Source of the DNA: Plantactinospora soyae
GTDB taxonomy: Bacteria; Actinomycetota; Actinomycetes; Mycobacteriales; Micromonosporaceae
DNA length: 64,000 bases
NCBI RefSeq assembly: GCF_014874095.1
Contig: NZ_JADBEB010000001.1
Location: 6,200,001-6,264,000, forward strand
Reading direction: 5' to 3'
This document shows, piece by piece, positions 1-64,000 of the stretch (position 1 is the stretch's first letter; the number at the start of each line of letters is the position of its first letter). The notes below the pieces were generated by a model. It made no database searches. It saw only the letters and a program-made list of their open reading frames with translations, and was not told the origin of the DNA. Both the position numbers and the translations under genes were made by a program.

Positions 1-333
1 TGCGCGGACCCCCGGGGCGTCCGGCACGTCCGCGCGGTCGTCGACCGGATCGCGGTGGCCCTGGCCGCCGACGCGGTGCCCGGGACGGGCGGAACCGTCG
101 CCGCCCGGGCCGGAACCGTCGCCGCCCGGGCCGGTGCCGCCGCCGCCCGGGTCGAGCGGTTGCTCGCCGGGGCCGGCCTGGCCCCCCTCGACGAGTTGCC
201 GGTCGACGCCCACGATCTGGCCGTCGAGGCCCTCAACTACCCCCGATGCCACGACAATCCGCGCCGGCTGGACGTCCCCGTCCTCCGCCGGCTCCTCGGC
301 ACTCCGCTGGGACTGGAGGAGTCATGCTCGTAG
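1..333 (+). CDS. phpC: Iron-containing alcohol dehydrogenase, 3' end (PhpC-like phosphonoacetaldehyde reductase), partial
   Basis: Only the last ~110 codons are present; the frame is open from base 1 to the TAG at 331-333. The C-terminal segment (LAVEALNYPRCHDNPRR followed by VPVLRRLLG) has the pattern of group III iron-containing alcohol dehydrogenases, which end in a helix, an 'NPRP' turn and a last helix. In phosphinothricin (PTT) producers the PhpC member of this family reduces phosphonoacetaldehyde to 2-hydroxyethylphosphonate, the substrate of the next gene. The 3' end overlaps the phpD start by 10 bases, so the two are probably translationally coupled. An alanine-rich 7-residue repeat (GTVAARA, GTVAARA, GAAAARV) interrupts the domain. 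The PhpC assignment rests mostly on context. Confidence 0.72.
   Translation, partial: CADPRGVRHVRAVVDRIAVALAADAVPGTGGTVAARAGTVAARAGAAAARVERLLAGAGLAPLDELPVDAHDLAVEALNYPRCHDNPRRLDVPVLRRLLGTPLGLEESCS
91..153 (+). repeat. Three in-frame 21-bp tandem repeats inside the phpC-like gene
   Basis: Units 91-111 and 112-132 are identical and 133-153 is a diverged copy. They encode GTVAARA, GTVAARA and GAAAARV. The period keeps the reading frame, so this reads as a coding minisatellite in a surface loop. Confidence 0.85.
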
Positions 334-1664
334 ACCCGTTCAAGGTCGCGCACTGGATGAACGCCCGCAAGCACACCTCGGCGCAGGTCGCCGAGCTGGC
401 CGGGATGCCCGGGGGAGCGTTGACCGACCTGCTCGGCGGCGGCGTCGCCGAGGTCGACGACGCGCTGCTGGGCCGCATCGCGCTGGCGCTGCGCGTCGAC
501 CCGGCCCAACTCTGCGCCCAGGGCGCCCGGGACCTCACCGTGGTGCACCAGTCGGCGGACGGGCTGGCCGCGACCTGCCGGCCGATCCAGCGCGACGGCA
601 TCCACTTCTACAACTACTACTCGATGGCGGCGCCGCCCGGCCGGGTGGCACCGGTCATCCTCGACATCCTCTGCCCGGCCGACCGGCTGCCCGCGCTCAA
701 CAACGGGCACCTGGAGCCGGCCATCACCGTCAACCTGGGACCCGGCGACATCCACGGCCGCTGGGGCCGGGAACTCACCCCGCAGACCTGGCAGGTGCTG
801 CACGCCAACCCCGGCGACGACCCGTGGATCGTCGGCGACTCGTACGTCGAACCGTCGTACTGCCCGCACAGCTACTCGCTCGCCGGCACCGCCCCGGCCC
901 GGATCGTCTCCTACACCGGACAGTCGAACATGGCGCCGGTGATCGAGGAGGCGAACGCCTGGTCCGACAGCGCCTACGCCCGGTACCTCGAACTGCTCGA
1001 CGGCGGGCTGCCCCCGGGTGACCTGCTGGACCTGCTGCTGGCCCGGCGCGGTCACCAACGGTCCTCCGCCGCGGCCGCGATCGGCCTCGACCCGGCGGCG
1101 CTGGACAAGGCGATCAGCGATCCGGTGGCCGGGATCCCCGTGCTCCGGGCCCTGGCCCGGACCGTGGGACTGGACTACCGGCTGCTGCTGCCGGCCGAGC
1201 GGAGCCACGACGAGGTCGGCAAGTCGTACCGGGACGTGCCGGGCGCCCGCGCGTCGCGCCGACGGCTCGGCCCGTACGAGGTGGCGTCGATGGCGAGCGC
1301 CCCGCACCTGCCCGACCTCACCGGGCTCTACCTGCTGGTCGACTCCGACGGGTCCGAGTCGCCCGGTGCCGACCTGGTGGAATCGGCGGAGTCGCACTAC
1401 TTCGTCGCCTCCGGTGTCCTCACCCTTGACTGGGACGACGCGCAGGGGCAGCGCCAGCGCACCACCCTCACCGCCGACGGCTCGGCGTGGGTCGGCCCGT
1501 TCGTCCGGCACCGCTGGTCCGGCGACGGCGCACTGCTGAAGTTCGGCTCCGGGTCGCACGTCGGCTATCTCGACCTGGTCGAACTGACCAACACGTACGC
1601 ACCGGCGGCCACCGCCCGGCGGGGCCGCCGCGACCTGTCCAGCTGGGGCTACGACGAGGGTTAG
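324..1664 (+). CDS. phpD: 2-hydroxyethylphosphonate dioxygenase (HEPD, PhpD)
   Basis: 446 aa, close to characterised HEPD (443 aa). The family is a mononuclear non-haem iron double-cupin enzyme that cleaves 2-hydroxyethylphosphonate to hydroxymethylphosphonate and formate with O2. The published HEPD residues fall at the same numbers here: iron ligands His129 (NNGHLEP), Glu176 and His182 (YVEPSYCPHSY), and substrate-site Lys16, Arg90, Tyr98 and Asn126. Glu at 176, not Gln, argues for HEPD rather than methylphosphonate synthase. ATG 324 was chosen because GGAGGA lies at 315-320 and it restores family length; the open frame extends upstream without a comparable site. A second cupin covers roughly residues 250-430. 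It is followed 9 bases later by phpE. Confidence 0.95.
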   Translation: MLVDPFKVAHWMNARKHTSAQVAELAGMPGGALTDLLGGGVAEVDDALLGRIALALRVDPAQLCAQGARDLTVVHQSADGLAATCRPIQRDGIHFYNYYSMAAPPGRVAPVILDILCPADRLPALNNGHLEPAITVNLGPGDIHGRWGRELTPQTWQVLHANPGDDPWIVGDSYVEPSYCPHSYSLAGTAPARIVSYTGQSNMAPVIEEANAWSDSAYARYLELLDGGLPPGDLLDLLLARRGHQRSSAAAAIGLDPAALDKAISDPVAGIPVLRALARTVGLDYRLLLPAERSHDEVGKSYRDVPGARASRRRLGPYEVASMASAPHLPDLTGLYLLVDSDGSESPGADLVESAESHYFVASGVLTLDWDDAQGQRQRTTLTADGSAWVGPFVRHRWSGDGALLKFGSGSHVGYLDLVELTNTYAPAATARRGRRDLSSWGYDEG

Positions 1665-1673
1665 GAGGCAACG

Positions 1674-2738
1674 ATGCGAGTGGTCTACACCGACCCGGCC
1701 TGGGCGCTCGACGCCCGCGGCCGACCCGATCCGAGCCGCGCCGACCTGGAACGCGGCATCCTCGGACCGGAGGTCAGCGTCGAGTTCGGTCCGTTCGAGA
1801 GCGGAACCGACCCCGGTCCGGCCGATGGTGCCCAGGTCGGACCGAGTGCCGACGGCGGCTTCGTGACCTGCGGCGACCAGCTGTTCGAGGCCGCCCGGGG
1901 GGCCGACGCACTGGTCATCTACCGGTGCCAGGTCACCTCGGAACTCGTCGAGGCACTCCGACCCAGCTGCCGGGTGGTCGCCCGCAGCGGCGTCGGCTTC
2001 GACAACCTCCGTCCCGACCTGCTGGCCACGGCCGGCATCTACGGATTCAACGTGCCGGACTACTGCGGTGACGAGGTGAGCACCCACACCGTGGCGCTGC
2101 TGCTCGGCCTGGAGCGGCAGATCTGCGTACAGGACCGGCTGGTCCGGGACAACCGGTGGGGGATCCACCGGGGTGGCATACCGCGCCGCACCGCGGAGCG
2201 TACGGTCGGGATCGTCGGTTTCGGCCGGATCGGCCGGGCCAGCGCCCGCAAGCTCCAGCCGTTCTACCACCGGGTCCTGGCCCACGACCCGTACGTGGCG
2301 GCCGACCTGATGGCCAGCCACGGCGTCGCCCCGGTTCCGAGCCTCCGCGAGTTGTTCGCCCGGTCGGACGCCGTGGTGATCCACGCGGCGCTGACCCCGG
2401 AAACGGACGGGCTGGTCGGCGCGGCGGCGCTCGGGGCCGCCGGCCCGGGAAGCCTGCTGGTCAACACGGCCCGGGGACGACTCGTCGACACCAAGGCCGT
2501 GCTCGACGCGCTCGACACGGGCCAACTCGCCGGCTTCGCCTCCGACGTCTTCGCGCCGGAGGACCCGAACGCCTCACCCACCGCCCGCAAGTTGCTCGCC
2601 CGGAACGACGTGATCGTCAGCTCCCATCGCGCGTTCCTGTCCGCCGAATCCGAGTTGAGCCTGCGCCGCCGCATCGCCGCGGGCGTCCGTGCGGTGCTCG
2701 TCGACGACGCGCCGCCGCCCGAGGGACGGCTGGCGTGA
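1674..2738 (+). CDS. phpE: D-2-hydroxyacid dehydrogenase-family oxidoreductase (PhpE-like hydroxymethylphosphonate dehydrogenase)
   Basis: 354 aa member of the 3-phosphoglycerate dehydrogenase superfamily. It shows the NAD-binding motif VGIVGFGRIG at about 178-187, the catalytic Arg in NTARGR (~267), an acidic residue near 296 and the catalytic His in SSHRAF (~318). In PTT biosynthesis the homologue PhpE oxidises hydroxymethylphosphonate to phosphonoformaldehyde, the step after HEPD. An AGGAG-type site (1662-1667) precedes ATG 1674. Its position between phpD and PEP mutase supports the role; from sequence alone it could only be called a D-2-hydroxyacid dehydrogenase. Confidence 0.88.
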   Translation: MRVVYTDPAWALDARGRPDPSRADLERGILGPEVSVEFGPFESGTDPGPADGAQVGPSADGGFVTCGDQLFEAARGADALVIYRCQVTSELVEALRPSCRVVARSGVGFDNLRPDLLATAGIYGFNVPDYCGDEVSTHTVALLLGLERQICVQDRLVRDNRWGIHRGGIPRRTAERTVGIVGFGRIGRASARKLQPFYHRVLAHDPYVAADLMASHGVAPVPSLRELFARSDAVVIHAALTPETDGLVGAAALGAAGPGSLLVNTARGRLVDTKAVLDALDTGQLAGFASDVFAPEDPNASPTARKLLARNDVIVSSHRAFLSAESELSLRRRIAAGVRAVLVDDAPPPEGRLA

Positions 2739-2788
2739 ACACCACCGGTCGCCACCCGCAGCCAGCTCGACACTTCTTTGGAGGAACG

Positions 2789-3757
2789 TTGACCACATCG
2801 GAAGACACCGGTCCGGGCCCGACCACCGACCAGCGCGGCGGCGCCGGCTCGCCCGGCGACCAACTCCGCCGGCTGCTCGTCGACGAGGCGCCCTGCGTCC
2901 TGATGGGGGTGCACGACGGGCTCAGTGCCCGGATCGCGGTCGAGGAGGGTTTCCGCGCGCTCTGGGCGTCCGGGCTCTGCATCTCCACCGCCCTCGGGGT
3001 ACGCGACAGCGACGAGGCGTCCTGGACGCAGCTGCTGAACAGCGTCGAGAGCATGGTGGACAACACCCGGGTACCGGTGCTCGTCGACGGCGACACCGGC
3101 CACGGCAACTTCAACACCGCACGCCGGTTCGCCAGCCGTGCCGAGCGGATCGGTGCCGCCGGAGTCTGCTTCGAGGACAAGACCTTCCCCAAGATGAACT
3201 CCTTCTTCGGGGCGGGCCATGAACTGGTGCCGGTGGCCGAGTTCTGCGGAAAAATCAAGGCCTGCAAGGACGGGCAGCAGGACCCGGGCTTCGTCGTCGT
3301 CGCGCGTACCGAGGCGTTCATCGCCGGGCAGCCGGTCGACGAGGCGGTGGCCAGGGCCGAGGCGTACGCGGCAGCCGGAGCGGACGCCATCTTCGTGCAC
3401 TCCCGGCAACCGACGGCGGTGGAGATCGCCGCCTTCTCCGCCCGATGGCACGGCCGGGTGCCGATCGTGATCGCACCGACGACGTACCACCGGACCACGC
3501 TGGACGAGTTCCACCAGCTCGGGGTCGGCGGGGTCATCTGGGCGAACCAGAGCATGCGGGCCGCGTTCAGCGCCATGCGCAAGGCCTGCCGGGACATGCG
3601 GTCGAGCGGGGTGATCAGCGGCGTCGAGGAGGAGATCGCCTCGCTGAAGGAGATCTTCGCGCTGCTGGGCTACGAGGACCTGGAGCGGGAGGAGCGGCGG
3701 TACGCCTCCTTCGACCCGCCGGTGCTGTCCACGGTGACCGGGGGGAACGCTCCATGA
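2789..3757 (+). CDS. aepX: Phosphoenolpyruvate phosphonomutase
   Basis: 322 aa from TTG 2789. PEP mutase converts PEP to phosphonopyruvate, the C-P bond-forming entry step of nearly all phosphonate pathways. The diagnostic EDKxxPKxNS signature is intact as EDKTFPKMNS (about 129-138), and the metal site DGDTGHGN lies at about 100-107 of the (beta/alpha)8 isocitrate-lyase-like barrel. The start is uncertain: TTG 2789 follows GGAGGA by only 3 bases, while an in-frame GTG at 2735 overlaps the phpE stop but lacks a good ribosome site. It overlaps the decarboxylase gene by 4 bases (ATGA). Confidence 0.95.
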   Translation: MTTSEDTGPGPTTDQRGGAGSPGDQLRRLLVDEAPCVLMGVHDGLSARIAVEEGFRALWASGLCISTALGVRDSDEASWTQLLNSVESMVDNTRVPVLVDGDTGHGNFNTARRFASRAERIGAAGVCFEDKTFPKMNSFFGAGHELVPVAEFCGKIKACKDGQQDPGFVVVARTEAFIAGQPVDEAVARAEAYAAAGADAIFVHSRQPTAVEIAAFSARWHGRVPIVIAPTTYHRTTLDEFHQLGVGGVIWANQSMRAAFSAMRKACRDMRSSGVISGVEEEIASLKEIFALLGYEDLEREERRYASFDPPVLSTVTGGNAP

Positions 3758-4938
3758 TCCGTGCCGAAGAGCTGATGGGGGCACTGGTCGACCACGCGGT
3801 GACGATGGTGACCGGGGTGCCGTGCTCCTTCCTCACCCCGGTCATCAACCGGGCCATCGGCGATCCGAGGGTGCGCTACCTCGCCGCCACCCAGGAGGGC
3901 GAGGCGGCGGCCATCGCGGCCGGTGCCTGGCTGGGCGGCGGGCTCGGCTGTGTCATCAGTCAGAACTCCGGTCTCGGCAACATGGTCAACCCGTTGACCT
4001 CGCTGCTGCACCCGGCCGGCATCCCGGCGCTGCTGCTGGTCACCTGGCGGGGCGAACCCGGCCGTCCCGACGAGCCGCAGCACGGGCTGATGGGGCGGAT
4101 CACTCCGGGGCTGCTCGACCTGATGGAGGTGCCGCACGCGACGCTGCCGGCCGACCCGGAGGCGTTGTCCGGCGCGTTCGCGGTGGCCACCGGCGAGCTG
4201 CTCCGGGCCGGCCGGCCGTACGCCTTCGTGATTCCGAAGGGGACGGTCGCGGCGGAGCCGCTGAACGAGTCCGCGCTGTCCCGGCGTACCGGCCGGATCG
4301 TCCGGCACCTGCCCGACGGGCCGGCACCGAGCCGGTGGGCGGCGCTGGAGTGCCTGCTGTCCGAGTTGCCGGAGAGTGCCGCCGTCGTCTCGACCACCGG
4401 GATGACCAGTCGGGAGCTGTACGAGATCGCCGACCGGGAACAGCACTTCTACCTGGTCGGCGCGATGGGTTCGGCCGGGGCGGTGGGACTCGGGGTGGCC
4501 GCGCACACCACCCGACCGGTGGTGGTCGTGGACGGCGACGGCGCCCTGCTGATGCGGCTCGGCGGGCTGGCCACGATCGGGGCGTACGGGGGTGACAATC
4601 TCGTGCACGTCGTACTGGACAACGGCGTGCACGACTCGACCGGCGGCCAGCGGACGCTGGCGTCCACCGTGGACTTCGTCGCCGCCGCTGCCGCCTGCGG
4701 CTACCGGCAGCTACACGACTGCACCCGGCCCGAGGCGTTCCGGGTGGCGATCGGGGCCGCACTGGCCGGCCCCGGGCCGAGCCTGGTCCGGCTCCGCACC
4801 AGACCGGGCTCGCGCAGTGGGCTGGGCCGGCCGGCGGTGACTCCGGCGCAGGTCGCCCGGCGGTTCCGCCGGTTCGTCACCACCGCCCCGACCGGCGGAC
4901 GGGTGGGCGCGGACGAGGTGCTGGGAGTCGTGGCGTGA
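3754..4938 (+). CDS. aepY: Phosphonopyruvate decarboxylase (ThDP-dependent)
   Basis: 394 aa, usual length for Ppd/AepY. It decarboxylates phosphonopyruvate to phosphonoacetaldehyde, which pulls the unfavourable PEP mutase equilibrium forward. The ThDP/Mg motif starts with GDGALLMRLGG and ends in the LDN Asn about 30 residues on (roughly 260-290). The N-terminal half carries a TQEGEA segment whose Glu is probably the cofactor-activating residue. ATG 3754 overlaps the aepX stop (ATGA) and its own stop overlaps the next gene (GTGA). Confidence 0.93.
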   Translation: MIRAEELMGALVDHAVTMVTGVPCSFLTPVINRAIGDPRVRYLAATQEGEAAAIAAGAWLGGGLGCVISQNSGLGNMVNPLTSLLHPAGIPALLLVTWRGEPGRPDEPQHGLMGRITPGLLDLMEVPHATLPADPEALSGAFAVATGELLRAGRPYAFVIPKGTVAAEPLNESALSRRTGRIVRHLPDGPAPSRWAALECLLSELPESAAVVSTTGMTSRELYEIADREQHFYLVGAMGSAGAVGLGVAAHTTRPVVVVDGDGALLMRLGGLATIGAYGGDNLVHVVLDNGVHDSTGGQRTLASTVDFVAAAAACGYRQLHDCTRPEAFRVAIGAALAGPGPSLVRLRTRPGSRSGLGRPAVTPAQVARRFRRFVTTAPTGGRVGADEVLGVVA

Positions 4939-5690
4939 GCGGTGTCCGGGTGACCTTCGCCGGTTCGGGTGACGCGTTCGGCAGCGGCGGGCGGTTGCAG
5001 GCCTGCGTACACCTGAGTCCGGTGGACGGACCGCCGATCCTGCTCGACTGCGGGGCGACCGCCCTGGTCGGGCTGAAGCGGCACGGCATCGAGCCGAACG
5101 ACGTCGGCACGGTGGTGCTCTCGCACCTGCACGGCGACCATTTCGCCGGGCTGCCGTACCTGATCCTCGACGGTCAGTTCCGGCGCCGGACCGGCCCGCT
5201 GGAGGTGATCGGGCCACCGGGCACGGAGGAACGGCTGCGGCAGGTCATGGAGCTGCTCTTTCCCGGCTCGACCCGGATCACCCGACGGTTCGAGGTGACG
5301 GTCCACGAGATCGAGCCGCACGGTCGGCTCGATCTCGCGGGGCTGTCGGTGCAGGCGTACCCGGCGGAGCACTTCGCCGGTGCGCCCGCGCTCTCCCTGC
5401 GGATCGGGCTCGGCGGCCGGGTCATCGCCTACAGCGGCGACACCGCCTGGACCGACACCCTGATCACCGTTGCCGACGGGGCGGACCTGTTCATCTGCGA
5501 GGCGTACACGTCCACCCGGGCGGTGCCGTTCCACCTGCACCTGCCGATGCTCCGGGACAACCTTCCCCGGCTCACCTGCCGGCGGATTGTCCTCACCCAC
5601 GCCGGGCCCGACGTCCTCGCCCGGGCCGGCGAACTCGACCTCGAAGCGCACCTCGAACTGGCCGACGACGACCGCGTCATCGACATATAG
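4935..5690 (+). CDS. Metallo-beta-lactamase-fold hydrolase (RNase Z/PhnP-like) within the phosphinate cluster
   Basis: 251 aa. The metal motif HLHGDH is at about 57-62, followed by further ligands in AEH (~140s) and SGDTAW (~160s), and a terminal His (LTHAGP). The architecture is closest to RNase Z/PhnP-type phosphodiesterases, not beta-lactamases. I do not recall an equivalent in the PTT gene set. A phosphodiester- or phosphonate-ester-cleaving role, for example on a CMP-phosphonate, is an inference from fold and context. It is coupled to aepY by a GTGA overlap and followed by phpF after 17 bases. Confidence 0.82.
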   Translation: MSGVRVTFAGSGDAFGSGGRLQACVHLSPVDGPPILLDCGATALVGLKRHGIEPNDVGTVVLSHLHGDHFAGLPYLILDGQFRRRTGPLEVIGPPGTEERLRQVMELLFPGSTRITRRFEVTVHEIEPHGRLDLAGLSVQAYPAEHFAGAPALSLRIGLGGRVIAYSGDTAWTDTLITVADGADLFICEAYTSTRAVPFHLHLPMLRDNLPRLTCRRIVLTHAGPDVLARAGELDLEAHLELADDDRVIDI

Positions 5691-5707
5691 ACGATCTGGA
5701 GGATCCG

Positions 5708-6256
5708 GTGGACCACCCCTACCCACTTGGCGTCATCCACGGCAGGTTCCAACCCCTGCACCTCGGACACCTGGAATACCTGCTCGCCGGTGCCGACCGC
5801 TGCGACACCCTCGTCGTGGGCATCACCAACCCGGACCCGTGGCAGACCGCCGAGGAAGCCACCGACCCGGTACGCGGATCGGTGGAGGCGAACCCGTGTA
5901 CGTACTACGAGCGGTACCTGATGGTGGAGGCCGCGCTCACGCAGGCGGGCGTTCCGGACCACCGGCTGCGGATCGTGCCGTTCCCGCACAGCTTCCCGGA
6001 GCGGCTGCGTTACTACGCGCCGCCGGAAGCCGTCTACCTGCTGACCATCTACGACGACTGGGGCGCGGAGAAGCTCACCCGACTGGGCGCGCTCGGCCTG
6101 ACCACCGAGGTGATGTGGCGCCGGGTCGAGAAGCCGATCAGCGGCGGCCGGGTACGCCGGGCCATCGCCGCGGACGACGACTGGGAGCAGTTGGTGCCGC
6201 CCGCCGTGGCCACCGTGATCAAGGAGTGTGGGATCGATGCGCGAATCCGTGGTTGA
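5708..6256 (+). CDS. phpF: Nucleotidyltransferase, NMN-adenylyltransferase family (PhpF-like, CMP-phosphonoformate synthesis)
   Basis: 182 aa single-domain nucleotidyltransferase. HGRFQPLHLGH (11-21) contains the HxGH signature, and ISGGRVRR near 146-153 is the ISxxxxR motif. In PTT biosynthesis PhpF uses CTP to activate phosphonoformate as CMP-5'-phosphonoformate. GTG 5708 is supported by GGAGG at 5698-5702. The 3' end overlaps phpG by 20 bases. A generic NMN/pantetheine adenylyltransferase role is possible by fold, but the neighbours argue for PhpF. Confidence 0.87.
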   Translation: MDHPYPLGVIHGRFQPLHLGHLEYLLAGADRCDTLVVGITNPDPWQTAEEATDPVRGSVEANPCTYYERYLMVEAALTQAGVPDHRLRIVPFPHSFPERLRYYAPPEAVYLLTIYDDWGAEKLTRLGALGLTTEVMWRRVEKPISGGRVRRAIAADDDWEQLVPPAVATVIKECGIDARIRG

Positions 6257-7580
6257 CCGGGCGGACCCGGCGGACTCCGGTGCGGGCGCCGGCCGGGTCT
6301 TCGTGGTCGCGCTCTGCGGGGGCGGTGACCGGCCGATCGCGGAGTTGGCCGACCGGACCCCGTTCGAGGCGGCGGCCACCCCGCACCTGGACGAGCTGGC
6401 CCGGGACGGATGCAGCGGCCTGCTGGAGGTGATCCGGGCCGACGTGCCGCCGGAGTCGGACTCCGGCGCGATGGCCCTGCTCGGGTACGACCCGGTGCGC
6501 TACTACACCGGCCGGGGGCCGCTGGAGGGGCTGGGGATGGACTTCTGGGACGCCGACGGCTTCTCGGTGGCGTTCCGGATCAACTTCGCCAGCTGGCAGC
6601 CGGACACCGGTCGGCTGGACCGACGTACGTCCCGTGATCTGTCGGACGACGAACTCGAGGCCCTGGTGACGAGCGTCCGGGCCGAGGTACGCCTGACCGA
6701 CGACGTGGCGGTCCGGCTGACCGGCTTCGGCCGGCACCGGGGAATCCTGGCCCTGACCAGCCGGACGGTGCCGCTCTCCGGCCGGGTCACCAACACCGAC
6801 CCCGGGTTTGTCGCACTCGGCCCGTTCGGGGTACCGGTCGCCGATCCTCCCACGACACCGCTGCGCTGCCGGCCGGCACCGGGCCTCGACGGTACGCCGT
6901 CCGGCCTGAACGCCGAGGGCACCGCGCGGCTGGTGAACCAGTTCGTCGAACGCAGTGCCGCCGTGCTGGAGAACCATCCGGTGAACCTGGCCCGCCGGGC
7001 GGCCGGCCGACGGCCGGCGAACCTGATCCTGGTCCGCGACGGCGGCGACACCCTGCCGGTCCTGCCCTCCTTCGCCGCCGAGCGCGGCCTGCGGCTGTCG
7101 ATGTACGGGCAGGTGCCGGCCGAGCGTGGGCTCGCCCGACTGATCGGGGCGAGGTTCACCGTCGCCCGGGCCGGGCCGGGGGAGGACGACCGGTCGTTCT
7201 ACCGCACGCTGCTGCCGGCGTTGCTGGACGATCCCGCCGATGTCGTCTTCGTACACCTCAAGGGGCCCGACGAGCCGGGACACGACGGCCGGCCGCACGA
7301 CAAGGTGACGGCGATCGGCGACATCGACGGCGGCTTCGTCGGTCCGCTGCGCGCCCGGCTCGGCCCGCTGGACACCCTCGTCGTCACCTGTGACCACGCC
7401 ACCCCGTGCGAGCTGGGCATCCACGCGCCGGACCGGGTGCCGACGGTGGTCACCGGCCCCGGCGTACGACCGGACGGGGTGACCGGGTTCGGCGAGCGGG
7501 CCGCCGCCGGTGGTGGTCTTCCGGCCGCTCGGGCCAGCGAACTGCTGCCCTGGCTGCTCCGGCTGCGTAAGGGGCGCTGA
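6237..7580 (+). CDS. phpG: Cofactor-independent phosphoglycerate mutase homologue, archaeal type (PhpG-like)
   Basis: 447 aa, alkaline-phosphatase superfamily. It aligns by eye to archaeal-type iPGM: DRP (31-33), PPESDSGAMALLGYDP with the phosphorylatable Ser, YYTGRGPLEGLG, HLKGPDEPGHDG (one metal site) and TCDHATPCELGIH (the other). The first metal-binding Asp of the usual DGMxDRP is Cys27 here (CGGGDRP), so normal PGM catalysis may be impaired or altered. PTT clusters carry a similar gene whose step is not settled; supplying 2-phosphoglycerate to PhpH is one proposal. ATG 6237 was preferred over GTG 6228 because of spacing from AAGGAG (6221-6226). Confidence 0.85.
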   Translation: MRESVVDRADPADSGAGAGRVFVVALCGGGDRPIAELADRTPFEAAATPHLDELARDGCSGLLEVIRADVPPESDSGAMALLGYDPVRYYTGRGPLEGLGMDFWDADGFSVAFRINFASWQPDTGRLDRRTSRDLSDDELEALVTSVRAEVRLTDDVAVRLTGFGRHRGILALTSRTVPLSGRVTNTDPGFVALGPFGVPVADPPTTPLRCRPAPGLDGTPSGLNAEGTARLVNQFVERSAAVLENHPVNLARRAAGRRPANLILVRDGGDTLPVLPSFAAERGLRLSMYGQVPAERGLARLIGARFTVARAGPGEDDRSFYRTLLPALLDDPADVVFVHLKGPDEPGHDGRPHDKVTAIGDIDGGFVGPLRARLGPLDTLVVTCDHATPCELGIHAPDRVPTVVTGPGVRPDGVTGFGERAAAGGGLPAARASELLPWLLRLRKGR

Positions 7581-7582
7581 GG

Positions 7583-8770
7583 ATGCGGATCACCGGTCTG
7601 CGGCTGCGCGGCATCCTCGACTCCCGGGCCAGGGCCACGGTGGAGGCCGACGTCGTCCTGGACGGCCGCCACCACGGTCGGGGGTCGAGCCCGCGTGCCA
7701 TCGCACCGGGCCGGCGGGAACGTCCGCTCGGCGAGCCGACCGTGCTGGGCCCGCTCGCCCCCGGCGAACTGCACCGGGCGCTGCTCGGCCAGGACGTCGA
7801 CGACCAGGCCGACCTCGACCGGCGGGTGACCCGGCTGGACATCGGCGCCGCCGAGACCCTCGCCGTGTCGCTGGCCTTCGCCCGGGCCGCCGCCTCGGCC
7901 CACCCGCTGGCCCTGCACCACTACCTGGCCCGGCTCGCCGGCACCACACCCGGGGTGCCCCGGCTGCTGGTGAACGTCTTCTCCGGCGGCATCCACGGTG
8001 CCGGTCCGCCGGCCGGCTTCCAGCAGATCATGGTCATCCCGGACACCGGCGACCTCACCCGGGACATCGAACTGGCCCGTACCGTCTTCGACGAGGCGGA
8101 GCGGCAGGTCCAGCAGCGGTTCGGCCCGGCCCGGGTCTCGCCGTCGAGCGGGCTGCTGGTGCCGCTGGACAGCGAACGGCAGTTGGCACTGCTGCACGAC
8201 GTGGTCGCGGCGGCCGGCTGTGCGGGCGCGGTGTCGTACGGGGTGGACGTCGCCGCGGAACATCTCGTCGAGCGGTCCGGCGGGTACCGGCTCGGCCCCG
8301 ACGTGCTGACCTCCGCCGAACTGGCGGGACGGCTGTCGGCGCTGGTCGAACGGTATCCGCTGAGCTACCTGGAGGACCCCTTCGACCCGGCCGACGAGCC
8401 CGCCTGGCGGGCGCTGCGCCGGAACCTGCCGCCGATGACGACGGTGATCGGCGACGACCTGTTCGCCACCGACGCCGCCCGGGTGGACTCCTCCCTGGCC
8501 GACGGGATCCTGCTGAAGCTGAGCCAGGCCGGCACGTTGACCGCCACCCTCGAGGCGTCCCGGGCGGCCCGGGAGGCGGGACTGGTCTGCGCCGTGTCGC
8601 ACCGGTCCGGCGAGACCGAGGACACCGCGATGTGCGATCTCGCGGTGGCGGTCGGCGCGGAACTGATCAAGGTCGGTGGGCCGCGTCGCGGTGACCGGCT
8701 CGCCAAGTACAACCAACTGCTCCGGCTGGCCGAGACCGTGCCGGCCGAATCCCCCGTTGCCGTCCGCTGA
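7583..8770 (+). CDS. phpH: Enolase-like carboxyphosphonoenolpyruvate synthase (PhpH-like)
   Basis: 395 aa, about 35 shorter than housekeeping enolase. Barrel features are kept: the metal ligands (VDVAAE, YLEDPF, IGDDL), Lys in LLKLSQ, the SHRSGETEDT loop with its His and IKVGGPRRGDRLAKYN. Two enolase-defining parts are changed: the GASTG mobile loop is replaced by RAIAPG, and the GDEGG segment with the catalytic Glu is replaced by SPSSGLLVP. This fits a repurposed enolase. PhpH in PTT biosynthesis joins CMP-phosphonoformate and a glycolytic C3 unit to give carboxyphosphonoenolpyruvate (CPEP). It starts 2 bases after phpG. Confidence 0.9.
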   Translation: MRITGLRLRGILDSRARATVEADVVLDGRHHGRGSSPRAIAPGRRERPLGEPTVLGPLAPGELHRALLGQDVDDQADLDRRVTRLDIGAAETLAVSLAFARAAASAHPLALHHYLARLAGTTPGVPRLLVNVFSGGIHGAGPPAGFQQIMVIPDTGDLTRDIELARTVFDEAERQVQQRFGPARVSPSSGLLVPLDSERQLALLHDVVAAAGCAGAVSYGVDVAAEHLVERSGGYRLGPDVLTSAELAGRLSALVERYPLSYLEDPFDPADEPAWRALRRNLPPMTTVIGDDLFATDAARVDSSLADGILLKLSQAGTLTATLEASRAAREAGLVCAVSHRSGETEDTAMCDLAVAVGAELIKVGGPRRGDRLAKYNQLLRLAETVPAESPVAVR

Positions 8771-8785
8771 ACGAAGGAGTGCACC

Positions 8786-9673
8786 GTGTCCCGTGCAAAG
8801 CAGTTCAAGGACCTGATGAACGCGCCCGAGCTGCTCGTCGTACCCAGCGCGTACGACGCGCTGTCGGCGAAGGTGATCGAGCAGGCCGGCTTCAACGCCG
8901 TTCACATGACCGGCTCCGGCACCTCGGCCAGCATGCTCGGCCTGCCCGACCTCGGCTTCGCCACGATCACCGAGATGGCGTGGAACGCCAAGAACATCAC
9001 CCTGGCCGTCGACCTCCCGGTGATCATGGACATCGACGCCGGGTACGGCAACGCGATGAACACCTGGCGCTGCGTACGGGAGTTCGAGCGGGCCGGCATC
9101 GTCGGCGGCCACCTGGAGGACCAGGTCGTGCCGAAGCGCTGCGGTCACCTGGAGGGCAAGCGGCTGATCAGCTCGAAGGAGATGGTCGGCAAGATCGCGG
9201 CTGCGGTCGAGGCACGGGAGGACCCCGACTGGGTGCTGATCGCCCGTACCGACGCCCGGGAGAAGCTCGGCCTCGACGAGGCGATCCGCCGATCCCGGGA
9301 GTACGTCGCCGCCGGGGCGGACTGCATCTTCCTGGAGGCGATGCTCACCGTCGACGAGATGAAGCGGGTCCGGGACGAGATCGACGCCCCGCTGCTGGCG
9401 AACATGGTGGAGGGCGGCAAGACGCCGTGGCTCACCACCAAGGAGCTGGAGGCGATCGGCTACAACCTTGCCATCTACCCGCTCTCCGGCTGGTACGCCG
9501 CCACCGCGATCCTCCGCAAGACCTTCGCCGCGCTGCGCGACGAGGGTACGACGCAGAACTTCTGGGAGCGGCACGGCCTGAAGATGACCTTCGACGAGCT
9601 GTTCGAGGTCTTCGAGTACTCGAAGATCTCCGAGCTGGAGCGGCGGTTCGTCGTCCGGGACGAAGAGGGCTGA
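8786..9673 (+). CDS. bcpA: Carboxyphosphonoenolpyruvate phosphonomutase (CPEP mutase, BcpA-like)
   Basis: 295 aa, the length I recall for the bialaphos enzyme. It is in the isocitrate lyase/PEP mutase superfamily but carries [11 protein letters not shown] (about 112-122), the Cys-containing motif of lyases and CPEP mutase, not the EDKxxPKxNS of the PEP mutase seven genes upstream. The metal site DIDAGYGN is at about 75-82. CPEP mutase rearranges CPEP with decarboxylation to phosphinopyruvate, making the second C-P bond. GTG 8786 follows GAAGGAG (8773-8779). 2-methylisocitrate lyase is the alternative, but the company of phpF, phpG and phpH makes CPEP mutase much more likely. Confidence 0.9.
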
Positions 9674-9676
9674 CCG

Positions 9677-11077
9677 GTGTTCCTCGACGGGCAGCTGCTG
9701 CCCAGCGCCGGGGACGACGTACCGGTGCACGACCGCTGGACCGGTGCGGAACTCGGCCGGGTGCCCCGGGACGGCCCGGCCGAGGTGGACACCGCGGTCA
9801 GCGCGGTCGCGGGTCGGCGCCGACCGATGCCGATCGACGAGCGGGTGTCGGTGCTGACCGGCGCGGCGACCGCGTTGCAGGCCCGCGCCGGGGAGTTCGC
9901 CCAACTGATCACCGCCGAGTCGGGTGTCTGCGTCCGGGAGACGACCCGGGAGGTGGGCCGGGCGGTCGCGAACCTGCGGGTCGCCGCGGCGGAGGCGGAG
10001 CGGCTGCGCGGCGAGTCCATCCCGGTCCCCGGCGCGGCCCGGCTGGCCGTCACCGTGCCGGAACCGGTCGGCGTGGTCGCCGGGATCACCCCGTTCAACC
10101 GGCCGCTCAACCAGGTCGTGGTCAAGGCCGCGCCGGCGATCGCCGCCGGCTGCGCACTGGTGCTCAAGCCGTCCGAGCGGACCCCGCTGACCGCACTCGC
10201 CTTCGCGGAGCTGCTCACCGGGGCCGGCTATCCGAAGGAGATGCTCGCGCTCCTCACCGGTGATCCGGCGCGCGTGGGCGGCGCGCTGGCCCGGCATCCG
10301 GCCGTCGACATGGTGACCTTCACCGGCAGCGTGGCGACGGGCCGGGCGGTGGCCGCCGCCGCGGCCGGAAAGAAACTGCTGCTGGAACTGGGCGGCAACG
10401 ATCCGCTGCTGGTACTGCCCGACGCCGACCTCGACCTGGCGGCCCGGCTGGCCGCCGACGGGGCGTACGCCACCGCCGGGCAGTCCTGCCGGGGGGTGAA
10501 ACGGATCATCGTCTGGGCCGGGGTCGCGGACCAGTTCGTCGAACGGCTCGTCGGCCTCAGCCGGGCCAGGCGGTACGGCGACCCGCGCCGGCCCGAGACC
10601 GAGGTGGGGCCGCTGATCGACGAGGCGGCGGCGGAACTGGTGCAGCGGCGGGTGGCCTCGGCGATCTCCGCCGGAGCGCTGCTGTGTTCCGGAGGCGACC
10701 GGGACGGTGCGCTCGTCGCGCCGACGGTTCTCGATCGGGTGCCACCCGGTGCCGAACTGGTCCGCGAGGAGACGTTCGGTCCGGTGGCGCCGGTGCTCCG
10801 GGTGGGGGGACTGGACGAGGCGGTCGAGGTCGCCAACGGCACGGCGTACGGCCTCCAGGCGGGCGTGGTCACCAATGACAGCGCCGCCTTCTGGCAACTC
10901 GCCGCGCGACTGCGGGTGGGGGCGGTCAACCTGCTCGAGGGGCCGCAGTTCGACTCCCCGCACATCCCCTTCGGCGGAGTGAAGGCGAGCGGACTCGGGC
11001 GGGAGGGCATCCGTTACGCGATCCGCGAGATGAGCACCACGAAGACGGTCACCGTGCCTTACGGCTGGCCGGTCTAG
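9677..11077 (+). CDS. phpJ: Aldehyde dehydrogenase (PhpJ-like phosphonoformaldehyde dehydrogenase)
   Basis: 466 aa NAD(P)-dependent aldehyde dehydrogenase with the catalytic Cys in AGQSCRG (~271), the general-base Glu in LLELGGND (~237), and the LVLKPSERTP and RVGAVNLLEG segments. In PTT biosynthesis PhpJ oxidises phosphonoformaldehyde to phosphonoformate, between PhpE and PhpF. It lies 3 bases after the CPEP mutase gene from GTG 9677, with only a weak ribosome site (GAAGAGGG), so translation probably depends on coupling. An alternative is oxidation of a late aldehyde in the new branch. Confidence 0.85.
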   Translation: MFLDGQLLPSAGDDVPVHDRWTGAELGRVPRDGPAEVDTAVSAVAGRRRPMPIDERVSVLTGAATALQARAGEFAQLITAESGVCVRETTREVGRAVANLRVAAAEAERLRGESIPVPGAARLAVTVPEPVGVVAGITPFNRPLNQVVVKAAPAIAAGCALVLKPSERTPLTALAFAELLTGAGYPKEMLALLTGDPARVGGALARHPAVDMVTFTGSVATGRAVAAAAAGKKLLLELGGNDPLLVLPDADLDLAARLAADGAYATAGQSCRGVKRIIVWAGVADQFVERLVGLSRARRYGDPRRPETEVGPLIDEAAAELVQRRVASAISAGALLCSGGDRDGALVAPTVLDRVPPGAELVREETFGPVAPVLRVGGLDEAVEVANGTAYGLQAGVVTNDSAAFWQLAARLRVGAVNLLEGPQFDSPHIPFGGVKASGLGREGIRYAIREMSTTKTVTVPYGWPV

Positions 11078-11101
11078 CAGCATCAACAGGGGAGGACGCA
11101 A

Positions 11102-12340
11102 GTGGACCTGTTCGAAAAGGTGATCAACAGTCCGGGCAGTCCGATCGCGCAGATGTCGCGGGACATCCACGGCAGGTACGCGTTTCCGAGGCTGACCGGT
11201 GAGATCGGCAGCCGGATGCGGTACGGCGACACGGACCAGCTCGTCTGGAGCCTGAACAACTATCTCGGGCTGGCCAACCACCCGGAGGTCCGGGCCGCCG
11301 ACGCGCGGTTCGCCGCCCGGTACGGCCTGGCCGCGCCGATGGGCTCGCGGATGATGTCCGGCGAGACCGAGGACCTGGAACTGCTGGAGTCGGAACTGGC
11401 GGCGTACGCGGACAAGCCGGCCGCGCTGTTCCTGAACTTCGGCTACCAGGGCATGATCTCGTTGCTGGACTCGCTGCTCAGCCGGCGTGACTGGCTGGTC
11501 TACGACGCGGAGTGCCACGCCTGCATCATCGACGGCATCCGGCTGCACCGGGGCAAGGCAAAGTCCTTTCCGCACAACAACATCGAACGCCTCGAGGCGG
11601 TGCTGACCCGGATCGAGGCGGAGCGCGGCGACGACGAGGCGGTGCTGGTCGTCACCGAGGGCGTCTTCGGGATGTCCGGGGTGCAGGGGCGGCTGCGGGA
11701 CATCGTCGCGCTCAAGCAGCGGTTCAACTTCCGGCTCCTGGTCGACGACGCGCACGGCTTCGGGGTACTCGGTCCGGACGGCGGCGGCACCGGCGAGGAG
11801 CAGGGCTGCCAGGACGGCATCGACCTGTACTTCGGCACCTTCGCCAAGGCCGGCGCCAGCATCGGTGCCTTCGTCGCCTCGGACGCCGAGATCGTCTGGC
11901 GGCTGCGGTACGGGATGCGGTCGCAGATCTTCTCCAAGGGTCTGCCGTGGCCGGTGGTGGCCGGCAACCGGGTCCGGCTCGACATGATGCGCAACCGCCC
12001 CGAGCTGCGGCGCAAGTGTCTGGAGATCGCCGCGCACCTGCGTGCCGACCTGCGTGGGGTCGGGCTGGAGATCGGCGATCCGTCCAGCGCGGTGACCCCG
12101 GTGTTCCTGGGGCTGGAGGCCCCGCAGACCGCCGTCTTCCTGGAGCTGCTCCGGCACCGGTACGGGATCTTCTGCTCCGCCGTCACCTATCCGGTGGTGC
12201 CGCCGGGGGTGGTCCAGCTCCGGCTGATCGCCACCGCCACGCACGAGCACAGCGACGTCACGTACACGGTGGACGCGCTGCGCCGGGTGTACGAGGAGGT
12301 GACCGGGCGGAGCGAGATGGCGCTGTCCGCGCTCCGGTGA
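11102..12340 (+). CDS. PLP-dependent alpha-oxoamine synthase (AONS/KBL family)
   Basis: 412 aa, fold type I. Family hallmarks are GSRMMSGETEDLELLE, the DDAHGFGVLGP aspartate motif and the PLP lysine in FGTFAKAGAS (Lys249). Relatives (8-amino-7-oxononanoate, 2-amino-3-ketobutyrate, 5-aminolevulinate and sphingosine-type synthases) join an amino acid to an acyl-CoA, usually with loss of CO2. I know of no such enzyme in PTT clusters, so here it probably makes a new C-C bond on the phosphinate scaffold; substrates are unknown. GTG 11102 follows AGGGGAGGA (11087-11096), and its stop overlaps the aminotransferase start (GTGA). Confidence 0.9.
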   Translation: MDLFEKVINSPGSPIAQMSRDIHGRYAFPRLTGEIGSRMRYGDTDQLVWSLNNYLGLANHPEVRAADARFAARYGLAAPMGSRMMSGETEDLELLESELAAYADKPAALFLNFGYQGMISLLDSLLSRRDWLVYDAECHACIIDGIRLHRGKAKSFPHNNIERLEAVLTRIEAERGDDEAVLVVTEGVFGMSGVQGRLRDIVALKQRFNFRLLVDDAHGFGVLGPDGGGTGEEQGCQDGIDLYFGTFAKAGASIGAFVASDAEIVWRLRYGMRSQIFSKGLPWPVVAGNRVRLDMMRNRPELRRKCLEIAAHLRADLRGVGLEIGDPSSAVTPVFLGLEAPQTAVFLELLRHRYGIFCSAVTYPVVPPGVVQLRLIATATHEHSDVTYTVDALRRVYEEVTGRSEMALSALR

Positions 12341-13797
12341 GCACCGACCTGGCCCGGAGCGCCGAACCGGCGACCGGCACCGGGCTGGTCCGCCGGCCGG
12401 GCAGCGCCCCGGCGGCGGAGATCCTGGCCCGGGCGTCGGCGATCGCCGCCCAGCCGATGCGGGAGATCGCGCCCGAGCGGTTGGAGTCGGAGCTGGCCGA
12501 GTTCCGGCGCCGTACGCCGGGCTCGGCGACGCTCTTCGGGCGGGCCCAGAGAGTGCTGGCCCGGGGGAGCGAGCACGTCGACCCGCTCTCCTCGCCGTAC
12601 CCGCTGTTCCTGGACCACGGTGCCGGGGGCGAGGTCGTGGACGTCGACGGCAACCGGTACGTCGACTGCATCCTGGCCGGTGGCGCGCTCAGCCTCGGGC
12701 ACAACCATCCCGGGTTGAACGCCGCGGTCGTCGACCTGCTCCGGGAGCGTACCGGCTTCCACGGCCACCTCGACGAGTTCGAGGTGCTCGCCGCCGAACG
12801 GATCATCGAGGTCTTTCCGGCGGCCGAGGCGGTCCGGTTCGTCGGCTCCGGCGCCGAGGCCGACCTCGCGGCGGCGCGGATCGCGCGGGCGTACACCGGA
12901 CGACGCAAGATCATCAAATTCCGGGGCCACTACCACGGCTGGGGCGACCAGTTCATGGTGGACCTGGAGGTGCCGGGGTCCGGCGACTTCATGGCCGGCG
13001 GGGTGCCGCCGGAGCACTACGCGCACACCGTGCTGGTGCACCCGCACCGGCTCGACGACCTGGCGGCGGCACTGGCCGCCGGCGACGTCGCGGCGGTGAT
13101 CAGTGAACCGTTCGGCGGCGAGTCCGGCCTGGTGCCGTTCGCCGACGACTTCCATCAACAGGCCATCGCACTGGCCCACCGGCACGGCGCGCTGTACGTG
13201 TTCGACGAGGTCGTCACCGGCACCCGGGCCGGGATCGGTGGCGCGCACGCGGTGCTGGGCGTCCGCCCCGACCTGATCACCCTCGGCAAGGGACTGATGA
13301 ACGGCTACCCGTCCTGCGGGGCGGTCGCCGGGCGGCGGGAGGTCATCGAGGCGGCCGGGACCGGGCTACCGGACGGCCGGCCGTTCACCTACATCGGCGG
13401 CACCATGTCCGGCAACGTGCTGTCGGCGGCGGCCTGTTACCACACCCTCGGCGAACTGACCCGGCCCGGCGTACTCGACGGTGCCATCGCGGTCACCGCC
13501 GACCTGGTGCTCCGGCTCAACGCGCTCTTCTCCGCCGGCGGTGTGCCGTTCTTCGCGTACCACTTCGGCACGATCCTGCGGATCGAGCTGACCGCGCCGC
13601 ACGCGCTGCCCGTGGACGCCGAGCGGCTGCCGGAGATCATCGCCCGGCGGGCGCTGCTCGCCGACTACATGATTCCGGTGGTCAACGCCGGGGTGCTGTC
13701 CCGGATGGGTCGGGACATGCTCTCCTGCGGGCACACCCGGGCCGACAGTGACCGGGTGGTGAACGCGTATGCCCGACTCGTCGAACTACTCGGCTGA
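12337..13797 (+). CDS. Class III aminotransferase (glutamate-1-semialdehyde aminomutase-like)
   Basis: 486 aa with an N-terminal extension of about 60 residues. The core shows VDVDGNRYVDC, FVGSGAEADLAAARIARAYTG, FDEVVTGTRAG and the PLP lysine in LGKGLMNGYP (Lys318). GSA-aminomutase-like members often act in secondary metabolism as transaminases or aminomutases. In this context it could aminate phosphinopyruvate or a keto product; that is inference. GTG 12337 is set by the overlap with the oxoamine synthase stop. The 3' end overlaps the SDR gene by 29 bases, an unusually long overlap. Confidence 0.9.
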   Translation: MSTDLARSAEPATGTGLVRRPGSAPAAEILARASAIAAQPMREIAPERLESELAEFRRRTPGSATLFGRAQRVLARGSEHVDPLSSPYPLFLDHGAGGEVVDVDGNRYVDCILAGGALSLGHNHPGLNAAVVDLLRERTGFHGHLDEFEVLAAERIIEVFPAAEAVRFVGSGAEADLAAARIARAYTGRRKIIKFRGHYHGWGDQFMVDLEVPGSGDFMAGGVPPEHYAHTVLVHPHRLDDLAAALAAGDVAAVISEPFGGESGLVPFADDFHQQAIALAHRHGALYVFDEVVTGTRAGIGGAHAVLGVRPDLITLGKGLMNGYPSCGAVAGRREVIEAAGTGLPDGRPFTYIGGTMSGNVLSAAACYHTLGELTRPGVLDGAIAVTADLVLRLNALFSAGGVPFFAYHFGTILRIELTAPHALPVDAERLPEIIARRALLADYMIPVVNAGVLSRMGRDMLSCGHTRADSDRVVNAYARLVELLG

Positions 13798-14740
13798 ACC
13801 GCCGATCGATCCGACGCCGACCGAACAACCGGTGCCGGGCGGACAACCGGTGCCGACTGGACAACCGGTGCCGGGCGGCACGGCGTACGACGCGACGGAG
13901 CCGGGAGGTGCGGCCTCGGGCGGGCCGTCGACCGGCACCGGGCCGGCCGGGACGGTCCTGGTCACCGGGGCGACCTCGGGAATCGGGCTCGCCGTCAGCC
14001 GGCTCTTCGTCGACCGGGGGGTGCGGGTGCTGGGCACCTCCCGGAATCCCGACGACATTCCCGCGCCGGACCGGATCCCCGGCGTGACCTACCTGGCCCT
14101 GGACCAGTCGGATCCGGCGAGCGTACGGGCCTGCGCGAAGGCGGCCGGTCCGGTCGACGTACTGGTCAACAACGCCGGGCACAGCCAGGGCGGCGCCCTG
14201 GAGGACCTGCCGGAGGAACAGCTGGAGCAACTGTTCCGGATCAACGTGCTGGGACCGGTCGGGTTGGCCCGCGCGGTACTGCCGGCCATGCGGGCCGCCG
14301 GGCACGGCCGGTTGATCTTCGTGGGTTCACTGATGGCCGAGTTCCCGGTGCCGTTCCAGGGCAGCTACGCGGCCTCCAAACTGGCCCTGCGCGGTTTCGT
14401 CACGGCGCTGCGCACCGAGGTCGCGCCGTTCGGCATCCAGGCCACCCTGGTTCAGCCGGCCTACTACCGGTCGGCCATCGACCGGCACCGCGCCTGGCAC
14501 ACGACGCCGGACTCGCCGTACCGGGACCGGGTGGGCGTGGTCAGCGCGCGGGTCCGGGCCCAGCACCAGAGCGCGGCGGACCCGGCGGAGGTGGCCGAGC
14601 GGATCTGGCGACTGAGCCGGGCCGCCCGGTTGCCGGTCGTCTCCATGATCGGCGGCAACGGCGCCACCCTGCGTCTCGTCCGGCGCTTCCTGCCCGACCG
14701 CGTCGCCGAGCGGCTGGTCGCCCGCCGGTACGGCCTCTGA
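13769..14740 (+). CDS. Short-chain dehydrogenase/reductase with repetitive N-terminal tail
   Basis: 323 aa. Residues 1-65 are a Pro/Gly/Thr-rich low-complexity tail with three GQPVPG/T-type units. The SDR domain follows: cofactor motif TGATSGIG, NNAG, catalytic Tyr200 and Lys204 (YAASK), and a long C-terminal part like classical SDRs acting on hydrophobic or large substrates. Within the cluster it may reduce the keto group made by the oxoamine synthase; this is inferred from order only. The start at ATG 13769 lies inside the aminotransferase gene; a downstream start near residue 55 would also leave a complete domain. Confidence 0.85.
   Translation: MPDSSNYSAEPPIDPTPTEQPVPGGQPVPTGQPVPGGTAYDATEPGGAASGGPSTGTGPAGTVLVTGATSGIGLAVSRLFVDRGVRVLGTSRNPDDIPAPDRIPGVTYLALDQSDPASVRACAKAAGPVDVLVNNAGHSQGGALEDLPEEQLEQLFRINVLGPVGLARAVLPAMRAAGHGRLIFVGSLMAEFPVPFQGSYAASKLALRGFVTALRTEVAPFGIQATLVQPAYYRSAIDRHRAWHTTPDSPYRDRVGVVSARVRAQHQSAADPAEVAERIWRLSRAARLPVVSMIGGNGATLRLVRRFLPDRVAERLVARRYGL
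13825..13878 (+). repeat. Three 18-bp tandem repeats in the SDR N-terminal tail
   Basis: Units begin at 13825, 13843 and 13861, each starting ACAACCGGTGCC, and encode six-residue units with QPVPG or QPVPT. They lie in a disordered extension ahead of the SDR fold. Confidence 0.85.
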
Positions 14741-14868
14741 CCACGCACCTCCGGCAACGAGTCCACGCACCTGCGGCGAGCACCATCCCCGTCCGGCGAG
14801 GAGACCAGACACATCCGGCGAGGACACCACGCACATCCCTGAGGAGAACAGCTCCGCGAAGGAGAACA
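14741..14868 (+). repeat. Intergenic degenerate repeats between the SDR and amidohydrolase genes
   Basis: These 128 bases hold about four degenerate copies of a roughly 25-base unit built on CGCACCTCCGGCGAG-like sequence (for example near 14745, 14764, 14790 and 14814). No coding potential or hairpin stands out. They separate two coupled blocks, so a promoter for the amidohydrolase-Rieske pair may lie here, but I cannot point to one. Confidence 0.6.
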
Positions 14869-15969
14869 ATGACCCAGACCCTGGACCGGTCCGCCGTACC
14901 GGACGGCACGCCCAGCGCGCTGTCGGTGATCGACACGGACGTACACGAGATGATCGGCAACCCACTGGAGTTCCTCCAGTACGTCGAGGAGCCCTGGCGG
15001 GGGCGGATCCACCCGGACAACTGGATGGGCATCTCCATCCCGTACTCCTGGCCCACCACCGGCGGGCTGGCCCGGCCGGACGCCCGGCCGACCAACGGGC
15101 TGCGGGCCGGCTCCGACTACCAGTTGATGCGCACCCAGCACCTTGACGCCTTCAACATCAAGCACGCCGTACTGACCGGGCTGCTGTACCCGAGCGAGTT
15201 CAAGGTGCAGCCGGACTTCGCGGTCGGGCTGTCCCAGGCGTACAACCGGTGGGTCGTCAACGAGTGGCTGGCCAAGGACTCCCGCTTCCTCGGCTCGATC
15301 TGCGTGGCGGCACAACGGCCGGACGACGCGGTGGCCGAGATCGAGAAGTGGGCCTCGCATCCGCAGATGGTGCAGGTGCTGCTCCCGGTGATCTCGCACG
15401 ACACGATGGGCCGGGACTACTACCACCCGATCTACGAGGCGGCGGTCCGGAACAACCTGGTCGTCGGCTTCCACCAGGGCGCGAACGTGGAGACCGCGGT
15501 CGGACTGCCCACCTACTTCCTGGAGTGGCACACCGCGATCTCCCAGGCCTGGCAGTGCCAGCTCATCAGCCTGGTCGTACACGGGGTCTTCGAGAAGTTC
15601 CCCGACCTGCGGGTGGTGATGATCGAGTCCAGTTGGACCTGGCTGCCCCACCTGATGTGGCGCTTCGACCACAACTACCGGAGCCTGCGCCGGGAGGTTC
15701 CGTGGGTGAAGCGGCTGCCCAGCGAGTACATCCGGGACCAGGTCAGGTTCACCACCCAGCCGATGGAGTTCGCGGAGAACCCCGACCACCTGTACCAGAT
15801 GTTCGAGATGGTGGGTAACGACGAGTTCCTGATGTTCTCCTCGGACTACCCGCACTGGGACTTCGACGCCCCGGACCGCTCGCTGCCGAGTTCCTTTCCA
15901 CCCGACATCCGCCGGAAGGTGCTGCACGACAACGCGGCGAAGTTCTACCAGCTCGGGGCGGCGCGATGA
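14869..15969 (+). CDS. Amidohydrolase-2 family metal-dependent hydrolase (ACMSD-like)
   Basis: 366 aa TIM-barrel amidohydrolase. It starts with VIDTDVHE, the family DxH metal motif, and ends with SSDYPHWDFDAP, whose Asp is the usual catalytic or metal residue; ESSWTWLPHLMWRFD is the typical 2-amidohydrolase segment. Members decarboxylate or hydrolyse small acids (ACMSD, resorcylate decarboxylase). ATG 14869 follows AAGGAG. The stop overlaps the Rieske gene (ATGA). Such amidohydrolase-Rieske pairs are known in actinomycetes in other contexts, so membership in the phosphinate cluster is plausible but not proven. Confidence 0.85.
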   Translation: MTQTLDRSAVPDGTPSALSVIDTDVHEMIGNPLEFLQYVEEPWRGRIHPDNWMGISIPYSWPTTGGLARPDARPTNGLRAGSDYQLMRTQHLDAFNIKHAVLTGLLYPSEFKVQPDFAVGLSQAYNRWVVNEWLAKDSRFLGSICVAAQRPDDAVAEIEKWASHPQMVQVLLPVISHDTMGRDYYHPIYEAAVRNNLVVGFHQGANVETAVGLPTYFLEWHTAISQAWQCQLISLVVHGVFEKFPDLRVVMIESSWTWLPHLMWRFDHNYRSLRREVPWVKRLPSEYIRDQVRFTTQPMEFAENPDHLYQMFEMVGNDEFLMFSSDYPHWDFDAPDRSLPSSFPPDIRRKVLHDNAAKFYQLGAAR

Positions 15970-16355
15970 GCACGACCGAGCAGACGTCGACCCGGCGGCG
16001 CCAACGCCACGTCGTGTGCGGAGTCGACGAACTCGCGCCCGGCAGCACCCGGCTGCACGCGGTCGGCCACCGGCAGATCGTGGTCGGGCACGTACCCGGG
16101 CACGGGTACGTCGCGCTGTCGAACTACTGCGCGCACCAGGGAGGTCCGCTCTCCGCCGGCTCGTTCGAGGCGATGTGGACGGCGGAGAAGGTGGGCGAGC
16201 GGATCCAGGACCCGGACCGCTGGGTGCTGATCTGCCCGTACCACAACTTCGAGATCGACGCCGCCACCGGCTGCCCGGTGGCCCGGTTGGGTACCGCCCG
16301 CACCGCCACCTACCGGGTGGCGGTCGAAGCCGACGAGATCGTCGTCTACGTCTGA
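15966..16355 (+). CDS. Rieske [2Fe-2S] ferredoxin-like protein
   Basis: 129 aa single-domain protein. The cluster ligands are Cys55-x-His57 (CAHQGG) and Cys90-x2-His93 (CPYHNFEID). The 32-residue gap between the two motifs is longer than in most Rieske ferredoxins because of an insertion (residues ~64-85). No oxygenase catalytic domain is present, so it probably transfers electrons to, or is a small subunit of, a partner, possibly the amidohydrolase with which it overlaps. Confidence 0.87.
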   Translation: MSTTEQTSTRRRQRHVVCGVDELAPGSTRLHAVGHRQIVVGHVPGHGYVALSNYCAHQGGPLSAGSFEAMWTAEKVGERIQDPDRWVLICPYHNFEIDAATGCPVARLGTARTATYRVAVEADEIVVYV

Positions 16356-16451
16356 GTGGCGTACACGTCCGAGTAGGTGACCACGTCCGCACCCGGCCGC
16401 CGGCAGTCGGCAACCCGGGGCGGACGTGGTCCCGCAGGGAGGCAGTCCGAA

Positions 16452-18650
16452 GTGCTCCGCAACCACGGTAGGTTCGTGTCCCGCCATCCGAAGAAGATCC
16501 TCGGCGTCGCGGCGCTGCTGCTCGCCGGTGCCGTCTATCTCGGGATGGGCGCGTTCGACGTCCTGCGCAGCGGCGGGTTCGAGGACCCCGCCGCCGAGTC
16601 GACCCGGGCCAGGGACCTGATCGAGTCCGAGTTCGGCGGGCAGACAAACCTCGTCCTGCTGGTCCGGGCGAAGGAGGGGACCGTGGACAGCCCCGCCGTC
16701 CGCGAGGCCGGGGCCGCGCTGACGACCCGGCTGGCCGGCGAGTCCGGGGTCGAGAACGTCGGATCGTACTGGCAGAACAACGTGCCTGACCTCCGCTCGG
16801 CCGACGGCACGATGGCGCTGGTGCTCGGGCACGTCGCCGGGGACGACGAGCAGGTGAGCGACCGTACCGAGGCGTTGCTGGCCCGGTTCCCCGCCGACGA
16901 GGGGCCGGTGACCGTCACACCCGGCGGCGAGGTGGTGGCCAACCAGGACGTACGCGACGAGGTCAACCGGAGCCTGGTGCTGGCCGAGGCGATCGCCGTA
17001 CCCGCGATCCTGCTGCTGCTCGTGCTGGTCTTCGGCAGTGTGATGTCGACGATGGTGCCACTGGTCATCGCCGCCGCCGCCACCGCCGGCACCCTCGCCG
17101 AGCTGTACCTGCTGGGCTCGGTCACCGACGTCTCGGAGTTCGCGATCAACCTGGCCACGGCGCTCGCCCTCGGGCTCAGCGTCGACTACGCCCTGCTGAT
17201 GGTGAGCCGGTTCCGGGAACGGCTCGCCGCCGGTGACCCGGTACCGGAGGCGGTGGCCACGACGATGGGCACCGCGGGCCGGACCATCGTCTTCTCCGCC
17301 GCCACCGTCGCCGCGGCTCTGGCCGCCCTGCTGGTGTTTCCGCAGTTCTTCCTCCGCTCCTTCGCCTACGCCGGGATCGGCGTGGTGCTGATCGCCGCCG
17401 CCACCGCGCTGGTGGTGACCCCGGCCCTGCTCGCCCTGCTCGGCCACCGGATCAACGGAGGTCGGCTGCCCTGGTCCCGGGCCGCCCGTGGGGCCGACTC
17501 ACCGGTCTGGGGCGGTCTGGCCGCCGTCGTGATGCGACGCCCGCTGCTCACCGCGACGCCGGTGGTCGTACTGCTGCTGCTCGCCGCCGCGCCGCTGTCG
17601 GCGGTGCACTTCGGCAGCCCGGACCAGGGCGCGTTGCCGCAGCGGGTCGCCAGTCGACAGGTGGCCGACACCATCCGGGACCACTTCGACGCGAACGTCT
17701 GGACCGCGACCGACATCGTCGTACCCGGCCAGGTCGAGCCGGACGAGCTGGCCGGGTACGCCGGCCGGCTCGTCGCGCTGCCCGGGGTGGCCGGCACCAT
17801 CACCAGTGTCGGCGCGTTCAGCCGGGACGGCGCCGGCCCCGGCGACCCCGGCCTGGGCAGCCCGGACGCGCAACGGCTGTCGGTGTTCACCACCGTCCCG
17901 CCGAAGTCCGACACCGCGCAGAAACTCATCCGGGCGATCCGGGCTGTTCCCGGACCAGGGAACGCGTCGACCCTGGTCAGCAGCTCCGAGGCGCGGCTGG
18001 CGGACACCAAGAAGGCCATCGGCGACCGGCTTCCGCTGGCCGGGCTGCTCGTCGGACTCACCACCTTCATCGCGCTGTTCCTGTTCACCGGCAGCGTGAT
18101 CCAGCCGGTCCGGGCGCTGCTGTTGAACGTACTCAGCCTCTCCGCGACCCTCGGGGTGATGGTCTGGGTGTTCCAGCAGGGACACCTGGCGGACTGGCTC
18201 GGCTTCACCCCACGCCCGCTGGACACCGCGATGACCGTACTGCTGCTCTGTGTCGCCTTCGGGTTGTCGATGGACTACGAGGTCTTCCTGATCAGTCGGA
18301 TACACGAACTGCATCTCGCCGGCCACGACACCCGGACGGCGGTGATCGAGGGCCTGGCCCGGACCGGCCGGATCGTCTCGGCGGCGGCCGCGCTGCTCGC
18401 GATCAGCTTCTTCGCCTTCGGTACCAGTTCGGTGAGCTTCCTCCAGATGTTCGGCCTCGGCACCGGGCTGGCGATCCTGATCGACGCGACCCTGGTACGC
18501 GGTGTGCTGGTGCCGGCCCTGATGCGTGCCTTCGGACCCCGGATCTGGTACGCGCCCCGGCTGCTGCGCCGGCTGCACGAACGGGTCGATCTCAGCGAGT
18601 CCTCCCGGGAGGAGGTGATCCCGCTGGCCCCGGCCACAGTTGAGCGTTGA
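16452..18650 (+). CDS. MMPL/RND-family transporter
   Basis: About 732 aa with the two-fold MMPL layout: one N-terminal membrane helix, an extracytoplasmic loop, a five-helix bundle, then the same pattern again. The paired proton-relay motifs LGLSVDYALLMVSRFRE and FGLSMDYEVFLISR are both intact. GTG 16452 was chosen because GGGAGG lies at 16437-16442; an in-frame GTG at 16377 would add 25 residues of low complexity. As the last + strand gene before a strong hairpin, it is a candidate exporter for the cluster product; substrate unknown. Confidence 0.85.
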   Translation: MLRNHGRFVSRHPKKILGVAALLLAGAVYLGMGAFDVLRSGGFEDPAAESTRARDLIESEFGGQTNLVLLVRAKEGTVDSPAVREAGAALTTRLAGESGVENVGSYWQNNVPDLRSADGTMALVLGHVAGDDEQVSDRTEALLARFPADEGPVTVTPGGEVVANQDVRDEVNRSLVLAEAIAVPAILLLLVLVFGSVMSTMVPLVIAAAATAGTLAELYLLGSVTDVSEFAINLATALALGLSVDYALLMVSRFRERLAAGDPVPEAVATTMGTAGRTIVFSAATVAAALAALLVFPQFFLRSFAYAGIGVVLIAAATALVVTPALLALLGHRINGGRLPWSRAARGADSPVWGGLAAVVMRRPLLTATPVVVLLLLAAAPLSAVHFGSPDQGALPQRVASRQVADTIRDHFDANVWTATDIVVPGQVEPDELAGYAGRLVALPGVAGTITSVGAFSRDGAGPGDPGLGSPDAQRLSVFTTVPPKSDTAQKLIRAIRAVPGPGNASTLVSSSEARLADTKKAIGDRLPLAGLLVGLTTFIALFLFTGSVIQPVRALLLNVLSLSATLGVMVWVFQQGHLADWLGFTPRPLDTAMTVLLLCVAFGLSMDYEVFLISRIHELHLAGHDTRTAVIEGLARTGRIVSAAAALLAISFFAFGTSSVSFLQMFGLGTGLAILIDATLVRGVLVPALMRAFGPRIWYAPRLLRRLHERVDLSESSREEVIPLAPATVER

Positions 18651-18692
18651 CCGGACCGGCCCCCGCACCGCTGCCTGACTTCCGGTCGGGGT

Positions 18693-18732
18693 GGTTCCGT
18701 GCGGCGGCGTCGAGCTACCGCCGCACGGAACC
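18693..18732. terminator. Strong bidirectional hairpin between convergent genes
   Basis: A perfect 15-bp stem (18693-18707 with 18718-18732) encloses a 10-base loop. It lies between the MMPL stop (18650) and the stop of the minus-strand hemopexin-repeat gene (18743), as expected for a shared terminator. No T-run follows, as is common in actinomycetes. Confidence 0.85.
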
Positions 18733-18742
18733 CGCCCGCGAG

Positions 18743-20470
18743 TCAGACCTGCACACAGGTGATCGTGTACGTCGGCTCCACCCAGGTCCGGTCGCCGGTG
18801 ATGATTCCCCGTACGGTGATGGTCTGCGCCGTCCCGTCCGCCCGCTGGACCTGGTAGGTCGAGGTCACGTTCCGGAGCAGGACCAGATCCGAGGAGTCCA
18901 TCAGCAGTGACCGGGGCTTCCCCTCCTGGTCGGTGACGTTCGCGAGTTCCCTGCCGAGGTAGCCGGTCAGCTGTGTCTGCCGGGCCGGCTCGACGAGCAC
19001 GCGGTCGAGCAGACCCCGAAGCGCCGACAGTTCGACCACCTCGGGGCGGGTGGTGCCGTCCGAGTAGCCGACCCGTACGTGCCGCAGGACGAGCAGGGTC
19101 AGGTACGGCTGGAGCTGCTCGTAGAACTCGTAGACCCTGACCTTGTCGGTGGAGTTCTTCTCCTCGAAGATCTCCTTCTTCAGGATCTTCGCCGACTGGG
19201 TGAACTCGTCCTCGGAGTTGTACGTCTTCTGCTCGGTCTGCTTCTTGGCCTCGTCCACCTGGGTCTGCATGGAGTTGAAGGTCGCCTTGTTGAATCCCGC
19301 CCGGGTGGTGTTGGTGCCGCCCTGGACGTTGAGGGTGGCGTTGGCCTCGCCGCCCCAGAGGCTGGTCGCATTGGCGTCCGCGTGCGCCTGGGCATTCAGT
19401 TGGTACTTGTAACTCTCGGTGGACCCGCCGCTGGACGTGTTCTTGTCGACCCGGTCGTAGAAGTTCGACACGACGCTGGACTCCTGGCTCGTCAGCAGGC
19501 TCTGACCCAGGGACGTCTTGGAGGTGTCGAGGGTCTCGGTCACCAGGATCCGCTTGATGGTGGAGCCCGCGCCGATCGATCTCGTGTCGATCAGCCGTCC
19601 GAGGTGTGGCGCCCCGACCAGGGTCTCCAGGGCATAGTCCTCGACCAGGAACAGTTGCGGCCGGCCGAGGAACTGGGCGAACGCGGGAAACCTGTTCTCG
19701 ACCGAGCCCTGGTCGAGCACCCGGTTCTGCCGGAAGTCGTAGAGGACGTACCGCAGACCGGCGATGAAGAAGATGTTCTCCTCGTTCTGTCCGGTGCCGT
19801 AGAAGGCGACATCGATGCTGGTCGGGAAGTCCTCCGGCAGGTTCCACGCCTGCCTGATGGGCATCGGCCCGGCGTCCGTCCCACCGGTGTTGAGGTTGTG
19901 CCGGACGTACTGGCCGTCCTTGAAGAAGTGGATCATGCCGTGGAACCGTGACCCCACACCGTGCAGGGCCACGGGCACCCCGGAGGTGCGCCAACTTCCG
20001 TCGGGATTGGTCCACGCCCCCGTCGCCCACTCGCCGAGAACCCCACGCGGCCCGAAGTCGACCCGCCACGCCGACTCACCGGCGGTACCGGGTACGGCAG
20101 TGCTGGAGTTGATCCGGACGAACATCTCGTCCTTGAAGGCGTACCAGAGGTGGGGGAAGGCGGGACCACCCCAGACGGTGGAGTGGATGCCGGACCTGAA
20201 CATCTGGGGCAGGCTGTCCCCGGCGAAGTTGCCGGCGATCAACCGGGGCCCTTCCTCGATGCTCCCGGTCTCCAGGTCGTAGAGAAAATACTCGGCGCCC
20301 TTGAACAACCACAGCCCGTTGGGCCGGCTGGGATCGGTGTTCAGGACGGTGTCGAACAATGGCCCCGGCGTGCCCGTCTGGTGGAACGCCGTGACCGGCA
20401 TCCCCAGCGAGGTGAAGACCCGCCGCAGCTCGATGGTCGCGAGCTGCCGAAAATCGTTCTGGGTACTCAT
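18743..20470 (-). CDS. Hemopexin-repeat protein with a C-terminal domain of unknown function
   Basis: 575 aa, no signal peptide. Residues ~40-260 hold at least four hemopexin-like blades, each with an aromatic/acidic strand: FKGAEYFLYDL, FKDEMFVRIN, FKDGQYVRHN and GLRYVLYD. From ~300 the sequence changes to a Ser/Thr/Ala/Gly/Asn-rich segment without charges (about 355-405) followed by a Lys/Glu-rich predicted helix (410-450), then a beta-rich C-terminus. A polar, repetitive stretch next to a helix is reminiscent of membrane-inserting regions of pore formers, but this is only an impression. It is the last gene of a three-gene operon. I do not recognise the full architecture. Confidence 0.8.
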   Translation of the reverse strand: MSTQNDFRQLATIELRRVFTSLGMPVTAFHQTGTPGPLFDTVLNTDPSRPNGLWLFKGAEYFLYDLETGSIEEGPRLIAGNFAGDSLPQMFRSGIHSTVWGGPAFPHLWYAFKDEMFVRINSSTAVPGTAGESAWRVDFGPRGVLGEWATGAWTNPDGSWRTSGVPVALHGVGSRFHGMIHFFKDGQYVRHNLNTGGTDAGPMPIRQAWNLPEDFPTSIDVAFYGTGQNEENIFFIAGLRYVLYDFRQNRVLDQGSVENRFPAFAQFLGRPQLFLVEDYALETLVGAPHLGRLIDTRSIGAGSTIKRILVTETLDTSKTSLGQSLLTSQESSVVSNFYDRVDKNTSSGGSTESYKYQLNAQAHADANATSLWGGEANATLNVQGGTNTTRAGFNKATFNSMQTQVDEAKKQTEQKTYNSEDEFTQSAKILKKEIFEEKNSTDKVRVYEFYEQLQPYLTLLVLRHVRVGYSDGTTRPEVVELSALRGLLDRVLVEPARQTQLTGYLGRELANVTDQEGKPRSLLMDSSDLVLLRNVTSTYQVQRADGTAQTITVRGIITGDRTWVEPTYTITCVQV

Positions 20471-20497
20471 GTCCCCTGTCCTTTCTACAAGGCGGGA

Positions 20498-20995
20498 TCA
20501 GTCGATGTTCGTTCCCACCACCGCGCCACCGGACGGCGTCCAGGTGACGGTGCCGCGCTGGAACCGGCTCGTGCTCCCGCCCGGAAAATTCCCCACGCCG
20601 CTGACCGGGTAGCCAAGCCGACCGGCCTGCCAGCCGAGCTGTGCCCAGAGATCCCGGATCGGGCCGTGCACCTCGTGCGCGCCGATGTCGGCCCGCCAGT
20701 AGATGGAGCCGCCCTCGAAGTGGTTGAACCGGCCGTCCCCAGGCCCGCAGGGGGACTCGTCGGACACCGGGTACCGCAACACGCTCCGGATCCCGCCGAG
20801 CTGCGCCCACCTCACCCGGATGAGCCCGTGCACCTCGTGAGCGCCCAGCTCCGGCGTCCAGTAGATGGAGCCGTTCGCGAAGTCGCGTACCCTGCCGCGA
20901 CCGTCCGGCAGGGCCATCTCCGCGCTGCCCGCGCCGGTGTCGACCGGCGGGCCCAGCCAGGGAAGCTGCCGCCACTTGTCATCGATCGCCGACAT
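20498..20995 (-). CDS. LGFP-repeat protein
   Basis: 165 aa made of three LGFP-type repeats of about 50 residues. Each has a strand like NGSIYWTPELGAHEVHGLIR or GGSIYWRADIGAHEVHGPIR, then a WAQLGG/W segment and a YPVS turn. LGFP repeats occur in secreted actinobacterial proteins and bind the envelope or are fused to hydrolases. Here there is no signal peptide and no catalytic domain. It lies 1 base after the C2-like gene and 27 bases before the hemopexin-repeat gene, so the three should be co-transcribed. Confidence 0.85.
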   Translation of the reverse strand: MSAIDDKWRQLPWLGPPVDTGAGSAEMALPDGRGRVRDFANGSIYWTPELGAHEVHGLIRVRWAQLGGIRSVLRYPVSDESPCGPGDGRFNHFEGGSIYWRADIGAHEVHGPIRDLWAQLGWQAGRLGYPVSGVGNFPGGSTSRFQRGTVTWTPSGGAVVGTNID

Positions 20996-20996
20996 G

Positions 20997-21482
20997 TCAG
21001 TCGACCCGGTAGGTGACGAAGTAGTACGAGCTCTCCACGTCGGACTTCGCTAGTTTCGCAAGCTCGCCGGCGCCCTGCTCGGACTCGAAGACCGTGATCG
21101 AGCCAAGGAGGTCGTCGGCGGAGACGGCGTCGAAGTCCCACAGGGAAAGGCTCTGGGAGAAGGCCACCGGGACCTGGATCCCCGGTGAGACCGACTGGTC
21201 GGCCTGGATGTCGAGCGTCGACCGGTCGGTCGGCCAGATCGAGTTCCCCAACCCGCCGGCCGTGTCCATGGTGAGGTAGAGGTTGTCCGGGTCGGATCGG
21301 GCGCTGTCGATCGCCCCGATCACGCCGGGCAGGCTCTTCAGGAAGTCCTGGAGCGGGGTACCGCCGAGCTCCGCGACCGCGATCGATGGCGCGAGGCCGG
21401 CGAGAGCCTGGTTCACGCCGAAGTCGGTACCGGTGGAGTGGCGCAGGCACCAGATGTTCAGGACGGTAGCGCTGGCTGTCAT
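20997..21482 (-). CDS. C2-like beta-sandwich protein of unknown function
   Basis: 161 aa, acidic, no signal peptide. The segment SLSLWDFDAVSADDLLGSITV matches the 'LWDxDxxSxDDxxG' signature of C2-type calcium-binding beta-sandwiches and of small actinobacterial relatives that end in a similar strand. First gene of the operon; ATG 21482 follows GGAGATCC. The operon pairs it with LGFP and hemopexin-repeat proteins, both surface- or ligand-binding folds. No enzymatic motif is visible. Confidence 0.75.
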   Translation of the reverse strand: MTASATVLNIWCLRHSTGTDFGVNQALAGLAPSIAVAELGGTPLQDFLKSLPGVIGAIDSARSDPDNLYLTMDTAGGLGNSIWPTDRSTLDIQADQSVSPGIQVPVAFSQSLSLWDFDAVSADDLLGSITVFESEQGAGELAKLAKSDVESSYYFVTYRVD

Positions 21483-21633
21483 TGGGATCTCCTGGGGTTG
21501 GCGTTGCGTCTACCGTGCGGGTCCGGCCTGGGTGCGAACCTTGTGGAGCCCTTGCGGGCCGGCCGGTCACCGGCGGGTTCGGGTTCGGACCGATCCCGAT
21601 CCGAACGCGGGTACGTCCCCGGGGAGCTGGTCT

Positions 21634-21665
21634 GCAAGGTTGCCGCAAGGTCGACGGGTCAGGGT
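21634..21665. promoter_or_regulatory. SARP-box-like direct repeats in the divergent promoter region
   Basis: GCAAGGT occurs at 21634-21640 and 21645-21651, exactly 11 bp apart, with a weaker third element (TCAGGGT) about one turn further on. SARP/AfsR activators bind direct heptamers at 11-bp phasing. The same arrangement occurs at 26409-26437. The 228-base region serves both the minus-strand operon (start 21482) and the serine hydrolase gene (start 21711). Confidence 0.65.
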
Positions 21666-21710
21666 TCGACGACCATGGACGGATCGATCACCTCCACCGG
21701 GAGGGAACCA

Positions 21711-23546
21711 ATGTCGGAGTTCGCCGCCTACCACCAGGTCGATGGCGTCACCCACCAACGCCGGTTCGACGAGTTGGCCGGGTCCGGTTTCCGCCCGGTC
21801 GTGCTGAACGTCTCCGGCGACCCGGACGACCCCCGCTACGCCGCCGTATGGGTACGGCGCCCGGGGCCGGACTGGCGGGGCGTGCACGGTCTGTCGGCCC
21901 CGGACTACCAGGCGTGCCTCGACGAGCTCTCCGACCAGGGTTTCGCGCCGACGGTGCTGAGTGTGGTCGGGCCGCTTGGTGCCGAGGTCTTCGCGGCGGT
22001 GTTCGAGCAGCGCACGGAGGAGCAGTGGTTCGCCCGGCAGGGGCTCGGGTGGGACCTGGCCAGCAACCCTGACTCGCTCGCCTTCCAGCAGCGGCGGGCC
22101 TACGACGAGGGATACCTCCCGCGCTGCCTGGCGGTGTACGGGGACGCCTCCGACCGCCGCTTCGCCGGGGTGTGGGTACGGAACTCCCACGCCGTGCCGT
22201 GGTCCTGGTGGTGGACGGACTCCGGTGCGTACCGACGCTTCTTCGCCGCTCTCGTCGACAGTGGCCAGCGACCCGCCGTACTCTCGGTGGCCGGAGACGG
22301 GCGGCTGCTGTCGGTCTTCCACGACGACGGGCTGGGCGAGTGGCACGCGCGGCACGAGATGTCGGCGTCCGCGTACCAGCAGGTGTTCGACGCCCAGAAT
22401 GCCGAGGGGCGGCGACCGGTCGTGCTGGCGGCCGGCGGAGTGGGTGACTGGGCACAGTACGCGGGCGTGTTCGCGGCGGACGACGTGGCGCCGTTGCGGA
22501 GCTGGAACGTGACCGGTGGGGATTTCGCCGGTGCGGACGACCTCGACGCCGCGCTACGCCGGTTCATGGTTCATCGCGGGATCCGATCGGGAAGCGTGGC
22601 GATCGGCCGCGACGGAACGATCGTGGCCTCCCGTGGGTACACCTGGGCCGAGCCGGACTATCCGATCACCGCACCCGGTACGACCTTCCGGATCGCGAGC
22701 CTCAGCAAGATATTCACCGCCGCGGCACTCAGTCGCCTGGTCGAGGCGGGTCGGCTGGCCTGGAGCACGCCGGCCTTTCCGTTCGTCGGAATCACCTCGC
22801 CGCTGCCCGCCGGCACCCCGGTCGACCCCGCGGCGGACGCGATCACCGTCGGGCAGCTCGTGCTGCGTACCAGTCGGCTGCCCCGGGACTTCGGCCGGCA
22901 GCAGCGGGAACTCGCCACCCAGTTGGGCGTTCCGGTCGCGCCCGTACCCACGGACGTCCTCCTCCGGTACCTGTACGGGCTTCCGCTGGCCGGCGAGGTT
23001 CCCCCCGGTGGTCTCTACTCGAACGCCGCCTTCCATCTGTTGACCGAGGTCGTGGAACGGGCGTCCGGACTGCCGTTCGTCGGCGCGCTGGACCGGTACG
23101 TGCTGGCCGAGCTGGGCATCCGGGACGTGGCGGTAGCCAGGACAGCGGTACGGGCGCGCCAGCCGGGGGAGGTCGTCGGCTACGACCACGCCGACGTGCG
23201 TGCCTCGCAGCTGGACTTCGCTCCGGACGCCCTCGCCCCGAACGCCTACGGCGGGGAGATGGTGCTGGAAACCGCCCTGGGCTCCGGCGGCCTGATCACG
23301 TCCGCGCCGTCGATCGCCCGGGTGATCGCCCGCTACCCGGTGTGGAACGCCGACGACACCCATCTCACCGGGCGTGAGGTGACCACCCGGTTCGGCGCGT
23401 TCGACGGCACGTCCAGCGGAGCGACCAGCCGCCGCGACGGGCTGGATTTCGCGTTCCTGTTCAACCGGCGGGTCGCCGACGAGGAACGGGTCGAGATCAG
23501 GAACGCCATCAACGTCGTCCTGAACACTCACGGCGGGTCGTTGTAG
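21711..23546 (+). CDS. Serine hydrolase of the beta-lactamase/PBP-like family with N-terminal repeat domain
   Basis: 611 aa. Residues 1-260 consist of about five repeats of ~48 residues patterned on 'YQxxFDxLxxxGFRPVVLxVxG....RYAAVWV', like the N-terminal domain I recall in polyglycine-hydrolase-type serine proteases. Residues ~275-605 form a class C beta-lactamase/D-peptidase fold with the nucleophile in SLSK (Ser330, Lys333) and the YSN triad (Tyr436-Asn438). There is no signal peptide. ATG 21711 follows GGGAGGGA; an in-frame ATG at 21675 has no such site. The gene ends 19 bases inside the convergent SARP gene. Substrate unknown. Confidence 0.87.
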   Translation: MSEFAAYHQVDGVTHQRRFDELAGSGFRPVVLNVSGDPDDPRYAAVWVRRPGPDWRGVHGLSAPDYQACLDELSDQGFAPTVLSVVGPLGAEVFAAVFEQRTEEQWFARQGLGWDLASNPDSLAFQQRRAYDEGYLPRCLAVYGDASDRRFAGVWVRNSHAVPWSWWWTDSGAYRRFFAALVDSGQRPAVLSVAGDGRLLSVFHDDGLGEWHARHEMSASAYQQVFDAQNAEGRRPVVLAAGGVGDWAQYAGVFAADDVAPLRSWNVTGGDFAGADDLDAALRRFMVHRGIRSGSVAIGRDGTIVASRGYTWAEPDYPITAPGTTFRIASLSKIFTAAALSRLVEAGRLAWSTPAFPFVGITSPLPAGTPVDPAADAITVGQLVLRTSRLPRDFGRQQRELATQLGVPVAPVPTDVLLRYLYGLPLAGEVPPGGLYSNAAFHLLTEVVERASGLPFVGALDRYVLAELGIRDVAVARTAVRARQPGEVVGYDHADVRASQLDFAPDALAPNAYGGEMVLETALGSGGLITSAPSIARVIARYPVWNADDTHLTGREVTTRFGAFDGTSSGATSRRDGLDFAFLFNRRVADEERVEIRNAINVVLNTHGGSL

Positions 23547-26350
23547 CGGTCCAGCTCGTACAGTCTGGTCCGGAGCCGCTCGGCCTCCGACGGGTTCAGG
23601 TCGTCGAGGATCGCCACCGCCTGCCGCCAGACGGTGCGGGCGGCATCGGTGTCGTCGTCGGCCAGATGCGTCTCGCCGAGCCGGGTGAGCGTCTTGGCCT
23701 CCTCGTGACGGTCGCCGAGGTCCCGGAACTGGTCGAGCGCCTGGCGGTAGTACCCGATGGCCTGCCGGTGATGGCCGAGGTGGTGATGGGCGTAGCCGAG
23801 GCTGTCGCAGGTGATGCCCTGCCCCAGCCAGTTGCCCAACGCCTCGTGCTGGGCGAGTGCGCGCTCGCAGAACGTCAGGGCGCGCCGGTGGTCGCCGAGG
23901 TGGGCGTGGTACCAGCCGATGTCGTTGAGCGCGGCGGCCTGACCGGCGCCGTGACCCGCCGCGTGGAAGAGCGTCGCCGCGTGCCGGGCGTGGTCGAGCG
24001 CCTCGGCCAGGCGCTCGCGCTGCTCCCACACCATCGCGAGACGCACGTGGCTGTGCGCCTCCACGAGGAGGTCGCCGGCCTGGGCCGCCAGGTCGAGGGC
24101 GCGCAGCAGGTGGGTGTGCGCGTCGTCGAGGCGATCCTGCTGGTAGTAGGCGCGGGCCAGGTGGTAGTGCACGAGCGCCCGGGTGCCGGGCTCGGCCAGC
24201 CGCTCGGCGGCGGCCAGCGCGACGCGTTGTACGGCCACGTTGTCGCGCCAGTGTCCCCGGCGGGTGAGGAACGTCGTGAGGGTCCAGGCGAGTTGCCAGG
24301 TGTGGACGTCGAAGCCGCTGGACGCCGCCTGGTCGATGGCGGCCAGCAGGACGGCGTGTTCGGCGGTGAACCAGGCGAGGGCCTGCCCGTGCTCGGTGAC
24401 ACGCTCGGGTGTCACGTCGGGGTGGGGTACGGCGAGGGTGATCGGGTCCCGGGGCGGGTCCAGCACCAGAACGGCGGTGGCGGCGCTGCGCAGATAGTGG
24501 TCCAGCAGCCGGTGTACGGCGGCTCGACGCTCGTCCTCGGAATCGGTGCCCTCCGCCTGCTCTCTGGCATACGCGCGCAGCAGGTCGTGGAAGACGTACC
24601 GGCCGGGCGTGTGCTGGCTGACCAGATGAGCGCGGGTCAGCTCGTCCAGCACCGGCCGCGCGGCAGCCGGAGTCAGGCCCGCCAGGCTGGCCGCGGCCGG
24701 CGCGGCGAGATCGGGGCCGGGATGCAGGCCGATCAGCCGGAACAGTCGCGCCGCCGCCGGACTCAGCTGGTGGTAGGACCAGGAGAAGACGGTCCGCGCG
24801 TTGGTGGCGGGGTCCGCGCCGGTGAACTCGTCCAGCCGGCCCGGTGCCCCGGCCAACTCGCCGGCGAGCACGCCGAGTCCGAACCGGGGGTTGGCGGCGG
24901 CCCGGGCGGCCACGATGGAGAGCGCGAGCGGCAGTCGGGCGCAGAGCGTGATGATCTCGTCGACCGCCTTCGGCGCGGCTGTCACCCGCGCTGCCCCGAC
25001 CCGGCGGGCCAGCAGGTCGCGGGCCTCGGCGACGCTCGGCAGCCCCACCGTCAGCGGGTGGGCGCCCGCACCGACGACCAGGCCGGCAAGCTGGTTGCGG
25101 CTGGTCACCACGGCCACGCAACCGGGCGCGCCGGGCAGCAGCGGACGCACCTGCTCCGCGTCGCGCGCGTTGTCGAGCACCAGCAGGACCCGCCGGCCCG
25201 CCAAAAGGCTGCGGTACAGGCCGACCTGGGCATCCAGGCCGCCCGGAATCCGCTCCGGCGGCACCTCGAACGCGTCCAGGAAACCCCGCACCGCCTCGAC
25301 CGGGGTGACCGGCGAGCCGGTGGGGTCGAAGCCGCGCAGGTTCACGTACAGCTGCCCGTCGTCGAACCGGTTGGCGACCTGGTGCGCCCAGTGCAGGGCC
25401 AGCGTGGTCTTGCCGATCCCGGCCGTGCCGCCGATCGCGGAGATGACCGCCGTCCTGGCCGGCCCGGTCGCGGCCACCAGAAGTTGGTCGAGGTGACGCA
25501 GTTCGTCCTCGCGTCCGGTGAAGCCCGCCGTGTCCGGCGGCAGTTGTGCCGGTGTCGCGATCCGCCTCGCCGGGACACCGGAGTCCGGCGGGGCGGCTGG
25601 CAGCGGCTCACCCCGCAGGATCGTCCGGTGCACGTCGCGCAGTTCCGCGCCGGGATCGGTGCCGAGGGAGTCGGCCAGCCGCCGCCGGGCGTCCGCGTAC
25701 CGCTCGACGGCCTCGGCGTTCCGCCCGGCGGCGTGCAGCGCTCGCATCAGGAGCACTTCGAGCGGCTCGACCAGCGGGTATTCGGCGATGAGGTCCGGCA
25801 GTACGCCGATCACCGCGTCCGGGTTACCGAGCCGCAGCTCGATTCGCGCCCACCGTACCGCCGCCTCGCAGCGGAGTCGGTGCATGCTGTCGCGGATCTG
25901 CCCGGCCCACTCGCCGGGAATGCCGGCCAGCGGTGTCCCGGTCCAGAGACTCAGGGCCTCGGCGAGTGCGCGGGCCCGATCGGGATCGCCGAGCAGGGTA
26001 TCCCGTCCCTGGTCCACCAGGTGGCGGAACCGGTGCAGGTCCACCCGATCCGGATCGATCATCAGGACGTAGCCGGCGTGCCGGCGCTCGAGCCGGGGCG
26101 CCGCCGGCCCGTCCAGGGCGGCCGCCCGGCTGAGCAACTGCCGGATCCGACTCAGGTGTGAGTACAGCACGTTGCGGGCCTCGACCGGCGGGCTCTCGTC
26201 CCAGAGCCGGTCGATGAGGGTCTCGATCGCGACGGGGCGGGGCGCGTCGGCGACCAGCACCACGAGTACCGCCTGCTGCCGCGGAGCCCCCACGTCGAGT
26301 GGTTGCCCCGCCGCGTGTAGCTGCACCTCACCGAACAGCCGCACGTCCAT
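23528..26350 (-). CDS. AfsR/SARP-family transcriptional regulator (BTAD, NB-ARC, TPR)
   Basis: 940 aa. An OmpR-type winged helix at ~1-95 (MDVRLFGEVQLHAAG start, then LYSHLSRIRQLL) is followed by a bacterial transcriptional activation domain (~100-245), an NB-ARC ATPase with P-loop GGTAGIGKTT (~304-313) and VLLVLDNARD, and a C-terminal TPR array (~670-930). This is the standard large SARP layout of pathway regulators. Its promoter faces the small secreted-protein gene across a 168-base spacer that contains SARP-like repeats. Control of the flanking secreted or surface genes is inferred; there is no sign that it controls the phosphinate cluster. Confidence 0.93.
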   Translation of the reverse strand: MDVRLFGEVQLHAAGQPLDVGAPRQQAVLVVLVADAPRPVAIETLIDRLWDESPPVEARNVLYSHLSRIRQLLSRAAALDGPAAPRLERRHAGYVLMIDPDRVDLHRFRHLVDQGRDTLLGDPDRARALAEALSLWTGTPLAGIPGEWAGQIRDSMHRLRCEAAVRWARIELRLGNPDAVIGVLPDLIAEYPLVEPLEVLLMRALHAAGRNAEAVERYADARRRLADSLGTDPGAELRDVHRTILRGEPLPAAPPDSGVPARRIATPAQLPPDTAGFTGREDELRHLDQLLVAATGPARTAVISAIGGTAGIGKTTLALHWAHQVANRFDDGQLYVNLRGFDPTGSPVTPVEAVRGFLDAFEVPPERIPGGLDAQVGLYRSLLAGRRVLLVLDNARDAEQVRPLLPGAPGCVAVVTSRNQLAGLVVGAGAHPLTVGLPSVAEARDLLARRVGAARVTAAPKAVDEIITLCARLPLALSIVAARAAANPRFGLGVLAGELAGAPGRLDEFTGADPATNARTVFSWSYHQLSPAAARLFRLIGLHPGPDLAAPAAASLAGLTPAAARPVLDELTRAHLVSQHTPGRYVFHDLLRAYAREQAEGTDSEDERRAAVHRLLDHYLRSAATAVLVLDPPRDPITLAVPHPDVTPERVTEHGQALAWFTAEHAVLLAAIDQAASSGFDVHTWQLAWTLTTFLTRRGHWRDNVAVQRVALAAAERLAEPGTRALVHYHLARAYYQQDRLDDAHTHLLRALDLAAQAGDLLVEAHSHVRLAMVWEQRERLAEALDHARHAATLFHAAGHGAGQAAALNDIGWYHAHLGDHRRALTFCERALAQHEALGNWLGQGITCDSLGYAHHHLGHHRQAIGYYRQALDQFRDLGDRHEEAKTLTRLGETHLADDDTDAARTVWRQAVAILDDLNPSEAERLRTRLYELDRYNDPP

Positions 26351-26408
26351 GCGCCCGCCCCCGGTTCAATACGCGACGGAAGTTACCCATATCGATGCTT
26401 GTCGGATT

Positions 26409-26440
26409 GCAAGTTCACCGCAAGGTTGCTGTCCAGGTTC
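26409..26440. promoter_or_regulatory. SARP-box-like direct repeats between the regulator and the secreted-protein gene
   Basis: GCAAGTT (26409-26415) and GCAAGGT (26420-26426) are spaced 11 bp, with a third element GTCCAGG at 26431-26437 in the same phase. The layout matches the site at 21634-21665. It suggests that the SARP activates the secreted-protein gene and perhaps itself. Confidence 0.65.
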
Positions 26441-26518
26441 CGATGCGAGCGTTGCTCCCGAGTGGACCGGTCCGGCGATCCCCGCCGACGGGTCCCATAC
26501 CGAAATGGGGGAATCTCA

Positions 26519-26815
26519 ATGAAGATCCTGTTCACCCGCCTGCTGGTGACCGCCGTGCTCACGGCGCCGCTCGTCGCGGTCGGCGCGACTGCCGCGCAGG
26601 CCGAGCCGACCAACTGCACCGCGACGGCGTCGGGCAACATCAGCCGGGCGCGGTGCACCGGCGGCACCGGAGTGGTTCGGGCCGGCATCCTCTGCGTCGT
26701 CAAGGGCGAGTTCGAGAACGACCACTACGGCCCCTGGGTCGGCATCGGTGCCACCTCGACCGTGGCCTGTCTCGGCGGTGGCCGGGGGATCGACTGGTGG
26801 TACGAGATCGGCTGA
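26519..26815 (+). CDS. Small secreted cysteine-containing protein
   Basis: 98 aa. A Sec signal peptide (MKILFTRLLVTAVLTAPLVA, cleavage after AQA near residue 28) precedes a mature protein of about 70 residues with four Cys, enough for two disulfides. A Gly-rich GGTGVVRAGILCVVKGEF stretch and an aromatic C-terminus (IDWWYEIG) are visible. I do not recognise the family; small secreted proteins of this kind are common beside SARP genes. ATG 26519 is preceded by GGGGGAATCTCA. Confidence 0.75.
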   Translation: MKILFTRLLVTAVLTAPLVAVGATAAQAEPTNCTATASGNISRARCTGGTGVVRAGILCVVKGEFENDHYGPWVGIGATSTVACLGGGRGIDWWYEIG

Positions 26816-26844
26816 CCGGGTCGGGGGGAGTGCCGGCCGTGCCG

Positions 26845-27768
26845 CTACGACGCGGGTGGCTGGACAAGGCCGCCACCGGCACCGCCGCGCGGACCGGCGC
26901 CAGCCCCGAACCCGTACGGCCCGCCGCCGGAGCCGCCCGACGTGGCGGTGAGGGAGAACGTCAGTGGCAGGCGCTCGTCCCGATCGGGCAGCGCCCACCC
27001 GTGTGACGTGTGGACCAGTTGCGGCAGCGCCTGCCACGGGATCGAACGGTGCTCGGCGAGCGAGGTCAGCGTCAGCCCGGCGGTCAGGAGCGACTGCACG
27101 ATCTCGGCGAGCGAGTGCGGCCACTCGAAGGTCGTCGCGTTGGCGAGTCGTACGGTGTCGTCGGCATAGGTGGTGCCGTGCTCGTAGCGCAGCGGTGCAC
27201 CGGTGGCGAAGTACGGCTCGCGGAGCACGAGTTCACCGTCCGTCCGGTCGTGCGCCACGGTGTTCAGCATCGGGTGCGAGTCCCGGACGTAGAACAGCCC
27301 GCCCGGACGCAGAAGTGCGGCGATGGTCTGTCCCCAGCGGGCCAGGTCGGGCAGCCACGGGAGCGCGCCGATGCCGGTGTAGACGATGTCGTACCGCTCC
27401 TGACACACCTCGGCGGCGTGGGTGACCTCGCTGTCGAGGAAGGTCGCGGTGAGCCCGGCGCGCCGGGCGAGCACCCTGGCCGCCGCCGTCGACTGCGCCG
27501 AGAAGTCGACCCCGGTCACGGTGGCGCCCAGCCGGGCCCAGGACAGCGTGTCCAGACCGATGTGGCACTGCAGGTGGAGCAGGGACAGACCGGCGGGCGA
27601 CCCCGCCGGCAGGTGCGGGGCCATCAGCGCCAGGTCGTCCCGGACCACGTCCGTGATGGCCGAGGGCGCGGCGACGAATTCGTCCACGCCGTACGCCCGG
27701 AGGTGCGGCGCTACCCGCTCATCCCAGTTTGCCCGGTTCGCCGCGATCGCCTGCTGCTCGACATCCAC
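26845..27768 (-). CDS. Class I SAM-dependent methyltransferase
   Basis: 307 aa. Motif I is LLHLQCHIGLDTLSWARLGA with the acidic end of strand 2 in VTGVDFS; post-motifs include YDIVYTGIGALPWLPDL and LLRPGGLFYVRD. A Gly-rich low-complexity tail (SGGSGGGPYGFGAGAGPRGG) follows residue ~280. GTG 27768 was chosen because GGAGGAAGG precedes it; the open frame upstream runs antisense through the HTH gene and is not real. Substrate unknown; divergent from the HTH-DUF4180 pair. Confidence 0.83.
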   Translation of the reverse strand: MDVEQQAIAANRANWDERVAPHLRAYGVDEFVAAPSAITDVVRDDLALMAPHLPAGSPAGLSLLHLQCHIGLDTLSWARLGATVTGVDFSAQSTAAARVLARRAGLTATFLDSEVTHAAEVCQERYDIVYTGIGALPWLPDLARWGQTIAALLRPGGLFYVRDSHPMLNTVAHDRTDGELVLREPYFATGAPLRYEHGTTYADDTVRLANATTFEWPHSLAEIVQSLLTAGLTLTSLAEHRSIPWQALPQLVHTSHGWALPDRDERLPLTFSLTATSGGSGGGPYGFGAGAGPRGGAGGGLVQPPAS

Positions 27769-27851
27769 TCGGGCACCTTCCTCCGCAGGTGCCCCGCCCG
27801 CAACCCGTTTTGATTCACCAGTACGGGTCGGCTGGTCTGGGCACCCAACAC

Positions 27852-27885
27852 TCCCTATCGGTACTCCTTGCGGGTAGGATAGGGA
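27852..27885. promoter_or_regulatory. Inverted repeat at the HTH gene start, probable autoregulatory operator
   Basis: TCCCTATC (27852-27859) and GATAGGGA (27878-27885) form a perfect 8-bp inverted repeat 26 bp apart. Within it TAGGAT (27875-27880) looks like a -10 element placed so that transcription would begin at or just before ATG 27889, so the mRNA may be leaderless. A regulator bound here would block RNA polymerase. Confidence 0.65.
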
Positions 27886-27888
27886 ATC

Positions 27889-28350
27889 ATGGAACACGGA
27901 TGGCATTCGGTGGAGCAGGTCGCCGAGCGGCTCGGCCTGCACGTGCGGACGGTTCGCGGCTACATCCGCGCCGGCCGGCTGAAGGCCGTCCGGATCGGCA
28001 AGCAGTACCGCATCGCCCAGGCCGACCTCGACGCGTTCACCGGTCGACCGGCCGACGCCGTCCGACCCCGGGTGGAGGTCTCCACCATCGTGGACATCGA
28101 CGACCTCGGGGCCCTGGCGGCCGACCGGCTGAGCACCCTGCTCGTCGCCGGTGCCCAACTGCCCCGGGACGCCGGCGAGCCGCTGCGCATCCAGACGGTG
28201 TACGACGAAGCGCGCGCCCGGCTCAAGGTGATCATCCTGGGCGGCGTCGCTCCGACGGCCGACGTCCTGCGGACCCTCGACGGAATCCTCGGAACGGAGA
28301 ACGGCATGTTCCTGACCGACCCGGGCGGCCCGGCGGTACACCGTGGCTGA
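27889..28350 (+). CDS. Helix-turn-helix DNA-binding protein (excisionase/MerR-like domain)
   Basis: 153 aa. The N-terminal 50 residues are a MerR/excisionase-type HTH (SVEQVAERLGLHVRTVRGYI then GRLKAVRIGKQYRI). The rest is an alpha/beta region of about 100 residues that probably binds a ligand or partner; no family recognised. It overlaps the DUF4180 gene by 8 bases. The start has no clear ribosome site but a -10-like TAGGAT just upstream, which suggests a leaderless transcript. Likely autoregulated by the inverted repeat around its start. Confidence 0.85.
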   Translation: MEHGWHSVEQVAERLGLHVRTVRGYIRAGRLKAVRIGKQYRIAQADLDAFTGRPADAVRPRVEVSTIVDIDDLGALAADRLSTLLVAGAQLPRDAGEPLRIQTVYDEARARLKVIILGGVAPTADVLRTLDGILGTENGMFLTDPGGPAVHRG

Positions 28351-28702
28351 CCTCGTGACCGAGCGCAGCGGCGTGCCGGTACTTGTCTGCGGCGACGAGG
28401 GCGCCCCGATCGCGAGTACCCGGGACGCGCTCGACGTGATCGGTGCCGCCTTCTCCCGGGCGGACGTCGTGGCCGTCCCCGTCGGCCGGCTCGACGAGCG
28501 GTTCTTCGCGCTGCGTACCGGCCTGGCCGGGGAGATCATGCAGAAGTTCGTCAACTACCGGGTGCGCCTGGTGGTCGTCGGTGACATCTCCGGGCACGTC
28601 GCGGCCAGTACGGCCCTGCGCGACCTGGTGTTCGAGTCCAACCGGGGCAGCCAGGTCTGGTTCGTCGCCGACCTCGGCGAACTCGACACCCGGCTGGGCT
28701 GA
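28343..28702 (+). CDS. DUF4180 domain protein
   Basis: 119 aa. The pattern LVCGDEGAPIASTRDALDVI, then PVGRLDERFFALRTGLAGEI, then FVNYRVRLVVVGDIS matches DUF4180, a small alpha/beta family often encoded next to HTH regulators. GTG 28343 overlaps the upstream stop. Function unknown; the pair with an HTH protein suggests a sensor or accessory role. Confidence 0.85.
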   Translation: MADLVTERSGVPVLVCGDEGAPIASTRDALDVIGAAFSRADVVAVPVGRLDERFFALRTGLAGEIMQKFVNYRVRLVVVGDISGHVAASTALRDLVFESNRGSQVWFVADLGELDTRLG

Positions 28703-28763
28703 CGGCCCGCCCGCTCTCCGGGCGCGCCGTCGCCGGCGGCGCTGCCCGGCTCGATCGGTCTCC

Positions 28764-29390
28764 TCAGGCGCCCTGCGCGAGGCCCGGACCGGGGCTGTCC
28801 TCGACCGGGGCGGCCACCGGGGCGCCGAGCGGTTCGGCCGGAACGGCTCGTCGGGCCGGAATGCGTACCCGGTCGCCGTCGAGCAGCGCGGCCTCGGCGT
28901 CCTCGAGGAAGGCGAGGTCGGCCTCGACGTGCCGGCTCGCGGCGGAGAGCAGCAGTCCGACCACAGGGTCGTCCGCGTCGCGCCGCAGGGCGCCGAGGTT
29001 GCGTAGCTCGCGTAGCAGGTAGCCGCGTTGGTTGGCGAGGACGGTCCGAAGCACCTGCGCCGAGCCGGACCGGGCGGCGGCGGTGACCTTCAGGAAGAAG
29101 TCGTCCCGGAATCCTCCGCCGCGCGGGCTCGGTTCGTCCAGCCAGCGGGCCAGTTCGGCCTGACCGGCGGGGGTGATGGCGTGCATCCTGCGGTCGGGTT
29201 TCACCGGCTGGGGATGTCGCTCGGTGACGACCAGACCGTCCCGGCCGAGTCGGTCGAGGATCTGGTAGAGGTGGCCGATGTTCAGCTGCCCCCACTGTGG
29301 ACCGACGGCGGTCTCGAACGCGCCCTTCAGTTCGTAGCCGTAGCTGGGCCGGTCGGCGAGCAGTGCCAGGACCGCGTGCTGGATCGCCAC
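28764..29390 (-). CDS. PadR-family transcriptional repressor
   Basis: 208 aa. The N-terminal winged helix (MAIQHAVLALLADRPSYGYELKG, then GHLYQILDRLGRDGLV) is canonical PadR; the C-terminal Vir-like helical dimerisation domain follows to ~175, then a Pro/Ala-rich tail. GTG 29390 follows GGAGGA. A palindrome 31 bases upstream of its start should be its operator. The divergently placed ABC ATPase gene is the most likely target, as PadR repressors often control drug-efflux ABC genes. Confidence 0.9.
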   Translation of the reverse strand: MAIQHAVLALLADRPSYGYELKGAFETAVGPQWGQLNIGHLYQILDRLGRDGLVVTERHPQPVKPDRRMHAITPAGQAELARWLDEPSPRGGGFRDDFFLKVTAAARSGSAQVLRTVLANQRGYLLRELRNLGALRRDADDPVVGLLLSAASRHVEADLAFLEDAEAALLDGDRVRIPARRAVPAEPLGAPVAAPVEDSPGPGLAQGA

Positions 29391-29420
29391 GCCTCCTCCA
29401 TCTTCGCGTTGTCGGTGCCT

Positions 29421-29437
29421 TGCATTGTCACAATGTA
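29421..29437. promoter_or_regulatory. PadR-type operator palindrome
   Basis: TGCATTGTCACAATGTA is a 17-bp inverted repeat with one mismatch, and its core CATTGT-C-ACAATG is perfect. It is AT-rich against the local background and lies between the divergent padR (start 29390) and ABC ATPase (start 29671) genes. PadR repressors typically bind ATGT/ACAT-type palindromes of this size. Confidence 0.75.
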
Positions 29438-29670
29438 TGGCGCAGAGTGTCCTCTAACCAGCGGGCGAAAGCCACGGTGGTGAGCGGGTGGGCCGCGAGA
29501 CCCGGCCGCGTACCCGGGGATGGAGATCGCCGCGCTGGCCGGGCGGGTCGGCTACGCCACCGTCGGGGTCACCGCCGCCGCCGGAATGCGGCTCGCCGGC
29601 CCGGTCGCGCTCGCTCCGGCGGCACCGCGCCGCCTGCCCACCGTACGCCTGCCAGCCGAGGAGTTAGCCG

Positions 29671-30414
29671 ATGCCGAACACCCCGGTCGCGGTCGCCGTC
29701 AACGGACTGACCAGACAGTTCCGGACCGGCGGGGAGCCGCTGACCGCCGTCGCCGACCTGTCGCTCGACGTCTCCGCGGGCTCGATGGTGGCGTTGACCG
29801 GCCCCAGCGGCTCCGGCAAGTCCACCCTGCTGCACCTGATCGGGGCGATCGAATCCGCCGACTCCGGCACGATCGTCGTCGGCGGCCAGGACGTCACGAA
29901 GCTTCGCCGCGCCGCGCTCGCCGGGTACCGGCGCACGATCGGCTTCGTGTTCCAGCGTTACCACCTGCTGCCCGCGCTCAACGCGCTGGACAACGTGATC
30001 GCGCCGGTCCTGCCGTACCGGGTCGACTTCGACCGGGCCGCCCGGGCCCGGGAACTGCTCTCCGCCGTCGGCCTGGCGGGCCGGGAGCAGGCCCTGCCGG
30101 CGCAGCTCTCCGGCGGCCAGCAACAGCGGGTGGCGGTGGCCCGGGCCCTCATCGGCGAGCCGGCACTGCTGCTGGCCGACGAGCCGACCGGCAACCTCGA
30201 CTCTGCCACCGGCGGCGAGATCCTCGACCTGCTGTTGCGCCTGCGGGGGGAGCGGGGCATGACCGTCCTGCTCGCCACCCACGAACAGCACATCGCCGCC
30301 CGGTGTGACCGGCTGATCCGACTCCGGGACGGCCGGATCGCCGAGGACCTCGACCTGACCGGAGACGACGACCGGGACTCGACCCTGACCCGGGCCACCC
30401 AACTCCGGCTCTGA
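29671..30414 (+). CDS. ABC transporter ATP-binding protein, LolD/MacB type, without adjacent permease
   Basis: 247 aa. Walker A is GPSGSGKS, the signature LSGGQQQR, Walker B LLLADEPTG and the H-loop ATHEQ; FQRYHLLPALNALDNV is typical of LolD/MacB-type ATPases that work with FtsX-like permeases. No permease gene lies on either side: upstream is a 280-base spacer without a convincing gene and downstream a convergent hydrolase. It may use a permease encoded elsewhere or be left over from a lost operon. ATG 29671 follows GAGGAG. Confidence 0.9.
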   Translation: MPNTPVAVAVNGLTRQFRTGGEPLTAVADLSLDVSAGSMVALTGPSGSGKSTLLHLIGAIESADSGTIVVGGQDVTKLRRAALAGYRRTIGFVFQRYHLLPALNALDNVIAPVLPYRVDFDRAARARELLSAVGLAGREQALPAQLSGGQQQRVAVARALIGEPALLLADEPTGNLDSATGGEILDLLLRLRGERGMTVLLATHEQHIAARCDRLIRLRDGRIAEDLDLTGDDDRDSTLTRATQLRL

Positions 30415-30432
30415 CCGGGAAGTACGCCGCGC

Positions 30433-31704
30433 TCAGCCGAAATCGTCGAAGTTCAGCGTGCTGCGGTGCCCGCTGGACGGCCAGGCCGGGATCGTCAGGA
30501 CGTCCAGCCCGTCGGCACCGCGTTGCCGGGCGCCGACCACGGTCAGCCCAGCGGCCGGGATGAACACGTCCATGCCGGTGATGAAGGTCTGCGCGTAGAA
30601 GGCCGGGATCGGCGCGGTCAGGTCGGTGGTCCGGTCGCTGCCCCGGTCGAACGCGAAGATCCCGATCACCCGCTTGGCCCGGGGGCTGTTCGCCGGGTTG
30701 AGGATGTCCCGGCCGTTGACCCAGAGCCGGTCCTCGCCGGCCCACCACTCCTTGTTCCGGTTGACCACGATCGCGGCGTGCCGGTCGCCGGCCTCGACCA
30801 GGGCACCCAACCCCTGGCCGGGGGTGCTGGTGAGCAGCCGGACCAGCCGGTCGCTGCGGCGGAACGGCTGGAAGTAGAAGTGGTGCGTGGGTGGGCCGTC
30901 GCGGACCACGGCGAACTCGTACCGGCGCCCGCCGTCGGCGCGCAGCGGGCCCCAGGATCCGTCGCCGGACAGCGGCACCGTCGCCACGTGTCGCTGGCGC
31001 AGGCCGAGCAGGTTCAGCTCGTACACCTGGAGGGTGCCGTCCGGAACCCCGGCGTTGAGCGGAAAGAGGACCGCCCGGCCGGACAGGGTGATCCGGTGTT
31101 CGGCCTGGATTCCGGTCGTCCGGGGAGACCGGCCGGTGAGGAACCGGTGGACGTGGACGAAGCTCTCCGCCGAGGTGACGCTCTGGGTGTGCGACTGGTC
31201 GGGCAGCGAGACGTTGGTGGCCCCGGTGACGGTCCGGGCCGGATCGCCCTCGGCCCAGATCGCCAGCGTCGGTACGCCTCCCGGCGGCGCGGTGGCGGTA
31301 CGGCCGTCGAGGTTGACATAGTGCGCGACCCGGGCGGCACGCGCTGGTGAACTGGTCAGGTAACCCTGCACCACGAACGTGCCGAGCGAGTGCGCCACCA
31401 GGTCGACCTGCTGCGTACCGGACTCCTGCGACAGTCGTGCGATCCGGGCGTCGAGTCCGGCCCACACCTGCTCCATCGTGTTGAGGGTGAACGTCGAGTC
31501 GTACTCGTGGGCCTCGATGCGGACAGTCGGGTAGCCGTTGCTGGCGAACCGCTTGGCCTGGGTCTGGAACTGCTGGGCCGAGCCGGCGGAGCCGTGGACG
31601 AAGATCACCGGACGGGGTGTGCGATCGGCGGCCTGGGCCGGTACGGGACCGAGGGTCAGGACCAGGGCGGCGGCGATCCCGAGTGCGGCGGTTCGGCGAA
31701 TCAT
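30433..31704 (-). CDS. Secreted alpha/beta-hydrolase (lipase/esterase-like)
   Basis: 423 aa. A Sec signal peptide (to about ALVLTLGPVPAQA, residue 26) precedes an alpha/beta-hydrolase domain with the oxyanion segment FVHGSAGS, the nucleophile elbow AHSLG, and downstream Asp/His candidates in AEGD and VHRF. Residues ~230-420 form a second beta-rich region that may bind substrate or polymer. ATG 31704 is set by GGAGG six bases upstream. A 15-bp palindrome lies 35 bases before the start, sharing its pattern with sites upstream of the acyl-CoA dehydrogenase, transporter and SDR genes, so it may supply fatty or aromatic acids to that pathway. Confidence 0.85.
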   Translation of the reverse strand: MIRRTAALGIAAALVLTLGPVPAQAADRTPRPVIFVHGSAGSAQQFQTQAKRFASNGYPTVRIEAHEYDSTFTLNTMEQVWAGLDARIARLSQESGTQQVDLVAHSLGTFVVQGYLTSSPARAARVAHYVNLDGRTATAPPGGVPTLAIWAEGDPARTVTGATNVSLPDQSHTQSVTSAESFVHVHRFLTGRSPRTTGIQAEHRITLSGRAVLFPLNAGVPDGTLQVYELNLLGLRQRHVATVPLSGDGSWGPLRADGGRRYEFAVVRDGPPTHHFYFQPFRRSDRLVRLLTSTPGQGLGALVEAGDRHAAIVVNRNKEWWAGEDRLWVNGRDILNPANSPRAKRVIGIFAFDRGSDRTTDLTAPIPAFYAQTFITGMDVFIPAAGLTVVGARQRGADGLDVLTIPAWPSSGHRSTLNFDDFG

Positions 31705-31738
31705 GCGGATCCTCCGGGAGCAGCGGAGAGCCTGAACT

Positions 31739-31753
31739 TGCACTGACTGTGCA
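31739..31753. promoter_or_regulatory. Operator-like palindrome upstream of the secreted hydrolase
   Basis: TGCAC-TGACT-GTGCA is a perfect inverted repeat with TGCA cores 11 bp apart. The same layout recurs at 31842-31860, 34216-34230 and 39529-39543. Confidence 0.65.
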
Positions 31754-31841
31754 TTGTGCTCTTCGCTCGACGGGCTGTCGAGGGTCCATCGACGCCGCTG
31801 TCGTCGATTGTTGGCTTCCGTCCAGTCGGACGGTGCCTTAT

Positions 31842-31860
31842 ATTGCACTCAGACTGCAAT
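31842..31860. promoter_or_regulatory. Operator-like palindrome upstream of the first acyl-CoA dehydrogenase gene
   Basis: ATTGCA-CTCAGAC-TGCAAT is a perfect 6-bp inverted repeat with 7-base centre; the TGCA cores are again 11 bp apart. It lies 60 bases before ATG 31920. Confidence 0.65.
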
Positions 31861-31866
31861 TATTGC

Positions 31867-31906
31867 GTCGCTTCGCCGTCAACGCCGTCGCTTCGCCGTC
31901 AACGCC
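31867..31906 (+). repeat. Perfect 20-bp tandem duplication in the acyl-CoA dehydrogenase leader
   Basis: Two identical 20-bp copies (31867-31886, 31887-31906) starting GTCGCTTCGCC lie immediately before the ribosome site GGAGG (31909-31913). They may lengthen the 5' leader; no other role is apparent. Confidence 0.9.
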
Positions 31907-31919
31907 CCGGAGGACCCGG

Positions 31920-33077
31920 ATGTCCACAGACCCCGGCGACCGGCTTCCCGGTCTGGTCGCCGAGTTCCTCCGCCGGCACGATCCGGCCGGGGACCGCCTC
32001 GGGTTCCTCCGGGCCCGGTTCGACGCCGGACTGGCCTGGGTGCACTATCCGGTCGGATCGGGTGGACTGGCCGCGCCCCGGCACCTGCAACCGTTGGTCG
32101 ACGACGAGTTCGCCCGGGTCGGGGCACCCGACAACCGACCCCGACGCAACGGTATCGGGCTCGGCATGGTGGCACCGACCCTTTTGCGGCACGGCACCAC
32201 CGCCCAACGCGACCGCCTGCTCCGGCCACTCTGGACCGGCGAGGACATCTGGTGCCAGTTGTTCAGCGAGCCGGACGCGGGCTCCGACCTGGCCGGCCTG
32301 ACGACCCGGGCGGTCCGCGACGGCGGCGACTGGGTGGTCAACGGCCAGAAGGTGTGGACCTCGCTGGCGCATCGGGCCCGCTGGGGGATCCTGCTCGCCC
32401 GTACCGCCACCGACGTCGGCAAGCACCAGGGCATCACCTGTTTCGTCTGCGACATGACCGCTCCCGGGGTGCAGGTACGACCGCTGCGCCAGCTCACCGG
32501 CGAGGCGGAGTTCAACGAGGTGTTCCTGACCGACGTACGGCTGCCGGACGACCTGCGGCTGGGCGGGGTGGGCGAGGGCTGGCGGGTCGCCCGTACGACG
32601 CTGATGAACGAGCGGGTCGCGATCGGCGGTGCTCCGGCGCCCCGGGAGGGCGGGCTGATCGGGCTGGTGGCTCGGACCTGGCGGGACCGCCCCGAGCTGC
32701 GTACCGCCGGCCGGCACGACGAACTGGTCCGGTTGTGGGTACGGGCCGAGGCGGCCCGGTTGGCCGCACTGCGACTGCGGCAGCAACTCGCCACCGGTGA
32801 ACCGGGTCCGGAGGGCTCGGCGGTCAAGCTGGCCTTCGCCGAACTCGCCCAGCGGATCAGTGGATTCGAGGTGGAACTGCTGGGCGAGGCCGGACTGCGG
32901 CACGACGACTGGACGATGCGCCGGCCGGCCGAGACCGACCTGCTCACCCGGACCGCCACCCATCGCTACCTGCGGGCCCGGGGAAACTCGATCGAGGGCG
33001 GCAGTTCGGAGATCCTGCGCAACATCATCGCCGAACGGGTGCTCGGCCTGCCGGTCGAGCCCCGGAGCGACCGATGA
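31920..33077 (+). CDS. Acyl-CoA dehydrogenase, subunit 1
   Basis: 385 aa, full-length ACAD fold: the FAD/substrate segment LFSEPDAGSDLAGLTTRAVRDG, then WVVNGQKVWTSLAH, GITCFVCDM, and a C-terminal part with RARGNSIEGGSSEILRNIIAERVLGLP. ATG 31920 is fixed by GGAGG six bases upstream. It overlaps the second ACAD gene by 4 bases. Adjacent unequal ACADs usually form alpha2beta2 heterotetramers that act on bulky CoA thioesters (steroid side chains, alicyclic or aromatic acids), so this pair is expected to make an alpha,beta-unsaturated acyl-CoA from such a substrate. Confidence 0.9.
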   Translation: MSTDPGDRLPGLVAEFLRRHDPAGDRLGFLRARFDAGLAWVHYPVGSGGLAAPRHLQPLVDDEFARVGAPDNRPRRNGIGLGMVAPTLLRHGTTAQRDRLLRPLWTGEDIWCQLFSEPDAGSDLAGLTTRAVRDGGDWVVNGQKVWTSLAHRARWGILLARTATDVGKHQGITCFVCDMTAPGVQVRPLRQLTGEAEFNEVFLTDVRLPDDLRLGGVGEGWRVARTTLMNERVAIGGAPAPREGGLIGLVARTWRDRPELRTAGRHDELVRLWVRAEAARLAALRLRQQLATGEPGPEGSAVKLAFAELAQRISGFEVELLGEAGLRHDDWTMRRPAETDLLTRTATHRYLRARGNSIEGGSSEILRNIIAERVLGLPVEPRSDR

Positions 33078-34183
33078 CCAACCTCCGTTACGACGACACC
33101 GAGGAGGCGCTCCGGGCCAACCTCCGGGCGATGCTCGCCACGCACAGCCCGTGGACCGCCGTACTGGCCCGGGTCGCCGGGACCGAGGAGCCGTACGACC
33201 GCGACCTCTGGGACCGGTTGACCGGCGAACTCGGGCTCGGTGCCCTGGCGGTGCCGGCGGAACTGGGCGGGGCCGGAGCGGGGTTCCGGGAGGTGGCGGT
33301 GGTGCTGGAGGAACTCGGTCGGGCGGTGGCGCCGGTGCCGTACCTCGGCAGTGTGCTGGCCACCCGGGCACTGCTCTCCTGCGACGACCCGGATCTGCTC
33401 GGTCAACTCGCCACCGAGAACCGGGGGATCGCGCTGGCGGTGCCGTTCTCCGCCGCACCGGGCGTACCCGTGCATCCGGTGGCGGTGTGGGACGGCTCGG
33501 CGCTGTACGGCACGGTGACCACCGTCGCCGATGCCCTCGCGGCCGACCTGCTGCTGGTCCCGGCGACCGACGGGCTGTACGTCGCGCAGGCCCGCGCTCC
33601 TGGTGTCGCGGTGGCCCCGGTGGTCTCGCTGGACGCCACCAGACCGCTCTGCGACATCGTGTTCGCCCATGCCCCCGCCAGGCGGATCGCCGGTCCGGAC
33701 GCCACCGCGAGGGCGCTGACCGACGCGCTGACCGCCGGTGCCGCGTTGCTCGCCTCCGAGCAGGTCGGGGTGGCGCAGTGGTGTCTGGACACAACGGTCG
33801 GCTACCTGCGGGAGCGGCGGCAGTTCGGTCGCCCGGTCGGCTCGTTCCAGGCGCTGAAGCACCGGCTCGCCGACGTCTGGGTGGAGATCACCGAGGCTCG
33901 GGCCGTCGCCCGGTACGCCGCCGACTGTCTGGCCACCGGCGATCCGGACACCGAGCTGGCGGCGGCACTGGCCCAGGCGCACTGTGCGGCCGTCGCGGTG
34001 CACGCGGCGCAGGAGTGCGTCCAGTTGCACGGCGGCATCGGCTTCACCTGGGAACATCCGGCGCACCTGTATCTCAAGCGGGCCAAGAGCGCCGCGCTCG
34101 CCTTCGGCTCCGCGGACCGGCACCGGAGCACGGTGGCGCGGCTGGTGGACCTGCCCGCACCGACGCCGAGCGTTTCGGGATAG
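33074..34183 (+). CDS. Acyl-CoA dehydrogenase, subunit 2
   Basis: 369 aa. The N-terminal helical domain (LWDRLTGELGLGALAVPAEL) and C-terminal QFGRPVGSFQALKHRLADVW and CVQLHGGIGFTWEHPAHLYLKRAKS are typical of the partner subunit in heteromeric ACADs. The middle beta domain is poorly conserved. It is coupled to subunit 1 through ATGA at 33074, and the next gene (ABC importer ATPase) follows after a 77-base spacer with its own palindrome. Confidence 0.88.
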   Translation: MTNLRYDDTEEALRANLRAMLATHSPWTAVLARVAGTEEPYDRDLWDRLTGELGLGALAVPAELGGAGAGFREVAVVLEELGRAVAPVPYLGSVLATRALLSCDDPDLLGQLATENRGIALAVPFSAAPGVPVHPVAVWDGSALYGTVTTVADALAADLLLVPATDGLYVAQARAPGVAVAPVVSLDATRPLCDIVFAHAPARRIAGPDATARALTDALTAGAALLASEQVGVAQWCLDTTVGYLRERRQFGRPVGSFQALKHRLADVWVEITEARAVARYAADCLATGDPDTELAAALAQAHCAAVAVHAAQECVQLHGGIGFTWEHPAHLYLKRAKSAALAFGSADRHRSTVARLVDLPAPTPSVSG

Positions 34184-34215
34184 CCCGATGGTATTGACGA
34201 CACGAAATTGAAACA

Positions 34216-34230
34216 TACACTGGCGGTGTA
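34216..34230. promoter_or_regulatory. Operator-like palindrome upstream of the branched-chain-type ABC importer
   Basis: TACAC-TGGCG-GTGTA is a perfect 5-bp inverted repeat with 5-base centre, the same geometry as TGCAC-TGACT-GTGCA at 31739-31753. It sits in an AT-rich patch 31 bases before ATG 34261. Confidence 0.6.
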
Positions 34231-34260
34231 AATAGCGGCCCGCGAACCGAAGGGTGTGTC

Positions 34261-35217
34261 ATGCCGGAAGAGGGGCTGGCGCTGCACCACATCGGAGTGC
34301 GGTTCGGCGGCCTGACCGCGCTCGACGACGTCTCGCTGCGGGTGCCCGCCGGCCGGGTCGTCGGCGTGATCGGCCCGAACGGGGCCGGCAAGACCACCCT
34401 GTTCAACGTGGTCTGCGGAATCGTCGCGCCGGTGGCGGGCTCGCTCACCCTCGATGGCCGGGCCCTGCGTCCACGACCCCACCGGCTCGCCGGAATCGGC
34501 ATCGCCCGGACTTTGCAGGGAATCGGGCTTTTCGCCGGACTCACCGTGCTGGAGAACGTGATGGCCGGGGCGGGGCGACTGGCCCGGTCCGGGTTCGGCG
34601 CCGCGCTGTTCGGCCTGCCCCGCAGCGACCGCGACGAGCGGCGGCTGCGGACCTGGGCGTACGAGGTCCTGGACGGACTCGGCATCGCCGGCCATGCCCA
34701 CGCGGCGCCGGGAACGCTGCCGTTCGCCGTGCAGAAGCGGGTGGGACTGGCCCGGGCGCTCGCCGCCCGCCCACGCCTGCTGCTGCTCGACGAACCCGCC
34801 GGAGGGCTGGCCGCCGACGACGTCGACGAGTTGGCCGCGCTGATCCGGCAACTGCCCCGGCAGGCCACCGACCCGTGCGCCGTACTGCTGGTCGAGCACC
34901 ACATGGACCTGGTGATGTCGGTCTGCGACGAGATCGTGGTCCTTGACTTCGGTCGGGTCATCGCGACCGGCAGCCCGGCCGAGATCCGCGACGATCCGGC
35001 GGTCGCCGACGCCTACCTCGGAGCCGCCGACACCGGCGCGGACACCCCTGGTCCGGACCCGGACTCCGGTACCGGCGACGTCGGTTCCCACACCGCCACT
35101 GCGCACTCCGACGCCGTCGACGCGCGGTCGGACGCCGCCGCTTCGCACTCTGATGCCGTCGTCGCGCACTCCGACGCCGTCGAGGCCGGGCCGAGGGTGG
35201 ACGGGGTGACGTCGTGA
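34261..35217 (+). CDS. Branched-chain-amino-acid-type ABC transporter ATP-binding protein (LivG family)
   Basis: 318 aa. Walker A GPNGAGKTT, Walker B LLLLDEPAGG and H-loop VEHHMD are intact; the signature is the LivG variant LPFAVQKRV. About 65 residues at the C-terminus are an added tail containing diverged repeats of HSDAVxA/RSDAAxS (bases ~35095-35185), absent from normal LivG. The gene opens the importer operon and overlaps livF by GTGA. Liv-type importers in catabolic clusters often carry aromatic or alicyclic acids and not amino acids, which suits the ACAD and ligase neighbours. Confidence 0.9.
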   Translation: MPEEGLALHHIGVRFGGLTALDDVSLRVPAGRVVGVIGPNGAGKTTLFNVVCGIVAPVAGSLTLDGRALRPRPHRLAGIGIARTLQGIGLFAGLTVLENVMAGAGRLARSGFGAALFGLPRSDRDERRLRTWAYEVLDGLGIAGHAHAAPGTLPFAVQKRVGLARALAARPRLLLLDEPAGGLAADDVDELAALIRQLPRQATDPCAVLLVEHHMDLVMSVCDEIVVLDFGRVIATGSPAEIRDDPAVADAYLGAADTGADTPGPDPDSGTGDVGSHTATAHSDAVDARSDAAASHSDAVVAHSDAVEAGPRVDGVTS

Positions 35218-35936
35218 CCGGTACGGAGCTGCTGAGCGTACGCGGGCTGGTAGCCGGTTACGGCGCGGCGCCGGTACTGCGGACCATCGACCTCTCGATC
35301 CCGGTCGGCACCATCACCGCGGTCGTGGGGGCGAACGGCGCCGGCAAGACGACACTGCTGCGTACCCTCTCCGGGCTGGTCCGGCCCAGCGCGGGGCAGA
35401 TCCGCCTGGACGGCGAGGAGCTGGGGCGGCTGCCCGTCGAACACCGGGTCCGACGCGGAATGGCGCACGTTCCGGAGGGCCGGGGCGTGATCGCGGAACT
35501 CACCGTCGAGGAGAATCTCCGCCTCGGCGGCCTGTGGCGGCGGGACCGGGCCGACGTACGCCGGGCGCTCGACGAGGTCTACCAGCTGTTCGAGCCGTTG
35601 GCCCGGCGACGGCGGCACGCCGGTCACCAGCTCTCCGGCGGCGAGCGCCAGATGCTCGCCCTCGGCCGCGCCCTGGTCGCCCGGCCCCGGTTGCTCCTGC
35701 TCGACGAGCCGTCGCTCGGGCTGGCGCCCCGGGTGACCGCCCAGATCATGGCCCTGCTGCGGCAACTGCGGAACAACGCCGGCCTGACCGTACTGCTCGT
35801 CGAGCAGAACGTCCGCAGCGCGCTCTCCGTCGCCGACCAGGGCGTCGTGATGTCGCTCGGCCGCGTCGTGATCGACACCGCCGCCGCCGAACTGCGCGAC
35901 GACGACCAGCTGCGGCACGCCTACCTCGGCTTCTGA
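35214..35936 (+). CDS. Branched-chain-amino-acid-type ABC transporter ATP-binding protein (LivF family)
   Basis: 240 aa, the standard LivF size. Walker A is GANGAGKTT, the signature LSGGERQM, Walker B LLLLDEPSLGL and the H-loop region VEQNV. Second ATPase of the importer. GTG 35214 overlaps the LivG stop; LivH follows after 27 bases. Confidence 0.93.
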   Translation: MTGTELLSVRGLVAGYGAAPVLRTIDLSIPVGTITAVVGANGAGKTTLLRTLSGLVRPSAGQIRLDGEELGRLPVEHRVRRGMAHVPEGRGVIAELTVEENLRLGGLWRRDRADVRRALDEVYQLFEPLARRRRHAGHQLSGGERQMLALGRALVARPRLLLLDEPSLGLAPRVTAQIMALLRQLRNNAGLTVLLVEQNVRSALSVADQGVVMSLGRVVIDTAAAELRDDDQLRHAYLGF

Positions 35937-35963
35937 CCACCCGTCCCGCTCGGAGGATGATTA

Positions 35964-36842
35964 GTGGACCGGTTCGTCTTCCTCACCCTCGACGGGCTGT
36001 CGAGGGGGGCCGTCTACGCGGCCTTCGCGCTGGCCCTCGTGCTCATCTGGCGGGCCGCCCGCGTCGTCAACTTCGCCCAGGGGGCGATGGCGGTCGCGAC
36101 CGCATACGTCGCCTACAGCGTCTCGGCCTGGACCGGCTCGTACTGGCTCGGCTTCCTCGCCGCACTGGTCGCCGGGCTGCTCCTCGGCGCACTGGTCGAG
36201 GTCGCCGTGATCCGTTTCGTCGGACACGACTCCCCGCTCAACGCGGTGATCGTCGCCCTCGGGCTGGTACTGCTGATCCAGGCGGTGCTCGGGATGGTGT
36301 ACGGGAACGAGTTCCTGCCCGCCACCACCGCGTTCAGCCGGACCGGGTACGAGATCGGCGGGCTGGCGGTGCTCTCCCCGTACGACCTGTTCGTCTTCGG
36401 CGCGGTCGCGGTGGTGGTGGTCGGGCTGGCCTGGATCTTCACCCGTACCGCCGTGGGGCTGCGGATGCGCGCCGCCGCGTTCGCGCCCGAGGTGTCCCGA
36501 CTGCTCGGGGTGAACGTCGGCGGCATGCTCACCCTCGGCTGGGCGCTGGCCGCCGGGGTGGGCGCGCTCGCCGGCATGCTGATCATCCCGACCGGGCTCG
36601 GCCTGCACCCCAACGCGATGGATCTGGTCTTCGTCTCGGCATTCACCGCCGCCGTGGTCGGCGGATTGGACAGTCCACCCGGGGCGGTGGTCGGTGGGCT
36701 GGCGGTCGGGCTGATCCTGTCGTACGTCGGCGGGTACCTAGGTAGTGACACCACCGGGCTGGCCGTACTCGTGCTGTTGCTCGCGGTGCTGCTCGTCCGA
36801 CCCGGCGGCCTGTTCGCCGCGACCGTCGCGAGGCGGGCATGA
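35964..36842 (+). CDS. Branched-chain-amino-acid-type ABC transporter permease (LivH family)
   Basis: 292 aa, about eight membrane helices. The N-terminal RVVNFAQGAMAVATAYVAY and GLRMRAAAFAPEVSRLLGVN segments are LivH signatures. GTG 35964 has GGAGGA upstream. It overlaps livM by ATGA (36839). Confidence 0.92.
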   Translation: MDRFVFLTLDGLSRGAVYAAFALALVLIWRAARVVNFAQGAMAVATAYVAYSVSAWTGSYWLGFLAALVAGLLLGALVEVAVIRFVGHDSPLNAVIVALGLVLLIQAVLGMVYGNEFLPATTAFSRTGYEIGGLAVLSPYDLFVFGAVAVVVVGLAWIFTRTAVGLRMRAAAFAPEVSRLLGVNVGGMLTLGWALAAGVGALAGMLIIPTGLGLHPNAMDLVFVSAFTAAVVGGLDSPPGAVVGGLAVGLILSYVGGYLGSDTTGLAVLVLLLAVLLVRPGGLFAATVARRA

Positions 36843-38008
36843 GGGCCGGGGCACTGCCGGTCGCGCCGCCGGAGTCGGACGGCGGGCCGGCGCGGACGTC
36901 GGAGCGTGGCGGTGCCGACCGGCCGACCGGGCCGCGTGGCTCGACGCTGCTGCGCCATCTCGTCGTCGTGCTGGTCGCGGCGGCGGCGCTGCTCGCGGCG
37001 AGCTACCTGCTGGATCCCTTCCGCAACTTCCAACTCGCCACCGTCGCCGCCTACCTCTGCGCGACGGCGGGGCTGACCGTCCTGATCGGACTCAACGGGC
37101 AACTCTCCCTCGGGCACGGCGCGCTGATGGCGACCGGCGCCTACACCGTGGCACTGAGCCAGAACGCGCTCGCCGACCGGGGCATGACCGGAAGCTGGCT
37201 GCTGCCGCTCTCCCTGGGCGCGGCGGTGCTGACCACCATTGCCGTCGGTGCGGTGATCGGGGTGGCCGCGGCCCGGCTGCGCGGGCCCTATCTGGCCGGG
37301 GTCACCCTCGCGGTCGCGGTCGTCGTACCGGCCCTGACGGTCACCTTCGACGGGATCTTCAACGGGGAGCAGGGCCTCTCGGTCTACCTCGAGCCACCAC
37401 CGGCGGCGCTCGGCCCGTACTTCCCGTACGAACGGTGGCAGCTCTGGATCGCCGGTACGGCCACCCTGCTGGCCCTGCTGCTGGTGGCGAATCTGGTACG
37501 CAGTCGGTACGGCCGGAATTTCCGGGCGGTACGCGACGACGAGATCGCCGCCCGGCTCGCCGGGATCCACGTGGCCCGTACCCAGGTGATCGCCTTCGTG
37601 CTCAGCGCCGCCACCGCCGGACTCGGTGGCGGTCTGCTCGCCGTGCTCGCCCAGAGCGTGTCGCCGGGGGCGTTCTCGCTGACCCTCTCGCTCTTCCTGC
37701 TGATGGCGGTCGTGCTGGGCGGCCTCGGCAGCCTCGCCGGTGCGGTCTGGGGCGCCGCCGTGCTGGTGCTCCTGCCCGAGCTGAGTCACCACCTGACCGA
37801 GCAGCTGTCGTTGTCGCCGGCCGTGGCGCAGCGGTTGGCCGGCAACCTTCCGCTGGCGATCTTCGGGATCACCCTGATCGTCGTCATGATCGCGGCGCCC
37901 GGGGGCGTGCAGGGACTGCTGTCCCGGCTCGCCCGGACCCGGCCGGTCCGGGCCGGACTCCGGTCCCTGCGGCGGCCCACCCGCCGATCCCGGCAGACCC
38001 GCACCTGA
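36839..38008 (+). CDS. Branched-chain-amino-acid-type ABC transporter permease (LivM family)
   Basis: 389 aa. A ~45-residue hydrophilic N-terminal tail precedes about nine helices; GLNGQLSLGHGALMATGAYT and RAVRDDEIAARLAGIHVARTQ are LivM hallmarks. The Arg-rich C-terminus runs into a repetitive intergenic stretch. Partner of LivH in the membrane channel. Confidence 0.92.
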   Translation: MRAGALPVAPPESDGGPARTSERGGADRPTGPRGSTLLRHLVVVLVAAAALLAASYLLDPFRNFQLATVAAYLCATAGLTVLIGLNGQLSLGHGALMATGAYTVALSQNALADRGMTGSWLLPLSLGAAVLTTIAVGAVIGVAAARLRGPYLAGVTLAVAVVVPALTVTFDGIFNGEQGLSVYLEPPPAALGPYFPYERWQLWIAGTATLLALLLVANLVRSRYGRNFRAVRDDEIAARLAGIHVARTQVIAFVLSAATAGLGGGLLAVLAQSVSPGAFSLTLSLFLLMAVVLGGLGSLAGAVWGAAVLVLLPELSHHLTEQLSLSPAVAQRLAGNLPLAIFGITLIVVMIAAPGGVQGLLSRLARTRPVRAGLRSLRRPTRRSRQTRT

Positions 38009-38150
38009 CCCACGCACCCCGCACCGGCAGTCGACTTCCACACCGGCACCTGAGACACGCACCCGCACCCGCAGTCGCACCCGACCCGCGCCCGCATCCA
38101 ACACCCGCATCCGACACCCGCACCCGCACCAGTTCCGTATCCGCACCGTT
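38001..38150 (+). repeat. Degenerate CACCCG-rich repeats between livM and the binding-protein gene
   Basis: A unit of about 45 bases starting GCACCTGA at 38001 recurs in diverged form at 38046, followed by shorter CGCACCCG/CGCATCCG copies to about 38150. They cover the livM stop and most of the 169-base spacer before the binding-protein gene. No hairpin or promoter is obvious within them. Confidence 0.75.
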
Positions 38151-38177
38151 CCGTACTGAGAAAGGTCGGTACCGCTC

Positions 38178-39464
38178 ATGCGACGCTCCATAAGAGGCGG
38201 TCTCGCGATCGCCACTTCGCTCGCCCTGTTCGCCGCCACCGCCGGCTGCGGGGGTGACGGCTCGGGTTCCGGATCCGGGGACGCCGTGCCCGGGATCACC
38301 GACACCGAGATCGTGGTCGGAACCCACATGCCACTGACCGGACCGGCCTCGGCCGGCTACTCGACGATCGCGCCGGCGACGAAGGCGTACTTCGACTACG
38401 TCAACGCGAACGGCGGCGTACACGGCCGGAAGATCACGTACAAGATCATGGACGACGGCTACAACCCGGCCAACACCCAGCAGGTGGTCCGGCAACTGGT
38501 GCTCCAGGACCGGGTCTTCGCCATCCTGAACGGCCTCGGCACCCCCACCCACACCGGCGTGCTCGACTTCCTGAAGAGCAACCGGGTGCCGGACCTCTTC
38601 GTCGCCTCGGGCAGCCGGAGCTGGGACCAGCCCGACAAGTACCCCGGTACCTTCGGCTTCAACGTCGACTACACGGTGGAGGGCAAGATCCTGGCCAGCT
38701 ACGTGCGGGAGAACCTGGCCGGTCGGAAGGTCTGCCACTTCGGCCAGGACGACGACTTCGGCCGGGACAGCCTGGCCGGGGTGGAGCGGATTCTCGGGGC
38801 CGCCGCGATCGGGGCCAAGCAGACGTACGTCACCAGCAACACCAACGTCGCCCCACAGATCGGCGCGTTCAAGGCGGCCGGTTGCCAGGTCGTCATCCTG
38901 GCCACCGTCCCCGGGTTCACCGCGCTGTCGATCGGCACCGGGGCCAGACTGGGCTTCAAGCCGCAGTGGCTGGTGTCGAACGTCGGCGCCGACTATCCGA
39001 CCCTGGCCAAGCAGCTCGGCGCCGCCGCGCCACTGCTCGAAGGGGTGATCGGCGTCAACTACCTGCCGATGAACAACGACACCGCCAACCCGTGGATCCA
39101 GCTCTTCACGAAGATCAATCAGGAGCACAACGGCGCCGCACCGTTCGACGGGAACACCGTGTACGGCATGTCGGTCGGCTATCTCTTCGTGCAGGTGCTG
39201 CTCGCCGCCGGCCGGGACCTCACCCGGGAGGCGGTGACCGCCGCCGTGGAGAAGGGCGGCTACCAGGGGCCGGGCCTGGCACCGCTGCGGTTCTCCGCGA
39301 CCGACCACTCCGGGTACGGCGGGGAGCGGCTGACCCGGGTGAGCGGGGGCGTGCAGCAGTACTTCGGCCCGACGTACGAGACGGACGAGGGGGAGGGGCC
39401 GGTACGGGAGTACACCGGCGCCCCGGTGCCGCCACCGGCGAACGGCATCCCGACGGCGAACTGA
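38178..39464 (+). CDS. Branched-chain-amino-acid-type ABC transporter substrate-binding lipoprotein (LivK family)
   Basis: 428 aa. A lipoprotein signal peptide ends in the lipobox TAGC (Cys24), followed by a Gly/Ser linker and a periplasmic-binding-protein type 1 domain (GTHMPLTGPASAGYSTIAPATKAYFDYVN, then PANTQQVVRQLVLQDRVFAILN). The closest kin are Liv-type receptors of degradation clusters. It completes an importer with LivG, F, H and M. GAAAGG lies about 12 bases before ATG 38178. Confidence 0.92.
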   Translation: MRRSIRGGLAIATSLALFAATAGCGGDGSGSGSGDAVPGITDTEIVVGTHMPLTGPASAGYSTIAPATKAYFDYVNANGGVHGRKITYKIMDDGYNPANTQQVVRQLVLQDRVFAILNGLGTPTHTGVLDFLKSNRVPDLFVASGSRSWDQPDKYPGTFGFNVDYTVEGKILASYVRENLAGRKVCHFGQDDDFGRDSLAGVERILGAAAIGAKQTYVTSNTNVAPQIGAFKAAGCQVVILATVPGFTALSIGTGARLGFKPQWLVSNVGADYPTLAKQLGAAAPLLEGVIGVNYLPMNNDTANPWIQLFTKINQEHNGAAPFDGNTVYGMSVGYLFVQVLLAAGRDLTREAVTAAVEKGGYQGPGLAPLRFSATDHSGYGGERLTRVSGGVQQYFGPTYETDEGEGPVREYTGAPVPPPANGIPTAN

Positions 39465-39473
39465 CCGGTCGTC

Positions 39474-39492
39474 CGCCCGGGTCGTCCGGGCG
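39474..39492. terminator. Hairpin after the ABC importer operon
   Basis: CGCCCGG-GTCGT-CCGGGCG forms a 7-bp GC stem with 5-base loop 10 bases after the binding-protein stop, a likely terminator of the importer transcript. Confidence 0.65.
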
Positions 39493-39528
39493 CTCGTTGA
39501 CCTGCGGGTGCCGGCCTGGGATACTACA

Positions 39529-39543
39529 TGCATTGTGAATGCA
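39529..39543. promoter_or_regulatory. Operator-like palindrome over the SDR start
   Basis: TGCATT-GTG-AATGCA is a perfect 15-bp inverted repeat that covers the GTG start of the SDR gene. A -10-like GATACT (39520-39525) lies just upstream, so the transcript is probably leaderless and the repressor site overlaps the transcription start. Its TGCA cores are 11 bp apart, as at 31739 and 31842. Confidence 0.7.
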
Positions 39544-40335
39544 GATAGTTCCCGCTTCGTGCTGGCCGGTGCGGCGGTGGTCGTCACCGGTGCCGGGGCC
39601 GGCATCGGTGCGGCACTGGCCACGAGGTTCGCCGCCGACGGGGCCCGGGTGGTGGTGAACGACCTCGACGCCGACGCCGCCCGGACGGTCGCGGCCCGGA
39701 TCGACGGGCTCGCCTTCCCGGCCGACGTCGCCGATCCGGCCGGGATGGCCGAGCTGGTCCGGTTCGCGCGGGACCGGTTCGGCCGGATCGACCTGTTCTG
39801 CGGCAACGCCGGAGTGATCGGCGGCGGCGGCGCCGAGGCGTCCGACGAGACCTGGGAGCGGACCTGGGCGGTGAACGTGATGTCCCACGTCCACGCGGCC
39901 CGGGAACTGCTGCCCGACTGGCTCGCCGCCGGTCGCGGCCGGCTGCTGGTCACCGCCTCCGCCGCCGGACTGCTCACCCTGCTCGGCAACGCACCGTACT
40001 CGGTCAGCAAGCACGCGGCGCTGGCCTTCGCCGAGTGGCTGCGGGCCAGCTACGCCCACCGGGGAATCGTCGTGCAGGCGCTCTGCCCGCAGGGCGTCCG
40101 CACCGACATGCTGGCCCGGGGCGAGGGACCGGGTGCGGCCCTGCTCGCCCAGAGCGCGGTCAGCCCGGAGCAGGTCGCCGACCAGGTGGTGGCGGCACTG
40201 GCCGACGACCGGTTCCTGGTGCTGCCACACCCGGAGGTGGCCACCTACTACACCCGGCGGGCCGGCGACCCGGACCGCTGGCTGCACGCGATGAACCGGG
40301 CCCAGCAGGACCTGGAACGGCCGGCGGAGGACTGA
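39535..40335 (+). CDS. Short-chain dehydrogenase/reductase
   Basis: 266 aa classical SDR: cofactor motif TGAGAGIG, NAGV, the active-site Ser in TASAAG and YSVSK (Tyr-x3-Lys). Acidic residues after strand 2 (NDLDAD) favour NAD over NADP. GTG 39535 was chosen because it gives a standard N-terminus and fits the -10 element; no ribosome site exists. It may oxidise a hydroxyacyl intermediate of the pathway that uses the ACAD pair; this is context only. Confidence 0.88.
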   Translation: MNADSSRFVLAGAAVVVTGAGAGIGAALATRFAADGARVVVNDLDADAARTVAARIDGLAFPADVADPAGMAELVRFARDRFGRIDLFCGNAGVIGGGGAEASDETWERTWAVNVMSHVHAARELLPDWLAAGRGRLLVTASAAGLLTLLGNAPYSVSKHAALAFAEWLRASYAHRGIVVQALCPQGVRTDMLARGEGPGAALLAQSAVSPEQVADQVVAALADDRFLVLPHPEVATYYTRRAGDPDRWLHAMNRAQQDLERPAED

Positions 40336-40452
40336 GCCGGAGCCGTCCGGTTTCGACATTTCGGAACATCTCCACCGCGTGTCTACACTCGACATGCCGG
40401 GCGCGGCCGGGGGTACCGGTACGGATGCCAGGTGCTGACGGAGGGGGCAGGG

Positions 40453-41064
40453 ATGGGCGGGGCCGAGGCGCCGATTCGAATCGACGGACGCAACGCCCGG
40501 GCCGAACGCACCCGGGCGGCGATCGTCGAGGCGCATCTCGCGCTGATCGGCGAGGGGGACCTCCGGCCGACGGGCGAACGGATCGCGGAACGGGCCGGGG
40601 TGTCCCTGCGTACCCTCTGGACCAACTTCAAGGACATGGAGACGCTGTTCGAGGCCAGCGGGGAGCAGGTACTGCGCCAGCAGGACGCCGCGTACCGACC
40701 GATCTCCAGCACCCTGCCGCTGGCCAAGCGGGTCGACGCGTACTGCCGGCAGCGGGCCCGACTGCTCCAGCTGATCGCCCCCGCCGCCCGCGCCGCGCAG
40801 ATGCGTGAACCGGTCTCCGCGCAGCTGCACCGCAACCGCCTCAAGCACATCGCCCTGGTACGCGCCGAGGTCGAGCAGTTGTTCGCGGACGAGCTGGAAC
40901 AGGCCGGACCGGGCCGGGACCAGTTGGTCGACGCCCTGGTCGCCAGCAGCATGTGGCCGACCTGGTCGATGCTGCGGGACGGCCTCGGGCTGGGCGTGGA
41001 CCAGGCGCGTTCGGTGATGACCCGTACCATCGCCGCCCTGCTGGCCGACCCGATGGCCCGCTGA
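40453..41064 (+). CDS. TetR-family transcriptional regulator
   Basis: 203 aa. The HTH spans [20 protein letters not shown], then [26 protein letters not shown], the TetR N-terminal signature with a Trp-Thr-Asn-Phe variant of the usual 'YYHF'. The C-terminal ligand domain is family-variable. ATG 40453 follows GAGGGGG (40441-40447); GTG 40432 is an alternative. It is the best candidate for the protein binding the TGCA-type palindromes or the paired sites near 44.2 kb. Confidence 0.88.
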
Positions 41065-41093
41065 CCGGCGCGCTGCACGTCTATGGTGGTGTG

Positions 41094-41627
41094 GTGCCGA
41101 CTCGGATGATCGTCCTCAACGGTGGCTCCAGCTCGGGGAAGTCCGGCATCGGTCGCTGCCTACAGGCGGTGCTGCCCGATTCCTGGCTGCTCCTCGGGGT
41201 CGACACGCTGATCGAGGCGATGCCCTCGTCGCTGCGGACGTCGGACGCGGGAGTCGAGTTCACCCCGGACGGCGGCGTGAACGTCGGCCCGCAGTTCCGG
41301 CTCCTCCAGGCGGCCTGGATCGAGGGGGTCGTCGCGATGGTGCGGGCCGGCGGTCGGGTCATCCTCGACGAGGTCTTCCTCGGCGGAGCGGGGTCCCAGC
41401 AGGAGTGGCGGAAGGCCCTGGACGGGTTGCCGGTGCTGTGGGTCGGCGTCAGGTGTGACGGCGCGGTCGCCACCGCCCGGGAGGTTGCCCGGGGCGACCG
41501 GGTCACCGGAATGGCGGCGGCACAGGCGGAGGTGGTGCACCGGGGTGTCTCGTACGACCTGGAGGTGGACACCACCCGTACCGAGGCGATGGAGTGCGCG
41601 CGGGCGATCGCCGCCCGTCTCGGCTAG
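41094..41627 (+). CDS. cpt: Chloramphenicol 3-O-phosphotransferase homologue
   Basis: 177 aa against 178 in the Streptomyces venezuelae enzyme. The P-loop GGSSSGKS (10-17), the catalytic Asp37 ([12 protein letters not shown]), and [30 protein letters not shown] follow the known protein nearly residue by residue as I remember it. The enzyme phosphorylates the 3-OH of chloramphenicol and confers resistance. GTG 41094 gives the N-terminus [11 protein letters not shown], matching the family start. It overlaps the convergent alcohol dehydrogenase gene by 4 bases at the 3' end. No chloramphenicol biosynthesis genes are nearby. Confidence 0.9.
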
Positions 41628-42697
41628 GGACACACCAGCGTCCGGGCGCCCTCGCCCCGGGCCATCCGGTCGAACGCCGCCGCCGCACCGTCCAGAGTGG
41701 TCCGATCGCTGACCAGGAAACCGAGGTCCAGGACTCCGGCCAGCACGTCGGCGGCCAGTTCCGGTAGGTCCCGGTCCGGATCCGAGGACCCGTAGACCGA
41801 CGACCGCAGCGTACGCGCCGAGTGGAACACGTCCAGCGCGCCGAGCCCGACGATGTCGTCCTTGGCACCCATGCCCACCACGACGACCTGGCCACCACGT
41901 CGGGCGGCCCGCCAGGCGAGGCCGATCGTGGCGCTCCGGCCGACGCACTCCAGCGCGTGGTCCACGCCCCGTCCTCCGGTCTGCGCCCGTACCGCCCGGA
42001 CGGTCGAGGAGTCGGAGACCAGGAAGGCGGTGGCGCCGGCGGCGTGTGCCAGCTCCCGTTTGGCGGGGGAGAGGTCGACCGCGATCACCGGATCGGCACC
42101 GGCCGCCCGGGCGGCGTACACCGCCGCCAGGCCCACCCCGCCGAGCCCGATCACGGCAACGGAGTCCCCGGACGCGACGGCGGCGGTCCGGCGGATCGCA
42201 CCCGAACCGGTGAGTACGGCGCAGCCGAGCAGCGCGGCGGTCTCGAACGGCAGCTCGGCCGGCACCGGTACGACGGCCGACTGCGGCACCACCACCTCCT
42301 CGGCCAGCGCGCCGAGCCCGAGGGTGACGTGCAGCGGCTCGCCGTCGGCCGTACGGCCCCGGGGGCTGGCCGGCGTTCCGGTGCTCGCACAGAGCCACGG
42401 CTCGGCACGCTGGCAGAACCAGCATCGCCGGCACGGCGGCGCCCAGTTCAGTACGACGTGGTCGCCGACGGCCGTCCGGGAGACGCCGCCGCCGACCTCC
42501 ACCACGATCCCGGCGGCCTCGTGCCCGAGCACCAGTGGATAGGGCGGGGCGAGGGTGCCGTCGACCATCGACAGGTCGGAGTGGCAGACCCCGGCCGCCC
42601 GTACGCCGACCCGCACCTCGCTCTCGGCGGGGCCGGGAAGTTCGACGTCGGTGACCCGGGGCGGCTCGCCCGCGGCGCGTACCACCAGGGCCCTCAT
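41624..42697 (-). CDS. Zinc-dependent alcohol dehydrogenase (MDR family)
   Basis: 357 aa. Catalytic zinc ligands are in GVCHSD and GHEAAG; the structural zinc site is [15 protein letters not shown]; the NAD motif is [11 protein letters not shown]. It resembles class III-like alcohol dehydrogenases that act with the adjacent aldehyde dehydrogenase to turn an alcohol into an acid. ATG 42697 overlaps the upstream aldehyde dehydrogenase stop by 4 bases. Confidence 0.9.
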
Positions 42698-44121
42698 CGC
42701 TGGATCGCCTTGACCTGTAGGAACTCCTCCAGGCCGTAGCTGCCCAGCTCCCGGCCGAGCCCGGACTGCTTGTACCCGCCGAACGGGGCGAGCGGGTTGA
42801 AGGCGGCCCCGTTGACGTCGACCGCGCCGGTACGCATGCGCCGGGCCACGCCCAGCGCCCGGTCCTCGTCGCCGGACCAGACCGCGCCGGCCAGGCCGTA
42901 CCGGGAGTTGTTGGCCACCGCGACCGCGTGGTCGTCGTCGTCGAACGGGATCACCGACAGCACCGGCCCGAAGACCTCCTCCTGGGCCAGCGCGCTGTCC
43001 GGGTCGACGTCGGCGATCACGGTCGGCGCGACGAAGTGGCCGCGCGCCGGCAGTGTCGTCCCGGTACCGCCGGTGACCAGCCGCCCGCCGTCGGCCAGCC
43101 CTCGCGCGACGTGGTCCCGGACCCGGTCCCGCTGGGCTGCCGAGACGAGCGGGCCGAGCCGGGTGGCCGGGTCGAACGGGTCGCCTGTTCGATAGCCCTC
43201 GGCGAGTTCGGCGGCGAGCGCCAGGGCCTCGGCGTACCGCGAGCGGTGCACCAGCATCCGGGTCCACGCGGTGCAGGTCTGCCCGGAGTTGAGGAAGGCG
43301 TTTCCGATTCCCACCTTGACCGCCGTGCGCAGGTCGGCGTCGTCGAGGATCACGTTCGCCGACTTGCCGCCGAGTTCCAGGGTGACCCGGGCTATCCGGT
43401 CCGCGGCCAGGTGCGAGATTCGCCGGCCGGTGGCGGTGGAGCCGGTGAACGAGACCAGATCGACGTCCGGATGCGCGGCGAGCGCCTCGCCGGCCACCGG
43501 TCCGGTGCCGCTGACCAGGTTGACCACCCCCGGCGGGAAGCCGGCCTCGTCGATCGCGTCGAAGAGCAGGTACGCCACCAGCGGGGTCAACTCGCTCGGC
43601 TTCAGTACCACCGTGCAGCCGGCGGCCAGGGCCGGCGCCACCTTCGCCACCACCTGGTGCAGCGGGTAGTTCCACGGGGTGATCGCGCCGACCACCCCGA
43701 CCGGCTCCCGGACGACCAGCGAGTGCCCGACGGTCTCCTCCGGTGGCGGTTGCCGGGCGAGGTCGACGAAGCCGCGCAGGACGGTGAGCGGCAGCCCGGC
43801 CTGGACCCGGGTGGCCACCCGCAGTGGCGTACCGAGTTCGCGTGCGACGCAGTGCGCGATCGCGTCCGTGCGGGCGGTCAGCGCGGCGTGCAGCCGGTCC
43901 AGGGCGGCGGCCCGGTCCACCGGTGCGGTGGCCGCCCAGCCGGCGAAGGCGGACCGGGCCGCCGCGACCGCCCGGTCGACGTCGGCGGGTGTGCCGGCCG
44001 GCACGGCTCCGATGACCTCCTCGGTGGCGGGATTCTCCACCGGCAGGGTGTCCCGGGTCGACGGGCTGACCCACTGCCCGTCGACGTACAGGTCGATCCT
44101 TCGATCCATCGCGTCCCTCAC
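42694..44121 (-). CDS. Aldehyde dehydrogenase family protein
   Basis: 475 aa. Cofactor segment ITPWNYPLHQVVAKVAPALA, then VVLKPSELTP, general base Glu in ELGGKSANVIL and catalytic Cys in NSGQTCTAW are all intact. With the coupled alcohol dehydrogenase and the divergent acyl-CoA ligase it makes a route alcohol to aldehyde to acid to acyl-CoA. ATG 44121 is used; a second in-frame ATG at 44109 is possible. Confidence 0.92.
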   Translation of the reverse strand: MRDAMDRRIDLYVDGQWVSPSTRDTLPVENPATEEVIGAVPAGTPADVDRAVAAARSAFAGWAATAPVDRAAALDRLHAALTARTDAIAHCVARELGTPLRVATRVQAGLPLTVLRGFVDLARQPPPEETVGHSLVVREPVGVVGAITPWNYPLHQVVAKVAPALAAGCTVVLKPSELTPLVAYLLFDAIDEAGFPPGVVNLVSGTGPVAGEALAAHPDVDLVSFTGSTATGRRISHLAADRIARVTLELGGKSANVILDDADLRTAVKVGIGNAFLNSGQTCTAWTRMLVHRSRYAEALALAAELAEGYRTGDPFDPATRLGPLVSAAQRDRVRDHVARGLADGGRLVTGGTGTTLPARGHFVAPTVIADVDPDSALAQEEVFGPVLSVIPFDDDDHAVAVANNSRYGLAGAVWSGDEDRALGVARRMRTGAVDVNGAAFNPLAPFGGYKQSGLGRELGSYGLEEFLQVKAIQR

Positions 44122-44158
44122 CTCGCCGCGCCGGAGCCGTCCGCTGGCCGTGCCCGAA

Positions 44159-44175
44159 AACTAGCGTCGCAAGTT
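44159..44175. promoter_or_regulatory. Operator-like site 1 in the divergent aldehyde dehydrogenase/ligase promoter region
   Basis: AACTAGCGTCGCAAGTT, an imperfect palindrome with AACT/AGTT ends, 38 bases before the aldehyde dehydrogenase start. Its reverse complement closely matches the site at 44258-44274. Confidence 0.6.
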
Positions 44176-44257
44176 TGCACCCTAGTCCGATCCTCCGCCT
44201 GGTATCAAAGGTCGCGGTCCGGGGCGGCCACGATCGCATTCTGCTCTGGACGGCTAA

Positions 44258-44274
44258 AACTTGCAGCGTTAGTT
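44258..44274. promoter_or_regulatory. Operator-like site 2 in the divergent aldehyde dehydrogenase/ligase promoter region
   Basis: AACTTGCAGCGTTAGTT, 58 bases before the ligase start, is an inverted copy of the site at 44159-44175 with two or three differences. One site faces each gene, as expected for a TetR-type repressor controlling both directions. Confidence 0.6.
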
Positions 44275-44331
44275 TGATGACGGTGGACCGGTGGTCCTCC
44301 GCCGAGCAGCCCCGCCGGACGGGAGTATCCG

Positions 44332-45882
44332 ATGACCGCGCTGTCCCTGGCCATGGTGCTGGCCGAAGCCGCCCGCCGGTACCCGGACACCGTCGCCGTG
44401 ATCGACGGCGACTCCCGGGTGACGTACGCCGAACTGTGGCTGGAGGCCCGCTGCTACGCGGCCCGGCTGCGCGAACTCGGCGTACGCCCCGGCGACCACG
44501 TGGCCCTGGTCGCGCCGAACGTCGTCGACTTCCCCCGGGCCTACTACGGAATCCTCGCCGTCGGTGCGGTGGTGGTGCCGGTGCACCTGCTGCTCACCGC
44601 GCAGGAGGCGGCCTACGTGCTCACCGACAGCGGCGCCACGCTCCTGGTCTGCCACGCCAGTTTCCTCGAACTGGGCGTTCCGGCGGCGGCGCGGGCGGGG
44701 GTTCCGGTGGTCAGCGTCGGCGCCCGGGGCAACGGTGCGGTGCAGCGGCTGGAGGGGGTGGACGGGGCGGCTCCGCCGGCACCACTGCCGTCGTACGTCA
44801 CCCGGTCCGCCGAGGACGTCGCGGTGGTCTTCTACACCAGCGGCACGACCGGGGTGCCCAAGGGCGCGATGCTGACCCAGCTCAACCTGGTCATGAACAC
44901 CATGGTCAACGTCTTCGACGCCAACGACGCCCGCAGCGGTGACATCGTGCTCGGCTGCCTGCCGCTGTTCCACACCTTCGGCCAGACGGTGGCGATGAAC
45001 GGCACCTTCCGGATCGGCGGCACCCTGGTCCTGCTCGCCCGGTTCACCGGGGCGGCGGCGATCGAACTGATGCTCCGGGAGGACGTCAACGTCTTCCACG
45101 GGGTGCCGACCATGTACGTCGCGCTGCTGGAGGCGATCGGCGGGTACGACCGGCCACCCCGGCTCCGGCTCTGCGTCTCCGGCGGGGCGTCGCTGCCGGT
45201 CGCCGTCCTCGAACGCTTCACCGCCGTCTTCGGCGCGGACGTCTTCGAGGGGTACGGCCTCTCCGAGACCTCCCCGACGGCCACCACCAACCAGCCGCAC
45301 TTCGGCATCCGGGCCGGCACCATCGGACATCCGGTCTGGGGCGTGGAGGTGGAGATCGCCCGCGCCGACCTCGACGACCGGATCGAACTCCTGCCGCCGG
45401 GGGAACTCGGCGAGATCGTCATCCGGGGGCACAACGTCTTCGCCGGTTACCTCGGTCGGCCGGAGGCCACGGCGGAGGCACTGGTGGACGGCTGGTTCCG
45501 CAGTGGAGACCTCGGGCGCAAGGACGACGACGGCTTCGTCACCATCGTGGACCGGAAGAAAGACGTGATCATCCGGGGCGGCTTCAACGTCTATCCGCGC
45601 GAGGTCGAGGAGGTCCTCGTCCGGCATCCGGGCGTCGGGCAGGTGGCGGTGATCGGCGTACCCGACCCACTGCACGGCGAGGAGATCTGCGCGGTGGTGG
45701 TCGCCGATCCGGCCGGGCCCGGCGTACCCGAGGAACGGCACCTGATCGACTGGTCGCGGGAGCGGCTGGGCCGGCACAAGTACCCGCGCCAGGTCCGGTA
45801 CGTCGACGCGCTGCCGCTCGGCCCCAGCCACAAGGTGCTCAAACGGGAACTCCGGCGGGTGATCGCGGCTGGGTCCGACTGA
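44332..45882 (+). CDS. AMP-binding acyl-CoA ligase
   Basis: 516 aa ANL-superfamily enzyme: P-loop VVFYTSGTTGVPKGAMLT, A5 motif GYGLSETSP, A7 WFRSGDLG and the C-terminal Lys motif near LPLGPSHKVLKRELR. It should activate a carboxylic acid as the CoA thioester. It is divergent from the alcohol and aldehyde dehydrogenases and shares their operator-like sites, which places it in the same route. Chain-length preference cannot be read. Confidence 0.92.
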   Translation: MTALSLAMVLAEAARRYPDTVAVIDGDSRVTYAELWLEARCYAARLRELGVRPGDHVALVAPNVVDFPRAYYGILAVGAVVVPVHLLLTAQEAAYVLTDSGATLLVCHASFLELGVPAAARAGVPVVSVGARGNGAVQRLEGVDGAAPPAPLPSYVTRSAEDVAVVFYTSGTTGVPKGAMLTQLNLVMNTMVNVFDANDARSGDIVLGCLPLFHTFGQTVAMNGTFRIGGTLVLLARFTGAAAIELMLREDVNVFHGVPTMYVALLEAIGGYDRPPRLRLCVSGGASLPVAVLERFTAVFGADVFEGYGLSETSPTATTNQPHFGIRAGTIGHPVWGVEVEIARADLDDRIELLPPGELGEIVIRGHNVFAGYLGRPEATAEALVDGWFRSGDLGRKDDDGFVTIVDRKKDVIIRGGFNVYPREVEEVLVRHPGVGQVAVIGVPDPLHGEEICAVVVADPAGPGVPEERHLIDWSRERLGRHKYPRQVRYVDALPLGPSHKVLKRELRRVIAAGSD

Positions 45883-45917
45883 GCGCATCCGGCGCTGTCG
45901 ACGCCGGGCGGCCGCTG

Positions 45918-46331
45918 TCAGGTGGACGCCGCCGCCAGTCGTCGCCGCAGCTCGGCGTCGCCGGCCGGACCGGCGTGCAGGATCACCCGCAGCGCCGGGC
46001 CGGCCGGGCCGGTGGTCGTCCGTCCGGCGATCGTGCCGAGTACGGCGAGCAGGATGCCGAGCTGCCCGACCGGCTCGTCGGCGAGCAGCTCGGCCGCGTC
46101 CGTCACGACCAGCGTGCGGGGTCGCTCGGTGACGACGTCGGTCAGGCAGTCCTCGAACGCGTCCCAGTTCCGACCGAAGTGCTCCGGAAACCGCAACCGG
46201 GCCGCCCACTCGGTGAACAGCCCGGCCCGGGTACGGCTGACCGCCCCGCTGACCGGCGTCGCGCCGGGCGGTGCGGGATCGGTCGACACCGTCAACCAGG
46301 ACGGCGGAGCGGGTTCGGACTGTTCCGGCAT
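45918..46331 (-). CDS. Barstar-family ribonuclease inhibitor
   Basis: 137 aa. The core AARLRFPEHFGRNWDAFEDCLTDV is the barstar signature (Phe-Gly-x-Asn-Trp-Asp). It lies 72 bases downstream of a secreted guanyl RNase on the same strand, so it most likely protects the cytoplasm from that enzyme before export. No signal peptide, as expected for an inhibitor. The next gene (acyl-CoA ligase) is convergent. Confidence 0.9.
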   Translation of the reverse strand: MPEQSEPAPPSWLTVSTDPAPPGATPVSGAVSRTRAGLFTEWAARLRFPEHFGRNWDAFEDCLTDVVTERPRTLVVTDAAELLADEPVGQLGILLAVLGTIAGRTTTGPAGPALRVILHAGPAGDAELRRRLAAAST

Positions 46332-46403
46332 CGGTGTCCCCTGAGGATCGCCTCCGCCGGGCCTGCCGGCCGGAGCTGTGTGTGCCAGCCGAAGGTACCC
46401 GGG

Positions 46404-46874
46404 TCAGAGCCGGTAGAAGTCCGTGTAGTGGTTCGGGGTGAACCAGGTCGCCCCGGTGGCCTTGTTGACCACGATGCGGTAGGCGTCCCGGGCCGCTCCC
46501 CGGTTGCGGGGGTAGACGTCGTACTCGTAGTAGGTGGCGTTCAACGGCAACTGGCCCTCGCGGTTCATGTGCTGGCCGCCGGCGAAGTTGTAGAGCCCGC
46601 CGCTCCACGAGTACCAGGTCCGGGAGGTCGGGAAGCCCCGGCTGGCCCAGCCGCTGCGGGCCGTCCGCGCGTCGGCGCAGCGGGCGATGGTGCAGGAACT
46701 GTAGACGGCCGCCGAGGCGGACGGGGTCCGGGTCGGTGTGACCACCGCCGGGCCGACCAGCACCCCGGCGACGAGCGTGGCGAGCAGGGCGAAGCTGGTC
46801 AGGAACCGGCGTGCCCGTGCCGGGATGGCCGGGCGGGGACGGACGGTCGGTCGGGGAGCGGCGAGTACGGCCAC
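46404..46874 (-). CDS. Secreted guanyl-specific ribonuclease (barnase/RNase Sa-like)
   Basis: 156 aa. An Arg-rich N-terminus and one hydrophobic helix (FLTSFALLATLVAGVLVGPAVV) form a signal peptide of about 57 residues; the mature domain is ~100 aa. RNase hallmarks: NREGQLP, then YYEYDV, the Arg in RGAARDAYRIV and a C-terminal catalytic His in PNHYTDFYRL. GTG 46874 follows GGAGGACACT. Paired with the downstream barstar gene. Confidence 0.88.
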   Translation of the reverse strand: MAVLAAPRPTVRPRPAIPARARRFLTSFALLATLVAGVLVGPAVVTPTRTPSASAAVYSSCTIARCADARTARSGWASRGFPTSRTWYSWSGGLYNFAGGQHMNREGQLPLNATYYEYDVYPRNRGAARDAYRIVVNKATGATWFTPNHYTDFYRL

Positions 46875-47330
46875 AGTGTCCTCCAGATCGGACGGAGCCC
46901 GCGGGGGTGTGCGGGTGGATCAATTCTCGACAGTCGGGGTCCGTGCCGATAGGGGGCCGGGGTGAAGTTAATCGATGCGTCATCGTGCGTTCTCGCCGGA
47001 TCGACCGGCGGTCGCTGCCCGGCTCGGGCCCGCCGCCCGCCCGCCCGGGGTGTCGCCGGCACGGTCGGACGAAAACCACAGAACCGGGGGTCGCTGTCGG
47101 TTTGGTTCCGGATCGGCCTGCTCGGTCACCTGCTTGGCCTGCCCGGCCACCTGCTTGACCAGGTCGGGACCAATCGCAGGTGGGGAGTTGCGCATCCTCG
47201 GGTGATATGTCCTGGATCACTGCCGCTGCGTCCGGCAGATGGCCAAACTGTTACGGCTGGATGTTGACTGACCACAGAAACGGGCGTAAACAGAAGGCAA
47301 GCAAAAACGATCGGGCGGGAGATCCACAAC
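46875..47330. other. 456-base intergenic region between the RNase and DeoR genes
   Basis: Divergent spacer without a convincing gene. Visible items: a 10-base direct repeat CACCTGCTTG at about 47128 and 47149, an imperfect palindrome GTGAT-N8-ATCAC near 47202, and a good promoter at 47264-47292. The first half (to about 47100) shows nothing I can name. Confidence 0.7.
47264..47292 (+). promoter_or_regulatory. Sigma70-type promoter of the PTS operon
   Basis: TTGACT (47264-47269), 17 bases, then TAAACA (47287-47292), about 38 bases before the DeoR start. The downstream A-rich run with repeated AAACAG/AAAACG words is a plausible DeoR operator. Confidence 0.7.
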
Positions 47331-48092
47331 ATGTACGCCGAGGAACGTCAGCAGGAGATCCTGCGTCTGGCCCGCGCAGAGGGCCGGGTCGACGTCATGG
47401 CGCTGGCCGAGGGCATGAACGTGACCGCGGAGACGATCCGCCGGGACCTGACCGTGCTGGAGCGGGCCGGCGTGCTCCGACGGGTGCACGGCGGGGCGAT
47501 CCCGGTGGAGCGGATCGGGTTCGAGCCGGCGCTCGCCGCCCGGGACGCCGTACTGATCAACGAGAAGGAGCGGATCGCCAAGGCGGCACTGGCCGAGTTG
47601 CCGGACGAGGGCGCCGTCATCCTCGACGCCGGCACCACCACCGCCCGGCTGGCGCAGCTGCTGCCGTCCGAACGGGAGTTGACCGTGGTGGTCAACTCCC
47701 CGGTGCTCGCCGCCTCGCTCGGAGTGAAACCCAACCTGACGGTACTGCTGCTCGGCGGCCGACTGCGCGGCAAGACCCTCGCCACGGTGGACGACTGGGC
47801 ACTGCGCCCGCTCGCCGAGATGTACGTGGACGTGGCCTTCATGGGCACCAACGGCTGTTCGGTCGAGCGGGGGATGACCACGCCGGACCCGGCCGAGGCG
47901 GCCGTCAAGCGGGCGATGATCGGCGCGGCCCGCCGGGTGGTGCTGCTCGCCGACCACACCAAGATCGGCAACGACTACCTGGCCCGGTTCGGCACCCTCG
48001 CCGACCTCGACCTCCTGATCACGGACAGCGGGCTCGACGAGGAACTGGCCGACGACGTGGAGGCCACCGGCGTACGGGTGGTGCGGGCATGA
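47331..48092 (+). CDS. DeoR/GlpR-family transcriptional regulator
   Basis: 253 aa. The N-terminal HTH (ERQQEILRLARAEGRVDVMALAEGMNVTAETIRRDL, read as two helices) and the VHGGA hinge are DeoR hallmarks; the C-terminal sugar-phosphate sensor shows DAGTTTARLAQLLP and GTNGCSVERGMTTPDP. It heads the PTS operon and presumably represses it until a ketose phosphate accumulates. It overlaps the kinase gene by ATGA. Confidence 0.92.
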   Translation: MYAEERQQEILRLARAEGRVDVMALAEGMNVTAETIRRDLTVLERAGVLRRVHGGAIPVERIGFEPALAARDAVLINEKERIAKAALAELPDEGAVILDAGTTTARLAQLLPSERELTVVVNSPVLAASLGVKPNLTVLLLGGRLRGKTLATVDDWALRPLAEMYVDVAFMGTNGCSVERGMTTPDPAEAAVKRAMIGAARRVVLLADHTKIGNDYLARFGTLADLDLLITDSGLDEELADDVEATGVRVVRA

Positions 48093-49033
48093 TCCTCACT
48101 GTCACGCTCAACCCGAGCCTGGACCGGGCAATGGAGATCGACTCGCTGGCCCGGGGCGCGGTGATCCGGGCCGCCTCCGCCCGCATCGACCCCGGCGGCA
48201 AGGGCGTCAACGTCTCGCGGGCCCTGCTGGCCAACGGCGTACCCTCCCGGGCCGTGCTGCTCAGCGGTGGCGACGAGGGTGCCCAACTCGTCCACCTGCT
48301 CCAGGCGGCGGGAGTCGACCTCGTCGCGGTGCCGATCGCCGGCCGTACCCGCTCGAACATCACTCTCGCGGAGCCGGACGGCACGGTAACGAAGATCAAC
48401 GAATCCGGTCCGGTCCTCACCACGGCCGAGTTCACCGCCGTCACCGAGGCGGTGTTGACGGCGGCCGGCTCGGCGCACTGGGTGGTGGCCTGCGGCAGCC
48501 TTCCGCCGGGCCTGTCGGGATCCGCGTTCGGCGAACTCTGCGCCCGCCTGGTCGCCGCCGGGGTCCGGCTCGCGGTGGATACCAGCGGGCCGGCGCTGCG
48601 GGCCGCCGCCGAGGCCGGCGCGGCACTGCTGAAGCCGAACCGGGAGGAGTTGGCGGAGGCCGTCGGTGCCCCGCTGCGCTCGCTCGGTGACGTGGTCGAC
48701 GCCGCCACCCGGCTGCGGGACTGGGGTGCCGGGGCGGTGCTGGCCAGCCTCGGCGCCGACGGCGCGGTGCTGGTCGACGCCGACGGTGTGGTCGTCGGCG
48801 AGTCGCCGGTGGCCCAGCCGAAGAGCACGGTCGGGGCCGGCGACGCGCTGCTGGCCGGCTTCCTGGCCGCCGGCGCCCGTGGCCCCGACGCCCTCGCCGA
48901 GGGCCTGGCCTGGGGTGCCGCCGCGGTCAGCCTGCCCGGCAGCCGGATGCCCGGCCCCGACGACCTGATCCGGAACACCGTCCGACTACACCCCCGACCG
49001 GACCTGGTCCGGCCGCTGCTGCCGCAGGGATGA
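48089..49033 (+). CDS. PfkB-family sugar-phosphate kinase (1-phosphofructokinase/tagatose-6-phosphate kinase type)
   Basis: 314 aa. N-terminal LNPSLDRAMEIDSLARGAVIRA and GGKGVNVSRAL, and C-terminal TVGAGDALLAGFLA with the catalytic Asp, place it in the FruK/LacC subgroup. FruK is the usual label, but the operon has a mannitol-type EII and a polyol-type dehydrogenase, so the substrate may be another ketose phosphate such as tagatose-6-phosphate. Confidence 0.9.
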   Translation: MILTVTLNPSLDRAMEIDSLARGAVIRAASARIDPGGKGVNVSRALLANGVPSRAVLLSGGDEGAQLVHLLQAAGVDLVAVPIAGRTRSNITLAEPDGTVTKINESGPVLTTAEFTAVTEAVLTAAGSAHWVVACGSLPPGLSGSAFGELCARLVAAGVRLAVDTSGPALRAAAEAGAALLKPNREELAEAVGAPLRSLGDVVDAATRLRDWGAGAVLASLGADGAVLVDADGVVVGESPVAQPKSTVGAGDALLAGFLAAGARGPDALAEGLAWGAAAVSLPGSRMPGPDDLIRNTVRLHPRPDLVRPLLPQG

Positions 49034-49067
49034 CCCGATCGTGTACGGCAGCCGACAACAGAAACCC

Positions 49068-49089
49068 CCGGATGTCGGACGACACCCGG
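49068..49089. other. Hairpin in the kinase-EIIC spacer
   Basis: A 9-bp stem with one mismatch (CCGGATGTC/GACACCCGG) and GGAC loop lies in the 129-base spacer. No U-run follows. It could be an attenuator or an mRNA-processing element that sets different kinase and EIIC levels. Confidence 0.5.
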
Positions 49090-49162
49090 AGGCAACGCCG
49101 ATGACATTCCAACCCGGCCGCGTTCGGTAACGCGGGCCATACTCTGCGAAGGAGTTTCCCTC

Positions 49163-50368
49163 ATGGCCGTGTCGTACACACCGGAGGTCCAGGGCACCGG
49201 TTTCAAGGCCCGGGTCCAGCGGATCGGCGGACACCTCGCCGGAATGGTCATGCCCAACATCGGGGCGTTCATCGCCTGGGGCCTGATCACGGCGCTCTTC
49301 ATCCCGACCGGCTGGCTGCCCAACGAGCACCTGGCCAAGCTGGTCGACCCGATGATCTTCACACTGCTGCCGATCCTGATCGGCTACACCGGCGGCCGGA
49401 TCGTGCACGGCCAGCGCGGTGCGGTGGTCGGCGCAGTGGCTACCGTGGGCATCATCGTCGGCGCGGACATCCCGATGTTCCTCGGCGCGATGATGATCGG
49501 CCCGCTCGCGGCCTACCTGCTGAAGCTCTTCGACGGCCTGATCGAGGACCGGATCAAACCCGGCTTCGAGATGCTGGTGGACAACTTCTCCGCCGGCATC
49601 ATCGGCGGCGGGATGGCGCTGATCGGCGTCTGGGTGGTCGGCCCGGTGGTCGCGAGGCTCAGCGACTGGGCCGGCAGCGGGGTCGACTGGCTGATCGGGC
49701 ACAACCTGCTACCGGTCGCCTCGGTCCTGGTCGAGCCGGCCAAGGTGCTCTTCCTGAACAACGCCATCAACCACGGCGTGCTCTCGCCGCTCGCGGTGGC
49801 GCAGGCCCAGGAGACCGGCAAGTCGATCCTGTTCATGATCGAGTCGAACCCCGGACCGGGCCTCGGTCTGCTGCTCGCGTACTTCCTGTTCGGGCCGCGC
49901 TCGCTGCGGCCGAGCGTGCCGGCGGCGGGCATCATCCACTTCCTCGGCGGCATCCACGAGATCTACTTCCCGTACGTGCTGATGAAGCCGCGACTGATCC
50001 TCGCGATGATCGCCGGTGGGGCGGCCGGTGTCGGCACCTTCATGGTCACCGGTGCCGGACTGGTCGCCAGCCCCTCGCCTGGCAGTATCTTCGCGTATGC
50101 GGCGGTCACCCCGAGGGGCAGCTGGTTCGGGATGGTCCTCGGCATCCTGATCGCCACCGCGGTCACCTTCGTGGTCGCTGCGGCACTGCTCGGCTTCGGC
50201 CGGCTGAACGGGGAACGACAGGACGCCGTGCCGGCCGATCCGGACACCGACACCGACCCCGCGACGGCGGACGCCGGCACGCCGGCCCGCGAGCGCGAGA
50301 CCAGCCCGGAGCGCGAGACCAGCCCGGAGCGTGCGCCCGTGGCCCGGTCCGCGACCGCCGAGGGCTGA
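49163..50368 (+). CDS. mtlA: PTS mannitol-type EIIC permease
   Basis: 401 aa. The membrane domain matches MtlA EIIC: MVMPNIGAFIAWGLITALFIPTGW, then FLNNAINHGVLSP, the GIHEIYFPYVLMKPRLI segment with the conserved HEIYFPY core, and about eight helices. EIIB and EIIA are separate genes downstream. A hydrophilic C-terminal tail carries an exact 18-bp repeat (50291-50326, ERETSP twice). ATG 49163 follows AAGGAG. Substrate is a hexitol or similar polyol by family. Confidence 0.9.
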   Translation: MAVSYTPEVQGTGFKARVQRIGGHLAGMVMPNIGAFIAWGLITALFIPTGWLPNEHLAKLVDPMIFTLLPILIGYTGGRIVHGQRGAVVGAVATVGIIVGADIPMFLGAMMIGPLAAYLLKLFDGLIEDRIKPGFEMLVDNFSAGIIGGGMALIGVWVVGPVVARLSDWAGSGVDWLIGHNLLPVASVLVEPAKVLFLNNAINHGVLSPLAVAQAQETGKSILFMIESNPGPGLGLLLAYFLFGPRSLRPSVPAAGIIHFLGGIHEIYFPYVLMKPRLILAMIAGGAAGVGTFMVTGAGLVASPSPGSIFAYAAVTPRGSWFGMVLGILIATAVTFVVAAALLGFGRLNGERQDAVPADPDTDTDPATADAGTPARERETSPERETSPERAPVARSATAEG

Positions 50369-50403
50369 CCCAGACCACCGTACGAACGACAAGGAGTACT
50401 GCC

Positions 50404-50712
50404 ATGGGCAGCATCAACGGTAAGGACATCCACAAGGTCGTCGTTGCCTGCGACGCCGGGATGGGCAGCAGCGTCATGCTCGCCAGCCAACTTCGCAAGC
50501 AGCTCAAGAAGTTCTCGGTCACGGTGGAGCACACCCCGGTCAACTCGATTCCGGGCGACGCCGACGTGGTGATCACGCACAGCGGCCTGGCCGCCCGGGC
50601 CAGGGCCGCCGCGCCCGACAAGATCATCGTGCCGTTCCAGGTGTTCATCGGCGACCCGGCGGTGACCGCCGTGGTCAAGGCCATCGAGTCCGGCGATGAG
50701 ATCCGTGGCTGA
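50404..50712 (+). CDS. PTS mannitol-type EIIB
   Basis: 102 aa. The phosphocysteine loop is VVACDAGMGSS with Cys16. It should carry phosphate from EIIA to the incoming polyol. ATG 50404 follows AAGGAG and the gene overlaps EIIA by 17 bases. Confidence 0.92.
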   Translation: MGSINGKDIHKVVVACDAGMGSSVMLASQLRKQLKKFSVTVEHTPVNSIPGDADVVITHSGLAARARAAAPDKIIVPFQVFIGDPAVTAVVKAIESGDEIRG

Positions 50713-51163
50713 CCAACCGGGCGCACTGCTCGACCGCCGGGCGATCCAGCTGACCGAGGTGGCCGCCGACCGCGACGACGCGATCCGTCGCTGCGGTCAG
50801 GTGCTGGTCGAGATAGGCGCGGCCAGCCCGGAGTACGTACCGACGATGCTCGCCCGCGAGCAGTCGGTCTCGACGTACATCGGGGAGGGCGTGGCCATCC
50901 CGCACGGCACGCTCGCCGGCAAGGACCTGGTGCACCGCGACGCGCTCGCCGTACTCCGGTTCCCGGCCGGCGTGGACTGGGGCGGTCAGCCGGTCACCGT
51001 CTGCGTGGCGATCGCCGCCCAGGGTGACGGCCACATCGAACTGCTGGCCAGCCTCGCCGAAGTCCTGCTCGATCCCGACAAGGCCCGTGCGCTGCGCGAG
51101 GCCACCGACCCCGAAGACGTGCTGGAGCTGCTCAAGCCGGCACGGGAGGACAGCAACTCATGA
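50696..51163 (+). CDS. PTS mannitol/fructose-type EIIA
   Basis: 155 aa. The phosphohistidine is His70 in GVAIPHGT, and REQSVSTYIGEG and LASLAEVLLDPDKARAL are typical of EIIA-Mtl/Fru. Overlaps EIIB at the start and the dehydrogenase (ATGA) at the end. Confidence 0.92.
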   Translation: MRSVADQPGALLDRRAIQLTEVAADRDDAIRRCGQVLVEIGAASPEYVPTMLAREQSVSTYIGEGVAIPHGTLAGKDLVHRDALAVLRFPAGVDWGGQPVTVCVAIAAQGDGHIELLASLAEVLLDPDKARALREATDPEDVLELLKPAREDSNS

Positions 51164-52200
51164 AGGCCGTTCGTTTCCACGCTCCCGGCGACGTACGCAT
51201 CGAGGACGTACCCGAGCCCACCCCGGGCCCGGGTGACGTCAAGATCCGGGTACGCAACTGCTCCACCTGCGGTACCGACGTCAAGATCTCCAAGTTCGGG
51301 CACCACCACATCCACCCGCCCCGGGTGATGGGCCACGAGATCGCCGGTGAGGTGGTCGAGACCGGGGCCGAGGTCACCGGCTGGGCGGCCGGCGACCGGG
51401 TGCAGGTGATCGCCGCCATCCCCTGTGGAACCTGCGCCGAGTGCCGGCGCGGCCGGATGACCGTCTGCCCCAACCAGGAGTCGATGGGGTACCACTACGA
51501 GGGCGGCTTCGCGCAGTACCTGGTGGTCCCGGCGAAGGTGCTGGCGGTGGACGGGCTGAACCGGATCCCGGACGGGGTCGGGTTCGCCGAGGCGTCGGTG
51601 GCCGAGCCGCTGGCCTGCGTACTCAACGGGCAGGAGCTGGCGCGGGTCGGGCCCGGCGACGACGTCGTGGTGGTCGGCTCGGGTCCGATCGGTTGCCTGC
51701 ACGTCCGGCTGGCCCGGTCCCGGGGCGCCGCCCGGGTCTTCCTGGTCGAACTCAACCGGGCCCGGCTGGACCTGGCCGCCGGACTCGTCAACTCGGACGC
51801 GGCGATCTGCGGCGCCGAGGTCGACCCGGTCGACGAGGTGCTCAAGCTGACCGACGGGCGCGGGGCCGACGTGATCATCACGGCGGCGGCCTCGGGTGCG
51901 GCCCAGGAGCAGGCGTTGCAGATGGCCGCCCGGCAGGGCCGGATCAGCTTCTTCGGTGGCCTGCCCAAGGACAACCCGATCATCTCGGTCGACTCGAACC
52001 TGGTGCACTACCGCGAGCTGACCATCGTCGGCGCCAACGGCTCCAGCCCGGCGCACAACGCCGAGGCACTCCGACTGATCGCCACCGGCGCGGTGCCGGT
52101 GTCCGATCTGATCACCCACCGGCTTCCGCTGGACCAGGCGATCGACGCCTTCGGCGTGGTCGCCCGGGGCGAGGCCATCAAGGTCACGATCGAACCCTGA
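51160..52200 (+). CDS. Zinc-dependent polyol(-phosphate) dehydrogenase, MDR family
   Basis: 346 aa. Zinc ligands Cys37 (CSTCGTD) and His59-Glu60 (GHE), structural zinc cysteines in CGTCAECRRGRMTVC, and NAD motif VVGSGPIGCLH. Sorbitol dehydrogenase-like MDRs include galactitol-1-phosphate 5-dehydrogenase. Placed between EIIA and HPr, it should oxidise the imported polyol phosphate to a ketose phosphate for the PfkB kinase. This is not the long-chain MtlD type, so a polyol other than mannitol is likely. Confidence 0.88.
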   Translation: MKAVRFHAPGDVRIEDVPEPTPGPGDVKIRVRNCSTCGTDVKISKFGHHHIHPPRVMGHEIAGEVVETGAEVTGWAAGDRVQVIAAIPCGTCAECRRGRMTVCPNQESMGYHYEGGFAQYLVVPAKVLAVDGLNRIPDGVGFAEASVAEPLACVLNGQELARVGPGDDVVVVGSGPIGCLHVRLARSRGAARVFLVELNRARLDLAAGLVNSDAAICGAEVDPVDEVLKLTDGRGADVIITAAASGAAQEQALQMAARQGRISFFGGLPKDNPIISVDSNLVHYRELTIVGANGSSPAHNAEALRLIATGAVPVSDLITHRLPLDQAIDAFGVVARGEAIKVTIEP

Positions 52201-52220
52201 ACTGGGAGAGGAAGGCCATC

Positions 52221-52505
52221 ATGGCTACGCGTACGGTGACCGTCGGTTCGGCCAGCGGCCTGCACGCCCGCCCGGCGGCGCTCTTCGTCGCGGCGGCGGC
52301 GGCACAGCCGGTCCGGGTGACCATCCGGACCGGCGAGAAGCGGCCGGTCCCGGCCAACAGCATGCTCTCGGTGCTCTCGCTGGGCGCGCGGCGCGGCACC
52401 GAGGTGGTGATCGAGGCCGAGGGGGAGGGCGCCGACGCCGCCCTGGACGCCCTGGCCGAGCTGCTCGCCCGGGACCTCGACGCCGAGGAGTCGGCCGATG
52501 CCTGA
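52221..52505 (+). CDS. ptsH: Phosphocarrier protein HPr
   Basis: 94 aa. The active-site His15 lies in SGLHARPAALF. The Ser46 regulatory region is NSMLSVLSLGARRGTEV. GAGAGGAAGG precedes ATG 52221. It overlaps ptsI by 8 bases. Confidence 0.93.
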   Translation: MATRTVTVGSASGLHARPAALFVAAAAAQPVRVTIRTGEKRPVPANSMLSVLSLGARRGTEVVIEAEGEGADAALDALAELLARDLDAEESADA

Positions 52506-54144
52506 CGGGCCGGCACCGCTGCGCGGGATCGGGGTGAGCCCGGGGGTGGCCGGTGGCCCGCTGCTCCGGGTCGCCGAGGTGCCGGCGCTGCCCGCACCGG
52601 TTGCGGTGGCCGATCCCGCCAGCGAGGCCGACCGGGCGGTGGCGGCGCTGCACGAGGTGGTCGCCGAGTTGACCCGACGAGCCGACCGGAGCGGGGAGAA
52701 GACCCTGGTCGACGTGCTCCGGGCCCAGGCGATGATGGCCGACGACCCGGTGCTGTCCGACGCCGTACGGGAGAACGTCGCGGCGGGGATGGACGGGCCG
52801 CACGCCGTCGACGCGGCCTTCGCCACCCACCGGGCGGCGTTCGAGGCCGCCGGTGGATACCTCGCCGAGCGGGTCGCCGACCTGGACGACCTGCGGAACC
52901 GGGCCGTCGCGGTCTGCCTCGGCCGGCCGATGCCCGGGGTGCCGTCCCCGGGCCACCGGTACGTGCTCACCGCCCGGGACCTGGCCCCGGCCGACACGGT
53001 GGACCTGGATCCGGAGCAGGTCGTCGCCCTGGTCACCGAGGACGGCGGGCCGACCAGCCACACCGCGATCCTGGCCCGCGCGCTCGGGCTGCCGGCGGTG
53101 GTCGCCTGCCCCGGCGTCCGGGACCTCGCCGAGGGTACGACGGTGCTGGTCGACGGCGATACCGGCGCGGTCGGCGTGGACGTGGACCCGGCGGAGGTGG
53201 CCGCCGCCGAGGCGGTCGACCGGGATCGGCTGACGGCCGTGGCGGCGACATCCGGGCCCGGTCGTACGGCCGACGGCCACGCCGTCGCCCTGCTCGCCAA
53301 CATCGGCTCGGCCCGGGACCTCGGTGCCGCCGACGGGGCCGAGGGGGTCGGACTGTTCCGCACCGAACTGCTCTTCCTGGACCGCACCCGGGAACCGGAC
53401 CTGGCGGAGCAGGCCGAGGCGTACCGGGCGGTCTTCGCGGCCATGTCCGGTCGCCGCGTGGTGATCCGTACCCTCGACGCGGGCGCGGACAAGCCGTTGC
53501 CGTTCCTGCACCAGACCGACGAGCCGAACCCGGCGCTCGGCGTACGGGGGCTGCGCCTGGTCCGGCAGCGGCCGGAACTGCTGCACACCCAGTTGGCGGC
53601 CATCGCCCGGGCGGCGGAGCAGACCGGAGCCGACGTCTGGGTGATGGCGCCGATGGTCTCGACCCGGGCCGAGGCGGCCGAGTTCGCCGACGCCGTGTAC
53701 GCGGTGGGGCTGCCGAAGGCCGGCGTCATGGTCGAGGTGCCGGCGGCGGCCCTGCGCGCGGGACAACTGCTCCAGGTCGTCGACTTCCTGAGCATCGGCA
53801 CCAACGACCTGAGCCAGTACACATTCGCGGCTGACCGGCAGAGCGGCGTACTGGCCGAACTGCTCGACCCGTGGCAGCCGGCGTTGCTCCGGCTGGTCGC
53901 CGAGGTCGGCGCGGCCGGGCGGGCGGCGGGCAAGCCGGTCGGGATCTGCGGGGAGGCGGCGGCGGATCCGCTGCTCGCCCCGGTGCTGACCGGTCTCGGG
54001 ATGACCAGCCTGTCCATGTCGGGCCGGGCGCTGCCCCGGGTACGGGCGGCGCTGGCGGGGCGTACCTACCCCGACTGCGAGCGGGTGGCGCGGCTCGCGC
54101 TGGACGCCGACGACCCGGAGCAGGCCCGCAAGGCCGTCGCTTGA
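52498..54144 (+). CDS. ptsI: PTS enzyme I (phosphoenolpyruvate-protein phosphotransferase)
   Basis: 548 aa. The phosphohistidine is His188 in GGPTSHTAILARALG; the PEP-binding C-terminal barrel shows GVGLFRTELLF, then NPALGVRGLRL and FLSIGTNDLSQYTFAADR. Complete. With HPr and EIIA/B/C in the same operon the system does not need general PTS proteins from elsewhere. A 14-bp tandem array and two hairpins follow. Confidence 0.95.
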   Translation: MPDGPAPLRGIGVSPGVAGGPLLRVAEVPALPAPVAVADPASEADRAVAALHEVVAELTRRADRSGEKTLVDVLRAQAMMADDPVLSDAVRENVAAGMDGPHAVDAAFATHRAAFEAAGGYLAERVADLDDLRNRAVAVCLGRPMPGVPSPGHRYVLTARDLAPADTVDLDPEQVVALVTEDGGPTSHTAILARALGLPAVVACPGVRDLAEGTTVLVDGDTGAVGVDVDPAEVAAAEAVDRDRLTAVAATSGPGRTADGHAVALLANIGSARDLGAADGAEGVGLFRTELLFLDRTREPDLAEQAEAYRAVFAAMSGRRVVIRTLDAGADKPLPFLHQTDEPNPALGVRGLRLVRQRPELLHTQLAAIARAAEQTGADVWVMAPMVSTRAEAAEFADAVYAVGLPKAGVMVEVPAAALRAGQLLQVVDFLSIGTNDLSQYTFAADRQSGVLAELLDPWQPALLRLVAEVGAAGRAAGKPVGICGEAAADPLLAPVLTGLGMTSLSMSGRALPRVRAALAGRTYPDCERVARLALDADDPEQARKAVA

Positions 54145-54156
54145 CGGCCGTTGGAC

Positions 54157-54352
54157 TGACCGCCACCGCCTGACCGCCGCCGCCTGACCGCCGCCGCCTG
54201 ACCGCCGCCGCCTGACCGCCGCCGCCTGACCGCCGCCGCCTGACCGCCGCCGCCTGACCGCCGCCGCCTGACCGCCGCCGCCTGACCGCCGCCGCCTGAC
54301 CGCCGCCGCCTGACCGCCGCCGCCTGACCGCCGCCGCCTGACCGCCCTGCCC
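54157..54352 (+). repeat. 14-bp tandem array, 14 units
   Basis: Unit TGACCGCCGCCGCC. Twelve perfect copies start every 14 bases from 54171 to 54325, with variant units at 54157 and 54339. The period is not a multiple of 3, so it is not a coding repeat. It begins 13 bases after the ptsI stop. Confidence 0.95.
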
Positions 54353-54363
54353 GGAACAGGAAT

Positions 54364-54396
54364 CGGCCCACGCCGTGGACCGTCCGGCGTGGGCCG
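54364..54396. terminator. Hairpin after the PTS operon
   Basis: Perfect 11-bp stem (54364-54374 with 54386-54396) and 11-base loop, between the convergent ptsI and DUF2188 genes. Confidence 0.75.
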
Positions 54397-54411
54397 CTGT
54401 GCGCCGTTGCC

Positions 54412-54437
54412 CCGATCCGGCGGTCCCGCCGGATCGG
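54412..54437. terminator. Second palindrome between convergent genes
   Basis: Two perfect 12-base arms (CCGATCCGGCGG and its complement) separated by 2 bases; extrudes as a stem with a small loop. Probably the terminator of the minus-strand DUF2188 gene. Confidence 0.6.
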
Positions 54438-54493
54438 CGGGACCGTCCTCGGGTCGGGGCAGGTGACCGGGCAATACACCCGGTGTGCGGCGG

Positions 54494-54718
54494 TCAGCCG
54501 GCGGGCGGGAACGGATCGTCGCGGTAGGTGTGCTCGGCCTCGATCTGCCCGTCCTGCTTGTGTACGACGAGCTGGCTCGGCTGGTTGGCCTTGGCGGCGT
54601 CCCGGCCGGCGCCGACCGCGTTCTCCTTGGTGTCGTAGTGTCCGACCACCGTCGACCCGTGCTCCACCTTCCAGCCAGCGGCTTCGGGAACAACGTGGTA
54701 CTCGGTCCGTGCCGTCAT
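54494..54718 (-). CDS. DUF2188 domain protein
   Basis: 74 aa. YHVVPEAAGWKVEHGSTVVGHY, then DTKENAVGAGRDAAKANQPSQLVVHKQDG, read as two adjoining segments, match DUF2188, a small beta-alpha-beta family of unknown function found in many bacteria. ATG 54718 follows GGAGGAGCACC. Confidence 0.88.
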   Translation of the reverse strand: MTARTEYHVVPEAAGWKVEHGSTVVGHYDTKENAVGAGRDAAKANQPSQLVVHKQDGQIEAEHTYRDDPFPPAG

Positions 54719-54934
54719 GGTGCTCCTCCTGGTCGATTGTCGGATGTGGAGGAACTACCCGGGGCAGGCGATCGGAAACACCTCGCCCGATGGTTGGCAC
54801 TTCACACCAGCGCCAGCGCCAGCGGCAGTGGCAGTGGCGTCCGCGATCGCGACTGGTGTCGGTGTTGGTGTCGGCGGAACGCTGCGGGGCTGCCGGCCAC
54901 TGTGGAACCTGGTGGGCGGGCGCGGGGCGATTGA

Positions 54935-54985
54935 CATGCAACCATCTGGCTGCCTATGGTAGATGGGCAGCCAGATGGTTGCATG
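54935..54985. promoter_or_regulatory. Nested palindromic operator upstream of the ArsR-SRPBCC gene
   Basis: Two perfect 20-base arms (54935-54954 and 54966-54985) flank 11 bases. Each arm is itself an imperfect palindrome: GCAACC-ATCT-GGCTGC on the left and GCAGCC-AGAT-GGTTGC on the right. Two ArsR dimers could bind side by side, 15 bases before the coding start. Confidence 0.8.
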
Positions 54986-55000
54986 TCCGGAAGGCGAGGA

Positions 55001-55822
55001 ATGGACGAGGTGTTCAAGGCGCTGGCCGACGGCAGCCGCCGTCGGCTGCTCGACAGCCTCAACACCCGCAACGGGCAGACCCTGCGCGAGCTCTGCGCCG
55101 GGCTGGAGATGACCCGGCAGTCCGTGAGCAAGCACCTCGCGGTGCTGGAGGCGGCCAACCTGGTCACCACGCTGTGGCGCGGCCGGGAGAAGTGGCACTA
55201 CCTCAACGCCGAGCCGATCAACGCCATCGCGGACCGCTGGATCAACCAGTACGACCTCGGCCGGGTGCACGCACTCGCCGATCTCAAGCGAGCATTGGAG
55301 CAGGAGCCCATGAGCGAGCACGAATTCGTCTACACCACGTTCATCAACACCACCCCGGAACGCCTCTGGCAGGGGCTGACCGACCCCGCGTTCACCAGCC
55401 GCTACTGGGGTGTCAGCTTCGAGTCCGACTGGCAGGTCGGCTCCGAGGTCGTCTGGGTGATGCCGAAGGGCGTACGGGTCGTCGACCCGGCTCAGGTCGT
55501 ACTGGTAGCCGAGCCGTACCGCCGGTTGGCGTACACCTGGCACAGCCTCACGCCGGAGTTCGCCAAGGCGTACGAGATGGATCCGGCGGAGATCGCCAAG
55601 CTGGCCGGGGAACCGCGTACCAAGGTGAGCTTCGAGCTCGAGCCACGGGGAGAGGTGGTCAAGCTGACCGTCGTACACGACGGTTTCGCGCCCGGGAGCG
55701 GGTTGCGCGACAGCGTCAGCGGCGGCTGGCCCGAGTTGCTCTCCAGCCTCAAGACGCTGCTGGAGACCGGCGAGCCGCTGCCGCAGGCGGAGCCGGCCGA
55801 GGCGTCGCCGGCGGGCGGATGA
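55001..55822 (+). CDS. ArsR-family HTH fused to SRPBCC/AHSA1 domain
   Basis: 273 aa. Residues 1-95 are an ArsR winged helix (DEVFKALADGSRRRLLDSL, then RQSVSKHLAVLEAANLV); 100-255 are an AHSA1/SRPBCC ligand-binding domain (YTTFINTTPERLWQGLTDPA). ATG 55001 follows AAGGCGAGGA. Such fusions usually sense a small hydrophobic ligand through the SRPBCC pocket and control themselves. No partner gene follows; the next gene is convergent. Confidence 0.92.
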   Translation: MDEVFKALADGSRRRLLDSLNTRNGQTLRELCAGLEMTRQSVSKHLAVLEAANLVTTLWRGREKWHYLNAEPINAIADRWINQYDLGRVHALADLKRALEQEPMSEHEFVYTTFINTTPERLWQGLTDPAFTSRYWGVSFESDWQVGSEVVWVMPKGVRVVDPAQVVLVAEPYRRLAYTWHSLTPEFAKAYEMDPAEIAKLAGEPRTKVSFELEPRGEVVKLTVVHDGFAPGSGLRDSVSGGWPELLSSLKTLLETGEPLPQAEPAEASPAGG

Positions 55823-55930
55823 CCACGTTGCCGGCAGGCGGGTGACCACAGGGCGCCGGCCGGCGCCGGACTCCCACGCCTGACGCGTACGAGAGGGTCC
55901 GAGCCGGCCGGCCGACGGATCGTGCGGCGG

Positions 55931-57136
55931 TCAGTAGCGCCGCAGCACCCGCTTGTCCGCGTCCAGGTCGTGGTCCAGCTTGATCACGATGAACTCGTTG
56001 TTGTCGGGCCGCCCCGGAGTCCGGCCGGCCGACGACGGGAAGTTGTTGTCGTTGAGCACGGCCAGGGTGCGGTCGTCGAGGATGACCACGTCCTCGATCG
56101 TCTGGAACGGGAAGGTGAACCGGGATCCGAAGCCGCCCACCCGCTTCGGGTTGGCGATGTCCATCAGGTCGGCGACCAGCGTCTTGTCGAGCTGACCGTC
56201 CCGGTTCCGGTCCCGCCGGTCGGCGAGGTAGATCTTCTTGGTCTGCGCCGTGGCGCCCTCGCCGTTGTCCCGCTCGATGACCAGGAAGCGGTCCTTGTCG
56301 ACCGCGATCGCGTCGCCGATCGCGTTCGCCGGGGCGTCGAGCAGGTACGTCCAGCGCCGACCGGTGTACGCGTTCGCGGCGATGTCGAACTCGTTGAACC
56401 GCAGCGCGCCGGCCGGGTCACCGGCGACCGTCCCCTCCAGCAGCGGGTAGAGGGTACGGCCGTCGGGAGACTGTGCCATGCCCTCGAAACCCTTGCTGCT
56501 GTTCAGGTTGGCCGGGGTGTCGCCCCGACCCGGGTTCTCCGGTGCGAAGACTCCCGGCAGCGGCACCGGTGCCTGCAACAGCCGACCGGCCCGGTCGAAG
56601 TGCAGCAGGTACGGGCCGAACTCGTCACCGATCCAGTACGTCCCGTCGGCGGTCCGGGTGATCGACTCGACGTCGAAATCGCTGCCGGTGAGCACCCGGT
56701 CGGGGCGGGTGAGCGGGAACGGCACCTTGCCGTCCGGGTCGGTGAGGTTGATCCCGCCGAGCAGGTCCACGGTGCCGGGGCCGAAGTTCGGGCCGACCCG
56801 CTGGATCCGGAGCAGGAAGTCCGCGCTGTTGGCCTTGTTGCCGAAACCGTTGTCGGACAGTACGTCGAAGGTGCCGTCGCTGTTGCGCAGTACGCCGCTG
56901 AAGCCCTGGACGGGCTGGTCGGCGAAGGGCGGAGTGATCCCGTTGACCGGCGCCGTACCCAGCAGGGAACCGGCCGGCTCGCTGCCCGGGACGTACGTCT
57001 GCGCGGGCAGCGCGGCGAACTTCAGCAACTCCGCGCGGTCCCAGGTGCCCCGGTCGGCGGCGGACGCCACCCCGGGCATGGTCATCGCCAGGGCCGCCAC
57101 CGCGACTCCCACGCCGACCCGCTTGATTACTCCCAT
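55931..57136 (-). CDS. Secreted esterase-like/phytase-like beta-propeller protein
   Basis: 401 aa. Signal peptide MGVIKRVGVGVAVAALAMTM with cleavage after VASA. The domain matches 'esterase-like activity of phytase': FSGVLRNSDGTFDVLSDNGFG, then DFDVESITRTADGTYWIGDE and SSKGFEGMAQSPDGRTLYPLLEG, ending in NDNNFPSSAGRTPG. Exported, probably a phosphomonoester or ester hydrolase; substrate unknown. Confidence 0.9.
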   Translation of the reverse strand: MGVIKRVGVGVAVAALAMTMPGVASAADRGTWDRAELLKFAALPAQTYVPGSEPAGSLLGTAPVNGITPPFADQPVQGFSGVLRNSDGTFDVLSDNGFGNKANSADFLLRIQRVGPNFGPGTVDLLGGINLTDPDGKVPFPLTRPDRVLTGSDFDVESITRTADGTYWIGDEFGPYLLHFDRAGRLLQAPVPLPGVFAPENPGRGDTPANLNSSKGFEGMAQSPDGRTLYPLLEGTVAGDPAGALRFNEFDIAANAYTGRRWTYLLDAPANAIGDAIAVDKDRFLVIERDNGEGATAQTKKIYLADRRDRNRDGQLDKTLVADLMDIANPKRVGGFGSRFTFPFQTIEDVVILDDRTLAVLNDNNFPSSAGRTPGRPDNNEFIVIKLDHDLDADKRVLRRY

Positions 57137-57264
57137 CGATCCTCATTTCGTAGCTGGAACTCGCTGGGAGGTTAGGGGCGGCCGGTGAACTGGGGCTGTC
57201 CACCAGGCAGTGATCATCGGAACCTTCCGCCCGCCCGGTCGGCGCAGGCGGGGCCAGGGGCGAA

Positions 57265-59475
57265 TCAGCGGAGAATCTCCCAGAGGAACAGCGAGTTGCC
57301 GACCGCGCCGGCCAGGATCGTGCCGTCCGGGTTGAACGCCACGGCGGCGGCCTCCGAGGTCCCGTCCGTGAGCGGCGTACCGATCATCTCGCGGCTGGCC
57401 AGGTCCCACAGCCGGACGTGCCGTCCACCGGTGGCCAGGACCGAGCCGTCCGGGCTGAACGACACGCTTCCGGCCGGAAGCAGCAGGTCGATCGGCTCGC
57501 CGACCTGTTGCCGGCTGGCCAGGTCCCACACCCGCACGGTGGCGTCGTTGCCGTTGCTGGCCAGCAGGAGTCCGTCCGGGCTGAACTTCACGTCGTTGAC
57601 GATTTCGTCGTGGGCGCTCAGCGACGCGCCGATCTGTCGGCGAGTGCGCAGGTCCCACAGCCGCACCGTCCGGTCCGCACCGCCCGAGGCCACGATGTTC
57701 CCGTCGTGGGGGTGGAACGCCAGCGCGTACACGTTGTCGGTGTGGCCGAGCAGCGGGGCACCGAGCGCCTGCCGCCGGAGCACGTCCCACAGCCGGATGG
57801 TGTGGTCAGCACTGGAACTGGCCAGCGTCCGCCCGTCCGGACTGAAGTCCACGACGTAGTTCACCGAGGTGTGCCCCCTCAACGGGTAACCGAGTCGACC
57901 GCGGGTGACCACGTCCCACAGCCCGATGCCGAAGTTGTTGCCGCAGGCGGCGAGGACGCTGCCGTCCGGGCTGAACCGGACGCCGCGGACGTAGTTGGGG
58001 ACGCCGTCTCCGGCCTCGAACGGGATCGGCTTGTCGATCGGTCCGCGACTCGTGGTGCTCCACAGTCGGATGGTGCCGTCGCCACCTGCGGTGGCGATCA
58101 GATCGCCACCGTGCGCGTCGAAGGCCACGTCGAAAACGGTGTCGGTGTGCCCGGTCAGCTCGGCGACGAAGCGGGCGCCGGTGACGGGGCGGGGAGTGGG
58201 AGTCGGTGAACCCTTGGGCGGATCTCGGCGGAGCACCGCGGCGGCACTGGCCGCAGTGCCCAGGGCGGTCACCGTCGCGGCGCCGACGATCACCGTACGC
58301 CGGCTCAGACGCCCCCGCCACGCGCTGCCCGGGGCGCCGGTCGCGATGGTCGGTACGGGCAACGGCCCGACGTCCGGCCCCGACGAGGGCGCCGGTGGGA
58401 TCGTACGACGGATCAGCAGGCTCCCCTCGGCCACCACGAGTTCGGGCTGCTCGATGGCGACCGGGGCGATTCCCAGGGTCTTGTGCAGCAGCGTGGCGGC
58501 CAGCGGGATCCGGGACGAGCCGCCGACGAGGAACACAGCGCCGATCGACTCACGGGGGATCGCGGCATCGCGCAACAGTTCGAACGTGACGTTGGTGGTG
58601 CGGTCCAGATGCGGCCGTGCCGCTCTCTCGAATTCGCCCCGGGTGAGATGTACGTCGGTGCCGACCACCGGCAGCCGTAGGTCGGACGTGGGGTGCCGGG
58701 ACAACTGCTCCTTGGCCGACCGGGCGCCCCACCACAACGTGTGTCTGGCGAACCCGTCATCCGCCGTCTGCGGCCAGTCCAACCGCTGCCACGCCTCGGC
58801 CGCGGTCGCGGTCAGCGCCCGTACGTGCGCGACGACGGCGGCGTCGAATTCCAGACCGCCGACGTCGTCCAGCCCGGCGGAGGCGACCACCTCGAACCCC
58901 GTCGCCGACACCCGCACCGCGCTCACGTCGAAGGTGCCCGCTCCCAGGTCGTAGACGATGACACAGCGCCCTGGTGCGATCCGCCGTCCCAGGGCGGTGC
59001 AGAAGTACGCCGCCGCGGCGACCGGTTCGGCGACGAACTCGACATTCGGGAACCCGGCCTGGGCGGCGGCCTCGGCGAGGATGCCGAGTCGGAGACGACT
59101 CCAGTCCGCCGGATGGGTCAGCACCACCACCGCCGGTCGCTGGCCGGCGACCCGGTACGCCTCGGCCGCGACCCGGGCCAGTACCGCCGCGATCAGGTCG
59201 ACGACGCGGATTTCCTGGTCTGCCAACCAGACGGTTCCGTCGTCGATCCGCCGTTTCGGGTTCGCCTCGAAACCGGCGGGATGACCCAGCGCGGCACGCT
59301 CGGCGTCGGCACCGGTGAGCATCCCGGGTGATCCCGGTCCGATGAACACCGCCGAGGCCAGCAGGGGAGAGGCGTCGAACAGCAGTGGTTTGATCCGACC
59401 GTCCGGCCAGGCCAACGCGGCGACTGTGGTGGACGTGCCGAAGTCGATGCCCAACCAGTATTCGCCCGTGGCCAC
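57265..59475 (-). CDS. Hsp70-like ATPase fused to a seven-bladed WD40 propeller
   Basis: 736 aa. Residues 1-365 are an actin/Hsp70 ATPase: [16 protein letters not shown] (phosphate 1), [16 protein letters not shown] (phosphate 2), [11 protein letters not shown] and [12 protein letters not shown] (adenosine). The Hsp70 substrate-binding domain is missing. A Pro-rich linker and one hydrophobic helix ([21 protein letters not shown], ~400-422) lead to seven WD repeats (~445-736) with WD endings such as IRLWD and VRVWD. The helix may anchor it so that propeller and ATPase lie on opposite membrane faces. GTG 59475 has no strong ribosome site. Confidence 0.93.
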
Positions 59476-59576
59476 CGGTCAACTCTATGAGGTTGGCCAA
59501 CTCTCCCGCTCGTACCGTTTCGCCCGGCGGGGGTCGGTACCCTTCTACCCAGCTCAACCACCAGGAGACCGATCAC

Positions 59577-60512
59577 TTGTCCGGAAATTCCGAAGCCGGG
59601 GCACCGCTGCCCACGCGTCCGCCGCCGGACCCGGGTGCCGTGCCGAGCGGCGGACCGGCCGCCCTGCGCGCCGACTGTGAACGCTGCTTCGGGCTCTGCT
59701 GCGTGGTGCCCGCCTTCTCCGCCTCGTCGGACTTCGCGCTCGACAAGCCCGCCGGGCAGGCCTGCCGGAACCTGCAACCGGACTTCCGCTGTGGCATCCA
59801 CCGCAACCTGCGGGAACGGGGCTTTGCCGGTTGTACGGTCTTCGACTGCTTCGGCGCCGGACAGCAGGTGTCCCAGGTCACCTTCGGCGGGCGGGACTGG
59901 CGAACCAGCCCGGAGATCGCGGCCCGGATGTTCGAGGTGTTCCCGGTGATGCGGCAGCTGCACGAGCTGCTCTGGTACCTGACCGAGGCACTGGCACTGC
60001 GACCGGCGGATCCGCTGCCGGCCGAGCTGGCCGCCGCCCGGGACGAGACCGAACGGCTCAACGGTGCCGATCCGGAGACCCTCGTCCGGCTGGACGTCGC
60101 GACCCATCGCCGGGACGTCAACGCCCTCCTGCTACGGGCCAGCGAATCGGTGCGGAGTCGGGCCGGCCTCAGCGGGAACGATCACCGGGGTGCGGACCTC
60201 GTCGGCGCCGATCTGCGGAGAACAGACCTGACCGGCGCCAACCTCCGGGGGGCGTACCTGATCGGGGCCGACCTGCGCGGCGTCGACCTGACGATGGCGG
60301 ACCTCACCGGGGCCGACCTGCGCGGTGCGAACCTGCGCGGCGCCGACCTACGCGGCAGCATCTTCCTCACCCAAGCCCAGGTCGACGCGGCCAGGGGCGA
60401 CGTCACCACCGGACTGGCGCCCGCGCTGCGTCACCCCGCGCACTGGCAGCTCTCGATCGCCCCGACCCGGCGCCCGGCCGGCAAGCCCACCCGCAAGCCC
60501 CGGCGCCGGTAG
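59577..60512 (+). CDS. Cys-rich pentapeptide-repeat protein
   Basis: 311 aa from TTG 59577, which follows AGGAG by 9 bases; an ATG at 59487 would sit too near the divergent Hsp70 gene. Residues ~30-90 hold a Cys cluster ([10 protein letters not shown], then [21 protein letters not shown]) that looks metal-binding, similar to YkgJ-like CxxCxxxCC domains. Residues ~200-265 are about twelve pentapeptide repeats (A[DN]LRG type), which fold as a right-handed beta-helix. A basic tail (KPTRKPRRR) ends the protein. Function unknown. Confidence 0.85.
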
Positions 60513-60527
60513 GCCGGACCACCGTCG

Positions 60528-60587
60528 GCCCCCGAACTTGTCGACCTGTTGTCGTTCCGACCGCAACAGGTCGACAAGTTCGGGGGC
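60528..60587. terminator. Very long perfect hairpin between convergent genes
   Basis: Perfect 24-bp arms (60528-60551 and 60564-60587) with a 12-base loop, starting GCCCCCGAACTTGTCGACC. It lies between the pentapeptide-repeat stop and the MFS stop. The stem is longer than a normal terminator and includes the AT-richer core ACTTGTCGACCTGTTG, so it may also be a repetitive palindromic element. Confidence 0.8.
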
Positions 60588-60618
60588 TTCCACTGTCCGG
60601 CGACCGTGACCGGTCACC

Positions 60619-60683
60619 GCGCGGCGACCGGACCTGCGGTCAGTGCGCGGCGACCGGACCAGTGGTCAGTGCGCGGCGACCGG
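60619..60683 (+). repeat. 26-bp tandem repeats running into the MFS gene 3' end
   Basis: GCGCGGCGACCGG begins at 60619, 60645 and 60671, 26 bases apart; the linking part ends GGTCAGT in each. The last copy contains the MFS stop codon and final codons, so the repeat has duplicated the gene's end. Confidence 0.85.
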
Positions 60684-61949
60684 GGCCACCTCCGGGGTGA
60701 TCCCGGCGAGGCGGGCGGGCCGGACGACCAGGAACAGGACGGTCAGCGCCGCCACCATCCCGCCGGAGACCACCGTGCCCATCGCGACGCTGCCGTTGCC
60801 GAGCACCCCGACCATCGGTGCCGTCACGGCGCCGATTCCGAACTGCACCGCACCGAGCAGGGCGGCGGCGGTACCGGCCGCCTCCCCGTGCCGGCTCAGC
60901 GCCAGGGCGGGTGCGTTCGGCATGGCGAGGCCGGAGGCCGCGAGGACCACCCAGAGCGACACCAGGATGGTCGGCAGGCCGCCGAACCCGGTGGCGGCGA
61001 AGGCGAGCAGCGCGAACCCCGCCCCGGCGCCGACGGCCAGCGCGGTGATCAGGATCCGCTGCGGCGAGTACCGGCGCAGCAGTCGGACGTTCAGTTGGGA
61101 GGCGGCGATCAGGCCGACCGCGCCCGCCCCGAAGACGATCCCGAACTGCTGCTCGTCGAGGCCGTACTGCTCCTGGAAGACGAAGGAGGAGCCGGAGACG
61201 TACGCGAACAGCGCGGCCATCGCCAGCCCGGCGACCAGGACCAGGCCGATGAAGGTACGGTCCCGCAGCAGCGAGCGGTAGATCCGGCCGGTGCCGAGTA
61301 CGCCCCCACTGCGGCGCCGGTGCACCGGCAGCGTCTCGGGAAGCTTGAACACCGCGAGGACGACCAGCACGATCCCGAACACGCCCAGCGCGACGAAGAC
61401 GCCACGCCAGTCCGTCCAGCCCAGCACCGCGCTGCCCAGCGTCGGGGCGAGCACGGGTGCCGCGCCCATCACCAGCATCAGCCGGGAGAAGATCCGGGCG
61501 AACGCGCTGCCGCTGAACAGGTCGCGTACGACCGCCATCGCGACGACCGAGGCTGCGGCGGCACCCAGTCCCTGGAGCACCCGCAGCACGCCGAGGGTTC
61601 CGATGTTCGGTGCGACGACGCACAGCGCCGATGCCACCACGTGCAGCACCAGGCCGGCGAGGAGTGGCGTACGCCGGCCGACCGCGTCGGAGACCGGCCC
61701 GATCAGCAGTTGGCCGAGGGCGAGTCCGGCGAGGGTTCCGGTCAGGGTCAGCTGGACCGCTGCGCTTCCGGTCTGGAAGCCGGCGGCGATGGCGGGCAGC
61801 GCCGGCAGGTACATGTCGATCGTCAGGGGCCCGATCGCGATCAGCGAGCCGAGCACGAGGACGAGCCGTAGCCGCTGCCGGCCGTCCATCAGGTCGCCCG
61901 GCGTCGGTGCCGACGCGCGCGTCTCGACGGGCTCAGCGGTGACGGTCAT
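60666..61949 (-). CDS. Bcr/CflA-family drug-resistance MFS transporter
   Basis: 427 aa, 12 membrane helices. TIDMYLPALPAIAAGF at the first helix and GPVSDAVGRRTPLL between helices 2 and 3 are typical of the Bcr/CflA (DHA1) subfamily; LRVLQGLGAAAASVVAMAVV is motif C-like. ATG 61949 follows GGAAGGA; the frame extends upstream without a good site. Expected role: proton-driven efflux of small drugs or sulfonamide/bicyclomycin-like compounds. Confidence 0.9.
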   Translation of the reverse strand: MTVTAEPVETRASAPTPGDLMDGRQRLRLVLVLGSLIAIGPLTIDMYLPALPAIAAGFQTGSAAVQLTLTGTLAGLALGQLLIGPVSDAVGRRTPLLAGLVLHVVASALCVVAPNIGTLGVLRVLQGLGAAAASVVAMAVVRDLFSGSAFARIFSRLMLVMGAAPVLAPTLGSAVLGWTDWRGVFVALGVFGIVLVVLAVFKLPETLPVHRRRSGGVLGTGRIYRSLLRDRTFIGLVLVAGLAMAALFAYVSGSSFVFQEQYGLDEQQFGIVFGAGAVGLIAASQLNVRLLRRYSPQRILITALAVGAGAGFALLAFAATGFGGLPTILVSLWVVLAASGLAMPNAPALALSRHGEAAGTAAALLGAVQFGIGAVTAPMVGVLGNGSVAMGTVVSGGMVAALTVLFLVVRPARLAGITPEVAPVAAH

Positions 61950-62168
61950 GGGGTCCTTCCGGTGGACGGTCGGTCGTCGTACGTCTGGGCGGGAACTGCG
62001 AAGATCACACCAGCCAGCAACCACCGGCGCTCCCGCACATTCCCCGAGGATCGAGAGGTAACCGAGTTCACATCCGCTGCGCGCGTACCGGCCGGGCAGG
62101 TTCGGACATCGCGCGGGATGCGGGACACGACGCCGAGCCGGAAGATCGTAAGGCGAGGGCCCGGTGCC

Positions 62169-62693
62169 CTATCGGCGGCGGGCCGTGGCGCGGTGCCGGC
62201 GGACCGCGTCGCGGTTGGCGCAGCGGGGCGAGCAGTAGCGCTGCCTACCGCCCCGTGAGGTGTCGACGTAGACGATCTCGCAGTCGCTTCCGGCGCAGCG
62301 GCCCAGGCGATCCATCCCGCGTCCCGCGAGGTGCAGGGCGGTGCCGACGCCGACCAGGGCACGCAGTACCGAGCCCAGCGGGACGCCGTCGTCGCGGTAG
62401 TGCAGGTGCCAGCCGGTGCCGCCGTGGTCGGTGAGCCGGGGGTACGCGGACGCCGCCGCCAGCAGCCGGTTGACCAGGGCGGCCCGCTGCGCCGGGTCGG
62501 TGGTGTCGGCGACCTCGCACCACCGGTCGACGAGTTCGAGCGCCACGGCCAGGTCCTGCTCCTCGACCGGCATGTCGATGACCAGACCGGCGGCGGCGCA
62601 CCGGCGTACCAGTTCGGGCAGGGACCGGGGACGGTCGTTGGCCAGCTCGGTGATCAGCCGGACCGCGTCCTGGCCGTAAGGGTTGAGATGCAC
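62169..62693 (-). CDS. CGNR zinc-finger (ABATE) transcriptional regulator
   Basis: 174 aa. The N-terminal ABATE domain (HLNPYGQDAVRLITELAND) and the C-terminal zinc finger CAGSDCEIVYVD, then GRQRYCSPRCANR (CANR in place of CGNR) are clear. I prefer GTG 62693: TGTAAT lies about 6 bases upstream, giving a leaderless mRNA, and an ATG at 62720 would overlap the divergent small gene's start. Stress-type regulators of this family often sit next to their target transporter, here the MFS gene. Confidence 0.85.
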   Translation of the reverse strand: MHLNPYGQDAVRLITELANDRPRSLPELVRRCAAAGLVIDMPVEEQDLAVALELVDRWCEVADTTDPAQRAALVNRLLAAASAYPRLTDHGGTGWHLHYRDDGVPLGSVLRALVGVGTALHLAGRGMDRLGRCAGSDCEIVYVDTSRGGRQRYCSPRCANRDAVRRHRATARRR

Positions 62694-62718
62694 AATGCCA
62701 TTACAGCAGGCTTGGTCC

Positions 62719-62979
62719 ATGACCAACGAGAACGGGCACGACTGGCAGACCCGATCGCGGCACTGGACCAGTGACGGGGTCGTGAGCTACCAGTCGTGCC
62801 ACTGCGGGGTGTGGCGCCTGCTGACCGGGCCAGGTACGGCTGGCGCCGCTGGTTCGGCGGCGGACGGCTCGGCCTCGTGGTTGAAGAACCCGACCGGATC
62901 TACTCGTGATGCAGCACCCGGGCGATCGGCAGACGCGCGGCAGACCAGGCGGAGCCCAACGCGCCGAGGACGGCTATGA
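62719..62979 (+). CDS. Small HxW/CxCG-type actinobacterial protein
   Basis: 86 aa. The N-terminal 36 residues ([20 protein letters not shown], then CHCGVWRLL) match a short family I recall from actinomycetes ('W.T.SRH.TSEG.V.Y..C.CG.WR'), which probably binds zinc. The rest is Ala/Gly/Ser-rich and runs antisense into the sigma/FtsX remnant, so the tail may be an extension past the original stop. Divergent from the CGNR gene with a 25-base gap. Confidence 0.65.
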
Positions 62980-63271
62980 CGACGCCGGCCAGGGCCAGGG
63001 CCGGCCACGGTCGTACCGTGCCACGGTCCTCGAACCGTTCCATACCGCGCCAGGCTCGGTCCAGGGTGTCCTGGACGGCGTCCTCCGCGTCGTGGACCGA
63101 ACCCGGCATCCGGTAGCAGTGTGCCCGCAGTTCGTCCCGCAGCGGCCCGACCAGGCGACCGAAGGCCCCGTCGTCACCGGCGTGGGCCGCGACCAGCAGT
63201 TCCGCCACGTCGGACTCTTCCGTCCACCCCACCCCGGACTTCCGTACCGCCGCTTCCTGGTCCGACCTCAC
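62900..63271 (-). pseudogene. Chimeric remnant: ECF sigma region 2 joined to an FtsX permease C-terminus
   Basis: 123 codons. Residues ~20-88 are ECF sigma-70 region 2 ([21 protein letters not shown], then [30 protein letters not shown]). At about residue 88 (near base 63005) the sequence turns into a membrane helix plus [13 protein letters not shown], the C-terminal pattern of FtsX-type ABC permeases. Sigma region 4 and the rest of a permease are missing. A deletion fusing two genes in frame is the simplest reading. It is unlikely to work as a sigma factor. Confidence 0.7.
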
Positions 63272-63286
63272 CGCAGCCAGGCTACG

Positions 63287-64000
63287 TCAGGCCGGGGCCG
63301 CGGCCCGGGACACCGGATGCGTCCCGTGGCTGTGGCGGCGCCGGTCAGCGTGGTGGGCCAGCGCCGCGTGCGAGTCGACGTCCGCGGGGTCGGTGTGGAT
63401 CGTCGCGGCAACCAACCGGGGTACGGCGTGCCGCAACCGGTGCTCCGCCTCGACGGCGATGGCGTGGGCGTCGAGGACCGACAGGGTGGCGTCGACCCCG
63501 AGGTTGGTCTCGGCGTGGAGTTGGTGCCCGACCCATCGCACCCGCAGCCCGGTCACGGAGCGGACTCCGGGAGTGGTCGCCAACGCCTGTTCGGCCGTGC
63601 CGACCAGTTCGGGGTCGACGGCGTCCATCAGCCTCCGGTAGACCTCCCGGGCGGCGCTCCTGAGCACGACCAGCACCGCCACGGTGATCAGCAGCCCGAC
63701 GACCGGATCCGCCCAGCCCCAGCCGATCGCCACCCCACCGGCGCCCAGCAGTACGGCGAGCGAGGTGAACCCGTCCGTACGGGCGTGCAGCCCGTCGGCG
63801 ACCAGCGCGGCGGAGCCGATCCGCCGGCCGACGGTGATGCGGTACCGGGCCACCAGTTCGTTGCCGACGAAGCCGACCAGCCCGGCACCGGCGACCGCCC
63901 ACAGGTTGTGCACCGGTGCCGGGTCCAGTAGCCGGTTCACCGCCTGGTAGCCGGCCAGCGCCGCCGAGACCGCGATGAACGCCACGATCACGATTCCGGC
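63287..64000 (-). CDS. Cation diffusion facilitator (CDF) family transporter, partial (5' end outside window)
   Basis: At least 237 codons, still open at base 64000. Visible are membrane helices including the fifth with the metal site LHARTDG (HxxxD), GWGWADPVVGLLITVAVLVVL and a C-terminal cytoplasmic domain (TTPGVRSVTGLRVRWVGHQLHAETNLGV) ending in a His-rich tail (HHADRRRHSHGTH). CDF proteins export Zn, Co, Fe or Mn in exchange for protons. Confidence 0.9.
   Translation of the reverse strand, partial: AGIVIVAFIAVSAALAGYQAVNRLLDPAPVHNLWAVAGAGLVGFVGNELVARYRITVGRRIGSAALVADGLHARTDGFTSLAVLLGAGGVAIGWGWADPVVGLLITVAVLVVLRSAAREVYRRLMDAVDPELVGTAEQALATTPGVRSVTGLRVRWVGHQLHAETNLGVDATLSVLDAHAIAVEAEHRLRHAVPRLVAATIHTDPADVDSHAALAHHADRRRHSHGTHPVSRAAAPA

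Follow-up and report, generated by a model that had tools for sequence, protein, structure and literature searches.

An operon of the soil actinomycete Plantactinospora soyae that encodes the early phosphinothricin (PTT) pathway continues into a late branch built around an alpha-oxoamine synthase (AOS) of the sulfonolipid type, and its product is probably a sulfonolipid-base analogue with an H-phosphinate group, a 'phosphinolipid' resembling capnine or sphinganine-1-phosphate. The stretch of DNA analysed, referred to here as the window, comprises 64,000 nucleotides (positions 6,200,001 to 6,264,000 of NZ_JADBEB010000001.1). The early pathway and the enzyme classes rest on sequence, and from these we infer substrate, chain length and product.

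The genes from phpC to the MMPL gene form a plus-strand operon with intergenic gaps of -10 to 128 bp, given the starts chosen here (Table 1). The first-pass annotation had described ten early PTT-type genes in one plus-strand run, and every gene that it named was found in place. The cluster seems to start upstream of the window, where TetR, MFS and Nramp genes with homologues near the A. spadix cluster lie. The MFS gene is not an exclusive marker of AOS clusters; a partial homologue (52%) is present in genome G241.

Table 1. Genes of the cluster and its upstream flank (positions relative to base 1 of the window; percentages are identities to K. phosalacinea homologues unless stated otherwise).
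Gene or product	Position	Strand	Basis
TetR	-4760..-4101		69% homologue near A. spadix cluster
MFS	-4048..-2678		53% homologue near A. spadix cluster
Nramp	-2492..-1293	-	55% homologue near A. spadix cluster
phpC 3' part, Fe-dependent alcohol dehydrogenase	-932..333 (base 1 inside gene)	+	PF00465, PF25137
phpD, 2-hydroxyethylphosphonate dioxygenase-like	324..1664	+	HTH and cupin matches weak; name from homology, 59%
phpE, 2-hydroxyacid dehydrogenase family	1674..2738	+	68%
Phosphoenolpyruvate (PEP) mutase (ppm)	2789..3757	+	TIGR02320, 337.8 bits (cut-off 319.55); motif EDKTFPKMNS
Phosphonopyruvate decarboxylase (ppd)	3754..4938	+	TIGR03297, 394 bits (cut-off 312.5)
Metallo-beta-lactamase (MBL)-fold hydrolase	4935..5690	+	between decarboxylase and phpF
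phpF, phosphonoformate cytidylyltransferase-like	5708..6256	+	75%
phpG, CMP-5'-phosphonoformate--3-phosphoglycerate phosphonoformyl transferase	6249..7580	+	NF038358, 692.8 bits (cut-off 545)
phpH, enolase-like	7583..8770	+	family match and homology
Carboxyphosphonoenolpyruvate (CPEP) mutase, predicted phosphinopyruvate-forming	8786..9673	+	TIGR02319, 553.5 bits (cut-off 420.05); tree
phpJ, aldehyde dehydrogenase	9677..11077	+	73%
SulA/CFAT-type AOS	11102..12340	+	7u7h 427 bits, 28eh 420, SPT 197; residues
Class III aminotransferase (AT3), HemL/D-phenylglycine-aminotransferase-like	12337..13797	+	family matches
Short-chain dehydrogenase (SDR), predicted 3-keto reductase	13868..14740	+	family matches
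Amidohydrolase-related dinuclear oxygenase (ARO)	14869..15969	+	metal ligands D24 H26 H202 E253 D326 H329 plus D331
Small Rieske ferredoxin, predicted ARO electron donor	15966..16355	+	C55-x-H ... C90-x2-H
MMPL-family exporter (predicted)	16377..18650	+	nearest model MmpL3, well below cut-off

The sequence supports assignment of the phpC to phpJ genes as an early PTT pathway leading to phosphinopyruvate. The PEP mutase, the decarboxylase, PhpG and the CPEP mutase all score above curated cut-offs in profile searches, and the gene order phpC-phpD-phpE-ppm-ppd-phpF-phpG-phpH-CPEP mutase-phpJ is that of the PTT and phosalacine clusters, with 54-81% identity to Kitasatospora phosalacinea. The PTT clusters of S. 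viridochromogenes and S. hygroscopicus share this likeness; the sequence comparison was made with K. phosalacinea. The alternative that the CPEP mutase gene product is a methylisocitrate lyase was ruled out, since it scores below the cut-off of that family (TIGR02317, 311.5 against 354.4 bits) as well as above that of TIGR02319, and since a tree joins it to the phosalacine producer's CPEP mutase, to which it is 81% identical, on a 100/100 branch that excludes 11 PrpB-like sequences (12 were chosen and one, L039, was dropped because of stops).

The PTT and phosalacine clusters carry Pmi (isomerase), PhpK (P-methylase), PmS (phosphinomethylmalate synthase), PhsA (NRPS) and an acetyltransferase, whereas the window has the AOS, aminotransferase, SDR, ARO, Rieske and MMPL genes instead. 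Searches by tblastn with the five K. phosalacinea proteins, their domains checked, over 104 kb from 40 kb upstream of the window to its end found none of the late PTT genes, which agrees with the earlier proposal that these do not follow the early genes and yields no NRPS or P-methylase gene in the upstream region, where that proposal had asked for a search. The best PhsA match, at 44.8 kb, scored 32.3 bits and hit an AMP ligase, and the other four queries gave no match above 26.6 bits (PmS 24.6, Pmi 22.7). PhpK and PmS were also searched for genome-wide, and for these two a location elsewhere in the genome is ruled out: PhpK matched nowhere better than 25.6 bits (the OK074 orthologue scores 1035), and PmS nowhere better than 65.8 bits (34% over a part).

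By its sequence the window AOS belongs to the SulA/cysteate-C-fatty-acyltransferase (CFAT) type. Among AOS enzymes of known structure it scores best with SulA (7u7h) and a cysteate-C-fatty acyltransferase (28eh), with serine palmitoyltransferase (SPT, 197 bits) and KBL (167 bits) well behind. SulA couples 3-sulfoalanine with a fatty acyl-ACP in the opening step of sulfonolipid synthesis, and activity of the nearest characterised enzyme has been shown with 16:0-ACP. SulA residues N53, H140, K251 and R376 and the distinguishing Lys281 correspond to N52, H139, K249, R374 and K279, and are present in all four phosphinate-cluster AOS proteins. The diagnostic position is Ala and Thr in two other AOS-family proteins of the same genome. 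The lysine is not absolute, however, because Arg replaces it in two of four Bacteroidota plasmid AOS proteins. The earlier picture of a late branch containing an oxoamine synthase and an 'amidohydrolase' stood as far as the presence of the genes is concerned, but it missed both the SulA type of the synthase and the monooxygenase pair formed by ARO and Rieske protein.

In a tree, the four phosphinate-cluster AOS proteins form a single 100/100 clade within a 100/99 set that also contains Bacteroidota AOS proteins and the AOS of a Legionella lytica plasmid. The gene for the latter adjoins a phosphosulfolactate phosphatase gene and a fused gene encoding AMP ligase, carrier protein and phosphosulfolactate synthase, neighbours that are predicted to provide the first steps to sulfopyruvate/cysteate and an acyl carrier. 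In the four host genomes of the phosphinate clusters, by comparison, ComA was found in none and cysteate synthase reached its cut-off in none (best 67 bits, cut-off 324.9), and thus no cysteate source was found there. Searches for relatives of the window AOS brought up few: at order level they were found in 1 of 397 genomes (E 1e-60), its own; at phylum level in 2 of 396 (E 1e-70), its own and G840 (38%), the latter with Ala at the diagnostic position; and on plasmids in 5 of 72,556 records (E 1e-40).

By sequence, the 'amidohydrolase' and the Rieske protein form a monooxygenase pair of the dinuclear type (Fe/Fe or Mn/Fe). The PF04909 (ARO) gene overlaps by 4 bp the small Rieske gene, whose product has the C-x-H...C-x2-H pattern, and the six metal ligands and the acidic binuclear-site marker D331 are kept in three of three AROs. 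A hydrolase function was dropped in favour of ARO on the strength of these ligands and the Rieske partner. The PF04909/Rieske overlap, the six ligands and the acidic second-site marker are shared with the AibH2, SfbO and PtmU3 systems, which have an AibG-type Rieske protein, although the window ARO differs from SfbO in three of the four sulfate-binding residues compared: by eye, W341 is kept, whereas N67, R232 and R235 are replaced by W61, H221 and I224. SfbO-like sulfonate or phosphonate recognition is unsupported because of these three differences. SfbO Tyr280 was left out of the comparison, its published number disagreeing with the chain letter at that index. No AibF-type reductase gene was recognised in the window cluster. 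The SDR matches general SDR models better than that of 3-ketodihydrosphingosine reductase (144 bits, cut-off 400), a point against the phosphinolipid reading, and the best model for the MMPL protein, MmpL3, scores 319 bits, far below its cut-off of 1400.

Chance is excluded as the source of this gene arrangement. All 17 genes occur in unchanged order in Plantactinospora alkalitolerans (86-98% identity), the late branch recurs there and in Actinoallomurus spadix, a member of another order, and the order AOS, AT3, SDR, ARO, Rieske is kept in another family. Moreover, the AOS gene lies directly 3' of phpJ in all four loci that have one. The A. spadix cluster also has a gene for FabF (509 bits, cut-off 493.75), 10 bp beyond the Rieske gene, and one for an ACP (75.5 bits, cut-off 70.45) next to the Nramp gene. 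Amycolatopsis anabasis has the synthase alone of the late branch: the 60 kb read contained no close AT3, SDR, ARO or Rieske homologue, only distant relatives (a class III protein of 29% identity at a distance of ~19 kb and an SDR of 27%), which indicates that AT3, SDR and ARO are not obligatory partners of the AOS. A single origin of the AOS-type clusters is disfavoured by the early genes (AU p 0.0157; phpE, F, G, H and J, without phpC, phpD, ppm, ppd and the mutase; one row for each of 12 loci), yet the AOS proteins form one clade. Three Nonomuraea loci have early genes only, with ~8.6 kb seen after phpJ and ~1.2 kb before phpC. Among them, Nonomuraea candida, whose CPEP mutase is 90% identical to that of the window, shares the ten early genes and likewise has no PhpK orthologue (best 41 bits); nothing was recognised in the 8.6 kb after its phpJ, in contrast to the dedicated late branch of the window. 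PMC12723261 reports N. candida as a producer of 2-phosphinomethylmalic acid and desmethylphosphinothricin, both H-phosphinates.

A pathway can be proposed from these assignments. PEP would be converted to phosphinopyruvate by Ppm, Ppd, PhpC-PhpH, the CPEP mutase and PhpJ, as the sequences support, and the class III aminotransferase may then form 3-phosphinoalanine, the P-H analogue of cysteate (3-sulfoalanine). The AOS, its class being clear, would join this presumed substrate to a fatty acyl-ACP or acyl-CoA with loss of CO2, giving a 2-amino-3-oxoalkyl-1-phosphinate, the ketone of which the SDR may reduce to a 2-amino-3-hydroxyalkyl-phosphinate similar to capnine or sphinganine-1-phosphate. 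The ARO and its own Rieske ferredoxin would hydroxylate the molecule at some site, perhaps with manganese from the linked Nramp transporter, and the MMPL protein may export the lipid. Since no P-methylase or NRPS was found, the phosphorus should keep its P-H bond; together with the distinct late branch, this supports the earlier expectation of an H-phosphinate unlike bialaphos or phosalacine. Whether the products are, more fully, H-phosphinate-headed sphingoid or capnine-like lipids that are hydroxylated by ARO (possibly Mn/Fe) and in A. spadix perhaps bear an aminodeoxy sugar, we regard as evenly balanced.

Were the acyl donor short (acetyl, propionyl or succinyl), these reactions would instead yield an H-phosphinate antibiotic that is small and water-soluble, an aminoketone or amino-alcohol, and no lipid. 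Short donors are common among AOS enzymes, known phosphinate natural products are small, and the gene list of the window cluster, inspected by eye, includes nothing recognised as ACP, FabF or acyl ligase, which also counts against the lipid reading. The 16:0-ACP activity of the nearest characterised enzyme, the ACP and FabF genes beside the conserved block in A. spadix and the MMPL-type exporter with MmpL3 as best model all speak for a long chain, and a short-chain product is considered unlikely, if still a serious contender.

Sequence gives the family of the AOS rather than its substrate, and the aminotransferase could take another keto acid; the AOS might accordingly use an ordinary amino acid or cysteate, with the phosphinate unit attached elsewhere or processed separately. 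The adjacency of phpJ and AOS in every AOS locus, the lack of a cysteate source in the four host genomes and the absence from the operon of a ligase or NRPS able to join two halves make this improbable. A PTT-like peptide cluster with its late genes at another genomic site, as may hold for N. candida, would fit the three early-only Nonomuraea loci and the desmethylphosphinothricin reported for that species (PMC12723261), but the P. soyae genome has no PhpK or PmS orthologue and the operon contains the AOS, AT3, SDR, ARO and Rieske genes in an order that recurs in another family, so that this explanation is scarcely credible.

The favoured phosphinolipid would share with the Bacteroidota sulfonolipid (capnine/sulfobacin) pathway, with its SulA/CFAT and 3-ketocapnine reductase, the AOS family, the active-site Lys and the sequence of 3-X-alanine, 3-keto base and reduction. 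It would differ in that X is an H-phosphinate rather than a sulfonate, in the actinomycete host, in the extra ARO hydroxylase and in the lack of a detected cysteate synthase or ComA in the four host genomes. The phosphonosphingolipids of invertebrates, in which 2-aminoethylphosphonate is the head group on ceramide, also have a C-P bond in a sphingolipid, whereas here the phosphorus would lie within the long-chain base itself, as a phosphinate. No H-phosphinate-headed sphingoid or capnine-like lipid class is described in the literature searched. If the proposal is correct, a rare phosphorus building block shared with the herbicide bialaphos is apparently then fused to a fatty chain. Phosphinopyruvate would thereby have a second use, itself conserved, that leads to a new class of compounds; the early cassette would be a module that takes different late branches, and the substrates of the SulA family would include phosphinates as well as sulfonates. 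Such lipids would mimic sphingosine-1-phosphate or capnine while resisting hydrolysis, and would be of direct interest for signalling and for lipid-enzyme inhibition.

A plasmid search with the early genes returned 58 records, and the 20 listed match, from their positions, the ppm/ppd part only. Finally, the MBL-fold gene between ppd and phpF, which was missing from the first-pass annotation, is additional to the gene set of the PTT and phosalacine clusters; homologues of it lie close to the A. spadix cluster and also occur in MAG AC_30.

The genome of Plantactinospora soyae (Micromonosporaceae) is a single contig of 9.7 Mb, of which the window covers 6200001-6264000. Seventeen plus-strand genes, from phpC through the MMPL exporter, are separated by intergenic gaps of -10 to 128 bp, and four gene pairs of this operon overlap by 4 bp, including the oxoamine synthase (AOS) and class III aminotransferase pair and the 'amidohydrolase' (ARO) and Rieske pair. 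In profile searches the PEP mutase, phosphonopyruvate decarboxylase, PhpG and CPEP mutase passed curated NCBIfam cut-offs, and PhpC, PhpD, PhpE, PhpF, PhpH and PhpJ showed 54-75% identity to their counterparts in Kitasatospora phosalacinea, with equal gene order. These data bear out the first-pass annotation of early phosphinothricin (PTT)-type genes in one plus-strand run. For PTT, phosphinopyruvate is the established outcome of this gene set. CMP-phosphonoformate is described as a PTT intermediate in a review (PMC12288639). In a tree, the CPEP mutases of the window and eleven further loci were set apart from eleven PrpB-like rows by a 100/100 branch, consistent with the earlier assignment over a methylisocitrate lyase.

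Positions of features in and around the operon
Feature	Position	Strand
phpC (straddles base 1)	start 932 bp before the window	+
Metallo-beta-lactamase (MBL)-fold gene	4935-5690	+
CPEP mutase	8786-9673	+
AOS	11102-12340	+
ARO ('amidohydrolase')	14869-15969	+
MMPL exporter	ends at 18650	+
Downstream genes	18743-26350	

In the CPEP mutase the window shares 90% identity with the Nonomuraea copies, whereas the flanking phpH and phpJ reach only 53-69%; this contrast hints at either transfer of, or stronger constraint on, this single gene. Downstream of the operon lie genes for a 575-aa hemopexin-match protein, an LGFP-repeat protein and a polyglycine-hydrolase-like protein, and a 940-aa regulator-like gene. 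Several of these also occur 3' of the P. alkalitolerans cluster, as judged by eye, and they probably lie outside the phosphinate cluster.

The locus of the phosalacine producer K. phosalacinea has an aconitase-like gene upstream, and phpJ is followed there by genes with radical-SAM/B12, HMGL-like, adenylation-plus-carrier and GNAT acetyltransferase domains (checked), corresponding to PhpK, PmS, PhsA and the PTT acetyltransferase. The OK074 locus contains homologues of every one in unchanged order. Homologues of the full set also occur in genome G353, where the acetyltransferase and Pmi genes stand apart on the opposite strand. When the five K. phosalacinea late proteins were searched by tblastn against 104 kb (-40 kb to the window end), the best score was 32.3 bits, and genome-wide searches returned no orthologue of PhpK (best 25.6 bits) or PmS (best 65.8 bits). 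The earlier claim that the PTT late genes do not follow thus held, also on the upstream check that it proposed. Almost certainly, then, an early cassette is present here and the PTT late branch is absent. The product should therefore retain a P-H bond.

The Nonomuraea candida locus shows early genes only, and in that genome PhpK scored at most 41 bits and PmS gave nothing at E 1e-15. The sequenced strain, NRRL B-24552, and that of the production study, DSM 45086, are presumably one type strain. N. candida is reported to produce 2-phosphinomethylmalic acid and desmethylphosphinothricin (PMC12723261). P-H retention in the window product would fit this early-only locus and the H-phosphinates reported for the species.

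A CPEP mutase scan of GTDB genomes gave 10 loci at 63-98% identity (next match <=53%), making 12 with the window and G353. Four carry an AOS (the window, Plantactinospora alkalitolerans, Actinoallomurus spadix and Amycolatopsis anabasis), three are of PTT/phosalacine type, three are Nonomuraea loci with no recognised late branch, and two are in MAGs with different surroundings. A. spadix (Thermomonosporaceae) retains the phpJ-AOS-aminotransferase-SDR-ARO-Rieske run at 55-80% identity, and near its cluster are homologues of TetR (69%), MFS (53%), Nramp (55%), decarboxylase (62%) and the MBL-fold gene (52%), the last being extra to the PTT-type set and matched also in MAG AC_30 (53%). Because the run is conserved between two orders, the sequences provide strong evidence that the AOS-type late branch is a real cluster.

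The AOS best matched PDB entries 7u7h (427 bits) and 28eh ('Cysteate-C-fatty acyltransferase', 420 bits), followed by serine palmitoyltransferase (SPT, 197 bits) and KBL (167 bits). Entry 7u7h is SulA of Alistipes finegoldii, described as converting cysteate and acyl-ACP to 3-ketocapnine, and its Lys281, Ala in SPT, was proposed as the distinguishing residue (PMC9304779). The likeness to SulA extends from family to five active-site residues, this Lys included: N53, H140, K251, K281 and R376 correspond to window N52, H139, K249, K279 and R374. All four phosphinate-cluster AOS have Lys at the 281 position, where two further members of the AOS family in this genome carry Ala and Thr; Arg in two of four Bacteroidota plasmid AOS counts against a strict Lys rule. 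When 12 AOS were placed on a tree, these four formed one clade (100/100), nested with sequences from Bacteroidota and Legionella lytica in a wider set supported at 100/99.

Cysteate is 3-sulfoalanine and is obtainable by transamination of sulfopyruvate. On the L. lytica plasmid (3989-8860), the SulA-type AOS neighbours a gene whose 970-aa product combines AMP ligase, carrier protein and phosphosulfolactate synthase, and also the matching phosphosulfolactate phosphatase gene; these neighbours cover the initial steps towards sulfopyruvate and supply an acyl carrier, and the group is likely a sulfonolipid operon outside Bacteroidota. The window AOS lies instead 3' of phosphinopyruvate enzymes and overlaps the aminotransferase gene. 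This aminotransferase would convert phosphinopyruvate to 3-phosphinoalanine, which resembles cysteate but has an H-phosphinate in place of the sulfonate. No ComA turned up in any of the four host genomes (the L. lytica plasmid control was detected), and none reached the cysteate synthase cut-off, each having weaker relatives (best 54-67 bits). Acceptance of an H-phosphinic amino acid is described for a PLP enzyme, E. coli glutamate decarboxylase (PMC9814759, PMC11533085). In A. spadix a FabF gene begins 10 bp after the Rieske gene, and next to Nramp sits a gene for an acyl carrier protein; both score above curated cut-offs and would meet the needs of an acyl-ACP-using synthase. Taken together, 3-phosphinoalanine is probably the AOS substrate, and a long-chain lipid product is somewhat favoured. 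Among the matches listed in open-licence literature, no such cluster or product was described, of the lipid names sought only capnine and phosphonosphingolipid occurred (phosphinolipid and phosphonocapnine did not), and no Plantactinospora appeared for phosphonates or gene clusters.

The first-pass annotation correctly listed 'amidohydrolase' and Rieske genes, but the hydrolase label did not survive. The former matched 8sm7 (321 bits), 8sm8 (318), 8sm9 (282), SfbO 8sm6 (240) and AibH2 (220), which are described as amidohydrolase-related dinuclear oxygenases with an adjacent small Rieske protein as hallmark (PMC10811679). The six metal ligands and acidic second-site marker described for AibH2 (PMC7782822) are all present and conserved in 3/3 ARO, and C-x-H and C-x2-H motifs occur in the Rieske partner; the pair is therefore an oxygenase, and a hydrolase function is rejected. 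That the AOS is of SulA type and that this pair is correctly identified are jointly held with very high confidence. The pair is predicted to oxygenate a pathway molecule. AibH2 is described as using Mn/Fe, which SfbO prefers (PMC10811679). In a tblastn survey of 13 loci and two extended stretches (covering 20 kb per locus, and 60 kb in the case of G353, G241 and A. anabasis), P. alkalitolerans and A. spadix alone gave Nramp homologues (E <=1e-5), hence with the window 3/3 ARO-bearing clusters and 0 others, a co-occurrence across two lineages only. Manganese supply to ARO by the linked Nramp is an attractive but unproven idea.

A tree built from five early genes (phpE, F, G, H and J) placed those of the window nearest to K. 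phosalacinea and OK074 (86/91, not a starred branch). Constraining all four AOS-type loci together was disfavoured (AU p 0.0157), unlike the AOS proteins, which are monophyletic. Either different late branches seem to have been swapped onto a common early cassette, or an ancient AOS branch was lost or replaced several times.

Other loci differ further. Three Nonomuraea loci (L030, L031, L032) show just phpC-phpJ: no late gene was recognised in the ~8.6 kb after phpJ or the ~1.2 kb seen before phpC. MAG AC_30 has the early cassette, then two ATP-grasp amino acid ligases, citrate synthase and, by eye, an MmgE/PrpD-like gene, a putative further, different late branch. Alongside phpE, J, F, G and H, a MAG contig labelled Isosphaeraceae (planctomycete) carries genes for a CPEP mutase, a cupin and a PmS-like protein (69%), and is a candidate phosphinate-type cluster outside Actinomycetota. 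A phpF-phpG-cupin-phpE-phpJ locus (G241:C4:1163144-1164395) lacks a CPEP mutase match across 60 kb, and its phpG match is split into two overlapping pieces in different frames. Finally, 3' of the A. spadix cluster (G676:C33, ~71-82 kb) are genes for NDP-hexose 2,3-dehydratase, dTDP-glucose 4,6-dehydratase, a P450, RfbH-like and DesI-like aminotransferases and an activator-dependent-family glycosyltransferase, which suggests that the A. spadix product may be decorated with an aminodeoxysugar.
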